Positions 1 to 64,000 of a stretch of DNA of 64,000 nt are shown in pieces. Both the position numbers and the translations under genes were made by a program. Source of the DNA: Heterotrichella gracilis. Its lineage: Eukaryota > Sar > Xanthophyceae > Tribonematales > Xanthonemataceae. Where the stretch lies: the NCBI GenBank assembly GCA_032358255.1, contig JAULBX010029599.1, forward strand, positions 1 through 64,000. Reading direction: 5' to 3'. Position 1 is the first letter of the stretch. Every line of letters begins with the position of its first letter. The notes beneath the pieces are model-generated. The model did not search any database. It was given only the letters and a program-made list of their open reading frames with translations, and was not told the origin of the DNA.

Positions 1-14
1 CACCTCTCCCACAG

Positions 15-3000
15 GTGCTGGCGTGCGTCGCCCCCCCCGCAGTACCCACCGCACCACCACCACCTCTCTCCCCCTACACCTACACCCAACCCCAGACCAC
101 TGTCAGCGGTTGTCAGTGCGCAGCGGGGACCAACTGGGAATCTGTCACCCAGCCGGGGCTGTATTTCCAATCCCCGACTAACCAGTGCGTGCTCCCCGTG
201 CCCGAGATCCGCTGGCCCGTGTGCATCGTGAACACCTCGGTACCCTGCACAGGGTTTTCCCCAGTGGTCAGCAGGGACGGGACCACCTGGGACTACTGCT
301 TACCAGGTGAGTCAGCTCTGGAACCACAGTATTTGATGTTGTGAAACTGGTATACACCAGGCCTTCAGTGAAGACCTCTATTCAGGGTGTAACATGCAAT
401 TTGGAACCAGTCTTACTAGCAAGTACACCTGCGTGAACATCTTGGTGGTGCCATCAAGTGCAACCCACCCATGTTTCCATCCCCGGTACCCACCCAACCT
501 TGCAGCCATTCCATCCACGCACCCACCCACCACCCGCTACACATTCCACCCACCCCTCACCCCACCAACCCCTCCCCTGGCACAGTTGCGGCGCCCATCA
601 CCACCGTCAACAACTGCACGTGCCTGCAATCCTACTCAGTCACCGACATAACCACCCCGGGGACGACATATGCGCAATCGGGGCGATGCGTGCGCACACC
701 CTCCAGACCCAGCTGGTGCCCAATTGTAGCTGGCAGCTGCGCATCCCCAGTGGGCGGGGATTGGGACTACTGTCATGGTGCGTTCATTTGTGGGAGATGG
801 GAGGATTCCATGGGTTTGCCTGGCAATGTCAAGCAGATTACCTGGAAAGTAAAAAGCACCACCATTACAACTATTGAAGCCCACGTGGTATGTACAGTAC
901 TGATACACTGTTGGCAGTGATAATTGAACACACTGATGGGGATGGAGAGGGGAGATGTATCATTGCTTGGATCGGCCTAGCAGTGTCATGTGCACCTGAA
1001 GTTTCAAGCCGCTACCAGCATGAATCCTGTTGTGCACCCCACCAAATCCCAACCCACCATTGGTGGTGATGACCTCCTGTCGCAACTCCTTGTGTTTAAA
1101 AAAAAAACTAACCAGACACCCTTGTCCTGGACCCTAATTCTAACCCAGGCGGTGTGGCGCTGCAGAGGACAACGAGCTGTCGTGCACCTTGTCGCTGGAC
1201 ACGCGCGAGGGGTACACCGGCGGCCTCACATTTGAGGGGGGCACACAAGTGAAGTCTGGGTTCTTCAGGGTGGACTTCTCGCAGAATGTGAGTAGAATAT
1301 CAGGGTTTAAGATTCATGCTTACGCACAAAGTGCTCTAGGCTCCTGCCAAGGAGGCGCGGTGGTTCATGTCATGATGCACATGCGTAACCTTGCTCGCAA
1401 ATTTATGAGTCATGGCAGTAATTGTGTTTTCTCATTCTGTTGCATTTTGTTATAGTTTGTCGTTTTTGTTTCTTGATCCTTGCAATGCTGCAATGCCATG
1501 CACCCACATGCGGGCGCTGAGTGCACGGGTATCGCCGGAGGGACAGGTGAGTGCTTGCCAGTCCCTGCAGGCGGCAAATCGACGCAGTTGTCTCTCTTTA
1601 GATCTTTGGGCATGGGTGGCTGTCATTGTCAGGGCACCTTGTCTGGAGCATTTCCCTGTGCTACTATGGGTAATGGTGCAGCTCAGTAATGGTGCAGCTC
1701 ACTGAATGCCTGCTCCCTTCACCACGCCCCTGCAGCCCCAACGGCATTTCTCTTGAACACGTTATTCTCTATAAAACTTTTTTTTTGTTAACCTATTTTT
1801 CTTTTTGCAGCCCCGATGGCACTCCCAGCTCTTCCAGGTGAACGGCTCCTGCGCCTGCAAGAACCCCGACCGATCCCAGTGCGCCAAAACCATGGACGAC
1901 TCCGACATAATCATCCAAACCGATTACAAGAACAACACCCTCAGCTTGACAGTCAACGACCTGCTCAACATCTCGAGCTGCATCGGGAAGATGTGCGCGT
2001 TTGGGGGGAATGCGCTGTTCAACCAGTACACCCCCATGCCTGCCGGGGTGGACATTCTCACCGCGGACCGCCGCAAGGAGGGTGCGTGCATGCCCTAAAC
2101 CCTAAAGGTCAAGTGCTGGAAATGGTTGTGGCGCTGCCGCTGTAGTAAGGTTCTTATTACTGCAGCCCCCAAAACTGGCTTACCCCCCCCTGCCCTCAAC
2201 GGGGTAGCCCCTGGCACGTTGTTTCCACTTGCAGGTCACTTTCTTATCTATCCATCATATCCCTCCCTTGCAGCTCTGCGTATAACATGCCCCCTGCCCG
2301 TGTGGCAACCATGTAGCACCCCTCATTTCGTATTGCCTGCTTCCCGACCGCCCCTTTCTTGCTCTACTCCCTACTCCTGCACATCGCCGAATCACATGCC
2401 CCTCTATCCCACACATCAAATCTGCTGGCTCAGATTGCTCAGATCTCTTGAGCCCCATTCCCTCCCCTGCAGCTCCCCAAGTAACGTGCTCCCTGTGGTT
2501 GTGCCCAGTGCCACGTGGCAGCCAGCTGGCACCCGAGGCCCTGGCACAGGCATGCTCGGGGCCATTTAAGGGCACCTGGGCATATGGCCTGCCCCCCGTG
2601 GACATGAAATTGGACCTCTGGTCCCTGGTAAGGGCCTAGCCTTGCGTGCACAAACCCTGTCTCTTGCCTGCACCTGGCCGCAATCACACAAACCTGACCT
2701 CAGCCCCCCACCCCACCCATAAACCCTAAGCTCCACCTCTGCACCATGGTGCATCTTTATTATTAAGAAGTCTTACCTGCCCGCAGCTCCTGGCCACCTT
2801 TGCTGCCAACCCAGCAAACCCTCGTCCATAATCCCTATACCACAAACCCTAAACCCTAAACCCTCCCCGTAGCTCCTGGCCACCCAGCTGCAGTTGGCTC
2901 TAAACCTCAAACCGTAAACCCTACTCCTAAACCCTGAACCCTCCCCCGCAGCTCCTGGCCACCCAGCTGCAGTCTGCGCTGCTCAAGTGCGAGTGCAGCA

Positions 3001-6000
3001 ACATCGCCAGCTGTCGCGCAGAGGTGGGCAACACCACGCTGCGCTTCCACACTGCCCGCTTCCAGCAGGCAAGCACCGCGCTGGACAGCCCCATGGCGGT
3101 GTACTACATGAACAACGCAACAGGTAATGCCTCAAACGTTTGATGAGGATTTTCAGTACCGCTGTTAAGGAATGCGGCCGCTGGCGGTGTTGTCCATGAT
3201 TGATGCCACAGGTGAATGCTGGTGTTTGAATCATAGTCCTGCGGTTTAAGTTGTCCTCGGTGGCTGTACAAGTGAATAAAGGTGTTAAAAATGAACCCTG
3301 TGTTGGCACTGCTTATGCCATCTCTGCACTGGCAGTGTCAATGCAGCTAAATGGTCATGGTTTTAAATCATGTAACTCCACGCAGCACATCTCTTTCATT
3401 CCGTTCAAACCTGTTTGTTTTTTGGTGTGTGCGGCAGCCGGCGGGTGCTTGGGCAGCAGCTGCACCATAGCGACTGCATTCCATTGAAAACAACTGGATT
3501 TCGTAATTTTGGTAGCTGGTGCGTGGGCAGCAAATGCAGCATGGCCAGTGCTATATTCAAGTGCATAAAAATAATCGTGTGTTGTAAGTGCTTGCAATGT
3601 ATCGTATTGTACTTTTCACGGATGCAGGTAGCGGGTGCATGGGCAGCAGCTGCACCATGGCCATTGACAGGCTGCCACTTGGCGTGAAGCTGCAGGCGGG
3701 CACTGCGGTACTCACCATACAGGGGGCGCAGGTGCTGGGTGAGTGGGGGGGTGTGGCGGGTGTGGCGGGTGGTGCGGGTGGTGCGGGTGGTGTAGGGGGA
3801 ATGAATGCTTGTGTGTGTGCAGTGGGGAGGGCGTGCCACTCTAGGCACAGGCATTTGTAGGTGACACGTGGTTGTGCTGGTCTGTGGCATGTGTTGGTGT
3901 GTGTGGTCGGTTGTCAAACACTATCTAGGTTTTAGGGTTTAGTGTGGCAGCGGTGACCCTCTGCATCAGCTGGCATGAAGCCACGTCTCACGTAAAGCAA
4001 GGGCGCATGCACAATGAATGAACCAGTGGTAATCATAGATTCAATCACCCATGCATGATCACACTGCACTCCGATCAACATTCGAGTAAAATCTAATCCA
4101 GCATGGACCCTGTATGCAGAGGCCTTGGCGAGAAACATGCTGCCATCCCCTCCTGTGATCGCAACGCCAGCCCCACTGCCCCCACCCCAACAAACAAGGG
4201 CAGCGCCAGCGCCCGGGGACACCCCCGCCTTCCCAGGGGCCCGCACCCAGCCCCCACCATCAGGCAACGGAAGCGCACCCACACACCCTGCCCCATCAGG
4301 TGGGCTGCTGAATAAAGTACAAATAAGTTAATATTGACACATAGGATTTTGCCCTAATCGATGTGAAGTGTCAGGACAGGCCTGCCTGGTGCTGCATGCA
4401 TAGGGTTTGACTGCTAATCTTGCTTTTGAGCGGGAATGATTGTCCTTAGTTCCAGGACAGTTTGAACCCCTGACACTATATACATGTTAGGTGTTTCACA
4501 CTGGGCTGGAGAAAGGGACATGCATCGCCCTCAAAGGTTTTGAATCATGCGGATTTAATCAGAGAAATTTACTCTGAATGCCTGTTCAAGGATGTATACC
4601 GCTTTCTTTGCATGCATTGAGTGTTCATGCTGTTGACCCTTCCAGTCCTCGTCCCCTTGACCTGCATGTCTGAGGTCAAAGGTTCATGAGGTACCTATCT
4701 GGGATCACCTCCCCTGCCATCCTCGCAGGGGGCACAAGTTCACAGGGGGTCAAAGTGGTGCCCATTGCTGTCGTATCGGGGGTGGCTGTTGGCGCCATTG
4801 TGGCCACCACGTTGTTTGTCATCCTGCACCGCCGCCGCCGCCGCCGAAAATTCAAATCCCCAGCTTCCTCAAAGCCCTGTGATGGCGATGTTGAAACCCT
4901 GGGATGGGGCAGCCACCTGAGCCAGGACGGCTCTCATTGGGAATCTACAAATGGGAAAACGGGGGGGTCATCTGGCCTGTGGTCAAATGTTGCGGAAATG
5001 GAGACCCCCGAACCCCCCCTGCCCCTCAGCCCTGAGGACTGCTCGGAGTACGATTGGGCCATGCGGGCGGAGGAGGTGGAAATCTGCAAGAAAAGCAACG
5101 GGGAGGACGTCGTGCTGGGCAGTGGGGCGTTTGGCAAGGTGAGCCATCCTGGCTAGGGTTTGATAAGGTGCCACCCTAGCTAGGGTTTGGCTGGGTGCCG
5201 CATTGGATTCCCACCCAGCCATGCTATTTAGTGGGACATGCGGGCGATGCCCTTTCCTCAAAATCGTCTTCCTTTACCACTGACACAACTGTCCATAGGC
5301 ATGCATCACAGGTGCTCATAGCCGCACCCCTCCCGCTCCACCCACCTGCAACCTACCTCACAGCCTACACATGCTGCCGACCCGATATACAAGGCTGCAG
5401 GGGTGGGGCGCAGTCCTTGTCAAGGTCGCCTGCTTTCTGAACCCTAAAACCCTAATACTTGAACTGGCTGCACCCCCCTTGATTCAGGTGTACAAGGCCC
5501 AGTGGCGGGGGGCGGTGTATGTGGCGGTCAAGGTCATCGACGCGGGGGTGGTGGAGAGGGAAATGGGGGCGCAGGACCGGGCCGCGGTCGTGCGCGAGAT
5601 ATCCATCCTGCAGTCCTGCCGCTCGCCCCACGTGGTTCAGTTCCTTGGGGCGTGCCTGGAGCCACACCGTATCATGGTGGTCACTGAGATGATGGCGGGT
5701 GGGTGGCGGTGGTGGGAGGGGGGAGGGGTGATGGTGAGGATGGTGAATGGTGGTGGTGGTGTTTAGTGCAAGGGGATGGTGGGGGTGTTGAATGACATGA
5801 ATTCAACAGGCGATTGCGTTCCTACCGCTTGCCCCACGTGGTTCAGTTCCTTGGGGCATGCCTGGAGCCGCACCGCATCATGGTGGTCACTGAGATGATG
5901 GCGGGTGGGTGGCGGTGGTGGGGTGGTGGTGGGATGGTGGTAGTGGTGGTGGTGTGTGAAGGAAGAGTCAGGGATGGTGGTGCATATTATCTCCATCCTG

Positions 6001-9000
6001 CATTTTTTCCGTTCCCCGCATGTTCTTGGAGCGTGCCTGCAGTTACACCGCATTATGGTGGTCACTGAGATGATGGCGGGTGGTTTGACATGGTGACTGA
6101 GATGATGGCCTTTAGGGTTTAGGGTTCAGATTTCCACACCAGGGTTAAACCCTCATCATTCTTGCCCCACAGGGGGGGACCTGCACACCGCGCTGGGCAG
6201 GCGCACCGTCAACTGGTACACCCGGGGCCTGCGCATCTCCCTGGACACCGCCCAGGGCCTGTACTACCTCCACCAGCGGGGCGTGCTGCACCTGGACGTG
6301 AAGAGCGCAAACATACTGCTCACGAGCCACGGGGCAGCCAAGGTTGCTGACGTGGGTTTGGCGCATATTCTGCAGTCGGCCAGCTATAAGGCGGTGCTGC
6401 CTGGGAATACCGGGCAGCTGAAGGGGACGTGGGCGTGGATGGCGCCGGAAGTGATCACAGGTGGGGGGGGGTGGTCTAAGCACGCGCGATTGCGGTGTCT
6501 GGCAATTTGGAAGAGGATAGAATATTGGGGGGAATCTGTACAATTCAGTTCAAGGCAACCGTTGCAGAATGCCGGCGTATGACGCAGGCATTTTTGAGGG
6601 GGTTGTTGCCAGTTCTCGGTGGGATTGGCATGGACAGCGGTGGGCATCTTGCAGGCAATGAGTGCATGGCCGTGAGGTTACCTGGAAACGCAGGGCACAT
6701 ATGTCACTTGGAAATGCATGGCATTTTGCAGTCCCACCTCACTCATCACCCCAGCAGGCTGACCACCCCCTCCAATGCTGACCCACACACCTAGTGGCAT
6801 AATTGCTTGAACATTGCCCCCCTCCAATCCGTTTCCACCCCGGGAGGCCCTAATGTCGCACCAAAAGCTGGCATGTACAGCCACAGCGTGGGGCTGGAGT
6901 ACAAACCCTAGAGCTGGCACAGGGTTAGGGTTTTGCTAGGGTTTACCAGCTCCTTTATTCCCCTTCACGGACAGGCCCCAGCATCACGCCCAAGGCCGAT
7001 GTGTACAGCTTCGGCGTAGTCTTGAGGGAGATCGCTTGCATATTATGTTTTACACACACCGCCGGCCATCCACAGCGGCACTGTGCAACTCTGTTGCCAT
7101 GCGGTAGTAAGGGTTTAATTTGCAGTTGCAGTCAACCTAAACTACATCCCCATTGCCGCAGGCCCCAGCATCACCCCCAAGGCCGATGTGTACAGCTTTG
7201 GGGTGGTCCTTTGGGAGATCGCAACGGGTGAGGCGCCGCAGCGCAACAGGCTGCGTCATGTGAAGGTCCCGGAGGAGTGCCCTGCTGAGGTGGCAACCCT
7301 GATCCACAGGTAAAAGACTGCATTTTCCAAGTTAGAGTGGATGGGTACCTGGGTGGCGGGTTGCCTGGTGGCGCGGGGGGGTGTGGTTTTGGGGGTGCAG
7401 TGGGGCATGTGGGTGGGAGGTTGCTGCTGGCACGGTGCCGCCGCAAGTGGCTGAGGCACATGCAGGTAGTGATTCATAATTCGACCGACTTGGAGAGTTG
7501 GGTCCGAATTATTCGGAATTTATAGGTTTTATGGAAATCGCCAAAGTATTCGGTGAAGTCGAAGTGGAATTTTATTGACATCCCCAAAAAGGCGTTATAT
7601 TATACTCCCCTTGTGCAACATCCTACAAATGATACATTCAGGGGCATGGAACAGGGGCATGGGCGTGGGCATGATGTAGGTGCCGGGGGCTTGCCCTGCT
7701 GAGGTGGCGGCCCCCACTGTGAAACAAATTAGGGTTTCGGGTTTTGCAGCATGGCACTGCGGGGAAATGGATGTGCTGCCTGGTGGGCCGGTGGGGGATG
7801 TGGCCTGTGGAGTTCAGCGCACCACTGAGGTGGCAGATTTCATGCACAGGGGGTGTTAGGCAGCACAGGCTGGTCGCTGCATTGCCATAGTGTTGGGTGG
7901 ATGCGTTGCCATAATGGTAGAGGCGCATGAGGGAAGACCAATTTGGCTAGACTCCAAGGCTGGCGCCCCTCATGCTGCCTCAAGCAAAGCCATCATTCTC
8001 GAGACGAGGCGCATACCCCTTTTCTTGCCTTTGTCTGAAGTATGGTAGACATGCTCACACTCCTTCCAGGGGGTCTAAAATAGTGCTATTATAGTCCCCC
8101 TGCCCTTTCCCAACGTTCACCCCCATCGTCACTATAGAACCCCTTGCTCACCGCACTTTCCAATCCCTGCAGGTGCAGCGTTCCCATCCCCAAGGAGCGC
8201 CCGGGGATGCAGGAGGTGATAGAAGTCCTGCGCAAGCTCAACGGGTCTGCCAAGACGAAGCCTGTGCCATCCGCACTTCCAGAGGTAGGATGTGCGCATG
8301 TCCACATGTTGGTACGGGGTGATTGCATGCATGTATCATGCACATCGCACTCACGCCAGCTCTTCATATGCATCTTTCTTGCTAGTAGAACGCCAACAAT
8401 GATTGATTCCTGGGCATCTTTCCAAGCGCTCACTATCCCGGGTTGTATAATGTACCCCTAGCCTGCGTAGCACGACCTCCCTTGGGTGCATCACCCCTAT
8501 TCTCCCCTTGGCGCAGGCTGCAGCGGGTGGTGGGGAGGGCACTGCAGCTGCAAGGGAGGAAGCGGGGAAGCAGTTTGCGGGGTGGCCGGGGCTGGGTGCA
8601 ATGGGGATGGCACTGGGGAAGGGAGCCGACACAGCAGCTGAAGGTGAGGAATGGGGGCAGGGGTTGCGATTATACAGCAGGCAAGTGTTAACAACAGAGA
8701 TGTACCTAATGGTGTGCGCCATGTTTGGAGCTGTGCAAGAGCATCCCATGTCATGCTGCCTCCTCCTTGCCATTTGTCACTGCCTCAAGTGTGTTTCTAC
8801 ATTCCCGCTCAGGTGCTCCGGAGCCCCAGGGGTTGAATATCATCGGAGGTGCCTCCCCTCCAACCCCCAAAAGCGCTGCGGTCCCCATCCCTCGACGGAC
8901 ACTGCCCAGCACTTCGCTAGCCAGGTCACCTTTCCAACATAGTCCATTTGCCCGCCCACCCCCGGTGGCAGTCTGGGGCAGGAGCCCTGTAAACCCTTCT

Positions 9001-9204
9001 GAGGGTGTGGATAGCGGCCAGGGGGGTGATGTAAGCGATGTGCCAGGGGACGAGGGGAGGTTGCAAGGGGGTCGACAATTGGGCGCAGGGGAGGAATCAA
9101 GCACTGAAGAAAGTCACCGAGGTGGACATGTCTCCAGGGGGAGGAAGAGCGAAGAAAGTAGCGAAGAGAGGGGAGGGGGTGGTTTAAGTGGTCAGCAGGA
9201 CTAG
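15..9204 (+). CDS. Receptor-like protein kinase of the TKL type, 5' end missing
   Basis: Fifteen phase-consistent exons encode at least 1060 residues: 15-306, 586-777, 1166-1287, 1811-2081, 2473-2627, 2952-3123, 3628-3738, 4120-4299, 4729-5138, 5488-5698, 6173-6460, 7162-7309, 8173-8284, 8517-8643 and 8813-9204. The ectodomain has Cys-rich modules ending in WDYC (two copies in the first two exons, resembling fibronectin type II) and then unrecognised Cys-containing exons and a Pro-rich stalk. One membrane segment lies near residues 510-532 (VVSGVAVGAIVATTLFVIL), followed by a run of Arg. The kinase has a Gly loop (GSGAFGKVYKAQW), VAVKVI lysine, HLDVKSANILL catalytic loop, DVG in place of DFG, WMAPE and DVYSFGVVLWE. 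HLD instead of HRD makes it a non-RD kinase. The C-terminal tail is Ser/Gly/Glu-rich. The family is probably a plasma-membrane sensor kinase, but its ligand cannot be read from sequence. The start lies left of the window, and the 1288-1810 intron might hide another small exon. Confidence 0.88.
2266..2905 (+). repeat. Echo copies of acceptor plus exon start (kinase ectodomain introns)
   Basis: The acceptor and first bases of the real exon at 2952 (gcagctcctggccaccc) recur at about 2785-2805 and 2866-2890 inside the preceding intron, separated by CCCTAAA-type motifs. A looser copy of the 2473 exon start is at about 2270-2320. The copies lose the reading frame soon after the acceptor, so they look like decayed partial duplications rather than used exons. 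Confidence 0.65.
3430..3565 (+). repeat. Two echo copies upstream of the 3628 exon
   Basis: The start of exon 3628-3738 encodes GSGCMGSSCTMA. Two related stretches lie upstream in the intron, at about 3433-3480 (GGCLGSSCTIA if translated) and 3512-3560 (SWCVGSKCSMA). Each has a Cys-Gly-Ser pattern like the real exon but no usable continuation or donor, so I read them as partial tandem copies. Confidence 0.7.
5813..6085 (+). repeat. Two echo copies of the kinase alpha-C/hinge exon end with its donor
   Basis: The 3' part of exon 5488-5698, encoding HVVQFLGACLEPHRIMVVTE and its donor, is copied almost unchanged at 5815-5915 and again, more decayed, at 5988-6083. Both copies keep the donor-like GGCGGGTGG. 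The real joint is 5698 to 6173, which restores MAGGDLHTAL. Confidence 0.85.
6842..7045 (+). repeat. Two echo copies of the kinase DVYSFGV exon start
   Basis: Exon 7162-7309 begins PSITPKADVYSFGVVLWEIA. A near-identical copy with an acceptor is at 6975-7041 (ends VVLREIA), and an older copy is at 6842-6905 (PNVAPKAGMYSHSVGLE). The copy at 6975 could in principle act as an alternative acceptor exon, but it lacks the rest of the exon and a clear donor. Confidence 0.8.
7680..7855 (+). repeat. Two short echo copies of the end of exon 7162-7309
   Basis: The exon ends with the bases for CPAEVATLIHR and a donor. Similar stretches recur in the following intron at about 7690-7710 (gccctgctgaggtggc) and 7825-7852 (actgaggtggcagatttcat). 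They are short and decayed. Confidence 0.55.
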
Positions 9205-9980
9205 GCACCTACTGCATCGCACTGGCAGGGGGACTGTGCATATGTGGATTGAATTGAACGTCAGGTGACCTGATCCTGTGTACCAAGTGTGCGTGAATAA
9301 TACAGCCAACAGCATGTAGAATCCTTCTTTAGGGAGCAGCATGACAGTCATTGTAGTGCTGCGAAGCATTGACCATGGGATGCCGATTGGTCCAGCTCTC
9401 AACCAAACTGAATCATCACGGCGCACAATGGCAGTGAGCAATCTTTCCAGAGCACCGCGTTTTTTTTGCAATTTCTTCAATGATGTTGAACGTTAAGGGT
9501 CTTTTTAGGGATTGGGCATATTCAGGAGCGGTTCAAGCACATGCCACATGCACATGACAGTTTCAAATGTTTTTCAGGTCGATAGCCTAGTTTACACTCG
9601 CCTGGAACTGCATGGGGTGCATAATTGTTTGAAATTTTTTATGGCCATGCACAGCCGTAGATTATTTTCAGTGCCATTTCCAAATTCTTGGCGGGTGATT
9701 TGGATCAGCGCTGCGCGCAGCAGCAAAAGGCTGATAATAAAGAGGGTGATTTTTCTGTTCTACCTGCAAATAAGCCTTTCAGGGTAGTAACGTGTCTCAA
9801 GCAGCCACTGCATAATACGCTCACAATGCCTATCACGTTGCCCTAGTATTTTTGTTGCAGTACCGTACTTGACAAGTCTTAGACCTGAATGAAGTGATAC
9901 TGATCTTTTTTTATATTCAAGTATAAAAGAGAGTAAAGTACGCATAATCAGTGACATCATCCTGACCTCTATTATATCCT
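9205..9980. other. Intergenic interval without a recognised gene
   Basis: This lies between the kinase stop and the stop of the small secreted gene on the other strand, so the two genes converge. It is less GC-rich than the flanking exons. I see no conserved protein, RNA or repeat here; the longer open frames have no recognisable composition. Confidence 0.5.
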
Positions 9981-10791
9981 TTAGCTGGCAGCGATTGTCA
10001 CAATCGGGCCCTGGGCCAGCCAGATGGTTAAGATTACCCATGTATCCTCTGGGCCGAGCAGGGAACGACGTCTTTTGCAAAGCAGCTGTCGGGATCCTGA
10101 CAGCAAGTGCCGCCTGTTAACTCCGGCCGGGCACTGATCAGCACACTCGCTGGTTGTGGCAACGGTGAAAGGGCCGTTGACGTCCCCACAATGGTCAGCC
10201 AGCGTGCAGTCGTATGCTTCGCTTGTGCCAACGAGGGTGCCTGCGCGTGCGTGCCAAGGAACATGGCAGAGGGGTCAGGGTTTGGGGTGCCAGCGTGCAA
10301 TTGCAAGGGTTCAGGGTTGAGTTCGTTTGACTTGCAACTGCCATTTGCAAGCATCACACCACCCTGCAGCGCAAGCTTCGCCAGACGACACTGCAAACTA
10401 TGGAGTAGCAGTGCTGGTGCTCCCACTTGTAGGACACCCCCGCGGATTACATGTACGGTCCGCGGGGGTACCGGTACAGCCATGCTCGACATGCCACTGG
10501 TGCAGCGCAAGCTTGCTCAAAACACTGTCAACAGCCAGTTTACAACATTAAAAACTGTGACCTAGACACAGGAGCTTTGCTTGTTTGGCGTGTATGGGGC
10601 CAGGAGGCCTAGGCTGGACGGTGCACCTACAGACGACGTCACCTCAGTGGTACAAACAGTCCAATTCCACTCCGCCCCCAGCAATGTGCAAGTGCAAGTG
10701 ATGCCACTGCGATTACCAACTCACCTACGGCGATGAATAGCAGCAGCGCCAGCCGTGAGGGCAACATGGCGCCCTTAGCCGAGTGAGCCAT
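9981..10791 (-). CDS. Small secreted Cys-containing protein, truncated paralogue of the root-cap gene
   Basis: Two exons (10791-10725 and 10240-9981) join in phase to give 108 residues. A signal peptide (SRLALLLFIAVG core) is followed by TLVGTSEAYDCTL, a Cys-containing segment with TSECADQCPA, and a basic stretch HLLSGSRQLL...RRRSLL. It matches the first two exons of the neighbouring gene at 11862-16682: same intron position and phase, same ATTSECADQCPA, same LLSGSRQLL. It diverges after RRRSLLG and stops with a hydrophobic tail, lacking all root-cap-domain exons. It may be a secreted decoy or peptide, or a decaying partial duplicate. Expression cannot be judged from the sequence. Confidence 0.6.
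10437..10468. repeat. Perfect 10-bp hairpin in the intron of the small secreted gene
   Basis: Arms cccccgcgga and tccgcggggg are separated by 12 bases. Related GC-rich sequence (acacccccgcggaccgtgtac) occurs near 16297 in the intron of the larger paralogue, so the element predates or travelled with the gene duplication. Confidence 0.7.
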
Positions 10792-11861
10792 GGCTTGGAA
10801 TCTGACCATGGTACTGCTTGGCACTGCAGTCTGCCGAGACCAATCCCACCGCCTGGAAAAAGTGACCAGATACCAGTCGCAAAAACAGTGGCTTGCACGT
10901 AACCAGCTGTGGTATTCAGGTTTGCTGGTTCCGAAAGTTGGTTATCCTCGAGTTTTTACACGAAACTACAGCTGCGCAGCATGCTGAAGTTGAAACCCTA
11001 CACAAGGGTTGACACGAAAAAACACAACCGTTGTCAGTGACCAGATCCATACTTTTTATATGTACTACAAAACGACTTTCACAACTTCCTTGGAGGGGAG
11101 GGTAGCATTGTGATTTTTTGGGGTGCTAATTGGCGGCTACGCCTCGCGGATACTGAGGAGGTGGGGGGGGGAGCCCATGCCTGGAGGGGCACAATGCGTT
11201 GTTGCCTCACGTCCATGGAGTAAAACAAAGATATCACTTGCTGCTCCAAATTTCACAGGTAAACTTACAATTCAGCCACAATTCATCCCCGTCCAACTTG
11301 GAAGGCACTTGTCGATCCATTGTAATGGTTGGCTCAGCTGAGGTCCAACTTGTAGGGTCCTTTGGAAAATACATTTGTCAAACCAGATCAAACCCTACTT
11401 TTACCCTAGTTCATGTGCTTGAATAAAGTCTGACATCACACCTGATCAAATTGGACCATAATATGATGCATCCGCTGTGACAGTGACAGTCAACGTCACA
11501 ACGGTGGCAGTGTTTTTAAAATTTATACCAACATTAAAAAATTTGCTCCTTTCCAAAACGTTAACAAGCTCACCTTGAGATTTTTCCAAACAGGCAGCAA
11601 CACCATGCCATGGTATAAAACGGTTTTATACCACCTGATATAACCACCAGCATTCCCATAACGGTGTACTTCTGGCAGCAACACATGCACGCACATGCAC
11701 ATGCAAGGTACGTAGAACAACAAAACCCATTGCACAACACATTCAACAAGCGCATCAGCCGCCATGTCTGCAAGCTGCACTGCTCAATAGCAAGGGGAAC
11801 AAAGTCATTTTAAAAGCATTTTAGAACGGATATCAAAAGGATTAAAGTCAGTATTTTCCTG
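10792..11861. other. Intergenic interval of about 1.07 kb, AT-richer, no gene seen
   Basis: It lies between the start of the small secreted gene and the stop of its larger paralogue, both on the minus strand, so it should hold the promoter of the former. It contains a 21-base palindrome with a one-base centre at 11612-11632 (arm ggtataaaac). No coding signal or RNA gene was recognised. Confidence 0.5.
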
Positions 11862-14800
11862 TCAGTAGCGAGAGGCAGCAGACGCCACCTCAGCCGGCGC
11901 CACCCAGTCAGACACCTGCGCCAGGGGGGAAACAATATCCTCCCCAAGCTTGCGGCGCACGACCACCACCTTGGATGATGCGCCTGCATCTGTGTTTGAA
12001 TCCATTGCTCCCACACTGGTTGACATGGCGCTGACCTTCACCTGCAGGGGTCACATGCTTATTTGCTAAAAATTTTGCAACTAAATGGGACCAAATGAGC
12101 CCATTTTGTGCCATGCTTTTTGCTATCTGGCCTTTTCCACTTTTTCATAAGTCGGTTATTTTTAGGGATTTTGCTAGATGCAACCACTGCTCACCTGGCG
12201 CTTGGCTGGGTATGTGGGTCCCTCAAAGAGGTTGAAAGCTGAGGATGCTCCTAGGATGCCATCGGTCACCTCGTAGTCTGACTGGCTGCTGCCCTCAAGC
12301 ACGTGGCTGCCGTTCACAACCTGACATGGATGTACATAGTTAATTAGTCATATGCACTGCACTTGCAGTATGCATTGCAGCAATGCAGCCAGTCAGCCTA
12401 GTATGCCGTACGCCAACCAATCCTATCCAGGCAAGGTTGCAGTATTTAGGGGGAAGAACATTAACAAAGGATCTAAATGCTCTGTGGGCAACTTGTGGTA
12501 CTGCAAGTTTTACCAACGCTCAAACAGCAAGAATGCAAGCCAAACTTGTCTACAACAGCCTGATATACGCATGCGTGCGCGATTTCTGGTAGCAGTGTGT
12601 GCGGCATAGATTGTGGAGTGGAGGCAAGCGTTGTTTGTACCAGCCCATTAGGCAAGTCTCATGGTTGAGTGAAATAACCTGGGGTAAGTAATGCTGATGG
12701 GTTACCCTAATCCACCATCAGCATTGAATTTCGCCATTGCCAAAGGTCATATTGTCCCAACCTTTGGCGCCACGCCCTTTCCGCCCCTCCATGTCTGCCC
12801 CACAATGCCATGGGGGTCAGGGAATGCCAGGGTGAGCAGGTTGATGCCAATATCTAGCCAGGGCTCGCCGGAGGCTGCGAGGGGCACACAAACAAATGTA
12901 TCACGAAATGCAACCACGTAAATCGCTGGCGGCTACGACAAGCACACATATGAAATAGGAACGCAACAATACGATATGTTGATGCTAGGACTTTGGCAGT
13001 GAGCAGTGCAACGCCCCAAACCCTGCACTAGGGCACTGGCACTGCACCTGTGAATACCGTAAACCCTAGGCTAGGGGGTCATTTCCCCACATGTGGACAC
13101 CGAGAGCGAGCAGCATGCCCACCCCAAACCCTGCATTAGGGCAATGGCACCGCATCTGTAAACACCATAAACCCTAGTATAGGGCATTGCTCCCGCACCT
13201 GTGAACACCGAGAGTGACATGTCCTTGGTCATGAGCACCACAGTGGCGCCGGGGCCTCCCTTGGGGTGTGTGGCCTCCAGCCTTGCCATGACACCTGGTC
13301 CCATGCGGTAGGTGGCACCGGGCTGCATTACTGGAACCACGTCAATGTCCTCCTTGCCAGCCAGGGACACTGCAGCCAAAAATAATAACAATCCGTAATT
13401 ACTAATAAGCATTATAAAATTACAACTATACCATCCTACAAAGGAACCACCTTGAGGACGATAAGTGTGTCAGGTGGGGTCATTGCCATCTACATGCAGG
13501 CATGGGTATGGGTTGCAGTTCACCCTAAATCCTAAGACTAATGCAGCCATTGATTGATTGGTTGATTTGGTGCATTTTATTTTCTTTTGGCAAGGGCGAG
13601 TGACAGTTTGCGGCTGGGCCAATACGAGGGTTACACATTCCGTGCACCAATTGTAGGTCTCGGGTACAGACACGGCCATTAGGCTGAGGTGATGGACCAG
13701 GCAGGACCATGTGTACGGCCCTCCGGCTGTTCTGATAACAACTGCAAAGGGCTCAGGGTTGGTTCAGGGCATGTCAACCCTGTACAGTGTAGGTCTGTGG
13801 CAAGGCAGCATGATCATGCATGCAAAGTTTCCCCGCATCAAAGAGGTTAGGGTTGGTTTAGGGTTCAGGGCGAGGCAACTCTGTAGGGTTTACAGCGTAA
13901 GGTCTGTGGCAAGGCAGCATGATCATACATGCAAGGCTGCTAAGGCTGCCCCCGCACCTGTGAGTGTGCCGTTGCCTGCCCCCAGGCCCACCACCAGTGC
14001 TGCCTTCTCAGTCATGAAGCCCACCCTGGTCATATAATTGTTGACCACGCGGGTGTTGCCCAGGTTGGAGAAGTGCGCGTTGACCTGCACGCGCGCCAAG
14101 GGGTTAGGGTTTGGTTGATCGAGAAGGCCTGCAGGGTTTGGCTGGGAGTGGGTGTCTGCCAGGCCTACCAGGCTCCGAGCCTTATGTGAGTGCCCAACTG
14201 CTGAAGGTGGTTGAGGGCGGTTGTGCCAAAGGACAGGCCACTTGCAGAGGAGGTGAACTGCTGTGTAGAATTTAGGATTTCCCAAAGGTTAAGCCACTTG
14301 CATGAGGTGAGTAGTTGTGTAGGGTGAGGCTTTTCATAGGACACGCTACTTGGAGGAGGTGGGCTACTGCTGGCTAAGCATGTTGAGCAACCTCCTGCAG
14401 CGTTCCAAGATCTTTCTGCCTTCGTGCATACGCGTGTGTCAGGCATGCCCCCCGCAGCTGCGCAGCTGCGGGGGCAAATTCTCATCTGAGGTAATCTGAG
14501 GCCGGGTTGCTACAGGCTTCTACTAGAAGTTCTAGCCAGTTCCCGCCCCTATGTTGCAGCAGCAAGGTGTGCGGGCAGCCTCCACGGCAATGTGGTGGGC
14601 ACTCAGCCCAGTACTGGTACAAGCCCTACACCCACGCACCCCACCTGGTACTTCTTGGCACTCAGCACGTTGAACACCGCGTCTGGGTATCCCTCAAAGT
14701 CGTACCAGGCACCGCCAAAGCCGCGGAAGTGCGGGTCAGCCACAGCGCAGGAGCCTGCGGAGTGTTAGGTGACAAGGTGAACAATGTGGAATAACACAAA

Positions 14801-16682
14801 GGAAAGAACATAACAAGATTATAAACAAGATTATACGAACTAAAAGAAGAAAAAAAAGCCAAAGCCAAAGGCGTGCATAAGTTGCGGGAACATGACATAA
14901 TCAACACGTGCATAGCACTGCAGCATAGCCCCGTTCTGTGTGGAACATATCATAACTGCATGGGGCATGGCATAGCAAGCGCATGTGCGGAGCTCCGAGT
15001 ACTCGATGGCCATTGCTGTGACACTCATCGCACCTCAATCACAGTACAGAGTTCTTTGTGGTCACGACATGGGAAACAGAAAGCTTCTGATGCACCTCAA
15101 TGGTGGGTCTTCCAGGGTTTAGGGTTTGGTGCCCTGATCCTGCCGTGGGTACGTAAACCCCAAACCCTCCAACTATCCCACATGTGGCATTCTTGCAGAT
15201 CATGCCGGCCTTTGCACAACCTAGTGTGTGCCTGCTAACCAAGCTTAAGGTGTCTAGAATTCTCTAGAGACCCTCTAGAGGTCGAGACGTGCTTATACCT
15301 ATCGAGACCTTTGGAGTCTTTACTGGTACCCTTTGTGCTGAACCACCATGCATGCATATATATGTGCACCCCTCTCGAGGGCAACAGGCAAGGAGGCAGG
15401 GTAGGGGGCCCGGGCAATCGTTACTCACATGCTGCCAGCGCTGTGTCGGCTTCCGCCCCAGTCTGGCCAGCGGAAAGAGTTATGCAGCAGTCTGTGCAAG
15501 CGCACACTGTGAACTCAAAACAGGCCACTGGGCTGAGCAAGGAACGCCGTCTGCAATTTAGCAGCTGCCGGGATCCCGAGAGCAAGCGACGAGTAGGTCC
15601 ACTAGCCGGGCACTGGTCAGCACACTCGCTGGTTGTCGCGACGGAGTATGGGCCGGTATTGACATTACAGACATCATTCAGCGTGCAGTCGTAAGCTGCG
15701 TTTGTGCCAAGGAGGGTGCCTGCATGCGAGGAAACGGTAGGGGGTTAGGGTATGGGGTGCCTAGGCCTGCGTGCAAGGACACCACGGACATCAGGATCAA
15801 ATCGTCGACCTGCCCGGCTTTCCACCACGCTGCAACGCAAAGTTCGCCAGATGGCGAGTGCTTACTCTGGACCCGCTGTAGCTTAGAAGAGTAGCAGTGC
15901 GCCCACTTGTAGGATACCCGTAGTAGTGCATCACCCATGACAGCTGTGCATTGCATCATCACCGACGACAGCTGCTACGGATATCCTAAGGTGCTAAAAG
16001 TTCAGGCAGCTGGGCAGTAGGCAAAGGGGACCCTGCTCAGTTTCCCTAGCACCCTTGCAACGCACGTCACGCCTTGCACAAAGAACATCTAGGCGTCGAG
16101 ACTCGTCTGAGGTACAGGTCAGCTGACAAGGCATGTACTGCAGGATCCTGCCCAGACCACATGCAGGACAAGGGTACCAAACACACCCACACCCAGAACG
16201 TGAGCTGCACCTCTAGAGTACTGCTAGGAAGGCTGGGAATTATTCTCTCACGAACAAGAGTCTAACAGGGTAGTTGACAAAGGCACTGGGCGCGGAACAC
16301 CCCCGCGGACCGTGTACATCCGTGAGGACTTGTCACTAGGGTGTGGCCCATGGGTACAGCGTGCAAAATACTGTCGACTGTCTGTTTACAAGTAAAATAC
16401 AACTTCCAAACTGTGACCCAACACGGGAACGTGGCTTGTTTGGAGCGTGTGCGGTCAGGCCCGGGCTGGGAGGTTACCCCACACGTACGACGTCATCACA
16501 ATCCTACAACTGACAAAGCAGCTCAATTCCACTCCGCCCACAGCAGTTCCGCTGGTTGGGTGCACGCCCTGTAACACACGTGCTAGTATAGGTGAACCCA
16601 TCGTGATACCCCCCTTACCTACAGCGATGATGAGCAGCAGCGCCAGCCGCGGGGGCATGACGCACAGGGTGGAGCGAGCCAT
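11862..16682 (-). CDS. Secreted protein with root-cap-like (VWD-like) domain
   Basis: Eight phase-consistent exons encode 393 residues: 16682-16619, 15719-15429, 14754-14645, 14084-13958, 13369-13199, 12874-12762, 12320-12195 and 12041-11862. The start gives a signal peptide (MARSTLCVMPPRLALLLIIA). A Cys-rich segment follows (YDCTLNDVC, TSECADQCPA, CACTDCC). The main domain starts ADPHFRGFGGAWYDFEG with VFNVLS, and continues with NYMTRVGFMTEKAALVVG, DPHGIVGQTWRG and a final SDYEVTDGILGASSAFNLF. The DPHF...G...F and GxxGQTWR pair is what I know from the root-cap/late-embryogenesis family and its algal extracellular relatives. It is probably an extracellular matrix or wall protein. The C-tail is hydrophilic with no anchor. 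Its first two exons are duplicated as the gene at 9981-10791. Confidence 0.8.
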
Positions 16683-17091
16683 GCCTTGCTTGGCACTGCA
16701 GTTAGCAGAGGCTGATCTCGCCACCTAGTAGAGGTGATCAACTGGCAACCAGTGATAGAAACAGTGGCTTGCAGCTGCCACCAGCGATGTTATCGTGGAA
16801 GAGGTTTGCTGGGTGGTTTTATCCTCCGTACTACCATTTGAATTCTGTTGAGACCCCAAACCCTAAGGTAGGGTCTCTAACCGTTCGTACCGTTATCAAA
16901 TTCAATTGATTATTATTAGGGCAACCCTGGTTCCAAAAAAACGTTGAAGAACTGCCGATCGTTATCTTGAGGAGACAAGTTGTCTTAGACAACTCACACA
17001 GACTGGTGGGACTCGCCGTCGTGTCCACTACTGTTGAGCAGCATGTCTGCTTTTTGAACCCTGGTGGAACCTAGGTGGGAGCCGTGCCCGT
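16683..17091. promoter_or_regulatory. Divergent intergenic region between root-cap gene and DGK gene
   Basis: The 409 bases separate two start codons on opposite strands and must hold both 5' UTRs and promoters. I see one CCCTAAGGTAGGG-like motif near 16860 and no TATA box I would trust. Confidence 0.45.
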
Positions 17092-20000
17092 ATGGCGTGG
17101 TTCACGGGGGGAGGTCAGGAGCCAACCTGCGAATACCCAGCGTTGACGCTGTGGCAGCAGCATGGTTCGCGTGCTGTGGGGTTGGGGTGCGAAGCCTTGC
17201 ACCTCACCCGCACAGAGTGCGAAGGTGTCAAGGAGACCCTGGGCGTGGGGGGAACCGCCTGCGACGTGCAGCCCTGGCATAGTTCCGTGCTTATCGCCAC
17301 CAGCTGCCTCATCGTGACGTGGTTGTTGTGGTGGGTGACGAAGGCTTTGGCGAGGTGAGGACAGGGGTTATCGTGTCAGGGTGTGTTGTCAGCAATGCAT
17401 GCATATGGACGGCACCTTTGGGAAAACCTATTCAGATACGCCAACCTGGGATGCGGTTGTCGAACCCAGTATAATATCCGAAACCCACATAAACCCATCT
17501 GCTCCAAGTATTCGTGGCTTCATTTTGCACCCAACCCAGGGACAGCCCAGCACATGGCCAGACTAACCAATACCTGCACACATCACTGCATGCACCATGG
17601 CACCCATGACGCTACTCAACTTCTTCTTAGGGGGTAGAAATCCTGCCAGGCTTGTGCCAGTGGTGGCGGCTGAATGCATGGCTGGCAACCCTAAACCCTA
17701 ACCCAAAACCCTAAACCCAGTTGTCCCTCCACGTTTTGCACAGGTGCACCATGGTGGAAGCCCGCAAGACCAGAAGCATGATGGAGGGGCAACCTCCAGG
17801 CAAATCTTAACCCCAACCCAAACCCTTAACCCCAGTGGTTCCACTTCTGCTCGAGTGGCGGAAGCCCCACCAGGCCAGTGGTGGCAACTTCCCGCGTGGC
17901 AGGCAATACTTAAGTCTAATCCAAAATCCTACACCCAATTGCGGACCCACCACCACTACAGGTGGTGGAGAGCCCGGCAGGGCAGTGCCATGCTGGTGCG
18001 CAAGCAGCTGGCCAAACTGAACCCTAAGAACTACCCTAAACCCTAAACCCTACCCCAAACCCTAAACCCAACTGTTTTATCCAATTTTGCGCAGGTGGTG
18101 GAGGAACCGCCAGGGCAGCGCCATGGTAGCCACCGCCACGCTGGTGCGCAAGCAGCTGGCCAAGCTGAACCCTACAGACTACCCTGAAACCCCGCACAGC
18201 TGGGTGGCGCACGGTAACGCCCTGCTGCCTGGCCCCGTGCTCTGCGCGGTGTGCTTCAGGGGTTTTGATGACAGGAGCGAGCGGCTCAAGGTGTGGCGTA
18301 CTGTACCCTCCCCCCAGGAAATGATAGAAATAATTGGTTATTGGCAACCTGAGCCTCAATTCCGGACCCATTGCATGCCTCGCACTACACTTGCAGAGTG
18401 CAGGTGTGCCCATCACGATCTGGCAGTGGCTGGGCGTGTGAATGCCAACCGGTGGATGCATTTTGCACGAGGCATTTATGCCGCATGTACCTGTTATTGC
18501 ATGCTTGTACCTGTACTTGCAAATGTTGCTGTATCTTTTGTCATTATCAGGTGTAGCTATGCAGTCATCATCCTGCATGTTTTCAACTCAGCTCCGGCGA
18601 TTCACCATCAATGGTGCATGCGTTGCAAACCGCAATTCCACATGGTATCCTACCAGTCACTGCATTCCATGTAAAGCACCACACACTGCCGACCGCAGCT
18701 GACACCCGCAGACACTGACTCCACTCCCCACCTTGTAATCCGCCTCCAGATGCCATGTAGCATGCTTCGTGATTGCGTGCGCAGCACCCCACACATCCAA
18801 GGAGATTATCACTCACCACCCTTGCTCACGCCCTTGAACCCAACGCATCACACCCCATTAACCGCACCAGACACACCCCAGATACTTTAAACAACAACTC
18901 TTGCAAGTGACCCACGCACTGACCTCACTCCCCACCCCACAGTCCGCCTCTAGCTGCGATGTGTGTGGGTGCGTGGTCCACCAGCGCTGCGTGCGCCGCG
19001 CCCCTCCCAGCTGCAAGCCTGTGTGCGTAGCCTCCCAGACCCTAAACCATTTCTGGCAGCCAGTGGGGACTACGGTGGAGGACGAGGAGGTGGGTAGGGG
19101 GAGGGGGGAAGGGGGTTTGTGGGGATTGGTGTGGTGGGTGGTGTCAGTCGGGCATTGCGCTGGGGACCACTGCTGGCAGCCGGTGGGGACCACTGTGAAA
19201 GACGAGGAGGTGGTGTGAAGGAAATGAAATATTTACGTCAAAAAGGACATAAATGTCTGAAAATGAGAGGGAGAACTAAAAAGTAATTGAAAACTCATAT
19301 CAATGAATGGTGCTAACAATTGCAAGGAGGCAGTCAGCAAAACAAAAGTTTGCACTGCCTGTTGGTGAGCAGCCGCATGGCATCTCCCCACTGCCATTCC
19401 CAAACCGCGCCCCCGACCGTTCCCCTGTCGGAGCTGGGCGCGGAGCAGTGCCTGTGTGCCTTTACTGCCGCGAGCCTTGTGGTCCCTGTGGTTCAATGCA
19501 TCAGCACAACCATGGTAACCCCCTGTCTCCTATCCACACTGACCTACTCCCGAGCCACATGGGTGCCGCCATTACCCCCACTCTCCACCACCCATCGCCC
19601 CCCCCCTCCCCTTTCCCCCCACTCGCAGCTGTCGGAGCTAGGTGGGGGTGCAGTGCCCGTGTGCCTCTACTGCCGCGAGCCCTGCGGGGCCGACATGTTT
19701 GCAGTGGAGCCCCTGTGGCGCTGCTGCTGGTGCAGGGGCCTGGCGCACGTGCACTGCCACCTGCACACCCACCCGCTGCTGGCGGCAAGGTGCAGGAAGC
19801 TGGTGGGGGGCGGGGGGGCGGCGGAGGGGGGGCGGGAGGGGGCCAAGGGGGGCAGGTACGTGGAGGTGCATTCGAATGATTGCCTCAGTCCCAGCTCTGG
19901 CATTTACCATTGCTTTTCTCGTGGACATTATGGGCAGGCAGTGTGGCGGGAAAGAGCCGGTACAGAGTGGCGGGAAAGAGCCTGTAAGCACCTTTTATTA

Positions 20001-23000
20001 ACATTCATTACTAGCACCTATTGTGTCCCAAAAGACAAAGCGCTTGTTGAAAGCAAAAGCAACACCGTCCTCTTGCCACATCTCATTTACTCGGAACGAT
20101 TTTATAAGGCGGCAGCCCTACCCGTGCATGCAGGCGCGGCAGCAGGGGCCAGCGGTCCAAATCCAGGACCCCCAAAACCGCTGCAGGGCCCCAGAACCCC
20201 ACCCCACCCACGTCTCGCCCCTCCACGCCCCCCGAGCGCATGCCCCCCTCCACTAGTGCGGGCGACCTGCTGGGCAGTGTGGTGCAGTCGCTGGTGGCGG
20301 CGGTGGGGGCGGGGAACAATGGTGAGGGGTCTGTTTCCCCTGCATGGGGAAATCCTAATCTGCTTGGTGTATACTGCATTTTGGTGCAAGCCTTAATGCG
20401 GGATTTGCTGCATGAACACCTGGCTGTAAATCCTGATGAGGGTGCTGGCATGTGGTGGCAGTCGCTCGCAGCCATGGCGCATTTTGGGGCTGGCTGCAAA
20501 CCCTGATGAGGGCTTTTGCTGTCTTGTGGTGGCAGTACATGGGGTTACAGTCAGTAATGGCGAGTACTACAATGTATCATATGAGGGTGGTTGAATCAGT
20601 AACAGAACCCATACTACAGTCACTAGTCATGCAAAATCGCTCGTCAGATGTGGTACTCCAAGCACACTGGCTGACATGCACACATGCCCCTGTTCCCATG
20701 CATGCTTTGGCTCCTCCCGATTTGCATCGCGTCACCCGCACAAGCTTACCTGAGTGTCCGTTCCCCCCCATGCAGGGGAGTCGTCTGGCCCCTGGCCCCG
20801 CACTCGCCTGTCCGCCCTGCACCCAGACACAGTGGGTGACATGGACAGGTGCCCACTGGGTGAGTGACACATGGAACGGCACCCAGAACTCGCCACCTGG
20901 CATGCGGCTCTCTGCGCAATGCACATGGGATGTACTGCTCCATAACAAGCAAAAATCACCCATACGCTTTGGCCTTGGTTCAATTTGCCAAGGTACAAAC
21001 TTTGGTCCCTTGCAATGTAGCATGGCAGGGACTTAAACTGATATACCCTCCAAACCCTCCTTGCAGGCCCCCACCGACGCTCCGTCCTCCCCCCCACCTG
21101 CGTCTCCCCCCTTGCCCCCCGCTCATGGTCCGCCACCGCCCGCGCCTACCTGTCTGACGGTATCGCAACCACCCTGGCACCCAGGAGGAGGTGGGGTGCG
21201 GGTAAACGGGGAGGGAACCCGTGGGAGCACTACACCCTAGGTGCGCCAAGAAACCCTGGTGAAACCCTTGGGTGCCTGGAGGAACTGAGCGCTTTATGTG
21301 CATCCAGATGAAATCCTGATGAAATCCTGCGTGCGTCCCTCTGCCCCCCTGGGTGCGGGCATGGGACCCAAGTGAAACCCCCTCTGTGCCTGACCTCTTT
21401 CCTTCGCCATTGACACCCACGTTGTTATGGACCTAACCCCCTACCGCCTGCACGGGTCCATCACCTCATCACCATGCCTGCACCCAACCTCTCCCTCCCC
21501 ACAGACCCTCCTCCTTCCCCCCTCAAGGCCCCTAGACCCCACCTCCCCCTCCCCCACTGACCCCCGACCCCCCCTGTCTCCCCCCCAGGCCCCCTTGACC
21601 CCTCCACCCGCCCCCTGCTCGTGTTCATCAACACCAAGTCTGGGCCGCAGCTGGGCAGGGCCATGCGCAGGCACCTGCTGAGACTGCTCAACCCGCTGCA
21701 GGTGGGGACAGGGGTGCCTACGGGGTGTGGTGGGGACAAGTGGTGGCATACGCATGTATGGGTGTAGTGTAGGTATGTGTGTGGGGGGGGCAATGTTGGG
21801 GCCATTCCTTGCTGTGCAGGGGGGATGGCGGGGGCCAGGCAACAATATTGCCAATATCAACAAGGTGATAAAAAGAGGACAAGTGATGTTGTCCGCACCC
21901 CTCTCGTTCACACTTGATTGTCACAACATCACCACCACTACTCCTGTTCACAGGTGGTTGGTTGGGCTCCCCACCATAGACCTAGACCTACATGGTACAC
22001 CCTACACCATAACCCTGACCCTAAACTTAAATTTTAAATCCCACAGGTGGTTGAGCTCCCCACCCAATCCCCCGAGCCCGCCATTGCAATGTGGGCAAAC
22101 GTGGTGGGGCTGCGGGTGCTTGTGGTGGGGGGCGACGGCACCGTGGGGTGGGTACTGACCTGCCTGGAGCAGCAGGGGGAGCGGGTGGTGAAGGAGGGGG
22201 GGGAGGGGAGCTGGAAGCAGCCGCCAGTGGCGGCGCTGCCACTGGGCACGGGTGGGTGTGGAATGTAGGGTTTGGTTAGGCTTTGGTTAAAGAACTGCTA
22301 CATATTGGACATGGTGTAACAATGCAACTTGCACTCCTGCTACTGAAGCATGTTCCTCCCCTTGTGAAATTGGGAATGACGTCCCCTGGTGCCTGCACTG
22401 GCGTGGGGTGGCTGGGTCCTAAGGGTTTGCCTTGTAGGGTTGCTGTGTGGCCTATTACTGAGCAGAATGACGTATTATGCACGCTTTTGGCACTGGTTAA
22501 AGCTTCCAGTGCATCCCATCCGCTTCACGTTTTCAAAACCCTTACTGTAGGGAATGACCTCGCCAGGTGCCTGCACTGGGGCGGGGGTGCGGGGCCCTAC
22601 CGCCAGCAAGGGTATTTGGCAACCCTAAGGGACGTGCAGCAGGCTGCCGTGACCCCCCTGGACAGGTGGAGGATCACGATTGGTCAGGAGGGGAGGGCGG
22701 GCAAGGCGGGGCCAAAAGAGGAGAGCAAGATGATGAACAACTACTTTGGGATTGGGGTGGATGCAAAGGTGGGGAAATGGGGAGGGCACGCGAGGCGTAC
22801 AGCAACAAACACCTTGTACCCCAGGGGGTCCATGCTGCTGCATTGTACAGGGTACACTATACCATGGAGGAAAGCCCAATTGTTTTGGATGTTTGTTCTT
22901 TGCTTTTGGAGTTCTTTGATGTGAAATGTGGTGTTACCCATGTCTGCCCCCCTCGCCTGTCAGGTGGCACTGGAGTTCCACGAGCTGCGCGAGAGGTGGC

Positions 23001-24429
23001 CAGGCTGGTTCCGCAGCCAGGTTGGCAACAAGCTATGGTACACAGGGGTGGGCGCAAAGGACATCATCGGGCACGCGTGCATGCACCTGCCCACAAAGCT
23101 GCAGGTAGGGCACAAACCCTACAGCACCCTATGCCCAAAGTTTGATTTGAGGCCCCTTATCTGAAGCCCTTGGCCCTTGAAACCTGACATTGGAAGCCCT
23201 TGACCCTTGCTTAGGGTTTTATTCTAAACCCTAAGCAGTGGTATACCGGGGTGGGCGCAGTGGACGTCATTGGGCACGCCTGCATAGGCCTGCAGGTGCG
23301 GCGCCCCGTCTGCAAACCGTCAACCCAGGACCTGGAACCCTAGATCTTGAAGCCATGTGCTGCTTGGCGAGCTGCCAGCGCGAGTGCCATGTGCACAGTT
23401 AGGCCTGGTCAACATCAATCTTTGTGGCTTGGCCTGTCGATCGTGGCAAGGCACGGTCGCTCTGCCCTGCTGGGGTCCCTGCGAACACACCCAGGCACAG
23501 TACGATACTGCTGCCCAACTAGGCGGGACCCAACTACGCATAAGGGGTCAGCGCTGTGACCTATTACAGTCCCCCTGGTGGGTGCAACCGGTCGCAACCG
23601 ATTACAACTGGTCGCAACCGATGTTGAGGAACAGGACACCCTTAAGCCAGTCCTGTTGTATTCCCCCTGCACCCAACCCACCTTCCCTCCCCCCCAGGTC
23701 GTGTGTGACGGCACCCCCCTGCCCCTCCCCCCCGAGATTGAAGGCATCCTGTTCCTGAACATCCCCTCCTACATGGGGGGGGTGGACCTGTGGGCCTCCT
23801 CACCCACCCCCCCGCCACCCGCCACCGCGCCCCACCACCAGTCCCTGTGCGACGGACGTCTGGAGGTGGTGGGTGTGAATGGCACCTGGCACCTGGGGCA
23901 GCTGCAAGTTGGGCTGGCGGGGGCTGTGCGGCTGGGGTGGTGCAGCAGCGCGGTGGTGACCACGCGCGTGCAGCTGCCCATGCAGGTGGGTGGGGCGGTG
24001 GGATGGGTGGGGGAGGGGGGGCGTACAGCAATATGTGATTGCATCCGCATGCTCGCATGACCATGTATCACACTACCAGGTCCTCGTTAGTATGGACCAA
24101 GCTACCATCTCGCATTGCAGTGGATCACAATACAATGGTTCACATTACACATTATAAAATTACATCACAGTCCCCATCTGATGCATCATCCCCTACCCCC
24201 CCTCCCACAGGTTGACGGCGAGCCCTGGCTATCCCCCCCCATCACCGCCACCATCACCTGCACGGGCCAGGCGCCCATGCTGCGTCGCGTGGGGGAGGGG
24301 AGGGTGGCGCGGGTGGTGGGGCTGGTGGAGCAGGTGCTGGAGGGGGCGGTGGAGGGGGGCACAATCACGAGGACCCAGCACGATGCATTGGCGGCGGATT
24401 TTGCAGCGCGGTTGGGACCCATGCTATGA
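17092..24429 (+). CDS. DGK: Membrane-anchored diacylglycerol kinase with two C1 domains
   Basis: Thirteen phase-consistent exons give 793 residues: 17092-17354, 18095-18290, 18943-19089, 19629-19855, 20134-20321, 20776-20859, 21067-21159, 21589-21701, 22047-22251, 22551-22768, 22964-23104, 23698-23985 and 24211-24429. It phosphorylates diacylglycerol to phosphatidate. An N-terminal hydrophobic segment ([20 protein letters not shown], residues about 63-83) precedes a C1 domain (HSW...LCAVC...[12 protein letters not shown]) and a second Cys/His domain (VCLYC...[12 protein letters not shown]). The catalytic domain has [22 protein letters not shown], and [14 protein letters not shown] built across an intron. 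The accessory domain has [21 protein letters not shown] and [15 protein letters not shown]. The order matches plant cluster I DGKs (AtDGK1/2), which sit on ER membranes. A CPLG...VLPPTCV linker also fits. Several introns contain echo copies of exon edges. Confidence 0.93.
17690..18066 (+). repeat. Three echo copies of the second DGK exon start among CCCTAAA motifs
   Basis: The exon at 18095 begins gtggtggaggaaccgccagg. Copies lie at about 17743-17790, 17846-17885 and 17958-18030. The last is the closest and extends through [11 protein letters not shown] before decaying. Between them lie runs of CCCTAAACCC-type sequence (17691-17720 and 18030-18066). Confidence 0.8.
19150..19505 (+). repeat. 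Echo copies flanking the third and fourth DGK exons
   Basis: The end of exon 3 (ggcagccagtggggact...gacgaggaggtggg, ending 19089) recurs at about 19171-19213. The start of exon 4 (ctgtcggagctaggtg... at 19629) recurs upstream at about 19427-19485, where it would read [18 protein letters not shown] and so has lost frame. Confidence 0.75.
21948..21980 (+). repeat. Echo copy of the DGK exon 9 acceptor and start
   Basis: The sequence caggtggttggttgggctcc is a close copy of the real acceptor and start at 22041-22065 (caggtggttgagctcc), about 95 bases upstream in the intron. Confidence 0.6.
22368..22435 (+). repeat. Echo copy of the DGK GNDLAR exon start
   Basis: It reads gggaatgacgtcccctggtg, with CTGCACTGG following, and lies about 180 bases before the true exon (22551, ggaatgacctcgccagg). 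Translated it would give GND followed by a non-consensus VPWCLHW, so it is a decayed copy of part of the active-site exon and has no acceptor. Confidence 0.75.
23235..23300 (+). repeat. Echo copy of the DGK exon 11 end with its donor
   Basis: The segment tggtataccggggtgggcgc through gcctgcaggtgcgg copies the last third of exon 22964-23104 (tggtacacaggggtgggcgc, ending in a Gln-GT donor). The copy begins about 130 bases after the real donor, behind a CCCTAAGC stretch. Confidence 0.75.
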
Positions 24430-25038
24430 TGCATCTGAGGATGGGAGCTGTGGCGATAGTGTAAATGATATGTGACCCATGCTATGATGCATGTGGGTGT
24501 ATGTATGTATATGCTAGTGTTTGTACTTGTATTGGGCTTCATAGTGTCTGTTTGAGTCCCTCTGTGTGTCAAGCAGTTAGCGTTCTACAAAAATAGGGGA
24601 CATGGTTAATAAATTGCCAATATTGGCTCGTGAAACCTCTAGACAAGGCTTTGCATACCGTATAGACTAAGTGATCAGCTACTCTTCAGCCAACTACTAC
24701 AGTCGTGATGCGGCCTTTTATTAGGTTTTAGATACAGGTGATGTATATACATGCAAGAAATACATCAAGTCAGCACAATTTCTTAAAATATCAGCTCCAA
24801 TCTACCTGTAACAGCAAAATCAACAACAGCGCAGAATTCCGAATGGCTAGCGTACTACGCCCTAGCTACAAGCACATATAGTACAGAGCATTTCTCAAAA
24901 AGTTGCAGTAACGCCTGAAAGTTTCATTAAAAGCACAAACAATTACTCAGGTGACAGGAGAACAAGTAGGGGACCCAGCTTTGCCTCGCCATGTACGTCA
25001 AGTATTGCTGCCGCAACTGCAGCATTGAACTCGAGAGA
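24430..25038. other. Convergent intergenic region
   Basis: This is the space between the DGK stop and the armadillo-gene stop on the opposite strand. It is AT-richer with repeated ATGTATGTAT-like sequence near 24500, and should hold both 3' UTRs. No gene was recognised. Confidence 0.5.
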
Positions 25039-27794
25039 CTAAATCCTTATGGACCGCAGCGCCTTAATAGCGTGCTCTCCACCCGTGCTACTATCCCCCA
25101 CAAGGCGCACCAGTTGGGGGATGGCGCCAGCAGACACTAACGCATCCCTGTGCTCATCAGTCCCAGAGGCAAGGTTAGAGAGTGCCCATGCCGCATACGT
25201 CTGACACGCCTGGCTGCTGCTCCCCACGAGGCGCAACAGTGGCGGAAGTGCGTCAGCAGAAATCACTGCATCCCTGTGCTCATTGGACCCCGCAGAAATG
25301 TTGCCAAGCACCCCTGCTGCCTGCTCCTGGCACATCTGGCTGCTGCCGCTCAAAAGGCGCACCACTGGGGCAATACCCTCAGCAGATACCAATGCATCCC
25401 TGCTCTGATCAGACGCATGTGTAATGTTGAGAAGCGCATCCACGGCCTGCTTCAGGCATGCCTGGCTGCTGCCGTTCAAAATGCGCAATAGTGGGGCAAT
25501 GGCGCCAGCAGACACCACTGCATCCTTGTGGTGGTCGCAACCTCTGGCAATGTTGGCAAGTGCCCCTGCGGCCAGATGCTGGCATTGCTGGACACTGCTG
25601 CCCAACAGGTGTACCAGAGGGGGGATGGCGCCAGCGGCCACCACTGCATCCCTGTGCTGATCAGACCCCCCCGCCATGTTGATGATCACCCCTACGGCTT
25701 CTTGAAGGAGTTCCTGGCACCTCTGGCTGCTGCTGCCCAAAATACGCACCACTGGGGCAAAGCCACCAGCAGACAACACTGCTGACTTATGCTGATCTGA
25801 CCCGTACACAATGTAGCCCAATGCCTGTGCTGCCAACGTTTGGCACATCTGACTGTCACTGCCCAAGAGACGCACCAGTGGAGTGATGGCGCCAGCAGAC
25901 ACCACTGCATCACAGCGCTGACTGGGTCCAACCAAAATGTTGGCTAGAGCCCACGAAGCAAACTGTTGGACCGCCTCGCTGTCGCTGCCCAAAAGGTGCA
26001 CCAGAGGGGGGAGGGCGCCAGCAGATACCACTGCATCCTTATGGTGGTCGGACCCGGACGCGATGTTCTTCAGCGCTCTCGCTGCCGCCTCCTGGCACTC
26101 CTGGCTGCTGCTGCCCAAAAAGCGCACCAGTTGGGGGATGGCACCAGCGGACACCAATGCATCCTTGTGCTGATCTGACCCGTCTGCTAACCTCCAGATT
26201 GCTTTGGCTGCATGCTCCTGGCACTCTTGCCCACTGCTAACCACAAGGCACACCAGTGGAGTGATGGCGCCAGCAGACACCACTGCATCCCTGAGCTGAT
26301 TGGACACAACAATATTTGCGAGTGGGCCTGCTGCAGCCTCTAGGCATGCCTCGCTGCAGCCTCTCGGCATGCTGCAGCCTCTCGGCATGCCTCTGCTGCT
26401 GATCAAAAGGCGCACCAGTGGAGGATTGGCTCCAGAGGATACAACTGCGTTCCTGTGGTCATCCGACCCAGCGGCAATGTTGATAAATGCACATGCTGCC
26501 ATCTTCTGGCATGCCTGACCTCCGCTGCTTAAGAGGTGCACCAGGGGGGGAAGGGCGCCAGCAGACACCACTGCATTAATGTGCTGTTTTGTCCCGTCCG
26601 CTATCAGGATAAGTACCAGCGCCGCCTGCTCCTGGCACGCCTGGTTGCCGCTGCTTACAAGGCGCACCAATTTGGGGAGGGCGCCAGCACTAAGGACTGC
26701 ATCCTTACGCTGGTTTGACCCTACGATGATATATCCAAGCACCCGAGCAGCCTGCTGCTGGCACGCCTGCCTGCTGCTGCCAATTGCCCACTGGATTGAG
26801 TCAACTGCTCCTGTTGAAGGCTCATGTGGTGCACTGTCACTGCTGTGCAAAATCTGCACCAAAGTCCGCTGTGCATTGGCAGCAACAAGACTGTCTGCTC
26901 GCTCATGGAAGTGCTCCTTTATGAATCGCACCACTCAGCCACTGCAGCAAGGCACTCCTGTTGCACAATAGGTGTCTGTGCTGTCAGCATGTCCATTGCT
27001 GCACTGATTTGCCCATCTGCAAGCAGCTGCTGCAGGGATGCCAGGGCTGCAGTCAATGTTGCTGCCAGCGCTGGTTCATTTGCGGCTGGGAATGGAGGCT
27101 GCTGCGCATTGTCAACTGCTGCTGGTGGTGGTAGCACCTACGGCAGGATCCGCTGTGGATTACTCGCAGCTACACGGAAATGTGGGTTTGAACCTGCATG
27201 CATCGCTTGAGCCAATGGGTCCCCATGGGTCAAACCTATGGCTTGCACACTGCCAGGTGGTCTTGCCAAGGTTTGGCAAAACCCAACAAGCACTGCGTGT
27301 ACAGCCATGCATGATGTTAGCAGTTAAGGAGATCAACAGATCCTAGAGTATGTGCATATTCTAGCTTCAATTTCAAATTTGAAATTGAAGCAGTGCCCGT
27401 AAATGCTACAGGAAACGCCCCCTTTGGTGAAATCAATCACAATGTCAGCTTGCTCCTCTCCCAATGATTGCAATGCACACTCTAGATCACGCACCTCCCA
27501 GTCCAGCCATTCGTGACACATTGCCCTGAGCATGTGCGGGGTAGGCAGGCTGGTTGGGTTCACCGGGGTGCGGCTGAGTGGGCAAGTGGGTGGTTGGTGG
27601 CTGGCAAACCATCCCAAGATAGCCTCCCGCTCAAACACATGGCCCGACTGGATCATTACTGGGTCACGCATGACTGCATGGCTGATGGGGCAAATGCAGC
27701 AGCGTGGGGGCTCCTGCGCATTGGTCACATGTGGTGCACCCAACTGGTGCTCTGAGCATTGGTCTGGGATTGGAGCAGCCTGCACTGTGGACAC
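25039..27794 (-). CDS. U-box and armadillo-repeat protein, probable E3 ubiquitin ligase
   Basis: An exon from about 27794 down to near 27430 encodes a U-box: CCICPISHAVMRDPVMIQSG, HVFEREAILGWF and TCPLSRTPVNPTSLPTPHML. A second exon (from about 27139) leads into a single long frame (26934-25039) with about a dozen armadillo repeats of 42 residues. A typical unit is AGAIPPLVHLLGSS, then QHLAAGALANIA and HHKDAVVS. U-box proteins with ARM repeats are plant PUB-type ubiquitin ligases: the U-box recruits the E2 and the repeats bind substrates. Oddities: no ATG is visible in frame at the 5' end, so a first exon is probably missing from this model. The second exon and the repeat frame are offset by one base near 26934-26937. 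A short duplication (PRGCSMPRGCS) interrupts one repeat. Confidence 0.8.
27365..27390. repeat. Perfect 26-bp palindrome in an intron
   Basis: Arm cttcaatttcaaa is followed directly by its exact reverse complement. It lies between the U-box exon and the next exon of the armadillo gene. Confidence 0.85.
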
Positions 27795-27809
27795 AATTGC
27801 CTGTCAGCT

Positions 27810-29337
27810 GTGGTCCTTCTGCTAGGCCCTGTAGGGAAATGGCATTGATTGCATGCTGAAAGTTTTCTTAGGAGTCCTGTATTAATTAGACTCTACAATG
27901 GTGCAGCGTTTTGATAACAAAGCACAGAGTTGTTCGTGCCTGTGATGACCTGAAAGTCCCCTGCATGCCTACCACTTCCAAGACCCAATTAAATGCAACT
28001 CGAGTTTCACTGACAGTTCATGTGGATTGTTAAAATTGGGCTAAAAGTCCTAAGATGAGCTGAGGATGTTGACACAGCCGTGACCAATGGTACCAGGTAT
28101 GGGCCAGGTGATACTCTTAACCCATTGAATGACTGTGACAGTCAAAGTTACAAACAAACAAACAAAAGGCGTTCCAAGCCGTCATCACTGTTAGTTTGCT
28201 GCCTGTCAAAGTTACTCTTAGAGACTAGACTAGTGACTAGAGGAAAATGTCACTGTGGGTGCCATTGAAGTCAGTCGTAGGTAGACTGAGTATGTGAGGC
28301 ACTGTGCATGGCTTTTCCATGGCTTATAGTACACTTCATACCACGATTCAGTTGTATCAATCCTGTAAGGAGTCGGCGTCCCGTAGCCCACAGTGGCTGC
28401 AAGCCTTGCCCGAGTTGCCAAGCAGACCTTCGAATCTCCCTTACACCGACTCGGTGTGCTGAGCACTGAGCATAGTTTGCCTCAGCCTACAGTGTCTTGT
28501 GTGTGCAGATGTGTTATAACCACTTCCTGACTCAGACGTGACGTCTGACTCAGGCGTAAAGGAAGCTTGGCTGCCAAATGGTTAACCACCGTGACTTTAT
28601 CATACTGATATGGCCACTTGAAGTCTGACTCAGGCCCTGAGTCAGGGCTCGAGTGTCCCGCTTACAATTCCTGGAATTTGCTTCCCTTGAGCCTTGAGCC
28701 TTGAGCCAACATTGCATTTACAATTTCATTGTACATCAATCCTGGTGAATAAATAGTAGACTGCATATTTTATTCGTTTGAGCGCTAACTAGCATCAGAC
28801 TTTTTCTCTGGATCCATTGGAGGCACTCCATGCCATGGGGGGCCTATGACTCCTAGTATGAGTGCACCACGATCATACTGGGACCCATGTGGCACAATGC
28901 ATCCATGGACATGTGGCGCCGCTGGTTGAGAGCCTCACGGCAATGTCATCACAAATGCTGGTGCAGACTTGAAACATGTAACGGAAACGTACTCACACCA
29001 GTTTGCACCTGAGGCAAGAGGATGTTGAGGGCATCAAATGGAGTCTGACGTCAAATTAATTGTTGTGTGGAGGGGAACTGCATGATGTTACAAAGAGGAG
29101 CGTTTCCCCAAGGATGTGGCTAGGCAGCTCTCAGTCAAGAATATGATGCACAGTCATTGGCTGTCATTGAACAATGGAAAATGGTGGGAGTGGGGGTGGA
29201 CCAGTCATGAAATGTCAGCAATCCTGCCCAACGGGTGCCCATTGAAAACAATGCCAGGCTGGTGCCCCACACGCGATCAACTTGTAACATCATCAGACAA
29301 CGCCGATCACAGAATGAAAGGAAAGAAAGGGGGTGGG
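27810..29337. other. Intergenic interval of 1.5 kb with small palindromes, no gene seen
   Basis: It separates the 5' side of the U-box gene from the 3' end of LIN1. It holds a 21-base palindrome with one-base centre at 28625-28645 (arm ctgactcagg), an acaccga/tcggtgt palindrome near 28453-28467, and a threefold GCCTTGA repeat near 28687-28707. A missing first exon of the U-box gene may lie here. I could not recognise a transposon or RNA gene. Confidence 0.5.
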
Positions 29338-32300
29338 TCAACTAGCAGCGTACTCCACAAACCTCCCCGTCCCCATGTCGTATGAGTACCACTTGCCAGT
29401 TCCACTCGAGTAGAACCCCCCGCTGGCCGCATCATAGTACATATTGGTATCTGCGCTGAAGTAATACCCTGAGCTAGGGTCAAAATCGTAGCCGTGGGGC
29501 ACCGCCTGCACCTCGCCCTCCCCTTCCGGCCCCTTTGACACCACCTCCCTGACGCGAGCCACCAGGTCAGCCTTGTCGATGATGCCTGATGCGTCCTGTG
29601 GCAAGTGGATGTTGGTTGGCGGCGGCGGAACATCCGGTGTTGGTAATGGCAGGCACCGGCGTGCAATACAGGTGTGAGGCGGCAGCATGATCTATACAGC
29701 ATGGTGTATGTGACGTTCATATTGTATGTTGCCAGAGACCCCCTAACTCCGCCTTTGTGCGATCCCTTTCTTTCTTTCTATGCATAAATTATGCCATTGC
29801 ACGTTGGATGTATCATGCACTAAAGTACATGCATCATACCACATGCACCAACCCACGCTACTTGCACCCCTTCGCATCCTACCTCTCCCCGCTCCTGCAG
29901 CAGCCGCCTCAACTCCTTGATGGGCCAGCTGCCATAGTCGACCTCATCCTCCGCAGGTGCCACACCCTTAGGGTTTTCACCCAACCCTCCAGCAGGCTTG
30001 GGACCCTCAGCAGCAGCAGCGCTTGGCGTGGATGCAGGCGGGCCGCTGGTCGGAGGGTTTCCAGGAGCTTTTGAGGGCTTTTCCTGTTCCCCATCCCCAT
30101 CCCCATACATGTCATCATCATCGTCCCCGTACATACCGCCCCCGGCCGATCCACCCACGGCGGCGCTGGATGGCCCAAACATGGCAGCCTCCTTTTCCAA
30201 TGCCTCCTGCACCACAGCAAGGTTTGGTTCAGACCCTAAGAGTATGGGTTTGTGCCAGAGATTACATGGCAGCCTCTTTTCTAACACCTACTGCACAACA
30301 CAGCGCGGTTCGCATACCCCGTGGGTGACCCCTAGGGGCATCCTAGCGTTTGGATGCCGGACCAGACCACAAGGCACCATAACCAATTACATCCACATGC
30401 CATACGCCGGTTTTCGGCTGATAAGCCTTTCATTTGTAATTCCAGTTTTACCTTTTTTAGATATTGAAATACAAAATAAATATAAATTGTCAGTGTGATG
30501 GTATTTTTACTACACTGACTATATTGTACTTGTACTGTTTGTCTTGTATTTGCATTGAACTTGTACTGTTTGTCTTGTATTTGCATTTGGAGTGTACCTT
30601 GGTTGACGAGTATATGTCTAGCTCCCCGTTCTGCAGCAGCAGGCTGGCAGCTTCTGTCAGCTTCTCGATCAGGTGCTTGGCTGCGCTCTTCTCCTCCTTG
30701 TCCTCCATCACAGTGTCACCCTCCCCCTGCCGCTTGTTCTTGCGAGACACTACGATGGGGAGCAGGAGCGCCATGTCAGCATGCTAGGGGTGCCACGTCA
30801 GCATGGAGGTGCTGGAGCAGGAGTAGACCCATGCAGAGTCGGGGGTTACTCCTCATGTTTGCGGATGCAAGGCAAGACTCCTGTCCTGAATGCTGCCGTG
30901 GACCTACGCCAGCCGGCGCATGGGGCTCACAAAATGCATATACGTGGAGGCCCCCTACCCCATGGCCATGCACGCAAAGAAGCTGCTCTGCAATGGCACT
31001 GCTTTGGACAGGGTATTATGCAGGATGGGCCACTGGTCAAACTTAAAATTACAGCAAAAGAAGAATTTTAAAAACATGAAATACATAGATTTAATCCAAT
31101 TAATCCGCATGCATGCATCCCCCCGCCCTCCTGTCCTGTGCGCTCACCTGGCGGCCGCTTTGTCCCACCCCCTAGCCGCTTCAATGCCCTGCACCACAGG
31201 GCGCACACATGCTCAACAGCACATGTCGTGATAAGCAACACGCAGGGGCATTGTGCCAATAGATGCAGCAGAGTCCCATACAAACATCTACACACACACT
31301 TTCAAACAGCCTGCCATCATCCATGGCGTTTGACCACCAGCTGTCATCTGTCCTATAACAAGTTTTCACGGCCATCTGTATAAAATGCAAATTTGCGCCA
31401 GTGCGAATGCATCCCGAGCTGTACTGCTGGAACCTGGTTGCAACTCAGTAACCATTTGCTGACTCCCTAGGTATCTGCACAGGTGCGTTTTTACCTGGTG
31501 ACTGTCTCCCCTTGGTGCAGCATTGCCGCCACCTCCCCCTGCAGCTGACCGATTTGCCGCGCAGACAGCGCGCGTGCCGCGTCCTCCGCCTCAGCGTCAC
31601 GCTCCCTCTGCTCGATTTGCTGTCGCACCTTGTCGCTCACAACCTTGGCTGCAGACCCATGTGGCACTGTCACGTGACATGTGCAAAGAATAGGTTCATG
31701 GCCGTGCATGGCTACAGCAGTACGTGGTGCACCATGTGACCAGAAGCATGTGGCACCTCCCATGGACACGCCATAGGAATGTATAATGGCTGCCCCTGGC
31801 TACAGCCACAGGCGAGCGCAGCATGTCATGCTACCATGTGGCTACAGCAGGGCGCAGCACCATGTGTCAGGTGCCCAGGGTAACCCGCTTGACTCAGAGC
31901 TTGTGATGCTACCATGTGGCCAGAGCACGTGGCATCACCACGGGAATGTGCAACGAATATACTTGTAAATGCACATGGTTACAGGAGCATATGCCTTGAG
32001 TAGCATGGGGGGTTCCACATTACCAAGCATCGGCACCTGGCAGCACAATCCCTTTAACAAATTTGGGTACACAAGCCATCCGAACAATGCAACCCAGATT
32101 CCATAGTTGAAGATTTAAGACCTGCATTCTCATTGCCTGCACGATGGGAGATCATTGATGCATACCTTCCTCCGAGTTGAGCCAAGCATCTGCCACATCC
32201 TCCTCCCCTTTCTTCTCCACATAGAACCCGCCATCATCAAAGTTCCCCTCCTCGCGTTCCGCCTTCAGGTTAAATGGCTCAAACTCCTGATCCTCCTCAT

Positions 32301-33272
32301 CCTCCTCAGCCTACATCCAGGCATGATGATGCAATAAGTGGGTGGAAACAAGGTGCAAGCTGTGCATTTGTCTGCATTCAGAGCAGCTGATGCTCACGCA
32401 ACAACAATGTTGCAACAGTGTGCTCCACCATGTTAGCTGCAGGGACTAAGCCGTTTGTAAATGGTGCCGCGTGCGCAGGGCTTGCCACCGTGTGATGGTG
32501 GAAGTGTGTGGAAATGTGCGCATTGCGTTGCTGCTGCTGCGCACCTGCAGGTCCTCTTCAGCCACCTCCACGTCATCCACCAGGTCAGTGTCGGCGGCTG
32601 CAACAGGCACACGGCATTGGCTACTGCGGCAGGGCATCATACAGCATTCTGCTTGTAATGCAAGCTGTCAATGAAGCCGGGGAAGATCCATTTGCTGTAC
32701 ACCATAGAGGAATGTAGGGACTGTATGGTAGTGTGGTACCATAGGGACTGTACTGGGCACGTGTGGGTGGCGCTGAGCAAGCTTGCAATGGGGTATGACT
32801 GTGGTTGCCCAGTGCCCACCTGCGTCCTTGCGTTGCTTGCGGCTTGCTGCACGCTTGGTCTGTGCAGCAGTGATCAAGGACTCTTTGACTGGCCCGCCTT
32901 CCTCCTCCTCAATCTCAGCCAGGGTCTTGCCTTTGGGTTTGACTGCAGGCAACAATTACGGTCAACGGCCAGGCCGTGGTGGGATCTTAAGTCACTCACC
33001 ATAGCGAGGTTGAATGTATCCAAGCAAGAGCTTGAAGCAAACTGCTGGTGCTTGTGTGTCAAAAACGCAAGTGCATGCATATGGGCACTATGCATGCATA
33101 TAAGTGCATGCATGCGCCTCGATGTCAGCCCAATGCAAAGGGTTGTCGAAGGTACACAGGGCAACGGACCATCGCGCGATTTCCCGGACTTTTTGGCTTC
33201 TTTCTCGCTCTTGAACTCCTCCAGCAGCTCATCCACGAACGTCTCAGTTCCGGGCTCTCTGCCTCGCTTCAT
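29338..33272 (-). CDS. LIN1: Spliceosomal U5 snRNP protein CD2BP2/LIN1 with C-terminal OCRE domain
   Basis: Nine phase-consistent exons encode 450 residues: 33272-33170, 32942-32820, 32597-32545, 32310-32166, 31648-31495, 31188-31148, 30749-30598, 30206-29883 and 29595-29338. Family landmarks appear in order: the basic start MKRGREPGTETFVDELLEEF; an acidic stretch leading to FEPFNLKAEREEGNFDDGGF and DAWLNSEEG; GETVTRALKRLGG; a helical LIEKLTEAASLLLQNGELDIY; then a Gly/Asp-rich linker. Human CD2BP2 (U5-52K) ends with a GYF domain. Here I instead see a SAP-like segment (WPIKELRRLLQERG, IIDKADLVARVREVV, split by an intron) and an OCRE repeat (GYYFSADTNMYYDAASGGFY, GKWYSYD). It should act in U5/tri-snRNP assembly in the nucleus. 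A decayed copy of the exon-8 start lies at about 30237-30310. Confidence 0.9.
30235..30312 (-). repeat. Echo copy of the LIN1 exon 8 start
   Basis: On the minus strand, the real exon 8 begins after gcag with bases for EALEKEAAM. A copy about 80 bases upstream in the intron reads gttagaaaagaggctgccat and soon hits a stop, followed at lower coordinates by a further shared CTTGG/GGTTC stretch. The same echo pattern is seen in the plus-strand genes. Confidence 0.7.
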
Positions 33273-33746
33273 TGCGTTCAACACCAATGCACCTATACCA
33301 TAAACGTGGGCACAAGAGTGTACACAGCTAGGCTGGGAAGCCTGGGTGGTAAACCCTTCAAGTGGGTTGTAGTCAGCGTTCGTTAAGCCGTAACGGTACT
33401 CGAGGTCTAGCCTTGACGTTCAAACTTTGGCTACACAGTCGGTCACTCGAGGGGCTAGCGACTGCTCGGCTTCAGAGTATTGATAGAAGGTATCGAGCAG
33501 GCAGTTGTGGAGAACGTGCATCATACGCATCGCAACCCCCTGCGCGGTTGATATTGTTGAGAACTGCTATTGTTTTCGTGTTCCTTCTTGACCCTCGATA
33601 GTCCCATCAATCAGTCTCAGTTTGGATCACTGATTTCAAACGTTTGTTTTTCCCCTGTGCGACAGACTACCAGGCATACAAGGTATCGACCACTACTTTC
33701 GGGGGCTGAGTTTTGCATTGACATGTTTACTTTGCACCTGGCAAAG
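33273..33746. promoter_or_regulatory. Divergent region between LIN1 and the Mpv17-family gene
   Basis: About 470 bases separate the two start codons, so it should hold both promoters. No recognised motif or further gene. Confidence 0.45.
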
Positions 33747-35719
33747 ATGCTGCGGGTTTCAATAGCTCAGTTGTCCAAGAGCGTGCCTGTGATGGCTATG
33801 TCCACTCGTGGCCACAGCTCAAGGGCGTTCGATGGGCACGGCTTCCTCAACAGAAAGCCTTTCCCGTTCACCACAAGCCCCAGGTCCACAGGCAAGTGAC
33901 TACATCTGACGTAGCCATTAGCCTGCACAGCCCAAACCCATTGCTGATCTGGGTTGCAAGCAAGCCGGTTCCTCCACTGTTGCACTGATAGCCAGACCAC
34001 TGGTGTGCTAACCAAGCTTGCCTCTTGCACCTCCCAGGCACCAATTTGAGGAGGCCAGTGATCAAGCAATACGGCACAGCCAGTGGTGGTGGTGCCTTCC
34101 CACCCAGCAGGCCGGGTGGCCGCGGCAGGGGGGGTGACGACGGGCATGGGGGGGAGTCAGGTGGCTTCAACTCTGGGAACGGGCTGTGGGCAGCGTACCT
34201 CAAGCAAATAGAGCAAAGACCGGTGAGTGCTTGGAAGTAGAACCCAGCCATGGGTCAGATTTGGCATCAGCAGCTGGCCGGTGCCCACCTGTGCCCAGAT
34301 ATAAACCTCGTGTCAAATTTACCCCCTTTCAATACAGGTGCTCACAAAGGCAGTGACCTGTGCACTCCTGAACGCGCTGGGTGACGCGATGTGCCAAGTC
34401 TTCCTCGAGCCAGACACTCCCTTTGACTGGAGGAGGCTGTGGGTTTTCACCTTCTTGGTGCGTGTGCATACGCGCCACATGCCCAATTCAGTGAAATCCC
34501 AGCATCATTCAGCGGCAAAGCGTGGCATGAGCTGGCAGGAAGCAAGTTGTGTTTCCCAGGGTATCATGTTTTGCTGGCTACCGTTCCTCCCTTGTGCAAG
34601 GCAGATCTCCTGCAAGGACCGAAGGTTTGGCATGCGCTGCAGGGTTTTGCATTTGTGGCTCCCGCGCTGCACTACTGGTATGGGCTCCTGGGCATGGTGG
34701 TGACCGCCACCGGCAACAAGGGCGCCATCCTGAGGCTGAGCATGGACCAGTTCCTGTTTGCGCCTGTGTTCATCCCAGCCTTCATCGCGGTGCTGATGAC
34801 ATGCGAGGTGAGCAATTATGGATAAGGGGCAATGTATTGGCGCTTATCTTAGCTGGTGCCTTGATTGTCGTCATTGCGAGTTTTGATCGCATCAGGATGC
34901 GGCGGGCTACTTTGCCATGCGCATGCACTACCCCGGCCAAAGCATCCTGGCATTGATCACTGCACCAACTCTGCGCCAACAACGTACATTATTCCATTGT
35001 AGTTTTATGCTCGTTGCCCCTGCAAGGACTCTGAGGCCTCAATTCAAATGCTGCAGGGCAAGTTCCATGACATCCCCGCCAAGCTGAAGCAGGACTGGTT
35101 CCCAGTGCTGACGACCAACTGGAAGCTCTGGGTGCCCTTCCAGTTCTTCAACTTCCGAATGGTGCCACCCCACCTGCAGGTGTGTTGGTGAAAACATGCA
35201 TTCCGGCAATGCAGCCGAGTAATAAGTAACCTGCCAGCGAGCAGTTCTATCTTGGCAACATGTATACCAATTTGCTGGAATGCATGTCCCTGACTACCAA
35301 GCATATGTTAGAAAATCTCATTTAATGCGCGATTTTATATCTGGCCATGTCGTGTGTACGCATGTGGCTCTGCCTTACCCACGTGTGCTTACCAAACTTA
35401 TTCCTGAGTTGCAACTCCTTGCTATTCAAGGCTCCTATGCTGTGTACACTAAACGCCAAACCCTTTTGCATGCCATGCCTGCGGGCATTGGCTAATTAGG
35501 CCTCAAGGCCTACCCTTGACCAGCCGTTCTGGCTGGTGTGGTGCCCTAGTGCGAGCCAGTGGCCCCCCAACTACGCCTCTGTGCGTTCCTTTTCTTTCTT
35601 TCTTTCTTTCTTACCCAACCCTCTTTCTCCTGCAGGTGATGGCGGCCAATGTGATGGCCTTGCTGTGGAACACGCTTCTGTCATTGGCTAGCCACAAGGA
35701 GGTCACTGTGGATGCGTGA
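33747..35719 (+). CDS. Mpv17/PMP22-family organelle membrane protein
   Basis: Six phase-consistent exons encode 273 residues from the ATG at 33747 (an in-frame ATG at 33723 is an alternative): 33747-33891, 34038-34222, 34338-34457, 34643-34807, 35057-35179 and 35636-35719. The N-terminus (MLRVSIAQLSKSVPVMAMST) is Ser/Arg-rich like a mitochondrial or plastid targeting peptide, followed by a Gly-rich linker. The Mpv17 core follows: LTKAVTCALLNALGDAMCQ, APALHYWYGLL, LSMDQFLFAPVFIP, LKQDWFPVLTTNWKLWVPFQ, FFNFRMVPPHLQVM and a C-terminal NVMALLWNTLLSLASH. Members form small channels in inner mitochondrial or peroxisomal membranes, and several plant members are plastid or mitochondrial. The first intron begins GCAAGT, a GC-AG intron required by both phase and sequence. 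Confidence 0.92.
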
Positions 35720-36618
35720 GGGCTTGGTGTGGGGCTGGACCATTGCCAGGTATCGGCGCACTTGACTGATACCTCTGTGGTCAGGGGCAACTTGGCAGCA
35801 TGCATGTCAATTTTTTGGGGGAGGTTGTATTAATTGTAAGGGGAAGTGACCCATTTGTGGAAACGAGAGTCTTGCGTGATAGTGCACTGCCAGCTAGTAA
35901 TGCATGCTATTGGCACCGTCTCCTGTGGTCTCCTATGATGCCACTGGGATGTCCCTGTACAGCTTTGGAGTCTGGAGCACAGATTTAATTGGCATCATCA
36001 GTATTTTCATGCAACTGGAGAAGAGATTGTTGGTGTAGTGTGTTGGGTTCAAAGGAAAGTGTTCAAGCTGTTGACTTCAAAGGTATATTCTGCCAGAAAG
36101 TCATTCAATAGTTTGTGGATGTGACACTGTCCTGGAGTATCCATAGGATGCATCCTTGTGAATTCGCATTCTTGATCAGCGCTTGTAGTGAAACTCAGCG
36201 TGGTCTGCCCACCGGGCAGTATTACGGTGCTTGGTTCAATAGGTTGATTACCAGTTCAGAAATGCATGTGTACGGATTGTCGCCAATGGCCATGGCCCAG
36301 GGTTGGAGTAAGGTTAGAGAGTTCGTCAGCTGTGAATCAGTCATGACTTGCAGATGAGGCAGTAAACACAGCCAAGCGCAAGCAGCTGGTGTGCACTTCA
36401 GATCAGATTCTGATGAATGGAAAGCAATCTGCTAAAGTAAGCGCTGGCCAGTTGTAAAAAACGAGAAAAATGTTTGTGAAAATGTCCCATCATCCCCCTG
36501 CGCACTGTACAACCACGGTGCCATGATGATGACAAATGTCATTGTCAGTAACAAGCAAATGATTCAGGCAACAACGGTACCATGATGATCATGGAAATCC
36601 TGGCGAGCCCCATTGTGG
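35720..36618. other. Convergent intergenic region of 0.9 kb
   Basis: It lies between the stops of the Mpv17-family gene and AUG4 and should carry both 3' UTRs. I saw no gene, RNA or repeat of note. The space is larger than a pair of short UTRs needs. Confidence 0.45.
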
Positions 36619-38384
36619 TCATTGCTTGCCATCCAGCTCTGCCTGGATCTTCTCAAACTCCTTGAGCGAGAACTCGGCATGTTTGAGCTCCTCCATGATC
36701 GCTGCATACTCATTGGCAAGGTCTACAAACTTCTGCCCGTGGCGCACATACTGATCCAGGTGGGTGGAAACCTGTATGGCGGGTCCACAGTCAGAATGAT
36801 TATACAAATTTGTGCAATGCCATGCCGGACGTCACTTTGCAACCCATTCAGTACCCCCCATGGCCCAGGCCTTCAGCGCATTTGTTCCTGGCAATGGTCA
36901 GATCCGTTGCACATGGCCCATTGCCATGCCCCTTGTCACCACTGTAACCCTTGCGGGGTCAACTCAGAGGCAGGCAGTGCCAGGTTCAAGTTTGGTCGGG
37001 TTTATTATGTGCGCATGCACCTTCATATGATGGGGATGAACCACTCCCACCTGTTGATATTTGGCTGTGACCTTGTCCATCTCTTTATCGACTTCCGCCC
37101 TCACCACACGTAGAGCAGGGACGGTTTGAGCTGTGTAGGTGAGCTGTTTTGTTTCCGCCTCGAGCAGCGATAGCTCCTGTGCCAGCTGGTGGCCATGTGC
37201 AATCTCGCGTGCTAGTTGCGCACGATCATGACCCTGCAGCAGGGCAGGTTCTGTCAAATCTCGGAGGCAACGGCAACCCTGCAACAATTGTTAGATGGAA
37301 ATGGGTGCACATGGAGCGTGAACAGTGACAGGTGGATTGGTCCAATACCTGGTACAGATCTAGTTTGTACTTGCAGGCTATCTGAGTTGAGAGTTCGCCT
37401 AGCTCTTCCAACTGCTCAGCGTGTGCCTTGAACTGCACAGCTACATCAGACCATGACTCCCGCAGTGTTGCTTCAGCTTGCCGCTGCTTGAGCAGTTTTG
37501 CAGCCAGAAATTCTAAGTGCGCTTCGTCATCCCACTTGCCTAAACAAAACGCTACCAATGAATATACCATATAACAAGATGGTCCATTGAGGTTACATTA
37601 ACCCACCACAGTACCTGAGAACCCGACACTTTCAGCCAGCCATTGACCTTTCTCCCGCAACTGCTGCTCGATGAGGGGCAAGAGCAGCTTGCCTTGCACC
37701 TGCAGCATTGCCTAGTCAGAGAGGGCAAGTGGGCTCCTTGTGAGCACTCAGCAAGAGGGGAAGCCCCTACCGCACCTGCAACTGCTCATCAGACGGGAGG
37801 TACTCCAGCACAGCTTCTTGTGTCAGACCAAACACAGTGCTCGAGGAACCAAAAATGTCGCGGTCTGGTTCTGAACAGCAACACCAAAAGTGTGGGGAGG
37901 GGCAAACCAAGGTATATGCATGCAAACAATAATTGTGTAGAACCAATGCATGCACTCGTTATACATACCTGTGGACTCCTGTCTCGATTGCAGCTGCAAT
38001 TTTGGCAGCGCTTGAAGCACCTGGTACGCGGAAAAGCCAGCAGTTACGGCATGTTCATTCAGTTGCCCATGCCGCACTGCAACGATTTCATATGCATGCA
38101 CAACCTTTTTGCAAGGCAACCCACCTCCAGCTGTTCTCGGACGTTTTGCAAAACCGTTGGGTCGATGCTGCTGAACTGGTTCTGAACATCTGCAGGCACG
38201 GACGACAAACCGGATGGGTGCTCCAGTGCCTCCAGTAATGCCTCAAAGACAGCATCTACAAGTAAAAACCTGGAAGGTTTTCCAAAGGACATTGTTAGTC
38301 TATTGTCACACTTTGGATAGAAATCAATTTTGGCACCATGCTACTAGAGAGCGCTTACTTCAGGTGCGGGTTGTCGGCATCCAT
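36619..38384 (-). CDS. AUG4: Augmin complex subunit 4 (HAUS4 homologue)
   Basis: Eight exons close in phase to give 324 residues: 38384-38359, 38269-38125, 38020-37969, 37870-37776, 37699-37615, 37539-37349, 37278-37051 and 36771-36619. The first exon is only 26 bases (MDADNPHLK spans its junction). Landmarks shared with plant AUG4 as I recall it are VPADVQNQF near the start, the middle LLLPLIEEQLREKGQWLAES, and a C-terminal coiled-coil half. That half has LEAETKQLTYTAQTVPALRVV followed by VSTHLDQYVRHGQKFVDLAN and the final LKEFEKIQAELDGKQ. Augmin binds gamma-tubulin complexes to existing microtubules and nucleates branches in spindle and cortical arrays. Nearly all of the second half is predicted coiled coil by its heptad pattern. 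Confidence 0.88.
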
Positions 38385-39060
38385 CTCGTTTTGACCTCCA
38401 CCCTGGCACTTCTCCCTTACTGATGCAAACCAAAAGGACTGGTTCGTTGGCTGTGCGTGGAAAAATTGGCTAAGTGAGAACAAGACCACCCCTTCAAAAG
38501 CAGCTGCCACTGCCAATGGCACTGGAGCTCCTGCCTGCAAGGAAGTTGATGCCTATCCTGGTATTCACGGTATTATGCCCCCTTGTGACAACCTCGCCAT
38601 TGTGGAGAAACGTTCCAACCAGGGAGTGGGAGTACTCCTTTGGGTTACCAATGCTTAAAATCGTAGCTAAGCTGGTGGTATGTTATCTGCTGTCAACAAC
38701 TCAAGAGAAGTAGGCCTAGGGTAACCAAGAATTCTCAGTGATCCTTGTTTATGTCTCAATCTTTTGCATCAACTATCACAGTACCTGGATTGACTTCTTC
38801 AAAGTGTGGTGAGCAGTACGATGCATTCCATCCAAAATTGAACATAAAATAAAAATACTGAAGCATTTGCATCATGCAGCTGTCCTGTGCAGGCACGTCC
38901 ACTGGCAACGCCATTGAAAAAAGCAAAACATTTCAGCCTGAGGGCTGATTGACCAATGCATAGCCCTCAAGTACAATGAGTACTCATCCCTTACAGGTAC
39001 AGAGGTGGGACCAGAGATGGGACCAGAGGGGGTATGGGCTGCTGAAGGGGCATGGCGTGA
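38385..39060. promoter_or_regulatory. Upstream region of AUG4, downstream of the SGNH gene
   Basis: These 676 bases lie between two minus-strand genes. They should contain the SGNH 3' UTR and the AUG4 promoter. No recognised motif. Confidence 0.4.
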
Positions 39061-41921
39061 TCAGCCGCCTCCTACAAGGCCGGCAGGGCAGGTGTAGTCT
39101 CCCAGGGGACCACCGTTTGGCATGACATTGTAGATGCAGTGCACATCCACCGAGTGCTCATGGGCGTGAATCAGGTTCTCGTTTGCCCTCCGGAACATCT
39201 TGGTCATGGCAGGCTCTGTGCAGCTGAACTGGAAGCTGGACAGCTCAAAACGCCCACCGGGGGGGAGCCCAGTCACTTGTACCTGAACAGAGCAGAAAAC
39301 AGATGAGAATAGTCGATTTGATGATCAGTACTGGCTGCTGGCTTCACACTCAAATCAGTTGGTTGCCGCATGCAGTTGCAGCAGTAGCTGCGCATGTTTG
39401 ACGGGGCAGATCAAAGGAGGAACAGCTGTGCATCACAACAGCAGTGCCCCTGCATGGACCAGGATGCTGACTCCCAAGGAAAATTCCCTGGTTCCCCCAT
39501 CGTCATGACCATGGTTGGTGGGGTTGGTGACGGGGGCCAAGAATTGAAAAGCGGCCGGTTATGGCAAACCTAGAACAATGGCGAGGTGAATCCAAACAAG
39601 GAAGGGTCAATCACCTGGATCAAACAGTTGCCAGCCATGTCCACAGCACCATACGAAAAGAACTCCTCTGTAACAGCACGAGCGTATGACCCGTCCAGCG
39701 TCATGACCTCACACCCGCAATCCGCCTCGCAGGAAACAAGGGCGGTTCCCATGGGCGCAACCCCGCTGCGCACGTAGCCCACACCAAAGGAGGCCTTCGT
39801 GCTGAATTGGTTGAACATCTTGCCCGCGCAAGTGTTTGAGTTGAGCTGCGGGCATGTCAGGCGTACAGGTTAGCATCGGCCTCAATCCGAGGCTGATGTG
39901 GCTGCAAATGACCCTCTCAGAGTTATGAGGATAGCAGCATTGACCTAGCAGCGGTCCTGGTACCATACATGCTGTGTGTGCAGAGCACAGCATATCCCAA
40001 TTGGAGCTGCATGAACAACTGGATATGCAGGCATGCAATGGTGAGCGGACCTGCGTGCAATGCAATGCAATGCAATGCTTCGTCATACCCTGAATCGAAT
40101 CACAGCGTTGTCTGTCGTGGCAATGTACGCCGACCTGTTCCTTCCGTTGTGTTGGACTTCTCCCCACACAAAGCCCTGGTTTTGTGCCACAGGCATGGCT
40201 TTGAATGCATCATCATGCAGGCACAGCGACGTTTCATGGGCATTGCCAGGCATCATGGGCTCCATCAGTGGCTGTGCTGCTGATTTCGTGTCTGCGTCTG
40301 TTATTGGGTTCAGCAACACATCCCCGGCAAGGTCTTGGAGGTAGCCAATGACCAAGTCACCAAGGTACCTGAAGCACCACAAATGCGAGTAATGTTTGTA
40401 TGCATTTAGGCATGCTTTGAGGTTGTGGCACAACATCAGGGTTGACACGCATTGAGGGATCGAGGCAAACATTGAGGCTCGAGCCAATGATAACAGCAGC
40501 ACAGAGGCTGGTCTCACTCCATTACCTGTGGCCAAGAGGATTCGGGTGTGCCGTATCGCACTGAATCTCTTCATAGGTGAACCCAGTCACGTTTTGCACC
40601 ATCAAATCGTATGCTGCATTCCTGAACGATAAGCTAGGCACCTTGTAGTACTGAGCAATGATGTCCAGCGCGTCTTCATCGGTGTCATAGAATCTGCCGT
40701 GTGCATGGAATATCGCATACCAGTGCAGGACCATGACTGCTGGGCGGTTGGTGCCGCTCAGCAATTTGCGCAGAATAACCTCAAACCCCTGCCTGCAGTG
40801 GATGCAATGTAGTCTCAGCGACCAGCAGTGGATGCTGATCAATTTGTGATCACACATATTCAGTACACAAACAACCATTGGTTTGGAAGTGGTGGGTAAT
40901 CATAACACTGAAACAAAATGCACAGGATAGAATGTGGCTAAGTCCAGGTGGGTAGGAAATCGCGCCACCAGCACACCAGCACCAGCACCGGCACCAGCAC
41001 CTGCACCCATTAGTTGAAGTTGCACAGAAATACAAACTTACCGCAAGGGCGTGTACAAGTCCTTCCTTGCAAGGAAGAAGTCGTTGAGCGTGATCTCAAA
41101 CACCACCAGGTCCACGTCTTCAGGGATCATGTCATACAAGCAGTTCATGAACCAGAAGGACGTGATGGCTCCAACAGATGGGTTGAAGAACTGCACTTCC
41201 GCAGCTGGAAACGTTTCGTTTATCCACTGGAACACCCGGTATGCATACGCCTCCTTGCCTGCAAACGCTGTGCCATCGCCAGCTGATATGCTACCACCCA
41301 CCACTGCCACCTTGACACTGCCACCTACAGAGACACCGCCGGGGAGTGTCAACTTGATTAACACCACAACCACCGCCTTTCAACAACCAGCCTAGTACAG
41401 ACATTGCCACTTGCCTTTTAGTAGCTTATTGAGGGCGATTCGCACACGTGCTGTGTCGCCAACAACCCCCCTCCCAGCACGCAACCTCTCACTGGGCAGA
41501 GTGGTTGGGTGGAAGTATATCTCCTTCAGCTTTGCAGCCACCTTCATGACCAAGCCATCACTGTAAGCTCTAAGGCCAATTGGCAGCAGGAGCACAAGTG
41601 CATTACACACAAGTGCAATGTGTTGTTGCAAACAAGTCAAGAATATGAGCAAAGCCTCCCAGGCTGTCCACCTACATCTTCACTGCTGAGCTTGAGGTAG
41701 TGAAGGCTTTCAGGTGCCCTCACGTATGTGGGTGGGTTCACACTGGCCCAGGCGTCGCTCATGTGCAGGGCCTCGTTGTCTGGCCCAACATGACACCCAC
41801 CCAAGGGATCAAAGCTATGTCGAAAGGTAGCAGCTGCGCTGTGTACCAGCTGCGCTGTGTGCAGAGCTAGGCATACCATGCACCATGCTGGGAGTAGGCC
41901 CAGCCTGGAGTGTGTCACCAT
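39061..41921 (-). CDS. Secreted SGNH/GDSL-family hydrolase
   Basis: Seven phase-consistent exons encode 561 residues: 41921-41672, 41567-41415, 41324-41042, 40792-40526, 40368-40089, 39845-39615 and 39282-39061. The start ATG gives a signal peptide (MVTHSRLGLLPAWCMVCLAL). The SGNH blocks are the nucleophile serine in VKVAVVGGSISAGDG (about residue 145), the DLVVFEITLNDFF segment with the block III Asn-Asp, and a catalytic CDTAHPNPLGH Asp-x-x-His (about residue 310). After it comes a C-terminal half with several Cys (NTCAGKMF, SCEADCGCEVM, YTCPAG) that I do not recognise as a named domain. The likely role is an extracellular or vacuolar esterase, lipase or polysaccharide acetyl-esterase; the substrate is unknown. 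The second intron begins GCAAGT (GC-AG), as phase requires. Confidence 0.85.
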
Positions 41922-42095
41922 CCCCTGGAATGCCCACAACGCATGGCTGGTCAGCTTTCTCCGTACGGGGTACTATGGGGTGGTTACTAAGCACAACTGC
42001 TCAATACCGACTAGCAAGAGGGGGGTGGCGTAAAAACTAGATCTGGGCGCAAACGTATATGCATGCATATGCATGCATGTTGGCGAAAAAGAATA

Positions 42096-42254
42096 ATGGT
42101 GTCCATGCAAGCTCGTCGTTTGCTGCTGGAATGGGTAGTCCTTCTTTTGTTTGCGCGAAGTATCACTTCAGAAGTGATACAAGACCCGCGCACTTCTTCC
42201 TTTGTCAAGTTGCAGCAGGCGAACCAGTTTTTTGTCAAAGGTGGAGTACAATAA
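42096..42254 (+). CDS. Possible 52-residue secreted small ORF
   Basis: A single open frame starts MVSMQARRLLLEWVVLLLFA and reads like a signal peptide followed by a short hydrophilic tail (SSFVKLQQANQFFVKGG). It sits in the gap between the divergent SGNH and HEAT-protein genes. It contains a 21-base palindrome at 42160-42180 in its coding part. It could equally be a chance frame or an upstream exon of the HEAT gene. Confidence 0.3.
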   Translation: MVSMQARRLLLEWVVLLLFARSITSEVIQDPRTSSFVKLQQANQFFVKGGVQ

Positions 42255-42508
42255 TAAAGTATGACAGATATCAACGTAGAGGCTCAACTTGGCTCAGCGA
42301 GCCTTATTATTGGTTGACGAGCAGTACTATTCTGAGTGCATTGCTTCTATCAGTTTGCTAGCACAGAAAACATCTCACAAGCTTCCTTCGCCCGGCATGC
42401 ATTCGTGGCATGTCAGGGTCAGGGCAAAACCCGCTGCACACAGTACACGCGTGCTCCCTGGTTTCCAAAACCTTCGCTCTGTAACGTTGCTGCATTAAGC
42501 CTGTTGCA

Positions 42509-45500
42509 ATGGCAGGACCTCAGTTGCGCGTGCGTCTTGCGGAAGTGGTGGTGCAGTTGAATGAGAGAGAATTGGCAGAGCAGGCCTTCCTTGCAGGGCA
42601 GCTGCTCGTAAAGTCGGTGACCAGGTCTTCAGAAGTCCATTTTATCCTACAGGAGCTACTCACAGACCGACTTCCTTGGTCAGAACGGTCTAGGCGGTAC
42701 AGATTCATGTATGTTGGCCAACATAAACTGCTCAGATTTGTGTGCAGTCCAGGTATTTGCCCGGCCCTAGGGCAAGCCTTGAAGGCTGTCATTGCACCAC
42801 GTGTCTCGCTGGTTGCAGGCTGGCAGCGCACACCCTGCAGCTACCTATCCAGCTTGTGCAAAAGGCCACCTTGCAGCTAGCTCAGCAGTGCTTGGTGGAA
42901 CGCGTTGGCGAGGAGCTTTCCAGCCACAGCATGGCGGCCCTGGTTGACTTGTTGCAGCAGCTTACAGCGGCAACCGCTCAACAGTGGGCTCTATCTGTTG
43001 GCTCAGACTTGAAAGCACATGCACCACCAGCAGAGGCTGCGCAGGTGCTGCACCAGCGGTTGCTGCAGCCGTTCTTGAGAGCTGCCTCCAGGTGCCGGCC
43101 GCAGCACAAACCCTTAACCCTAAACCCTGGAACAGTTCTCGAGAGCTGCGCCTCCAGGTGCCTGCCGTAGCATGCAGGCTAAAAGATTAAACCCTTAACC
43201 CTAAATGCTCTTGAGTGCTGCCTCCAGGTGCCCTGCCGTGGCACAAACCTTAAACCCTAGACCCTAAACCCTGAATGGATCGGAAAGCTGCCTCCAGGTG
43301 CCTGTTGTAGCATCACTTGTTGTCTGCTTGCGGATAATAACTCCTTCAACTGCTTGGGGCCATGTTCTCAAGGGTGGACAAAGTAGTAAAACACGTGCAC
43401 GTGTGCTGCATAGGGGCCCAGCAAAAGTACGGCTGAAGCAGGGCTGCATCATGATGCACGCCATCCTCAGGGAGCTTAGCAATTGGGCCAGTACGCCTGG
43501 GGTGGAGCAGTGTGTTTCCATGTACCTCAGCGCGCTGGTGGGCGCGATCATGGCAGGTAAACGTTCCTTGGTATATTTCACTCAGCACTGCATGGCGCAT
43601 GGCACTGTTGTTGGGCGCTGGCAGCGAGGGGAGGGGTGTGTCACTGCATGTATGGACTACATGCATTGCGGCCGTGCAGCCACATTGGCAGTCAAACTTG
43701 TACATGATTGTGCCACCTAATGCTGTCCTGGCTTTGGGTGTGCAACCTCCTTGCTCCATGCACGCGCAGACAGCTCAGCACACGCGATAATCAACCCTGT
43801 ACACGTGCAGACCTGACTGAGCGTGATTTTACCATAGCCTCTACCTTGCGGCCGATTGCCTTCTAACCTGCCTGTGGGTAACTGCAGGTAGCATCCAAAG
43901 CAACGTCGCTGAGCTGTACTTGCCCATCAAACAGTGCCTGGAAATCCTGGGAGAGAGCACAAAGGTGGACGCTGTACAAGCAATCACAACCATGTGCATG
44001 GACAACATTCACGATGCTACTGACTGGACTCTGCGCAAGGCAGCGATCAGCACCATCGCCGTGCTCGTCACCTCCATACAAGTATGGCAGCCGATCGGAA
44101 TTTACAGAATATCAATATGCATGCCCTGCATTGAAGCATCTGTGTGCTGTGTCTCCCATGCTCCTACCATTTGTCAAAGCTTTAGGTGCCAACTTGTCCT
44201 TGTCGCTCAAAATTTAATGGGAGTGCAAGAAGGGCACCTGAGCAGGTCCCCATGCGCAGGCCTTTTACCGCAAAGGAGACGGCGACTGGCAGCTCCAGAA
44301 CACACCCAATGTAGCAGCACTTGCAGCTCACAAGGCGAAGTTGGTTGCCGCCCTGGCCAATGCAGCAAGATGTGACAGGATTGCCAGTGTGCGGGAGGCT
44401 TCCAGGGGTGTGTTGCATGAGCTGGGGGCGCTCCCTGCTGGTGCAGATGCAGCAGTGGGGCAGGAATGCATCTTGGTGGAACAGGACGCCAACAGAGTGC
44501 AACCGCGTCATGCTCAGCGGGTCCTTCCTAGGCAGCTGCAGCTGCAGCGCATGAGGTGTGTGAGCAATGCTTATAGGCGGGAAGGACCATTGCATGGCAT
44601 AATGTATTTGCCCGCAAACACAGCGTGGTCCCCGACGCGCCTTGGAGAAAATCGGGCCATATCATATCGGCAAGACTGCATTACAGGTCAGCAGGACCAG
44701 CACCATTGCTGCAAGTTTCCTCACCCGGTACATGCAATGCAGGAACATCCAAACCTCAGCAACGCACTGCAGGAAATGGGCGCCTGACAGGGTTTGGAAA
44801 CCCCCATCTGCTCACAATCCCAGGAAGAACAAGCCGTTGTACAAGGTACACCAAATTGACTCAACTCACACAGCGGGCTTTGAGGACCAAGTTGGGCTTG
44901 TGTGCCCACCTTTCGACCAGCTTGAAACGCAGGACTTGGACTTTGGCGTCCAAGTTTTCACACCCAAAAGCCCACCGCCTGCTGCAACGGACAAACCTAA
45001 TGCAGTGCCACCCAGCCCAACACGGCGGCAGTGCTCCTCAAACCAACTCAGCCCACCGGTATGTCCCTCCTTCCTCCTATTCGATGCCACTGCCCCAGCA
45101 TGACACACTTCTTTATCAAACGGTGTAAATTAGAGGCCAATGCGCCCCAAGGGCAAATGGGCCCGGCTGCTTTGGTATGATCTGGTATGATGTGTCTTGC
45201 TGGGTAGGTAACGGGCTTCACCTTGTCATGTACAGGACCATGTGTGGGGTAAGTGTCGCACTTTCCGCTAAGATAACTATCATGGATGCGCAGGTGCATC
45301 CTTCCTGTAGGCAAACTCAGTCACCCGAGTGCACAGTCAATCTGGATGTGAGAACCAGCCAATCGCATTTCAACATCAACTGGAGCATAGGCAATGAATT
45401 ACGGTAATACCACAGGCAAATGCGCAAGTTCTTCCACATACGCACCGGAGGTTGCTGGTTGAAATTGCTGCAAAGTGCTCCATTGACTTATGAAAACCGA

Positions 45501-48500
45501 TCACATGGCCTGTTGCTGTTGCAGGGACGGTGTGGAGATGATCAATGCCCGCGTTGAAAGCCCAACAGGGCACATTGACCTGGGCATTAGCATGACCATA
45601 GTGGACGATTCCCCTACATACACATCAAGGTAACCATCAAAATCACGCTGAACCCTCAAACTGCTGCTTAATGCCACTATACTACACTCTCGGGGATGTG
45701 CAACTTCATTGTAGCCGATCTAGCCAATATCAACCATAGCAAGTCAATGTTTTTATTATGGCGCATCCCACAACAGTCAAATGAATAGTCTGAGGCCACA
45801 TGCACCATGCCAACGTCTTGCCAATCTACAGGTGCACTGAGCTTGGCAAACAACAGGCATTGTCAGCTGCAAGCCCAGAGGCCTTGCCGCGGTTTTGTGC
45901 TCCAGGCATTGCTGAGATCGGTGGTGAATTTGCACCACCGGGCAGGCCTGCTAACAGTTCTGACAAGCAGCATTCAGAGGACAACATGATTGCCAGCACT
46001 GCGTCTCATCAGGATCGTTCAGAAGCCTGTGGTCAATCCTCAGAAGGTAATGCCAAATCGTGGGCATTATCAATACATGGTGAATTTGGGTACATGCATG
46101 TGTTTGCAATTAAATACTTCACTTCATAAAAATAAAACCACTTCATGTCGCGCAATCTCTGGACCACTGGACATGATCTGTTGCAATGAGTGAGCTTGGA
46201 TTTGCCTACGCATTTTTACTGTCGAATTGTTTATCAAGAAGTTAATCAATTGGATCTGCCATAGCCATATGGTATGGTCTCCCAATATTTTACACTGTTG
46301 TGTGGTCCCTTAGAACCTTCAGCAACCCCTTCGCGGCGCCGAAGGAAGTGGGGCTCAGGCGTGTGCTGGACTATACCCAGTGACAGCAGCAGGGAGGTCA
46401 ACAGCAGCCCACAAGGTCAAGAGCAGCAGATGCACACTGACACCAGGGCGACACCTGAGCAGCTGATGGATAGTGGACATAGCTACTGCCCATCAGCACC
46501 TAGCTCGCCACAACACATGGTGCCGCCTGCGCAGCATGGGCAGCAGAATGTGCAAACAGCTATTGAGCGGCATCAGGTTACGACGGGTGCAGTGATGCAG
46601 CAGCCGCCCAGGGTGCATTCACGAGATGTAGGGCTGAGCCCAATGCAAAGCAATATGACCATGGGCAAGGGCAGCTTGAGCGCAGAACCCTTTTCCTCGC
46701 CAGCTGTACAACATGTTGCATGCCAGTCACCAAATCCATCCGAGGCTACAGCTGTCCCCAAACTAGCTATTTCCCCAGCATGCAATGGCTCACCCAGGAA
46801 TTGCATTGGCAATGCTGCCCAGCTGCCCAGCATTTCCCGCTGTGATTCCCCAACATTGTGCAGTGCGGCGCCTGATGATATCAGCTCGTTCAGGTTCAGT
46901 GATGGTATCAGGCACCTTTTGAACAGCAATGCGTCAAGCCAGGACATCAAACAGTTCATGCAGAGCAGTGTGGCGGCAGGTGATGGCAAAGGAGCAAACA
47001 GTCCTGGTGGATCTGCAAGTTTGCAGGTGAACATGCATGCCATACTGTCTGTGCAATCTCCCTACGTGTTGCAACTAACGAATTGCAAATGCACTTTAGT
47101 ACTCAACAATGCATCTTGTCACTATCTGTGATGGACGTGTGCCGCCTAGCAACAATTGTTGTTGCAACCCTAGCCTCACGCAGCATGTCATTGACGGGCG
47201 ACACTGTGCATTATACCTTCCACAAATATTTCCCCTTCACATCCACTGTCTTGAAATCTTGACGATTACTCAGACGTCTCACTTGAATTGCACTCTCCCC
47301 TGCAGCAGCCAGTGAATGTCCGGGGATCATGCTCACCAACCATGCAGCAGGAGATGCCACCTCCTGCACAGTGTGCACAGCAGAGCAGATCCCCACCCCT
47401 CACCACCCGCCCTGTAGGACCTGATCCAGCATTACAGCAGCAGCAAACAGCGCTGCCAGTTTGTGAGGCCACAGCAACGTCACATACATTGCAGCCTATT
47501 GGCAATCAGCCTCAAGCGCACCAGGCTTTGCATGCCAGCCCCAACAAACCTGCTCAGGCTCACCCCTCGCCACCACCCAGTACCTGTGCTGAAGCAGGTG
47601 CACCAGATAATATTATGCACATGACGTCGCCTCCTCCAGCGCCTCTGCAGTACCCCAGCGATGTTGATGTGCAGGCGCCAAGGGCTGTACAACATGCATA
47701 TGCAGCTGCAGGACAGAGTCAACCACAGCTGTCAGTGACCAGTCATGCTGCTGGCGCACACAGTGGTGGTGGGCTGGCCAGCTCACAATCAATCAAGTTG
47801 GATGTGCCGGGGTCTGCAGAGTCAGGTGGCAGCCAGGCAAGTAGCCTTTCATTGAGGGCCTCAGATATGGGCCATGCTGAGAGCAGCAACCCTCCTGGTG
47901 CAGCATGCATTGGCAATGATTTGAGACAGCGGCCCCCTTTGTTCGAGTCTTTGGAGTCTCCCGATGCCACCATGCCAACCACACATTGTCAAGTGCGCAG
48001 CGACTGTTTCTCTACTAGCGTGCTGCCAATGGATGTGGCCATCAACCCCCTCTTTGGCTGCTCTGTTGGATCCTCAGAGGCTACGCCGGGGGCGAGGGAT
48101 GCAGGCTGTGTCCAGCTGTCTAGGTCAGCTCAGGATGGCAGGGACGCATGCCACCACGAAGCGTGTGAGCTCATTGTGACAGTTCAGCAACTTATGCAGG
48201 AAAATGCTGCTGAAATTCAGGTGAGATTGTGAGTGCCTTGTGCATGGCGTGTTGTTGTGTTACTGCGGTCAGGCTGACCCTGCCAAGTGCACGCTCCAGG
48301 AGCACCGGCAGCGTGTGGACGTGTGGGAAGCGGACCAGCTTGGCTTACTATTACAGGCTCAGCTTGCTCGTAACCAACAAGCCATGGATGCAATCCTAGA
48401 GAGCGAGACGCAGCTGTACCAAAGATCCCTGGAGGGACGCTTGCACCAGATTGCGCAGACGCTCGAGAAGGAGACAGCCACCTTGTGGTGGGCAAAAAGG

Positions 48501-48611
48501 CTGGTGCTCAGCAGCTTGCAGCAGCTCGACAACTTGCTGCAAAGGCCTGACGTGCCCCAACAGTCTGACACTCTGCCACATTCTCGTGCTGTGCCACCAG
48601 CACTGACTTGA
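42509..48611 (+). CDS. HEAT-repeat protein of TORTIFOLIA1/SPR2 type with long disordered region
   Basis: Twelve phase-consistent exons encode 1262 residues: 42509-42708, 42819-43091, 43414-43556, 43888-44081, 44260-44555, 44773-45058, 45294-45403, 45525-45629, 45832-46046, 46314-47026, 47306-48220 and 48273-48611. The first 370 residues are HEAT-like helices, e.g. RLAEVVVQLNERELAEQAFL, QCVSMYLSALVGAIMA, DWTLRKAAISTIAVL and RIASVREASRGVLHEL, which resemble the N-terminal repeats of plant TORTIFOLIA1/SPIRAL2 microtubule proteins. A Gln/Pro/Ser-rich disordered stretch of about 650 residues follows. The last exon is a predicted coiled coil (LLLQAQLARNQQAMDAILES, LEGRLHQIAQTLEKETATLW). Microtubule plus- or minus-end binding is inferred from the HEAT similarity. 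The C-terminal part has no recognised relative. Confidence 0.75.
43128..43318 (+). repeat. Three echo copies of the second HEAT exon end
   Basis: Exon 42819-43091 ends cttgagagctgcctccaggtgcc across its donor. Copies follow in the intron at about 43135-43163, 43208-43237 and 43277-43308, each with CTCCAGGTGC, separated by CCCTTAACCC/CCCTAAACCC motifs. Each copy keeps a usable-looking AG-GT donor. Confidence 0.85.
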
Positions 48612-48777
48612 CAGTCATGAAGGCTGCAATCGGTTGTCAACCACTCATTCTACGCTCATCAAGTTGATCCACTGGATGGATTGCCGCAATGTGGGCCGCT
48701 CACAAGCTCACAAGTGTGTGTACTGCGTCTGCATGCTTGTTCAGATAGTACTCATGTTTGCTGCTGCTACCTCTGCC

Positions 48778-49350
48778 TCATTTTTGCTTTGCTGCTTCTA
48801 CCTCCGCCTCATTGGGTAGGAACCCCATCAACCGCCCTGTACAGGCATGCAGTAGGGTAAGGGCTGCGCAGTTGAACTCCATGAGTATGCCAAGCAGCAC
48901 ACCAAAGCATATCACGTACCAAAAGAGTTCTGATACGCCAAGTAGAAGCCCGCAAGTCCGCCAATCGTGGCTCCAAACCACATTGATGGAATTGGGATCC
49001 TCGACTTCATGCCTGAGTAGCAACCAACAGCATGAGCCTGAGCAACCGGGTGTGGAGAGCATGCACAGAAACTCTTAATTGCAAGCAATTGCAAACTGCA
49101 CAGGGGTAACCCTGCACTCACCAGCGCTGTAGCCCACAGGGAAGGAGACTGCAGTGCATGCCCCCCATAGCCCATAGTCCTTCCAGCGGTAGTTTCCAAC
49201 TGCAGGCAGGCAGAGCAGGTGTTGCAAAGGTTTATAAAAAAGCATTTACGCAGCAACACTCCAGGAAAGCCACTCCAACCCACCAACTGTCCAGAAACCA
49301 GGTGCCCTGTTCACAACTGGGTACTTGGGCTCATCTAGGATAACGCCCAT
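48778..49350 (-). CDS. Small membrane protein resembling a plant complex I accessory subunit
   Basis: Four phase-consistent exons (49350-49284, 49199-49122, 49012-48920 and 48836-48778) encode 98 residues starting MGVILDEPKYPVVNRAPGFW. A membrane segment pair (GLWGACTAVSFPVGYSAG and SMWFGATIGGLAGFYLAYQN) is followed by the hallmark SFGRLMGFLPNEAEVEAAKQ. The AYQNSxGRLMGFxPNxxEV motif is one I associate with the small plant mitochondrial NADH dehydrogenase B9/NDUFA3-like (fiber protein) family, an accessory subunit of the membrane arm. There is no cleavable targeting peptide. Recognition rests on a short motif, so the family name is moderate. Confidence 0.7.
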
Positions 49351-49875
49351 GGTGCCACTCTTTTTACTGACCGATAAGCAGCACCTAATGAAGGTGTTTG
49401 AAGACTAGCAAGGCTGCAATAATCAACTCCCACGGACGTGTCCAGAAGGGCCCAACACCATGCCAAAAGCTTCGAGCTTGGTGTAAACTTGCAATCCAGT
49501 CCACAAGGACCCGTAGAGGAAGCAGATTATGAGCGGAACAAAAACGAGATGAACTTAGGCTGAGTAAGCAAAACAGTGGGCAAACAGAGGCAAGTGTTTA
49601 CAATGCTTGTCCAAAACTTGGTGCATGCATCGGTGCTTGGCCACCTCGTTTCACAGTAACCCCCTTGTGCATGGACATTCACAGCCGACTCGTTAAAGCG
49701 CGAGGTTGCAAAGCTTGCTCCCACGCCTGCAGAACTGCACTTTGACTGCAACCCGTGATCCTTCCGTGTGTGGTAACCAGTTCGTTCGCGCGTGTCTTGG
49801 GCGTTTCCTTAAACCATGTCACAGACCTGATTTCATCATCCTGCAGTGCTGCGCTACATCAGCGCTTGAAGTGCC
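49351..49875. promoter_or_regulatory. Divergent region between the complex-I-like gene and Mago nashi
   Basis: The 525 bases must contain both promoters. Near 49550-49760 there is no motif I recognise. No gene seen. Confidence 0.4.
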
Positions 49876-50656
49876 ATGGCGGAGGGTGATTTCTACGTGA
49901 GGTACTACGTGGGGCACAAGGGCAAGTTTGGGCACGAGTTTCTGGAGTTTGAGTTTCGCCCAGATGGAAAGGTGCGCATGCATGCATATGATGGGTCACA
50001 ACAGTGCACAGACCGCGGAGCCCAGCTTGGTAGCCTCCACTCACTGTCAAAATTTTAATTGATTGACGCTGCACTCGGTGCAGATGCGATATGCAAACAA
50101 CTCCAACTACAAGAACGACACCATGATCAGGAAGGAGTGCTTTGTCAGCCAGGCAGTGCTGGACGACCTGAAGAGAATCATCGAGGACAGCGAGGTGATT
50201 CAGTGGCAAGGGTGTCGGTTGCTTTTTCTGCATGGGCTCCCAGCTGCCAGCTGTTGACTGGGCTCCACCTTGCTTACGCCCATTGCGTGCCTTGCAGATA
50301 TTGAAAGAAGATGACAACAACTGGCCACCACCGGACAGAGTGGGCAGGCAGGAGCTGGAGGTGATAATGGGCAACGAGCACATATCCTTTACAACCACAA
50401 AGCTGGGCTCGCTATTGCAAGTGCAACAGAGCAAGGACCCAGAGGGCCTTCGGATATTCTACTACCTTGTCCAGGTGCGAAGATGCCTTTTTGGTTCTCT
50501 TAAAAGTGTGGTCAGGGCAAACGCCTCACGCACGTCCAGCTTGTGCAGGAGCTCTGCATATATATTAAAACGTTGCATTGTTGTTTGCAGGATTTGAAGT
50601 GCCTGGTGTTCTCACTCACAAGCGCCCACTTCAAGATCCAGCCTATCCAAAGGTAG
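49876..50656 (+). CDS. MAGO: Mago nashi, exon junction complex core subunit
   Basis: Four phase-consistent exons (49876-49971, 50084-50194, 50298-50474 and 50591-50656) encode 149 residues, the usual length of this nearly invariant family. Start [20 protein letters not shown], then [46 protein letters not shown] and the end [12 protein letters not shown]. The one visible substitution is MRYANN, where LRYANN is commoner. It forms a heterodimer with Y14 that locks eIF4AIII onto spliced mRNA upstream of exon junctions. The start is fixed by the conserved [11 protein letters not shown]-type beginning. Confidence 0.98.
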
Positions 50657-52174
50657 TTTTGGTTGCTCATGGGAGAGCATCCACCTTGCTGGCCCACCCC
50701 AAAGCACGCTGAGCTGGCTTGTGATTGAGCTTGCACTGGATGGGTGTGGAATGCAAGACAACTGTACACTACCAAGAGTGTTGAAACGCTCACAAACCCT
50801 GCGAAGCCATGCCTGCCGACATGCATGTATGCCGTGGCTTGTGATAGGCACGCATACTGACTGTTTTGGTGGACAGTTATTGGGCTCTAGGTTGGGAAGC
50901 GATGCCAGCAGCCACTGCAGAGGCTTGTTTGTTGCTAACGCACAAAATCAATGCTCAGACTGAGTTGACTTTTCACCTGAGATTTTCTCTGTCAGTTTGG
51001 GTGCCCCTTTTTATACACGTCAGCAGGTTGTGTATTGCGTCTGTACTGCCCTGTAAACAATTCCCGTTACAGAATCTACTTTGACGCGTGTGTTCCTGGC
51101 TTGCTGACTCTTGCTAGCCATGGGGTCTGCTTGTCATGCTTCTCAATGCTCATGCGGCAAATTGCCTGTGGCGTGCCTCAGTGCATTCAAGGTTTCACAG
51201 CAGCTTGCCCGGTAGGCATTGCCTGATGCTCATTCTAGGGTAAACCCGCAGAGTGCTATGCCAAGGACGTTCACTGCCCCTAAGGGCGATACTGCCAGAG
51301 CTTGGTGTCGAAACGCCCAGCTTGCATATGCATGGGGCGCACTGAGGCCAATGCCCATATGTATGTACAGGGTACAGGGTACAGGCTAGGGAAAGCTGAG
51401 GACTACACTAAGTACAAGGGGTTCTTATTCACGTAAAGTACGGCACACTCTGAACGCTGGACTCCCAGTGGGGAGGTTCCTAAGCTGTTGTGTTTGAATT
51501 ATTAAAAAAGCAAGTCCTTTTCGAATGTTTGAACAAAAAGCTCTCCTATTGATCCATCAAGGCCTTCCCGTACGTTCAACAGGAGCTCTGTACCGTACTT
51601 GCAGTTGTTCAGCACCAAAAATAGATGACGGGTTTGCAAACGTTTTGAGCTGATACTTCGAGTATCATACTTGGGACTGATCGAGTTGGGCAAAAACCTC
51701 GACCTGCAGTGGCAGCCAGCTCTTACACGCACGTACTACAGGCAGACTGGTGCTAACAATATCAATTACACCTCTGCTGTTATTCGAAGGTACGCGAAAA
51801 CACTAAATGGTTGTCAGTTTTTGTAAAAGTAAGTTGAGCTCGTGGGCGAAAACGGAGTGCATGTGTTCAAAGTGGTGCACAAGCAAGTTATTCTCGGCTT
51901 CAAGCTTTCTGTTGTGTGACCGACTGCCGGGGTTCTCTCCTCACACCGGTCCTTTTCTCAATACTCAACAACACCACTTTTTTTTCTGGCACAATGGTGT
52001 AAAACCATTTCCTTGCTGTTCATAAGCCTGTTGCAGAACCAACCCATGCTACTTTCTGGCTTCTGCAGGAGCTACTGCAGCTGATATAAGTGGTATAAGA
52101 TTTTCCCTCACTGCTGCAACCGTTGGCCTCTTGGACAACAAGGGACTGGGTGTTGGACACATTCATATAACAAG
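50657..52174. other. Intergenic interval of 1.5 kb, no gene recognised
   Basis: It contains a small threefold GGTACAG repeat near 51366-51388. A minus-strand frame at about 51502-51732 has no recognisable features. The interval should hold the Mago 3' UTR and the promoter of the coiled-coil gene. Confidence 0.4.
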
Positions 52175-52477
52175 ATGTCCACCCAAAACCGTTTAGCAGC
52201 ACTGGAAACTGGCACTCTATTTGATGTCAACCAAGACAAGACAGAGCTACTGGCGCGTGTCCAAGCGATGAAATCAGAGATGGCAGAATGGCGCAAGAAG
52301 CTGGACTCCCAAGTCGCAACCTACCGCACAGAACTTGGTGACATGCACAAGGAAGTTGAGTCAGGGGTGGACCGCCTGAGGAAGGACTTTGAAGAGCTGC
52401 GGGCAGCACTAAGAACAAGAATGGACACGGAGGCCACAGCTGCCAAATCACATAGAGCCAAAGCACCCAGTAGTTGA
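52175..52477 (+). CDS. Small single-exon coiled-coil protein
   Basis: A 100-residue intronless frame starts MSTQNRLAALETGTLFDVNQ and is a heptad-patterned helix through most of its length (LLARVQAMKSEMAEWRKKL, VESGVDRLRKDFEELRAALR), with a basic, Ser-ending tail. I do not recognise the family. Composition is protein-like and the ATG has an A at -3. It is tail-to-tail with the HO2-like gene, with only 53 bases between stops. A scaffold or cytoskeletal adaptor role would be a guess. Confidence 0.55.
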   Translation: MSTQNRLAALETGTLFDVNQDKTELLARVQAMKSEMAEWRKKLDSQVATYRTELGDMHKEVESGVDRLRKDFEELRAALRTRMDTEATAAKSHRAKAPSS

Positions 52478-52530
52478 CAATCGTGTACAGTCAACAGCCC
52501 TGCAGCCTGTGCCATGCGCTTGTGAAGCGT

Positions 52531-55500
52531 TCACTTCTCGTGTGCCAAGGCGGTGAAGAGCAAGCTTGTTTTCTGGAAGCTCTTCTGCAGCTCGTCAAAC
52601 ACCTTGTTCTTTTGAACTGGTGTCAGCTGTTCTCCAATCTCGTTGACCACACACTTGAAGGTCTTCAGTGGGTCCTCTACTTCATCCGGGTAGGAGCGGT
52701 AGAAGTTGGAAGCTCCGACAGCAAACAAGTCAAGCTTCTCTGTGGCAGCAGCTCCTGGAGAACAATGTACATTATGTTGCTCGTGCGCTACACTGGACCA
52801 GCCAAGCAAAACCTTTTTCACACTGCAACTTACCGATCCGATTACCGCTGGTGAGGTGTGTGACGTGCATGCTGTAGAGGTTTGCAAACAACCTGCAGCC
52901 ACACAGTTGATGTAACAGCAAAGCAAAAATGCAATATCAAGATAACATGCCAAAATACACATTATCATGCCAGCTGCAGAGTCTTGTCACCTCAGCACAG
53001 CCTCCTCTGATTTCTCTTGAGATGCTTCTTCATCCACAGCATTTTCGGCCAGTTGCACCAAGTACTCGGCAAATGACGCTGCCTGCGGCACGTCAATCAG
53101 GCATCACATGATACTCTATATAGGTACCGACATTCTAGAGGTTTAATATAGACAAGAATGGAGTGCAATGTGCATGGCATGTGGCACTTGGGGCTAAGTA
53201 CCCCACCAAGTACCCCACCGAGTGCTGCAGTCCACTCATCCACGCAAGCTAGCACATGCCAGCTGCAAAGACAGCCTTAGCATGAGGCAGCATGGGTCCC
53301 CGGCCTCCTGAAGGGTTAGCGTAGGTGCACTGACTCTCCCGCACTCTCCCGCACCACCGTGCAGTGACTCTCTCACATCATGCTGCATACCTGCTGCCCT
53401 GGCTCGAGCACAATGATATCCTTCTCCTTGGATGCCACCGCCAGCGCTGTGAGGTCAAACCCTATCTGATCCGACCGCTGCAGCCCACTGGTGTTGAAGA
53501 CCACCAAAGCTTTGTGCACCGACATATCATCAGCGCCCACTGCACCGCACACTCCACCAGCTGTTAGGCGCTTCCCCATGGACTACATGGCCTGGATGGG
53601 CGCTTACTTAGATGCAACGTGATGCCCCTTATTTACTTCAGCAAGATGAGTGGCCCATATCTATCAACCGCAGTGTAGCGCATTGAACAGGGCTCTCCAA
53701 CACAACTTCATACATTCATGATCAAGATCATGGTTCAGCAGCATGCAGGGACTTGGAAGGTGTGCCCCACCCACCTGTACCCTCCTGCAGCTTCCCCTCC
53801 AGATACTCCACCACATTCTCCAGTGCCTGGTGCACCGCCTGCTGGTCGCATAGGTACTGGATGTAGCGCCGCTCAGCAAAGCCCCAGCGTTCAAAGGGGG
53901 GAGGGGGTTTGGAGCCCTTCGGGAGCGCGATGTTGAGCGCCCCAGATGACTGCGGCAGCAATTGCAGGGGTCTTTAAGGCAGTGTGCGTTTTTTGGAGGG
54001 GGTTGGAAGGTGATAGGCTGTGCCACGGGGTTCTGCCATGCTATATGTATGCACGCTGCAAGGACCGATTTAAAAAAAATATCACAGTTCTTGAATGTGT
54101 CTGTAACAATTATTATATGATTTAACCATGCAGTTCTTTAGTAACTCACATGAACCGTAACATACTTCTGGCAGGGCCCATAGGAATTAAATATTTGATT
54201 AAAATTGACGTAAGTGACGGTCGGTAACTGGGCGACCATTCTCACCTGCAGAATCTCCAGCTGCCTGGCCAGCTGCTCATAGAATTTCATGTTGGGCGAT
54301 ATGGCGGTGGCATGCGAGGCAATCTCGAGGTTCTCAAGATCCTCCTGATTGCCAGAGCCCCACTCCTTCACCTGAACACAGCAGCATGACCAGATTGAAA
54401 CACCTCGCTCCACCAGGATTAACACCGCCCGAACGGATAAGCCGATGGTGCTGCGCTTGACACGTGGGCCAGTGGCGCTGCCATGTGCCGCTGATCCCAA
54501 ACCAGCTTGACGCAGTACGCAGCGCTGTCGGCAAGTGTGTGCAGATGTCGCATGCAACAATGAGGAAGGCAGGATGATTGACTACATATGGTAATGCTGG
54601 TAGTACCCTCATTGAGGACATATGGTAATGTTGGTAGTAGATCCCTCTTCAGATGCACACATTAGAGCAATCCCTGTGATTGTGATCGTGCGCCACATCA
54701 TTTGAATCTCCTTCCATCCCCGTACCTGAACAAAATCCACCTTTCCCCGGTCTGCCTGCTTGGAGTCGATGGGGAGGGTTTTGCCAGAGCGCGTCACATC
54801 GATTGCCTTCTGCACCGCCTGAACCACAAAGTAGGGTTAGATCCACACCTAGCACAGAGACATCACAACAAACGGCCAGCACTTCCTGGCCAGGACACAA
54901 TAATACATTACATACTCTTGCTGGGTGGTGTGCAGTTTACCTTTTTGTTGGAGCCATCCAAGGTCACTGATTCGCCCTTCTCTTTCTTGGGCCTCCCCCG
55001 GCCCTTCTTGGCTGGCATTGGCGCTGGCGCTGCATCGCCAAAACCCTTGCCGGCACGTACGAGTGGCGCCCTGCAGTGGCGCGCCTCAGTGTTTAGGGTG
55101 TGCAAGGACTAGTACGCCCTCGGTGACTAGGGTGTGCAAGGTTTGGTCTGCACTCTTTGTCCAGGATTTATAAATACTGGTACGCCCTCGGTGACTAGGG
55201 CTTGCGAAGACTTGCAAGGACTCGCCATCCACTGTGGGTTGCGACTGAGGACAGTGTCAGTGGCATGATAGCATGGCATGCTAGTCCCAGCACAAGCTAG
55301 CCCAACTGGTTTGTACAATGACAGGAAGACGTGCCACCAGTTGTAGTGCTGATGTCTACAGCTGTAGGGTTTGAATGACATGAAAATCTCTATTGGGTTC
55401 CCATGGTGTACGCAGAGTGTATGGTATGTAGGGCAATACCTTGGGAGTCTGTGGCTCAAACACTGTCCCCTGGATGGAGCAGTAAATGGTGAAGTGCACG

Positions 55501-55546
55501 GACTGCTTGCTCTCAGCATCGCACTGTGTGTTGAGGCCCGGAACAT
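52531..55546 (-). CDS. Plastid-targeted heme-oxygenase-like protein, probably inactive (HO2 type)
   Basis: Nine phase-consistent exons encode 382 residues: 55546-55440, 55070-54941, 54818-54726, 54371-54246, 53949-53781, 53539-53391, 53082-52991, 52892-52834 and 52754-52531. The start (MFRASTHSAMLRASSPCTSP) is a typical plastid transit peptide. A basic AT-hook-like segment (KKGRGRPKKEKGE, about residues 57-69) follows. The heme-oxygenase fold runs from NMKFYEQLARQLEI through RRYIQYLCDQQAVHQALENV, FNTSGLQRSDQIGFDL, FAEYLVQLAENA and LYSMHVTHLTSGNRIG to the C-terminal ELQKSFQKTSLLFTALAHEK. In plant HO1 the proximal heme ligand is the His of MRFVAMKLH; the matching position here is Arg (MKFYEQLAR), as in Arabidopsis HO2, which does not bind heme like HO1. 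The glycine-rich distal helix is also altered (SGN instead of GGR). Start is fixed by the transit peptide and phase. Confidence 0.72.
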
Positions 55547-55580
55547 GGTCGCTCCGCTATGAAATGCTGCCCAAAAACCT

Positions 55581-58500
55581 ATGTGTGTGCGCGCTCTGCC
55601 GCCAGATGTGAGCTTTGTGACGACACCACAGACACTGAAACTGGTTGACGTGGTGTTCCGAACAAACGGCGCTTGGCAACGTCACAACAGTGACAGCAGG
55701 TACGGTGTGGGTGGGCAAAGGGGTGGGCACATGCGTATGCATGCATATGCTCCTGGCTGCTAAGGTCGTTTCATCAAGGGGCTTGGTCCTGGTACACATA
55801 CAACACCGTACAGTTTGACCACTGTGTATGCAAAAGTCTGTCTCTTGTACATTGTGTCTTGACGCACAATGGTCTCCTGTCTTCTACTAGAAATTCTAGA
55901 GGAGGACAGTCCTTCAGCTGCCTATCGATAAGCCACCGACCCCCGCTTATGGCGGCACAGCTATGCCACCGTCGTCTGCATGCATACAGCAAAAGTCTCT
56001 GTCAGTCATAAAGGTTACTAAAACCCCGTTTCTGGCTTGTTTGTCAGAGCTTCACCGTCACGTATGCGAACTGCAGCAAACTGCCCAGCGCATGCATGCA
56101 TGTGCAACCACGTTTTAAATATACACGTTAAGATGATCAGCAGCCTCTGCCAACGGTAGCGTTTGTCAAGCTCCGCTCTCCTCTTACATCATACTCATTG
56201 CAACGCCGACTCACGACTGAGCCCGTACTGTTGTGAACTAGCCAGCTGCTGTAATGCACTGCTCCCAGAACTTGTGCCACAGCATGCGTGCCAGATAGCA
56301 ACTGACCTCAAGGTCTTCATGGACCAAGAAGAGGAAAGCACCTCCTTTGAAACGGCGGCCTTCAGGTATGCCTGCACATGCACGGCTTGTACATGTATGT
56401 ATCTGACTGTCACGCTGTGAACTGAAGCTTCAACAACCTGTTTCATCCAGCGTTGTAACCCTGAACACTTCACCCAACCCCTCTCACACCCAACCATGCC
56501 ACTGTGCTGTTTAGCGTGCTCCACTTCAAGCGCACCTGTGTCACGCTCAACGCTAGGCTACACCAGGAGGTGGAAGAATACAGCAACCGGCAGGTAAGAG
56601 CAGTGCCTGCGTTGTGCCCAAAAAACGTGCCAGCACAAAAGGGCTTGTCCAGTTCAGCCCAGGTCATTGGTAGCCACTCCACCCCATGGTTTGTCGGTGC
56701 AAGCAGGCACTGCAAATTGCACAGTCAGGCTCTGTATCAGCAACAACAACATGCAAGGCCACGCTCACCGGGCACAGTGGCAGCGCATTATATTGTGGGC
56801 TGACCCAGCAGCAAGGGCATGGCAGGCCTGTGCTGACGCGGCATGGTGGTGGTGCCGTGCAGGGTGAGGTGGACGTGTCGGACCTGCGCAAACCGCTGCC
56901 GGCTGAGCAACTGCAGGCGCTGGCAGCACAGGGTGCAAGGGGGGCCGCCGCAACGCAAGGTGAGTACCCTAAACCCTGGACCCAGGATGTGCTGTGTGCA
57001 TGAGGGATGGGACATGGGGGCAGTGGTGGTGGATGCATGTGGCGGTGATGGGGGGGTTGGCAGGGACGATGGCAGTGGCAAACCTTCTTAGTGGTGGTGC
57101 ACGGGAGGCAAAGGTTGCAGCACTGCAATGTGAGCACCTGTAATACTGTACTGCGCCACACGCACCCAGGGTAAAAGCCAAAAATGGGGCGACAAATGTA
57201 AGGCAAAAAGGGGAACTGATGACAGGAGGACTTCAATATATCACTGATATATTAAAGTCCTCCTGCTGATGAATGAAATATACCCAGGATGTGTGCTGGA
57301 TTGCAGGCACAGCTACTTCTCCCAAGAGCAAGAAGCGCAAAAAGGGCAACAAAGCAGCCACCACAACAGCAGCCACAGCTGCGCACCTGAATGCAACCGA
57401 TGCACAGCTTTCATCACAGTTGGGCACAGCAGCTCCAGTGGAGGCGCATGCCGCCAATGGCTTTGTCCGCCTGTTGGCAGACCCTGGTGCGGAGCTTGAT
57501 GTCACATTTGCACCAGCAAGTGTGCCTCTGGGACGGCATTCATTGGCGGGAGATATGCCTGGCAGCCTTCCAAACCTAATGAGGGAGAGCGACCAGCCGA
57601 TTCCAGCCCCTGCAAGCACCCACTCCCTACGGAAGGCACAGGGCAGCCGTCCAGCTGCAGGCTTAGGCAACAAGCGACCAGCAACACAAACAGACGCCAG
57701 GCCCCCAGCAGCCAGCCATTCCGCCCTCCTCAGCAGCTCAAGTGACATGCCCTCCTTTTTATCTCCCACGATCACAAGGTCCCCCAGCCAGGAGCAGCCA
57801 GGTGGCAGTCATACAATTAGCCAACTAGTGCCTCGGGGGCGCCGAGCTGTACCACATGCACAGGCACTTAACCACCCCCCAAACGGACCCAGTGCCGCGC
57901 TCCCCTCCACCACATGTGACACATCAGCACCCACAGGCCTGGGCGCACATGCTGCGGGTGAGCAACATGGTGCAGGCGTCCCCATGTCTGACCAGCACCA
58001 GCAGGCGCGCAGCGATGTGCAGCGGCTGAAGCAGCAGTGGGAGAGCGAGCTGAAGGAGGCGGCAAAGGTGGGGCCTTTATTGTAAAGAAGGTGGCAAAAT
58101 CTGTGGGTGTAGGGAGCATTTGTCGACCACTGACTGCAAAAGAGACAGCAAATATTTGTAGACAGCCATCGACACAATGGGCGTTTTTAACAATATATAA
58201 CATAATTGCACAACGCTACAGATATCTAACGTCATATATCTAACGTTTTCCATTGTTACCTATAAGATATCGTACATTATAGATAAAACGTCTCAGCATG
58301 CTATATAAACGTCCGGGCCTGGGTATATGACGTGCGCTATATTGAAATGTAAGTTTCTCCCCTGCTGTGCAGCACCTGACCAGTGTCAAAGTGGCCTTGG
58401 AGCGCACCAAGCAGCTCACCCACCACCCCTCCTCCGGCTGCCTCACCTGGAAGGCTCCTGCCAGCGCCGCGCAAGGGGATGACGCGGAACCAAAAATGGA

Positions 58501-60337
58501 TGCAGGGGGGGAAACCGTGCCCTGCGCACCCTGCGCACCACCACCACCCTCCACCAGCAATTTGAGTGGCGGTGGCGCGGAGGGGTTGTGTGTTGCGCCT
58601 GACGAGGTGGTGCTGCATGTGGTGGTGCATGCGAGCAACTCCAAGAAGGTCCTTCAGGTGAGCGGGGTGTGCAGGGTTGTGCACAGTAATTGTTTGTTTG
58701 ATGGACAAGCCAAGGCTCTTGGACTGGGGTGAGGCATACCCATAATGCTAACTCGGCTTCACAGCTGGAATGCACTCAGTTGCATGTACTGCTCCGGGGG
58801 CAGGCAAGTGGAGGACAAGACACATGAAGCATTTCACTATGATCTCATGCCTAGCTTGCATAGCTCCTTCACCCACAACGTGCAGGCCTGGAAAATCATC
58901 CCATCCTTTCCGCTCCTCACCCACCACCACCCTTCCCTCGCATTGCAGGAGTTCCAAGTGCTGGGCAGCCAGAGGCTGACCCAAATGGTGGATCTAGTGG
59001 AGTGCGCCTCAGAGGCCAACCTGAGGGCGCTCAATCTGGCAGTGCCATCCTCATTCCTGTACATCGAGGGCACTTTTCATAACGACATGCGCAGCCCCGA
59101 GGCCATCAATTACTCGGATGCCATCCGGGACTTCCTGCGGGATCACCACATGCAGCCAGTCTGCCCTGCGGGTGGCCCAGGTGGGTGGCGCTATATCCTG
59201 ATCCAGAAACGCTCCGTTTTGGTAGTGCATGGGGTGTGGCATGGAGCCTGGTGTGAATCAACCAAAATTTGTATACTTCTTGTGCATGTGCAATGTGTGG
59301 TCCCTCAGATAGTACTAGGGAGGTGGGAGGATGCCTGCACTTTAGACACGCGAGGGCTTGTTGAACCCTGGACCCTATTCACGGTCAGCCTGCTGTCTGC
59401 GTGGGCTTGTTTTACGTCTGCACTTTGAACAGGGTGCTGGATGCGAGTGCATTGTGTAGCTTTGCCCTGTACCGTGCCCTAAGCAGGGTTTTGCGTGTTG
59501 CAGGCGGCCAGATGCGTGTGGGCACTTCCAGCTGCCGCATGGAGGACACTTGCTTTGACCAGCTGTGGATCAGGCTAGGGCAGGACACAGGCTACGTGTA
59601 CGTGCACCAGGTGAGATGGGGTGATAAGGGGTCATGATCCTAACCCTAAATTTTAAGCCCTAAGCAGACATGCACCAGACGAGGGGAGAGGGTAAGGGGC
59701 CATGGTTGACGGGCCGTGACCCTAAATTCCAAACCCTACGCAGACTGGGCATAATGAACCATATGAGGAAGGGAGGGCAAGTGGGTGGTGGTCAGCAGTA
59801 CGCGTGTGCTGGGAGATGAGAGGGTCTTAAATCTGAAGTGCACCAGTAGACATGTGGTCACATTATTGTATGGAGGCAGGAGGGCAGGCGAGGCCGAGCC
59901 GAATCCAGTATGACCTGCAGTACCACTGATCCTGACTCTGAAACCTTAAACCCTAAACCCTCAGAATGCAGCGCCTGCCGGCGCTGACCCCGAAGCTGTA
60001 AACTTGCGCCACTGGCTCCGACCCTACGACCCTAAAACCCTACCTCCCCCAGGGCTGCTGCGAGCACCGCATCCACTTCAGGGAGGTGCGCCAGGTGCAC
60101 CCCAACGACCCCCACCTCACCACCGCCTACCCCCTGCGCAAACACACCGCCCGCAAGGCCATCAGGCGCTGCTACATCTGTGAGACAGAGTCTGCAGCCA
60201 AGGTGACCTATAATGACGCCAACGCGCCCGAGAGCCCCTGCTTCTGGTGTGAGGATTGCTACCAGCGGATGCACTATGATGCGGATGGCAGGCTGCTGGA
60301 TGCGGGGTTCCAGGTGTTCCCCTACCACTTTGAGTGA
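55581..60337 (+). CDS. SNAPC3: snRNA-activating protein complex subunit 3 (SNAPC3/SRD2)
   Basis: Firm exons, all in phase, are 56515-56593, 56863-56959, 57307-58067, 58373-58657, 58949-59180, 59504-59610 and 60053-60337. Upstream, an exon ending at 56365 (KVFMDQEEESTSFETAAF) and a first exon 55581-55699 (start MCVRALPPDVSF) are tentative. The SNAPC3 core is EFQVLGSQRLTQMVDL, SFLYIEGTFHNDMRSPEAIN, DQLWIRLGQDTGYVYVHQ, CEHRIHFREVRQVHPND and the Cys/His zinc region RRCYICETESAAKVTYNDA, SPCFWCEDCYQRMHYDADG, ending QVFPYHFE. It binds the proximal element of snRNA promoters (RNA polymerase II and III). A long Ser/Pro/Ala-rich insert fills exon 57307-58067. The gap to the divergent HO2-like start is only 34 bases if the first exon is right. 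Confidence 0.88.
57223..57265. repeat. 43-bp near-perfect palindrome in a SNAPC3 intron
   Basis: Arms of 21 bases (starting caggaggactt, returning aagtcctcctg) have one mismatch and a one-base centre. It ends 41 bases before the acceptor of exon 57307. Confidence 0.85.
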
Positions 60338-60449
60338 GGGCTGCTGCCAATGGTTTCAGTTACAATATTCTTCTACGTTTTTTATTCTCTTGTTTTTCCT
60401 GCAAAGCAAGTCTGCTTCGTTCTTTTCTCCTGCTTTTGCTGAAAGAAAA

Positions 60450-60606
60450 AAAACAAAGGTGTGCTCAAGTTGCCTCCACAGCCACTGACATGGGATCCTT
60501 TTCAGCATTGTTGCACGCACTTGGCGCACGCCAAGCGCATGCCAACATTGCTGAAGGGAATCCCAAGTCAGTGGCTGTGGAGGCACTTTGAGCACACCTT
60601 TGTTTT
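60450..60606. repeat. Long inverted-repeat hairpin (about 77-base arms, tiny loop)
   Basis: The left arm (acaaaggtgtgctcaag, cctccacagccactgac, ttggcg) is mirrored by ccaagcg, gtcagtggctgtggagg and gagcacacctttgt, with a loop of only a few bases near 60527-60530. There are scattered mismatches. It lies 110 bases past the SNAPC3 stop. It could be an RNA hairpin (miRNA- or siRNA-producing) or a foldback/MITE element. Confidence 0.8.
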
Positions 60607-61078
60607 GGCGGCTGTTTGAGCACAGACTGTGCCAAACAATTGCTGTTGCTAAACGCGCAGTCTGTGGCGAGGCCACTTGTGAACCAACGTTACCTAGGTT
60701 CAGCTGACGAAATGGGAGGCGAGGAAACCCTAGGGTGCTTCTGGACAAACCCTCAAACCCTCAAACCCTAGCTAGCGCTACTTGTGGGAAGCGAGCTCAA
60801 ACACTCGACAAAAGCGTCTCGTTTCTCATCGACAATGGCTAACAACCAAGGAGAAAAGGCAGTTTTCGCTTGCCCACTTTGAAACTTCGGCGTGCACTTT
60901 GACACCCTCGCACGCATGCATGCATATGCCCTAAGGACAGTCTGTTGGAGGTCTGGACTAACCCCCGTTACGATCTGCTCAAGAACCGATCAGGGCCACC
61001 GCGAGTGGCTTCGCAGTCAGCGCATAGCTGCGATGCAGCATCGCCAAGCCCGGTGTTTAGGTGCCTGGCGTTCTGGGC
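60607..61078. promoter_or_regulatory. Upstream region of the FkbM-type gene
   Basis: It contains a CCCTCAAACCCTAG motif cluster near 60750-60770 and a GCATGCATGCATATGC motif at about 60912-60928. No gene recognised in it. Confidence 0.4.
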
Positions 61079-63593
61079 ATGGCTGTAACGGAGGCCAGTA
61101 AGCAGTATTGCAGCACCAAGTCACATCGAGAGCACCAGGCGAAGATGAGAGGTCGTCGAGAGCGCCGGTCTGCGCCCAACACTCCTCGGCGGCCCGAAGG
61201 CGCGCAGCGGCGACCGCTCACCCAATCGAAACTGGTCATGATTATAGCGGCCACAGCGTTGCTGGTGGTGATTGCCTACAGTGCAGGTGTGGGGCATCTC
61301 AAACCTTGTCGTAGCATATTGTGGCTGCCTTTTGCACTGCATGAGGGTGCTTGTGCCAAAGTGTACAAGCTGAAAGAAACGTTGCAACCACGCGAGTAGA
61401 CATCCCTTGCAGCTGCAGCTAGCAAGTTCCGAAGCTAGCCTGTTCCCAGCGTGTCCTGCAGCTCACTCCACCAACACTGAGAACTTGGAGGAATTGGGCA
61501 CCACTTCCAAACCATCTTGATACTCCTAACGGGAACAGCTGGTTGCCAACGCCTTTGTTGTTCCAGCATATGTTTCACCTCCCCCAATCTATTGTGGTGT
61601 CATGGCAGGTCTGCTGGGGAAAGTGGCAGCGCAATCCAAGGCGCGCAGGCAGATCACAGTGATGATGCGCCTCCACAAGTACGCCCTGCCACCCAGCTCC
61701 CCCCTTGCACTACAACACATGTTGTGCGGTGCCCCATGACTGATACCCTTGCGAGCACACTGCACGCGGGAGCGCTGCTTGAACTCCTTAACAAACTTGC
61801 ACTTAATGGTGCAAGCACTCCAGAAGTACAACCCACAGCCCTAAGGCAATCTAACACGAATACCACTCCACATGGCACCCGCCCTGTCCTGTCCTGCCCA
61901 GCGCAATGTCCAACATCCCCCTTGCAAGTTACGGTGCACGCCCACGGCGCCACCACGCTGCACTCGGCCAACAACCCCCCCACCCGTTCCACCCCTTGGA
62001 ACGCCACCTGCCCCTGTTGGACCCCCCCAGCGCATACACCCACACAGGGCCTGGAGTCGCTTTCCCAACCCCAAAACCCTAACCCAACTGGTTCCTTGCC
62101 CGCCAAGTGTAAGACCCCTCCTCTGCCGCAGGGAGAAGTTCCTGGAGTCACGGCCTGAACCCTAGAACCCTTAACCCTAATACCCTCATTCCATTTGATA
62201 CTTGCCTGCTTAGGGAGAGGAAGTTCCTGGAGTCACGGCCTGCAATCTAAAACCCTAAAACCCTAAAGCCTAATTCCTGCCTGCCGCAGGGAGAGGAAGT
62301 TCCTGGAGTCGCGGCGGGCCAAGGAAAGCCTCCAAGGGGTGGTATCCGCGCAGCGCCGCACCTCGGTGACCACCAGGTGCTCCGAAACATGCACCGCCGC
62401 GGGCAACGGGGTGTGCGAGGACGGGCGGGGCAACCATAGTGCCGCGGTGCTGTGCGATCTGGGCACCGACTGCGCCGACTGCGGGTCGTACACCTACGGC
62501 GCGCCTGCGGACTACCGGGGCATGCCCTTCATTGAGCACCCCATACAGACGCTGGCCTTGAACCAGGTGAGAAATACGGGAGGAGAAACAGGGGGGGGAG
62601 GGGGGGACAGGGGAGGGGGGAGTCCCCGTGCAAGGCCTGGGAGTTGGCACCCTCAGGGTTGCAACAAATGCCAGCATGGTGTTCACGCTGCACTCACACA
62701 AGCTCAGCCACACTCGTGGATGCCGAGTCAGCATCAGTGCGCGCGCACCACGGAGCAGCATCAACCTGGCGGTGTGGGGCATTGCCAAGTGCCATGGACA
62801 CAGACCAGATGCCCATGGTCACATGTGCACGATCTTAGGTGCATGATCGCATGTGGATGATCACATGTGCATGATCTTGGGGTGCACAAGCGCATGCGAA
62901 TGCACATAAAGTTGCAGGCGTTGCACACGTGTATACCGTGTATTGCAATGCCCCGTGCCAGCAGCTGCCACCCCCACCCCGGTTCACATGCGATTTTGCA
63001 CATGCGATCGTGCACCCCAAGATCATGCTCATGTGGGTAACGTGGATTGGGGGGGTAATGTGACCCAGGCTGCACACGACAAGGATGTGCTTATTTACTA
63101 ACATTAGTATTATAAGTGTACCCCTGACATGGTGTACTGGCCGACTCGCCCCCTGCACGGCCACCGTTGCCCCCCTGCGGGCGATACCCATTGCTCCTGA
63201 ACCACGCCCCAATCGTCCAGCACCAACCAACCCTGATGACCCTGTGCATATCCACGTCAGTCTGCAAAGACTGTCCCACCGGAGCTACTCCACCCCCGCC
63301 ACCACCGCCGCCACCACCCACCCCACCCACCCCCACACCCCACCGCAGGTGGAGGTCCGGCTGCGCACCACCACCACGCCCATCCCCTTCAAGTTCGCCT
63401 ACACCTCCCCCCAAGTGGACCCCCAGGTCAGCGGCCAAGTGGATCAATCCGGAGCCCTAGACCCCGGCATGACCCCCGTATGGGACCGGATCCTCAAGGG
63501 GTGTGTGGACAGCCGGGGGCACCGCAAGCTTGTGCTGGATGTGGGGGCCTACTTTGGCTATTACTCGCTGCTGGCGGCCAGCTATGGATGCAG
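61079..63593 (+). CDS. Membrane-anchored FkbM-type methyltransferase, 3' end outside window
   Basis: Four exons join in phase (61079-61286, 61609-61678, 62290-62566 and 63349-63593), giving 266 residues before the window ends. The basic N-terminus is followed by one membrane segment (LVMIIAATALLVVIAYSAG, about residues 52-70), a type II topology as in Golgi enzymes. A Cys-rich module follows: CSETCTAAGNGVCEDG, then CDLGTDCADCG. The catalytic start is GHRKLVLDVGAYFGYYSLLA, the motif I SAM-binding loop of FkbM-family methyltransferases, which methylate glycan or other hydroxyl groups. Downstream exons would carry the rest. The donor at 63593 is followed by several decayed copies of the motif I exon end. 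Substrate unknown; a surface-glycan methyltransferase is inference. Confidence 0.78.
62130..62275 (+). repeat. Two echo copies of the third FkbM-gene exon start
   Basis: The real acceptor and start at 62281-62310 (gcagggagaggaagttcctg) recurs at about 62127-62157 and 62213-62245, each followed by GGAGTCACGGCCTG. CCCTAAAACCC-type motifs separate the copies. Confidence 0.85.
62850..63040. repeat. Inverted repeat in an FkbM-gene intron
   Basis: The stretch catgatcttggggtgcac near 62869 is mirrored by gtgcaccccaagatcatg near 63010-63027, with flanking CACATG/CATGTG extending the arms to about 30 bases and about 110 bases between them. A third related copy (cacgatcttaggtgcatgat) lies near 62826. 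Confidence 0.75.
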
Positions 63594-63602
63594 GTACACC
63601 CT

Positions 63603-63960
63603 ACAACCCTACAACCCTGAACCCTACATGAACTTTGGCTGCTATGCGCTGCTGGCGGCCAGCTACGGGTGCAGGTGCGGTGGTTTTGTGTGTGGGGGGG
63701 GAGGGGGGGAACCAAAACCTTTGTTGGGGTTTGGGGGATATGTGCTGCTGGCAATCAGCTTGAGGTGCAGGTGCAAAATGCTGTGAGTTTGGCAGGGTTT
63801 TGGTGGGTTCTGGGTAGATGTGGGGGCATGCTTTGATACTGCTTGCAGCCAGCTATGGGTGCAGATGCGGCATTATGGGGTTGTGATGGGGGTAAGGGAG
63901 GGTTCTGGTAGGTTTTGGGTACCCTTGCTGCTGGCTGCCAGCTAAAGATGCAGCTGCAGA
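63603..63960 (+). repeat. Four echo copies of the FkbM SAM-motif exon end
   Basis: The end of exon 63349-63593 encodes YFGYYSLLAASYGC. Copies follow at about 63630-63677 (closest), 63733-63776, 63815-63873 and 63918-63955. All carry the GCTGCTGGC...CAGCT core with decreasing fidelity and keep a possible donor (GCAGGTGC and the like). Confidence 0.85.
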
Positions 63961-64000
63961 ATGCCACCCGTCAACAGCAGGCAAAATGCTAGACCCCCAA

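Follow-up and report, generated by a model that had tools for sequence, protein, structure and literature searches.

Gain of intron length is usually ascribed to transposons and random indels, and nick-pair duplications have been worked on in rice and Arabidopsis. Small tandem duplications are made by CST/Pol-alpha-primase fill-in followed by end joining (Schimmel et al. 2021, PMC8355091), and the same fill-in machinery also serves telomeres. What that system, as presented in the parts of the report drawn on here, shares with the DNA described below is direct tandem copies of short segments, formed there at breaks with overlapping 3' ends. It differs in that the breaks were induced in mouse and human cells and the insertions were shorter than 100 bp, against a median offset of 117 nt here. 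Exon edges, intron growth and telomeric filler go unmentioned in the same parts of that report.

The repair of breaks can also insert telomere repeats (Nergadze et al. 2007, PMC2246262). The consulted portion of that work describes short internal telomere repeats, sometimes with target duplications, and break bases in register with the repeat; the first two of these have counterparts here. Among its rodent and primate loci, deletion was commonest (65 of 130 and 13 of 25, respectively) and duplication accounted for a minority, 6 of 130 and 4 of 25. The repeats described here differ from those loci in their preference for introns, above all those that carry long duplications, and in a density that rises towards splice sites.

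Two further systems concern introns directly. Staggered-break intron gain and growth in Daphnia shares with the present case direct intron repeats, which were attributed to staggered breaks, and a tendency of introns to lengthen; in the part of that report used here, however, the introns are new and the exon-linked repeats span 4-12 bp (PMC4202315), while here they span tens of bp and mostly include an existing splice site. In a potato RdRp gene the duplicated unit likewise spans an acceptor edge. The available part of that account gives a single case, in which RNA reads confirm a new intron (PMC4974935), in contrast to 46 edge clusters in 264 kb here, where the extra copy is apparently intronic.

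Each step is known elsewhere, and the combination is without an earlier report in the open-access literature searched, in which no account of exon-edge duplications combined with intronic telomere repeats was found. The view of the initial annotation that no named system matches was too strong, since break-site tandem duplications, telomeric insertions and duplication of an intron-exon boundary are all in print.

Material and gene models

The window is the whole stretch of DNA analysed, 64,000 nt in length (C706:1-64000), from the genome of a photosynthetic eukaryote, an alga, which comprises 68.5 Mb in 903 contigs and whose telomere repeats are of the TTTAGGG type. An independent piece of 200 kb from the same genome (C46:1-200000) brought the total to 264 kb; it was chosen for size and not for echoes, among contigs that all hold a telomere 23-mer, and its telomere counts may be raised slightly as a result.

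Exon and intron labels are ab initio predictions of a self-trained HMM gene finder, made on both pieces from sequence alone. Its output comprised 40 genes in the last training round and 386 introns, with donors of the CAG/GTGAG type and acceptors of the form TGCAG/G; the consensus is CAG/G on both sides. Some echoes were mis-called as exons by the gene finder. A Pfam scan of 8 of the 12 window protein models matched six (kinase, DGK, OCRE, Mpv17, GDSL/HAUS4 and SNAPC3) and returned no match for the remaining two scanned, at 61.6-64 kb and 11-17 kb. The names kinase, DGK and OCRE (the LIN1 gene) are backed by Pfam; HEAT, FkbM and root cap are names taken over from the initial annotation, and the HEAT-type model lay outside the scan.

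Exon-edge echoes in the window

The initial annotation had reported that exon edges recur, with their splice sites, as decayed copies (echoes) in the adjacent introns of the kinase, DGK, LIN1, HEAT-type and FkbM-type genes and more weakly near 13 kb. All of these were found again, on both strands and at both exon edges as claimed. In the kinase gene, two echoes derive from the last ~90 nt of the real exon at 5488-5698 (+ strand) and its donor, the GT at 5699: one at 5815-5904 (+), with the donor GT copied at 5905 and a 71-nt core that is 96% identical, and one at 6025-6079 (+), with the GT copied at 6080 and a TTTAGGG tract downstream of it at 6111-6126. The start of kinase exon 7162-7309 has an echo at 6972-7035 (+) that includes the acceptor AG (real copy 7159-7222, 89%), and part of the end of this exon recurs at 7670-7708 (+; real 7257-7294). 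The acceptor and first 22 nt of exon 2952-3123 recur at 2848-2894 (+), with CCCTAAA repeats at 2844-2864, and the start of exon 3628-3786 has two echoes within 3441-3550 (+; 3441-3471 and 3511-3550). Near 13 kb, a donor-edge echo of the predicted exon 13199-13369 lies on the minus strand at 13014-13109, its repeat partner being 13122-13217 (82%).

All DGK echoes are on the plus strand. Decayed echoes of the start of exon 18095-18290 form an array at 17656-18043 with telomere-type repeats between the units, and the predicted DGK exon 17836-17961, which falls within it, is probably a gene-model error. Exon 18943-19089 is echoed at both edges, the acceptor edge at 18713-18758 (real 18917-18962, 78%) and the donor edge at 19166-19213 (real 19046-19093). 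Echoes of exon starts are found at 19425-19482 for exon 19629-19855 and at 22372-22421 for exon 22551-22768, and the end of exon 22964-23104 (real 23030-23090) recurs at 23233-23293, the DAGK_acc score rising when this echo is left out.

The LIN1 (OCRE) gene carries an acceptor-edge echo of exon 29883-30206 at 30264-30310 on the minus strand (real 30179-30224). Four tandem units occupy 43063-43313 (+) in the HEAT-type gene, each with an exon-like end and a CCAG/GTGCC donor and with telomere-type repeats between them; this array is classed below as intron-intron, as the gene model leaves the real exon end unplaced. Two acceptor-edge echoes of exon 62290-62566 lie within 62123-62239 (+), with telomere-type repeats at 62250-62267 before the real edge. 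In the FkbM-type gene, three echoes (+) of an exon end near 63593 stand at 63632-63676, 63730-63774 and 63911-63955, the GT being intact in the first two and lost in the third. It had further been proposed that copies nearer the real exon are more faithful. Such a gradient is seen in the kinase and FkbM-type arrays of the window, which lie outside our own tally of 11 cases with at least two copies on one side, but it does not hold as a rule, being present in 5 of those 11.

Local direct repeats and their placement

Each piece was compared with itself, and clusters of direct repeats no more than 600 bp apart were counted against inverted clusters and against one dinucleotide shuffle of the piece. 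The window has 20 direct clusters versus 1 inverted, with 0 pairs in the shuffle, and C46 has 37 versus 2, with 0 in the shuffle. The observation is confirmed and recurs in the independent 200-kb piece: the 57 direct clusters of the 264 kb (3 inverted) are short-distance and same-strand, as small tandem duplications are, with a median offset of 117 nt (middle half 92-188; 91 pairs).

The 60-mers at exon edges were aligned to the adjacent intron at a score of at least 30 in 350 introns (the 386 minus those shorter than 110 nt). A match to the first 60 nt of the downstream exon was present in 26 of 350 introns and one to the last 60 nt of the upstream exon in 9, an excess of acceptor over donor echoes (P = 0.006). 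Controls gave 0 or 1: reverse-complemented introns 1/350 for exon starts and 0/350 for exon ends, introns of other genes in two draws 0-1/349 and 0/349, and exon interiors 70-130 nt from the edge 0/260.

The clusters are concentrated at exon edges. With the coding ARM-repeat block at 25-27 kb omitted, 19 clusters remain in the window, of which 14 are edge, 4 intron-intron, 0 intergenic and 1 exon-exon; the 37 of C46 divide into 32, 3, 0 and 2. Both pieces together (56 clusters) thus hold 46 edge and 7 intron-intron clusters and none that is wholly intergenic. In four of the 32 edge clusters of C46 the partner of the exon lies in predicted intergenic DNA, and one of the four also includes an intergenic-intergenic pair. 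A stricter rule, by which the exon holding one copy must be 90 nt or longer and extend at least 30 nt beyond the copy while the other copy is less than 20% exon, is passed by 13 of 19 clusters in the window and 25 of 37 in C46. Several clusters that fail it resemble edges mis-called by the gene finder.

Two other sources were considered and set aside. An assembly artefact is unlikely because its copies would be near-identical, whereas the aligned copies are mostly 70-95% identical and occur in many separate genes. A transposon or RNA element is disfavoured by an Rfam scan of the window, which gave no match, and by inspection by eye, which showed no shared element.

Proposed mechanism

We consider it rather likely that small tandem duplications, with a unit of typically ~80-200 bp that includes a splice site, have arisen repeatedly by break repair near exon edges and have left the echoes behind as neutral relics. 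A break with overlapping single-stranded ends would arise near an exon edge, and fill-in of both ends would yield two copies of the segment. Telomerase-type synthesis, or another source of filler, might sometimes add CCCTAAA/TTTAGGG repeats before end joining seals the two copies. The exon would retain one working edge, and the other copy with any filler would become intron, so that introns would lengthen at their ends. Ku domains and telomerase are encoded in the genome. The data themselves show the duplication, its concentration at edges, the neutral decay and the enrichment of telomere repeats; the break, the fill-in and telomerase as the source are what we infer, as is the reason why edges are favoured. 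As to the latter, breaks may occur in genic DNA near exons, with only edge-spanning events, in which the unit carries a splice site, surviving selection, or the exon edge may itself be a hotspot.

A more specific version is possible, and we put it forward tentatively: the edge would be a break-repair hotspot whose intron-side end is extended with telomere repeats and rejoined, duplicating the edge, and introns would grow by repeated telomere-seeded events. The polarity of the repeats would then be set by the extended end, with TTTAGGG after donors and CCCTAAA before acceptors. The exon parts of the echoes are short, at most 40 nt in 18 of 24, and this hints at an edge hotspot, but the strength of the hint varies with how much filler is assumed (P = 0.0008, 0.015 and 0.26 at 0, 20 and 40 nt). 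Telomeric filler is not general, since a telomere 7-mer is present in no more than 11 of the 26 spacers at acceptors and 6 of the 9 at donors.

Telomere-type repeats in introns

The link between the echoes and telomere repeats, with CCCTAAA in introns, had been missed in the initial annotation. Telomere 7-mers cover 1.4-1.8% of introns in sense and 0.7-0.9% in antisense orientation, compared with 0.16-0.25% (C46) and 0.40-0.58% (window) of intergenic DNA and 0.04-0.39% of exons. Sense coverage is 6-7x that of shuffled introns (0.23-0.25%), and the best of 133 composition-matched words reaches 0.45%. All 18 tracts of at least 11 nt in the window carry intron labels. The repeats are densest 20-60 nt from splice sites: near acceptors, sense coverage reaches 4.2% in the interval 20-40 nt and 2.2% in the interval 40-60 nt, compared with 0.9-1.8% deeper in the intron, and near donors the coverage at 20-40 nt is 2.8% and 2.3% for the two polarities. 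Introns with a local repeat are richer in them than others (sense 4.3% vs 0.93%, a 4- to 5-fold difference; antisense 1.5% vs 0.67%), and spacers between an echo and the real acceptor show 7.0% coverage, while the final 100 nt of other introns show 1.6%.

Across the genome, the exact 14-mer CCCTAAACCCTAAA has 5,629 copies, chromosome-end arrays included, versus 5 of the reversed pattern. Telomere-type repeats are present at non-terminal sites above chance, as expected of interstitial telomeric insertions. TGCAGG follows CCCTAAACCCTAAA at 5-35 nt in 381 cases, versus 218 in the opposite polarity, where the local frequency of the hexamer predicts ~208; for CAGGTG upstream of a tract the counts are 312 for TTTAGGG-sense and 265 for CCCTAAA-sense tracts, with ~170 expected. 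A control hexamer was seen 28 times with 28 expected. TGCAGG and CAGGTG are commoner in genes, so part of this excess merely restates that the tracts lie in genes.

Several loci were read by eye. At C46:133192-133411 an acceptor-edge duplication has telomere repeats at its junction. Eight further loci were selected for a perfect telomere 23-mer (L001-L008). Two of them are edge duplications with junction telomere repeats like that of C46 (L001, and L004 with an 87-nt copy at 94%), L002 is a telomeric insertion inside an intron flanked by a ~26-nt direct repeat, in four (L003, L006, L007 and L008) a donor is followed by TTTAGGG-sense tracts, and at L005 nothing notable was seen. Break bases appear in register with the repeat in L004, where CCCT is shared, and at C46:140150, where AACC is, both judged by eye.

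The orientation of the tracts bears on whether copies and repeats are instead retained by selection on splicing, as branch-point or pyrimidine-rich sequence (CCCTAAA before the acceptor) or as G-run sequence (TTTAGGG after the donor). Among the 70 intron tracts of at least 11 nt, those within 60 nt of acceptors are CCCTAAA-sense in 22 cases and TTTAGGG-sense in 3, and those within 60 nt of donors in 9 and 15 (P = 0.0003, the tracts not being fully independent). This polarity and the genome-wide bias near TGCAGG speak for such selection, and the polarity fits extension of the intron-side end equally well. Splicing selection does not, however, by itself create exon copies; many echoes are without telomere repeats, the splice sites of echoes are not conserved above neutral expectation, and the genome-wide polarity at donors is weak (P = 0.055). 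We regard it as an unlikely explanation of the echoes. It could operate alongside the repair model.

Uniform duplication and detection bias

Edge pairs stay detectable longer because exons change slowly. Small tandem duplications might fall uniformly and be seen at edges only because an exon remains recognisable, the decay of a pair of intron copies being twice as fast. Intron-intron clusters do exist (7 of 56), decay is neutral, and intron 60-mers starting 20 nt after the donor, which adjoin the edge without exon sequence, recur in 11 of 277, so that duplication is not confined to units with exon sequence. When uniform duplications were simulated under this decay, with detection at a comparable score threshold, however, the expectation was 32-33% edge, 38-39% intron-intron and 28-30% intergenic (32/38/30% for C46), against the 32/3/0 clusters observed in C46 and 46/7/0 in both pieces. 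The edge excess has P = 3.8e-13 in C46 and 9.3e-16 in both, and with the four exon/intergenic clusters removed from the edge class there are still 28 and 42 (P = 8.3e-9 and 8e-12). Detection bias alone is insufficient for the excess, and a uniform origin appears quite doubtful.

Under a null in which the gene labels were shifted circularly along the sequence, 28 clusters of C46 touch a splice site versus 16.0 +/- 2.8 (maximum 25 in 500 shifts), and 14 in the window versus 8.2 +/- 2.1 (maximum 14). Further, telomere tracts, which are detectable regardless of how well exons are conserved, likewise become denser towards splice sites. That none of the 56 clusters is wholly intergenic (for C46, P = 4.6e-6 if events were uniform) indicates that the duplication process favours genes.

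Decay and constraint of the copies

If the echoes were functional as tandem alternative exons, mutually exclusive or with alternative edges, both copies should show protein-level constraint. A few copies, those of the kinase, keep sense and splice sites. Among acceptor-echo copies, 32 of 37 begin no more than 12 nt from the exon start, and the AG is in place in 22 of these 32 (one not assessable); among donor-echo copies, 10 of 15 reach within 12 nt and the GT is present in 7 of 10. These frequencies are far above the 5-7% expected by chance, which means that splice sites were copied. Retention of the AG is nevertheless indistinguishable from the 78% expected of neutral decay (P = 0.20).

Exon and echo differ at a rate of 0.111 for the first codon position, 0.121 for the second (0.116 for these two together) and 0.178 for the third, and the intron parts of the same alignments at 0.193, a pattern that indicates one constrained exon and one freely decaying echo. 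Inserting an echo lowers the domain score in both genes tested. With a single copy the Pfam kinase domain matches over one stretch at 181.2 bits, and with the echo over two stretches at 171.6 bits; the DGK accessory domain scores 176.5 bits without and 166.7 bits with it. For these two genes the Pfam scores support the proposal of a single use of the true exon. Constraint on both copies was found neither in the codon-position rates nor in the domain scores of the two genes. These tests lead us to reject functional alternative exons as a general account, and we hold the idea to be very improbable. Most of the echoes are dead copies left by tandem duplication, and they make introns longer.

Intron growth

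The initial annotation had offered repeated local tandem duplication, either as a repair habit or as the birth of introns by AG-GT duplication, and the former fits. That introns are born here by duplication of an AGGT-bearing exon segment is extremely unlikely: the CAG/G consensus on both sides and a small excess of register-locked donor/acceptor similarity (5 of 386 introns score at least 10, versus 1.05 expected) favour it, but the similarity is near chance and gives no clear signal, intron ends copying the opposite flanking exon in register were not found as a class among the 386, and the two strongest of the five look, in our own judgement, like gene-model errors inside echo arrays.

Most examined echoes contain a pre-existing splice site, which argues for the growth of introns and not for their birth. 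A single process, its traces still readable, seems to extend introns at their ends, duplicating splice sites, and the telomere signature ties part of it to a repair route. The number of edge clusters in the 264 kb makes its rate, age and mechanism directly measurable, and each event that copies a splice site creates a possible decoy beside the real one. Introns that overlap a local repeat (57 of 386) have a median length of 357 nt, against 276 nt in the others.

Edge bias and filler of the echoes

Among the introns of the window and of an independent 200-kb piece of the same genome (C46), echoes of the acceptor edge outnumber those of the donor edge by about 3:1 (26 vs 9). At two sites on the latter piece, C46:64053-64199 and C46:81397-81535, edge duplications carry non-telomeric filler, which is either AT-rich or unrelated sequence. 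On another contig, C23, three donor-like units are arranged in tandem at C23:72994-73249 with a spacing of 112 bp, each followed by TTTAGGG repeats, and this is likely an additional donor-echo array.

Coding repeats and other genes in the window

The strongest direct repeats in the window lie within a gene at 25039-26842 (-) and are in-frame coding repeats with a unit of 126 nt; these 42-codon repeats, which we take to be ARM-like, have no relation to the exon-edge echoes. The gene finder predicted a single model at 36619-41547 (-), in which the Pfam scan placed both a weak GDSL-lipase match, under the Pfam cut-off, and a HAUS4 match; the model probably represents two merged genes. Further genes include a small one at 49876-50656 (+), presumably resembling mago nashi of the exon junction complex core, and a SNAPC3-type gene with a strong Pfam match at 56319-60337 (+).
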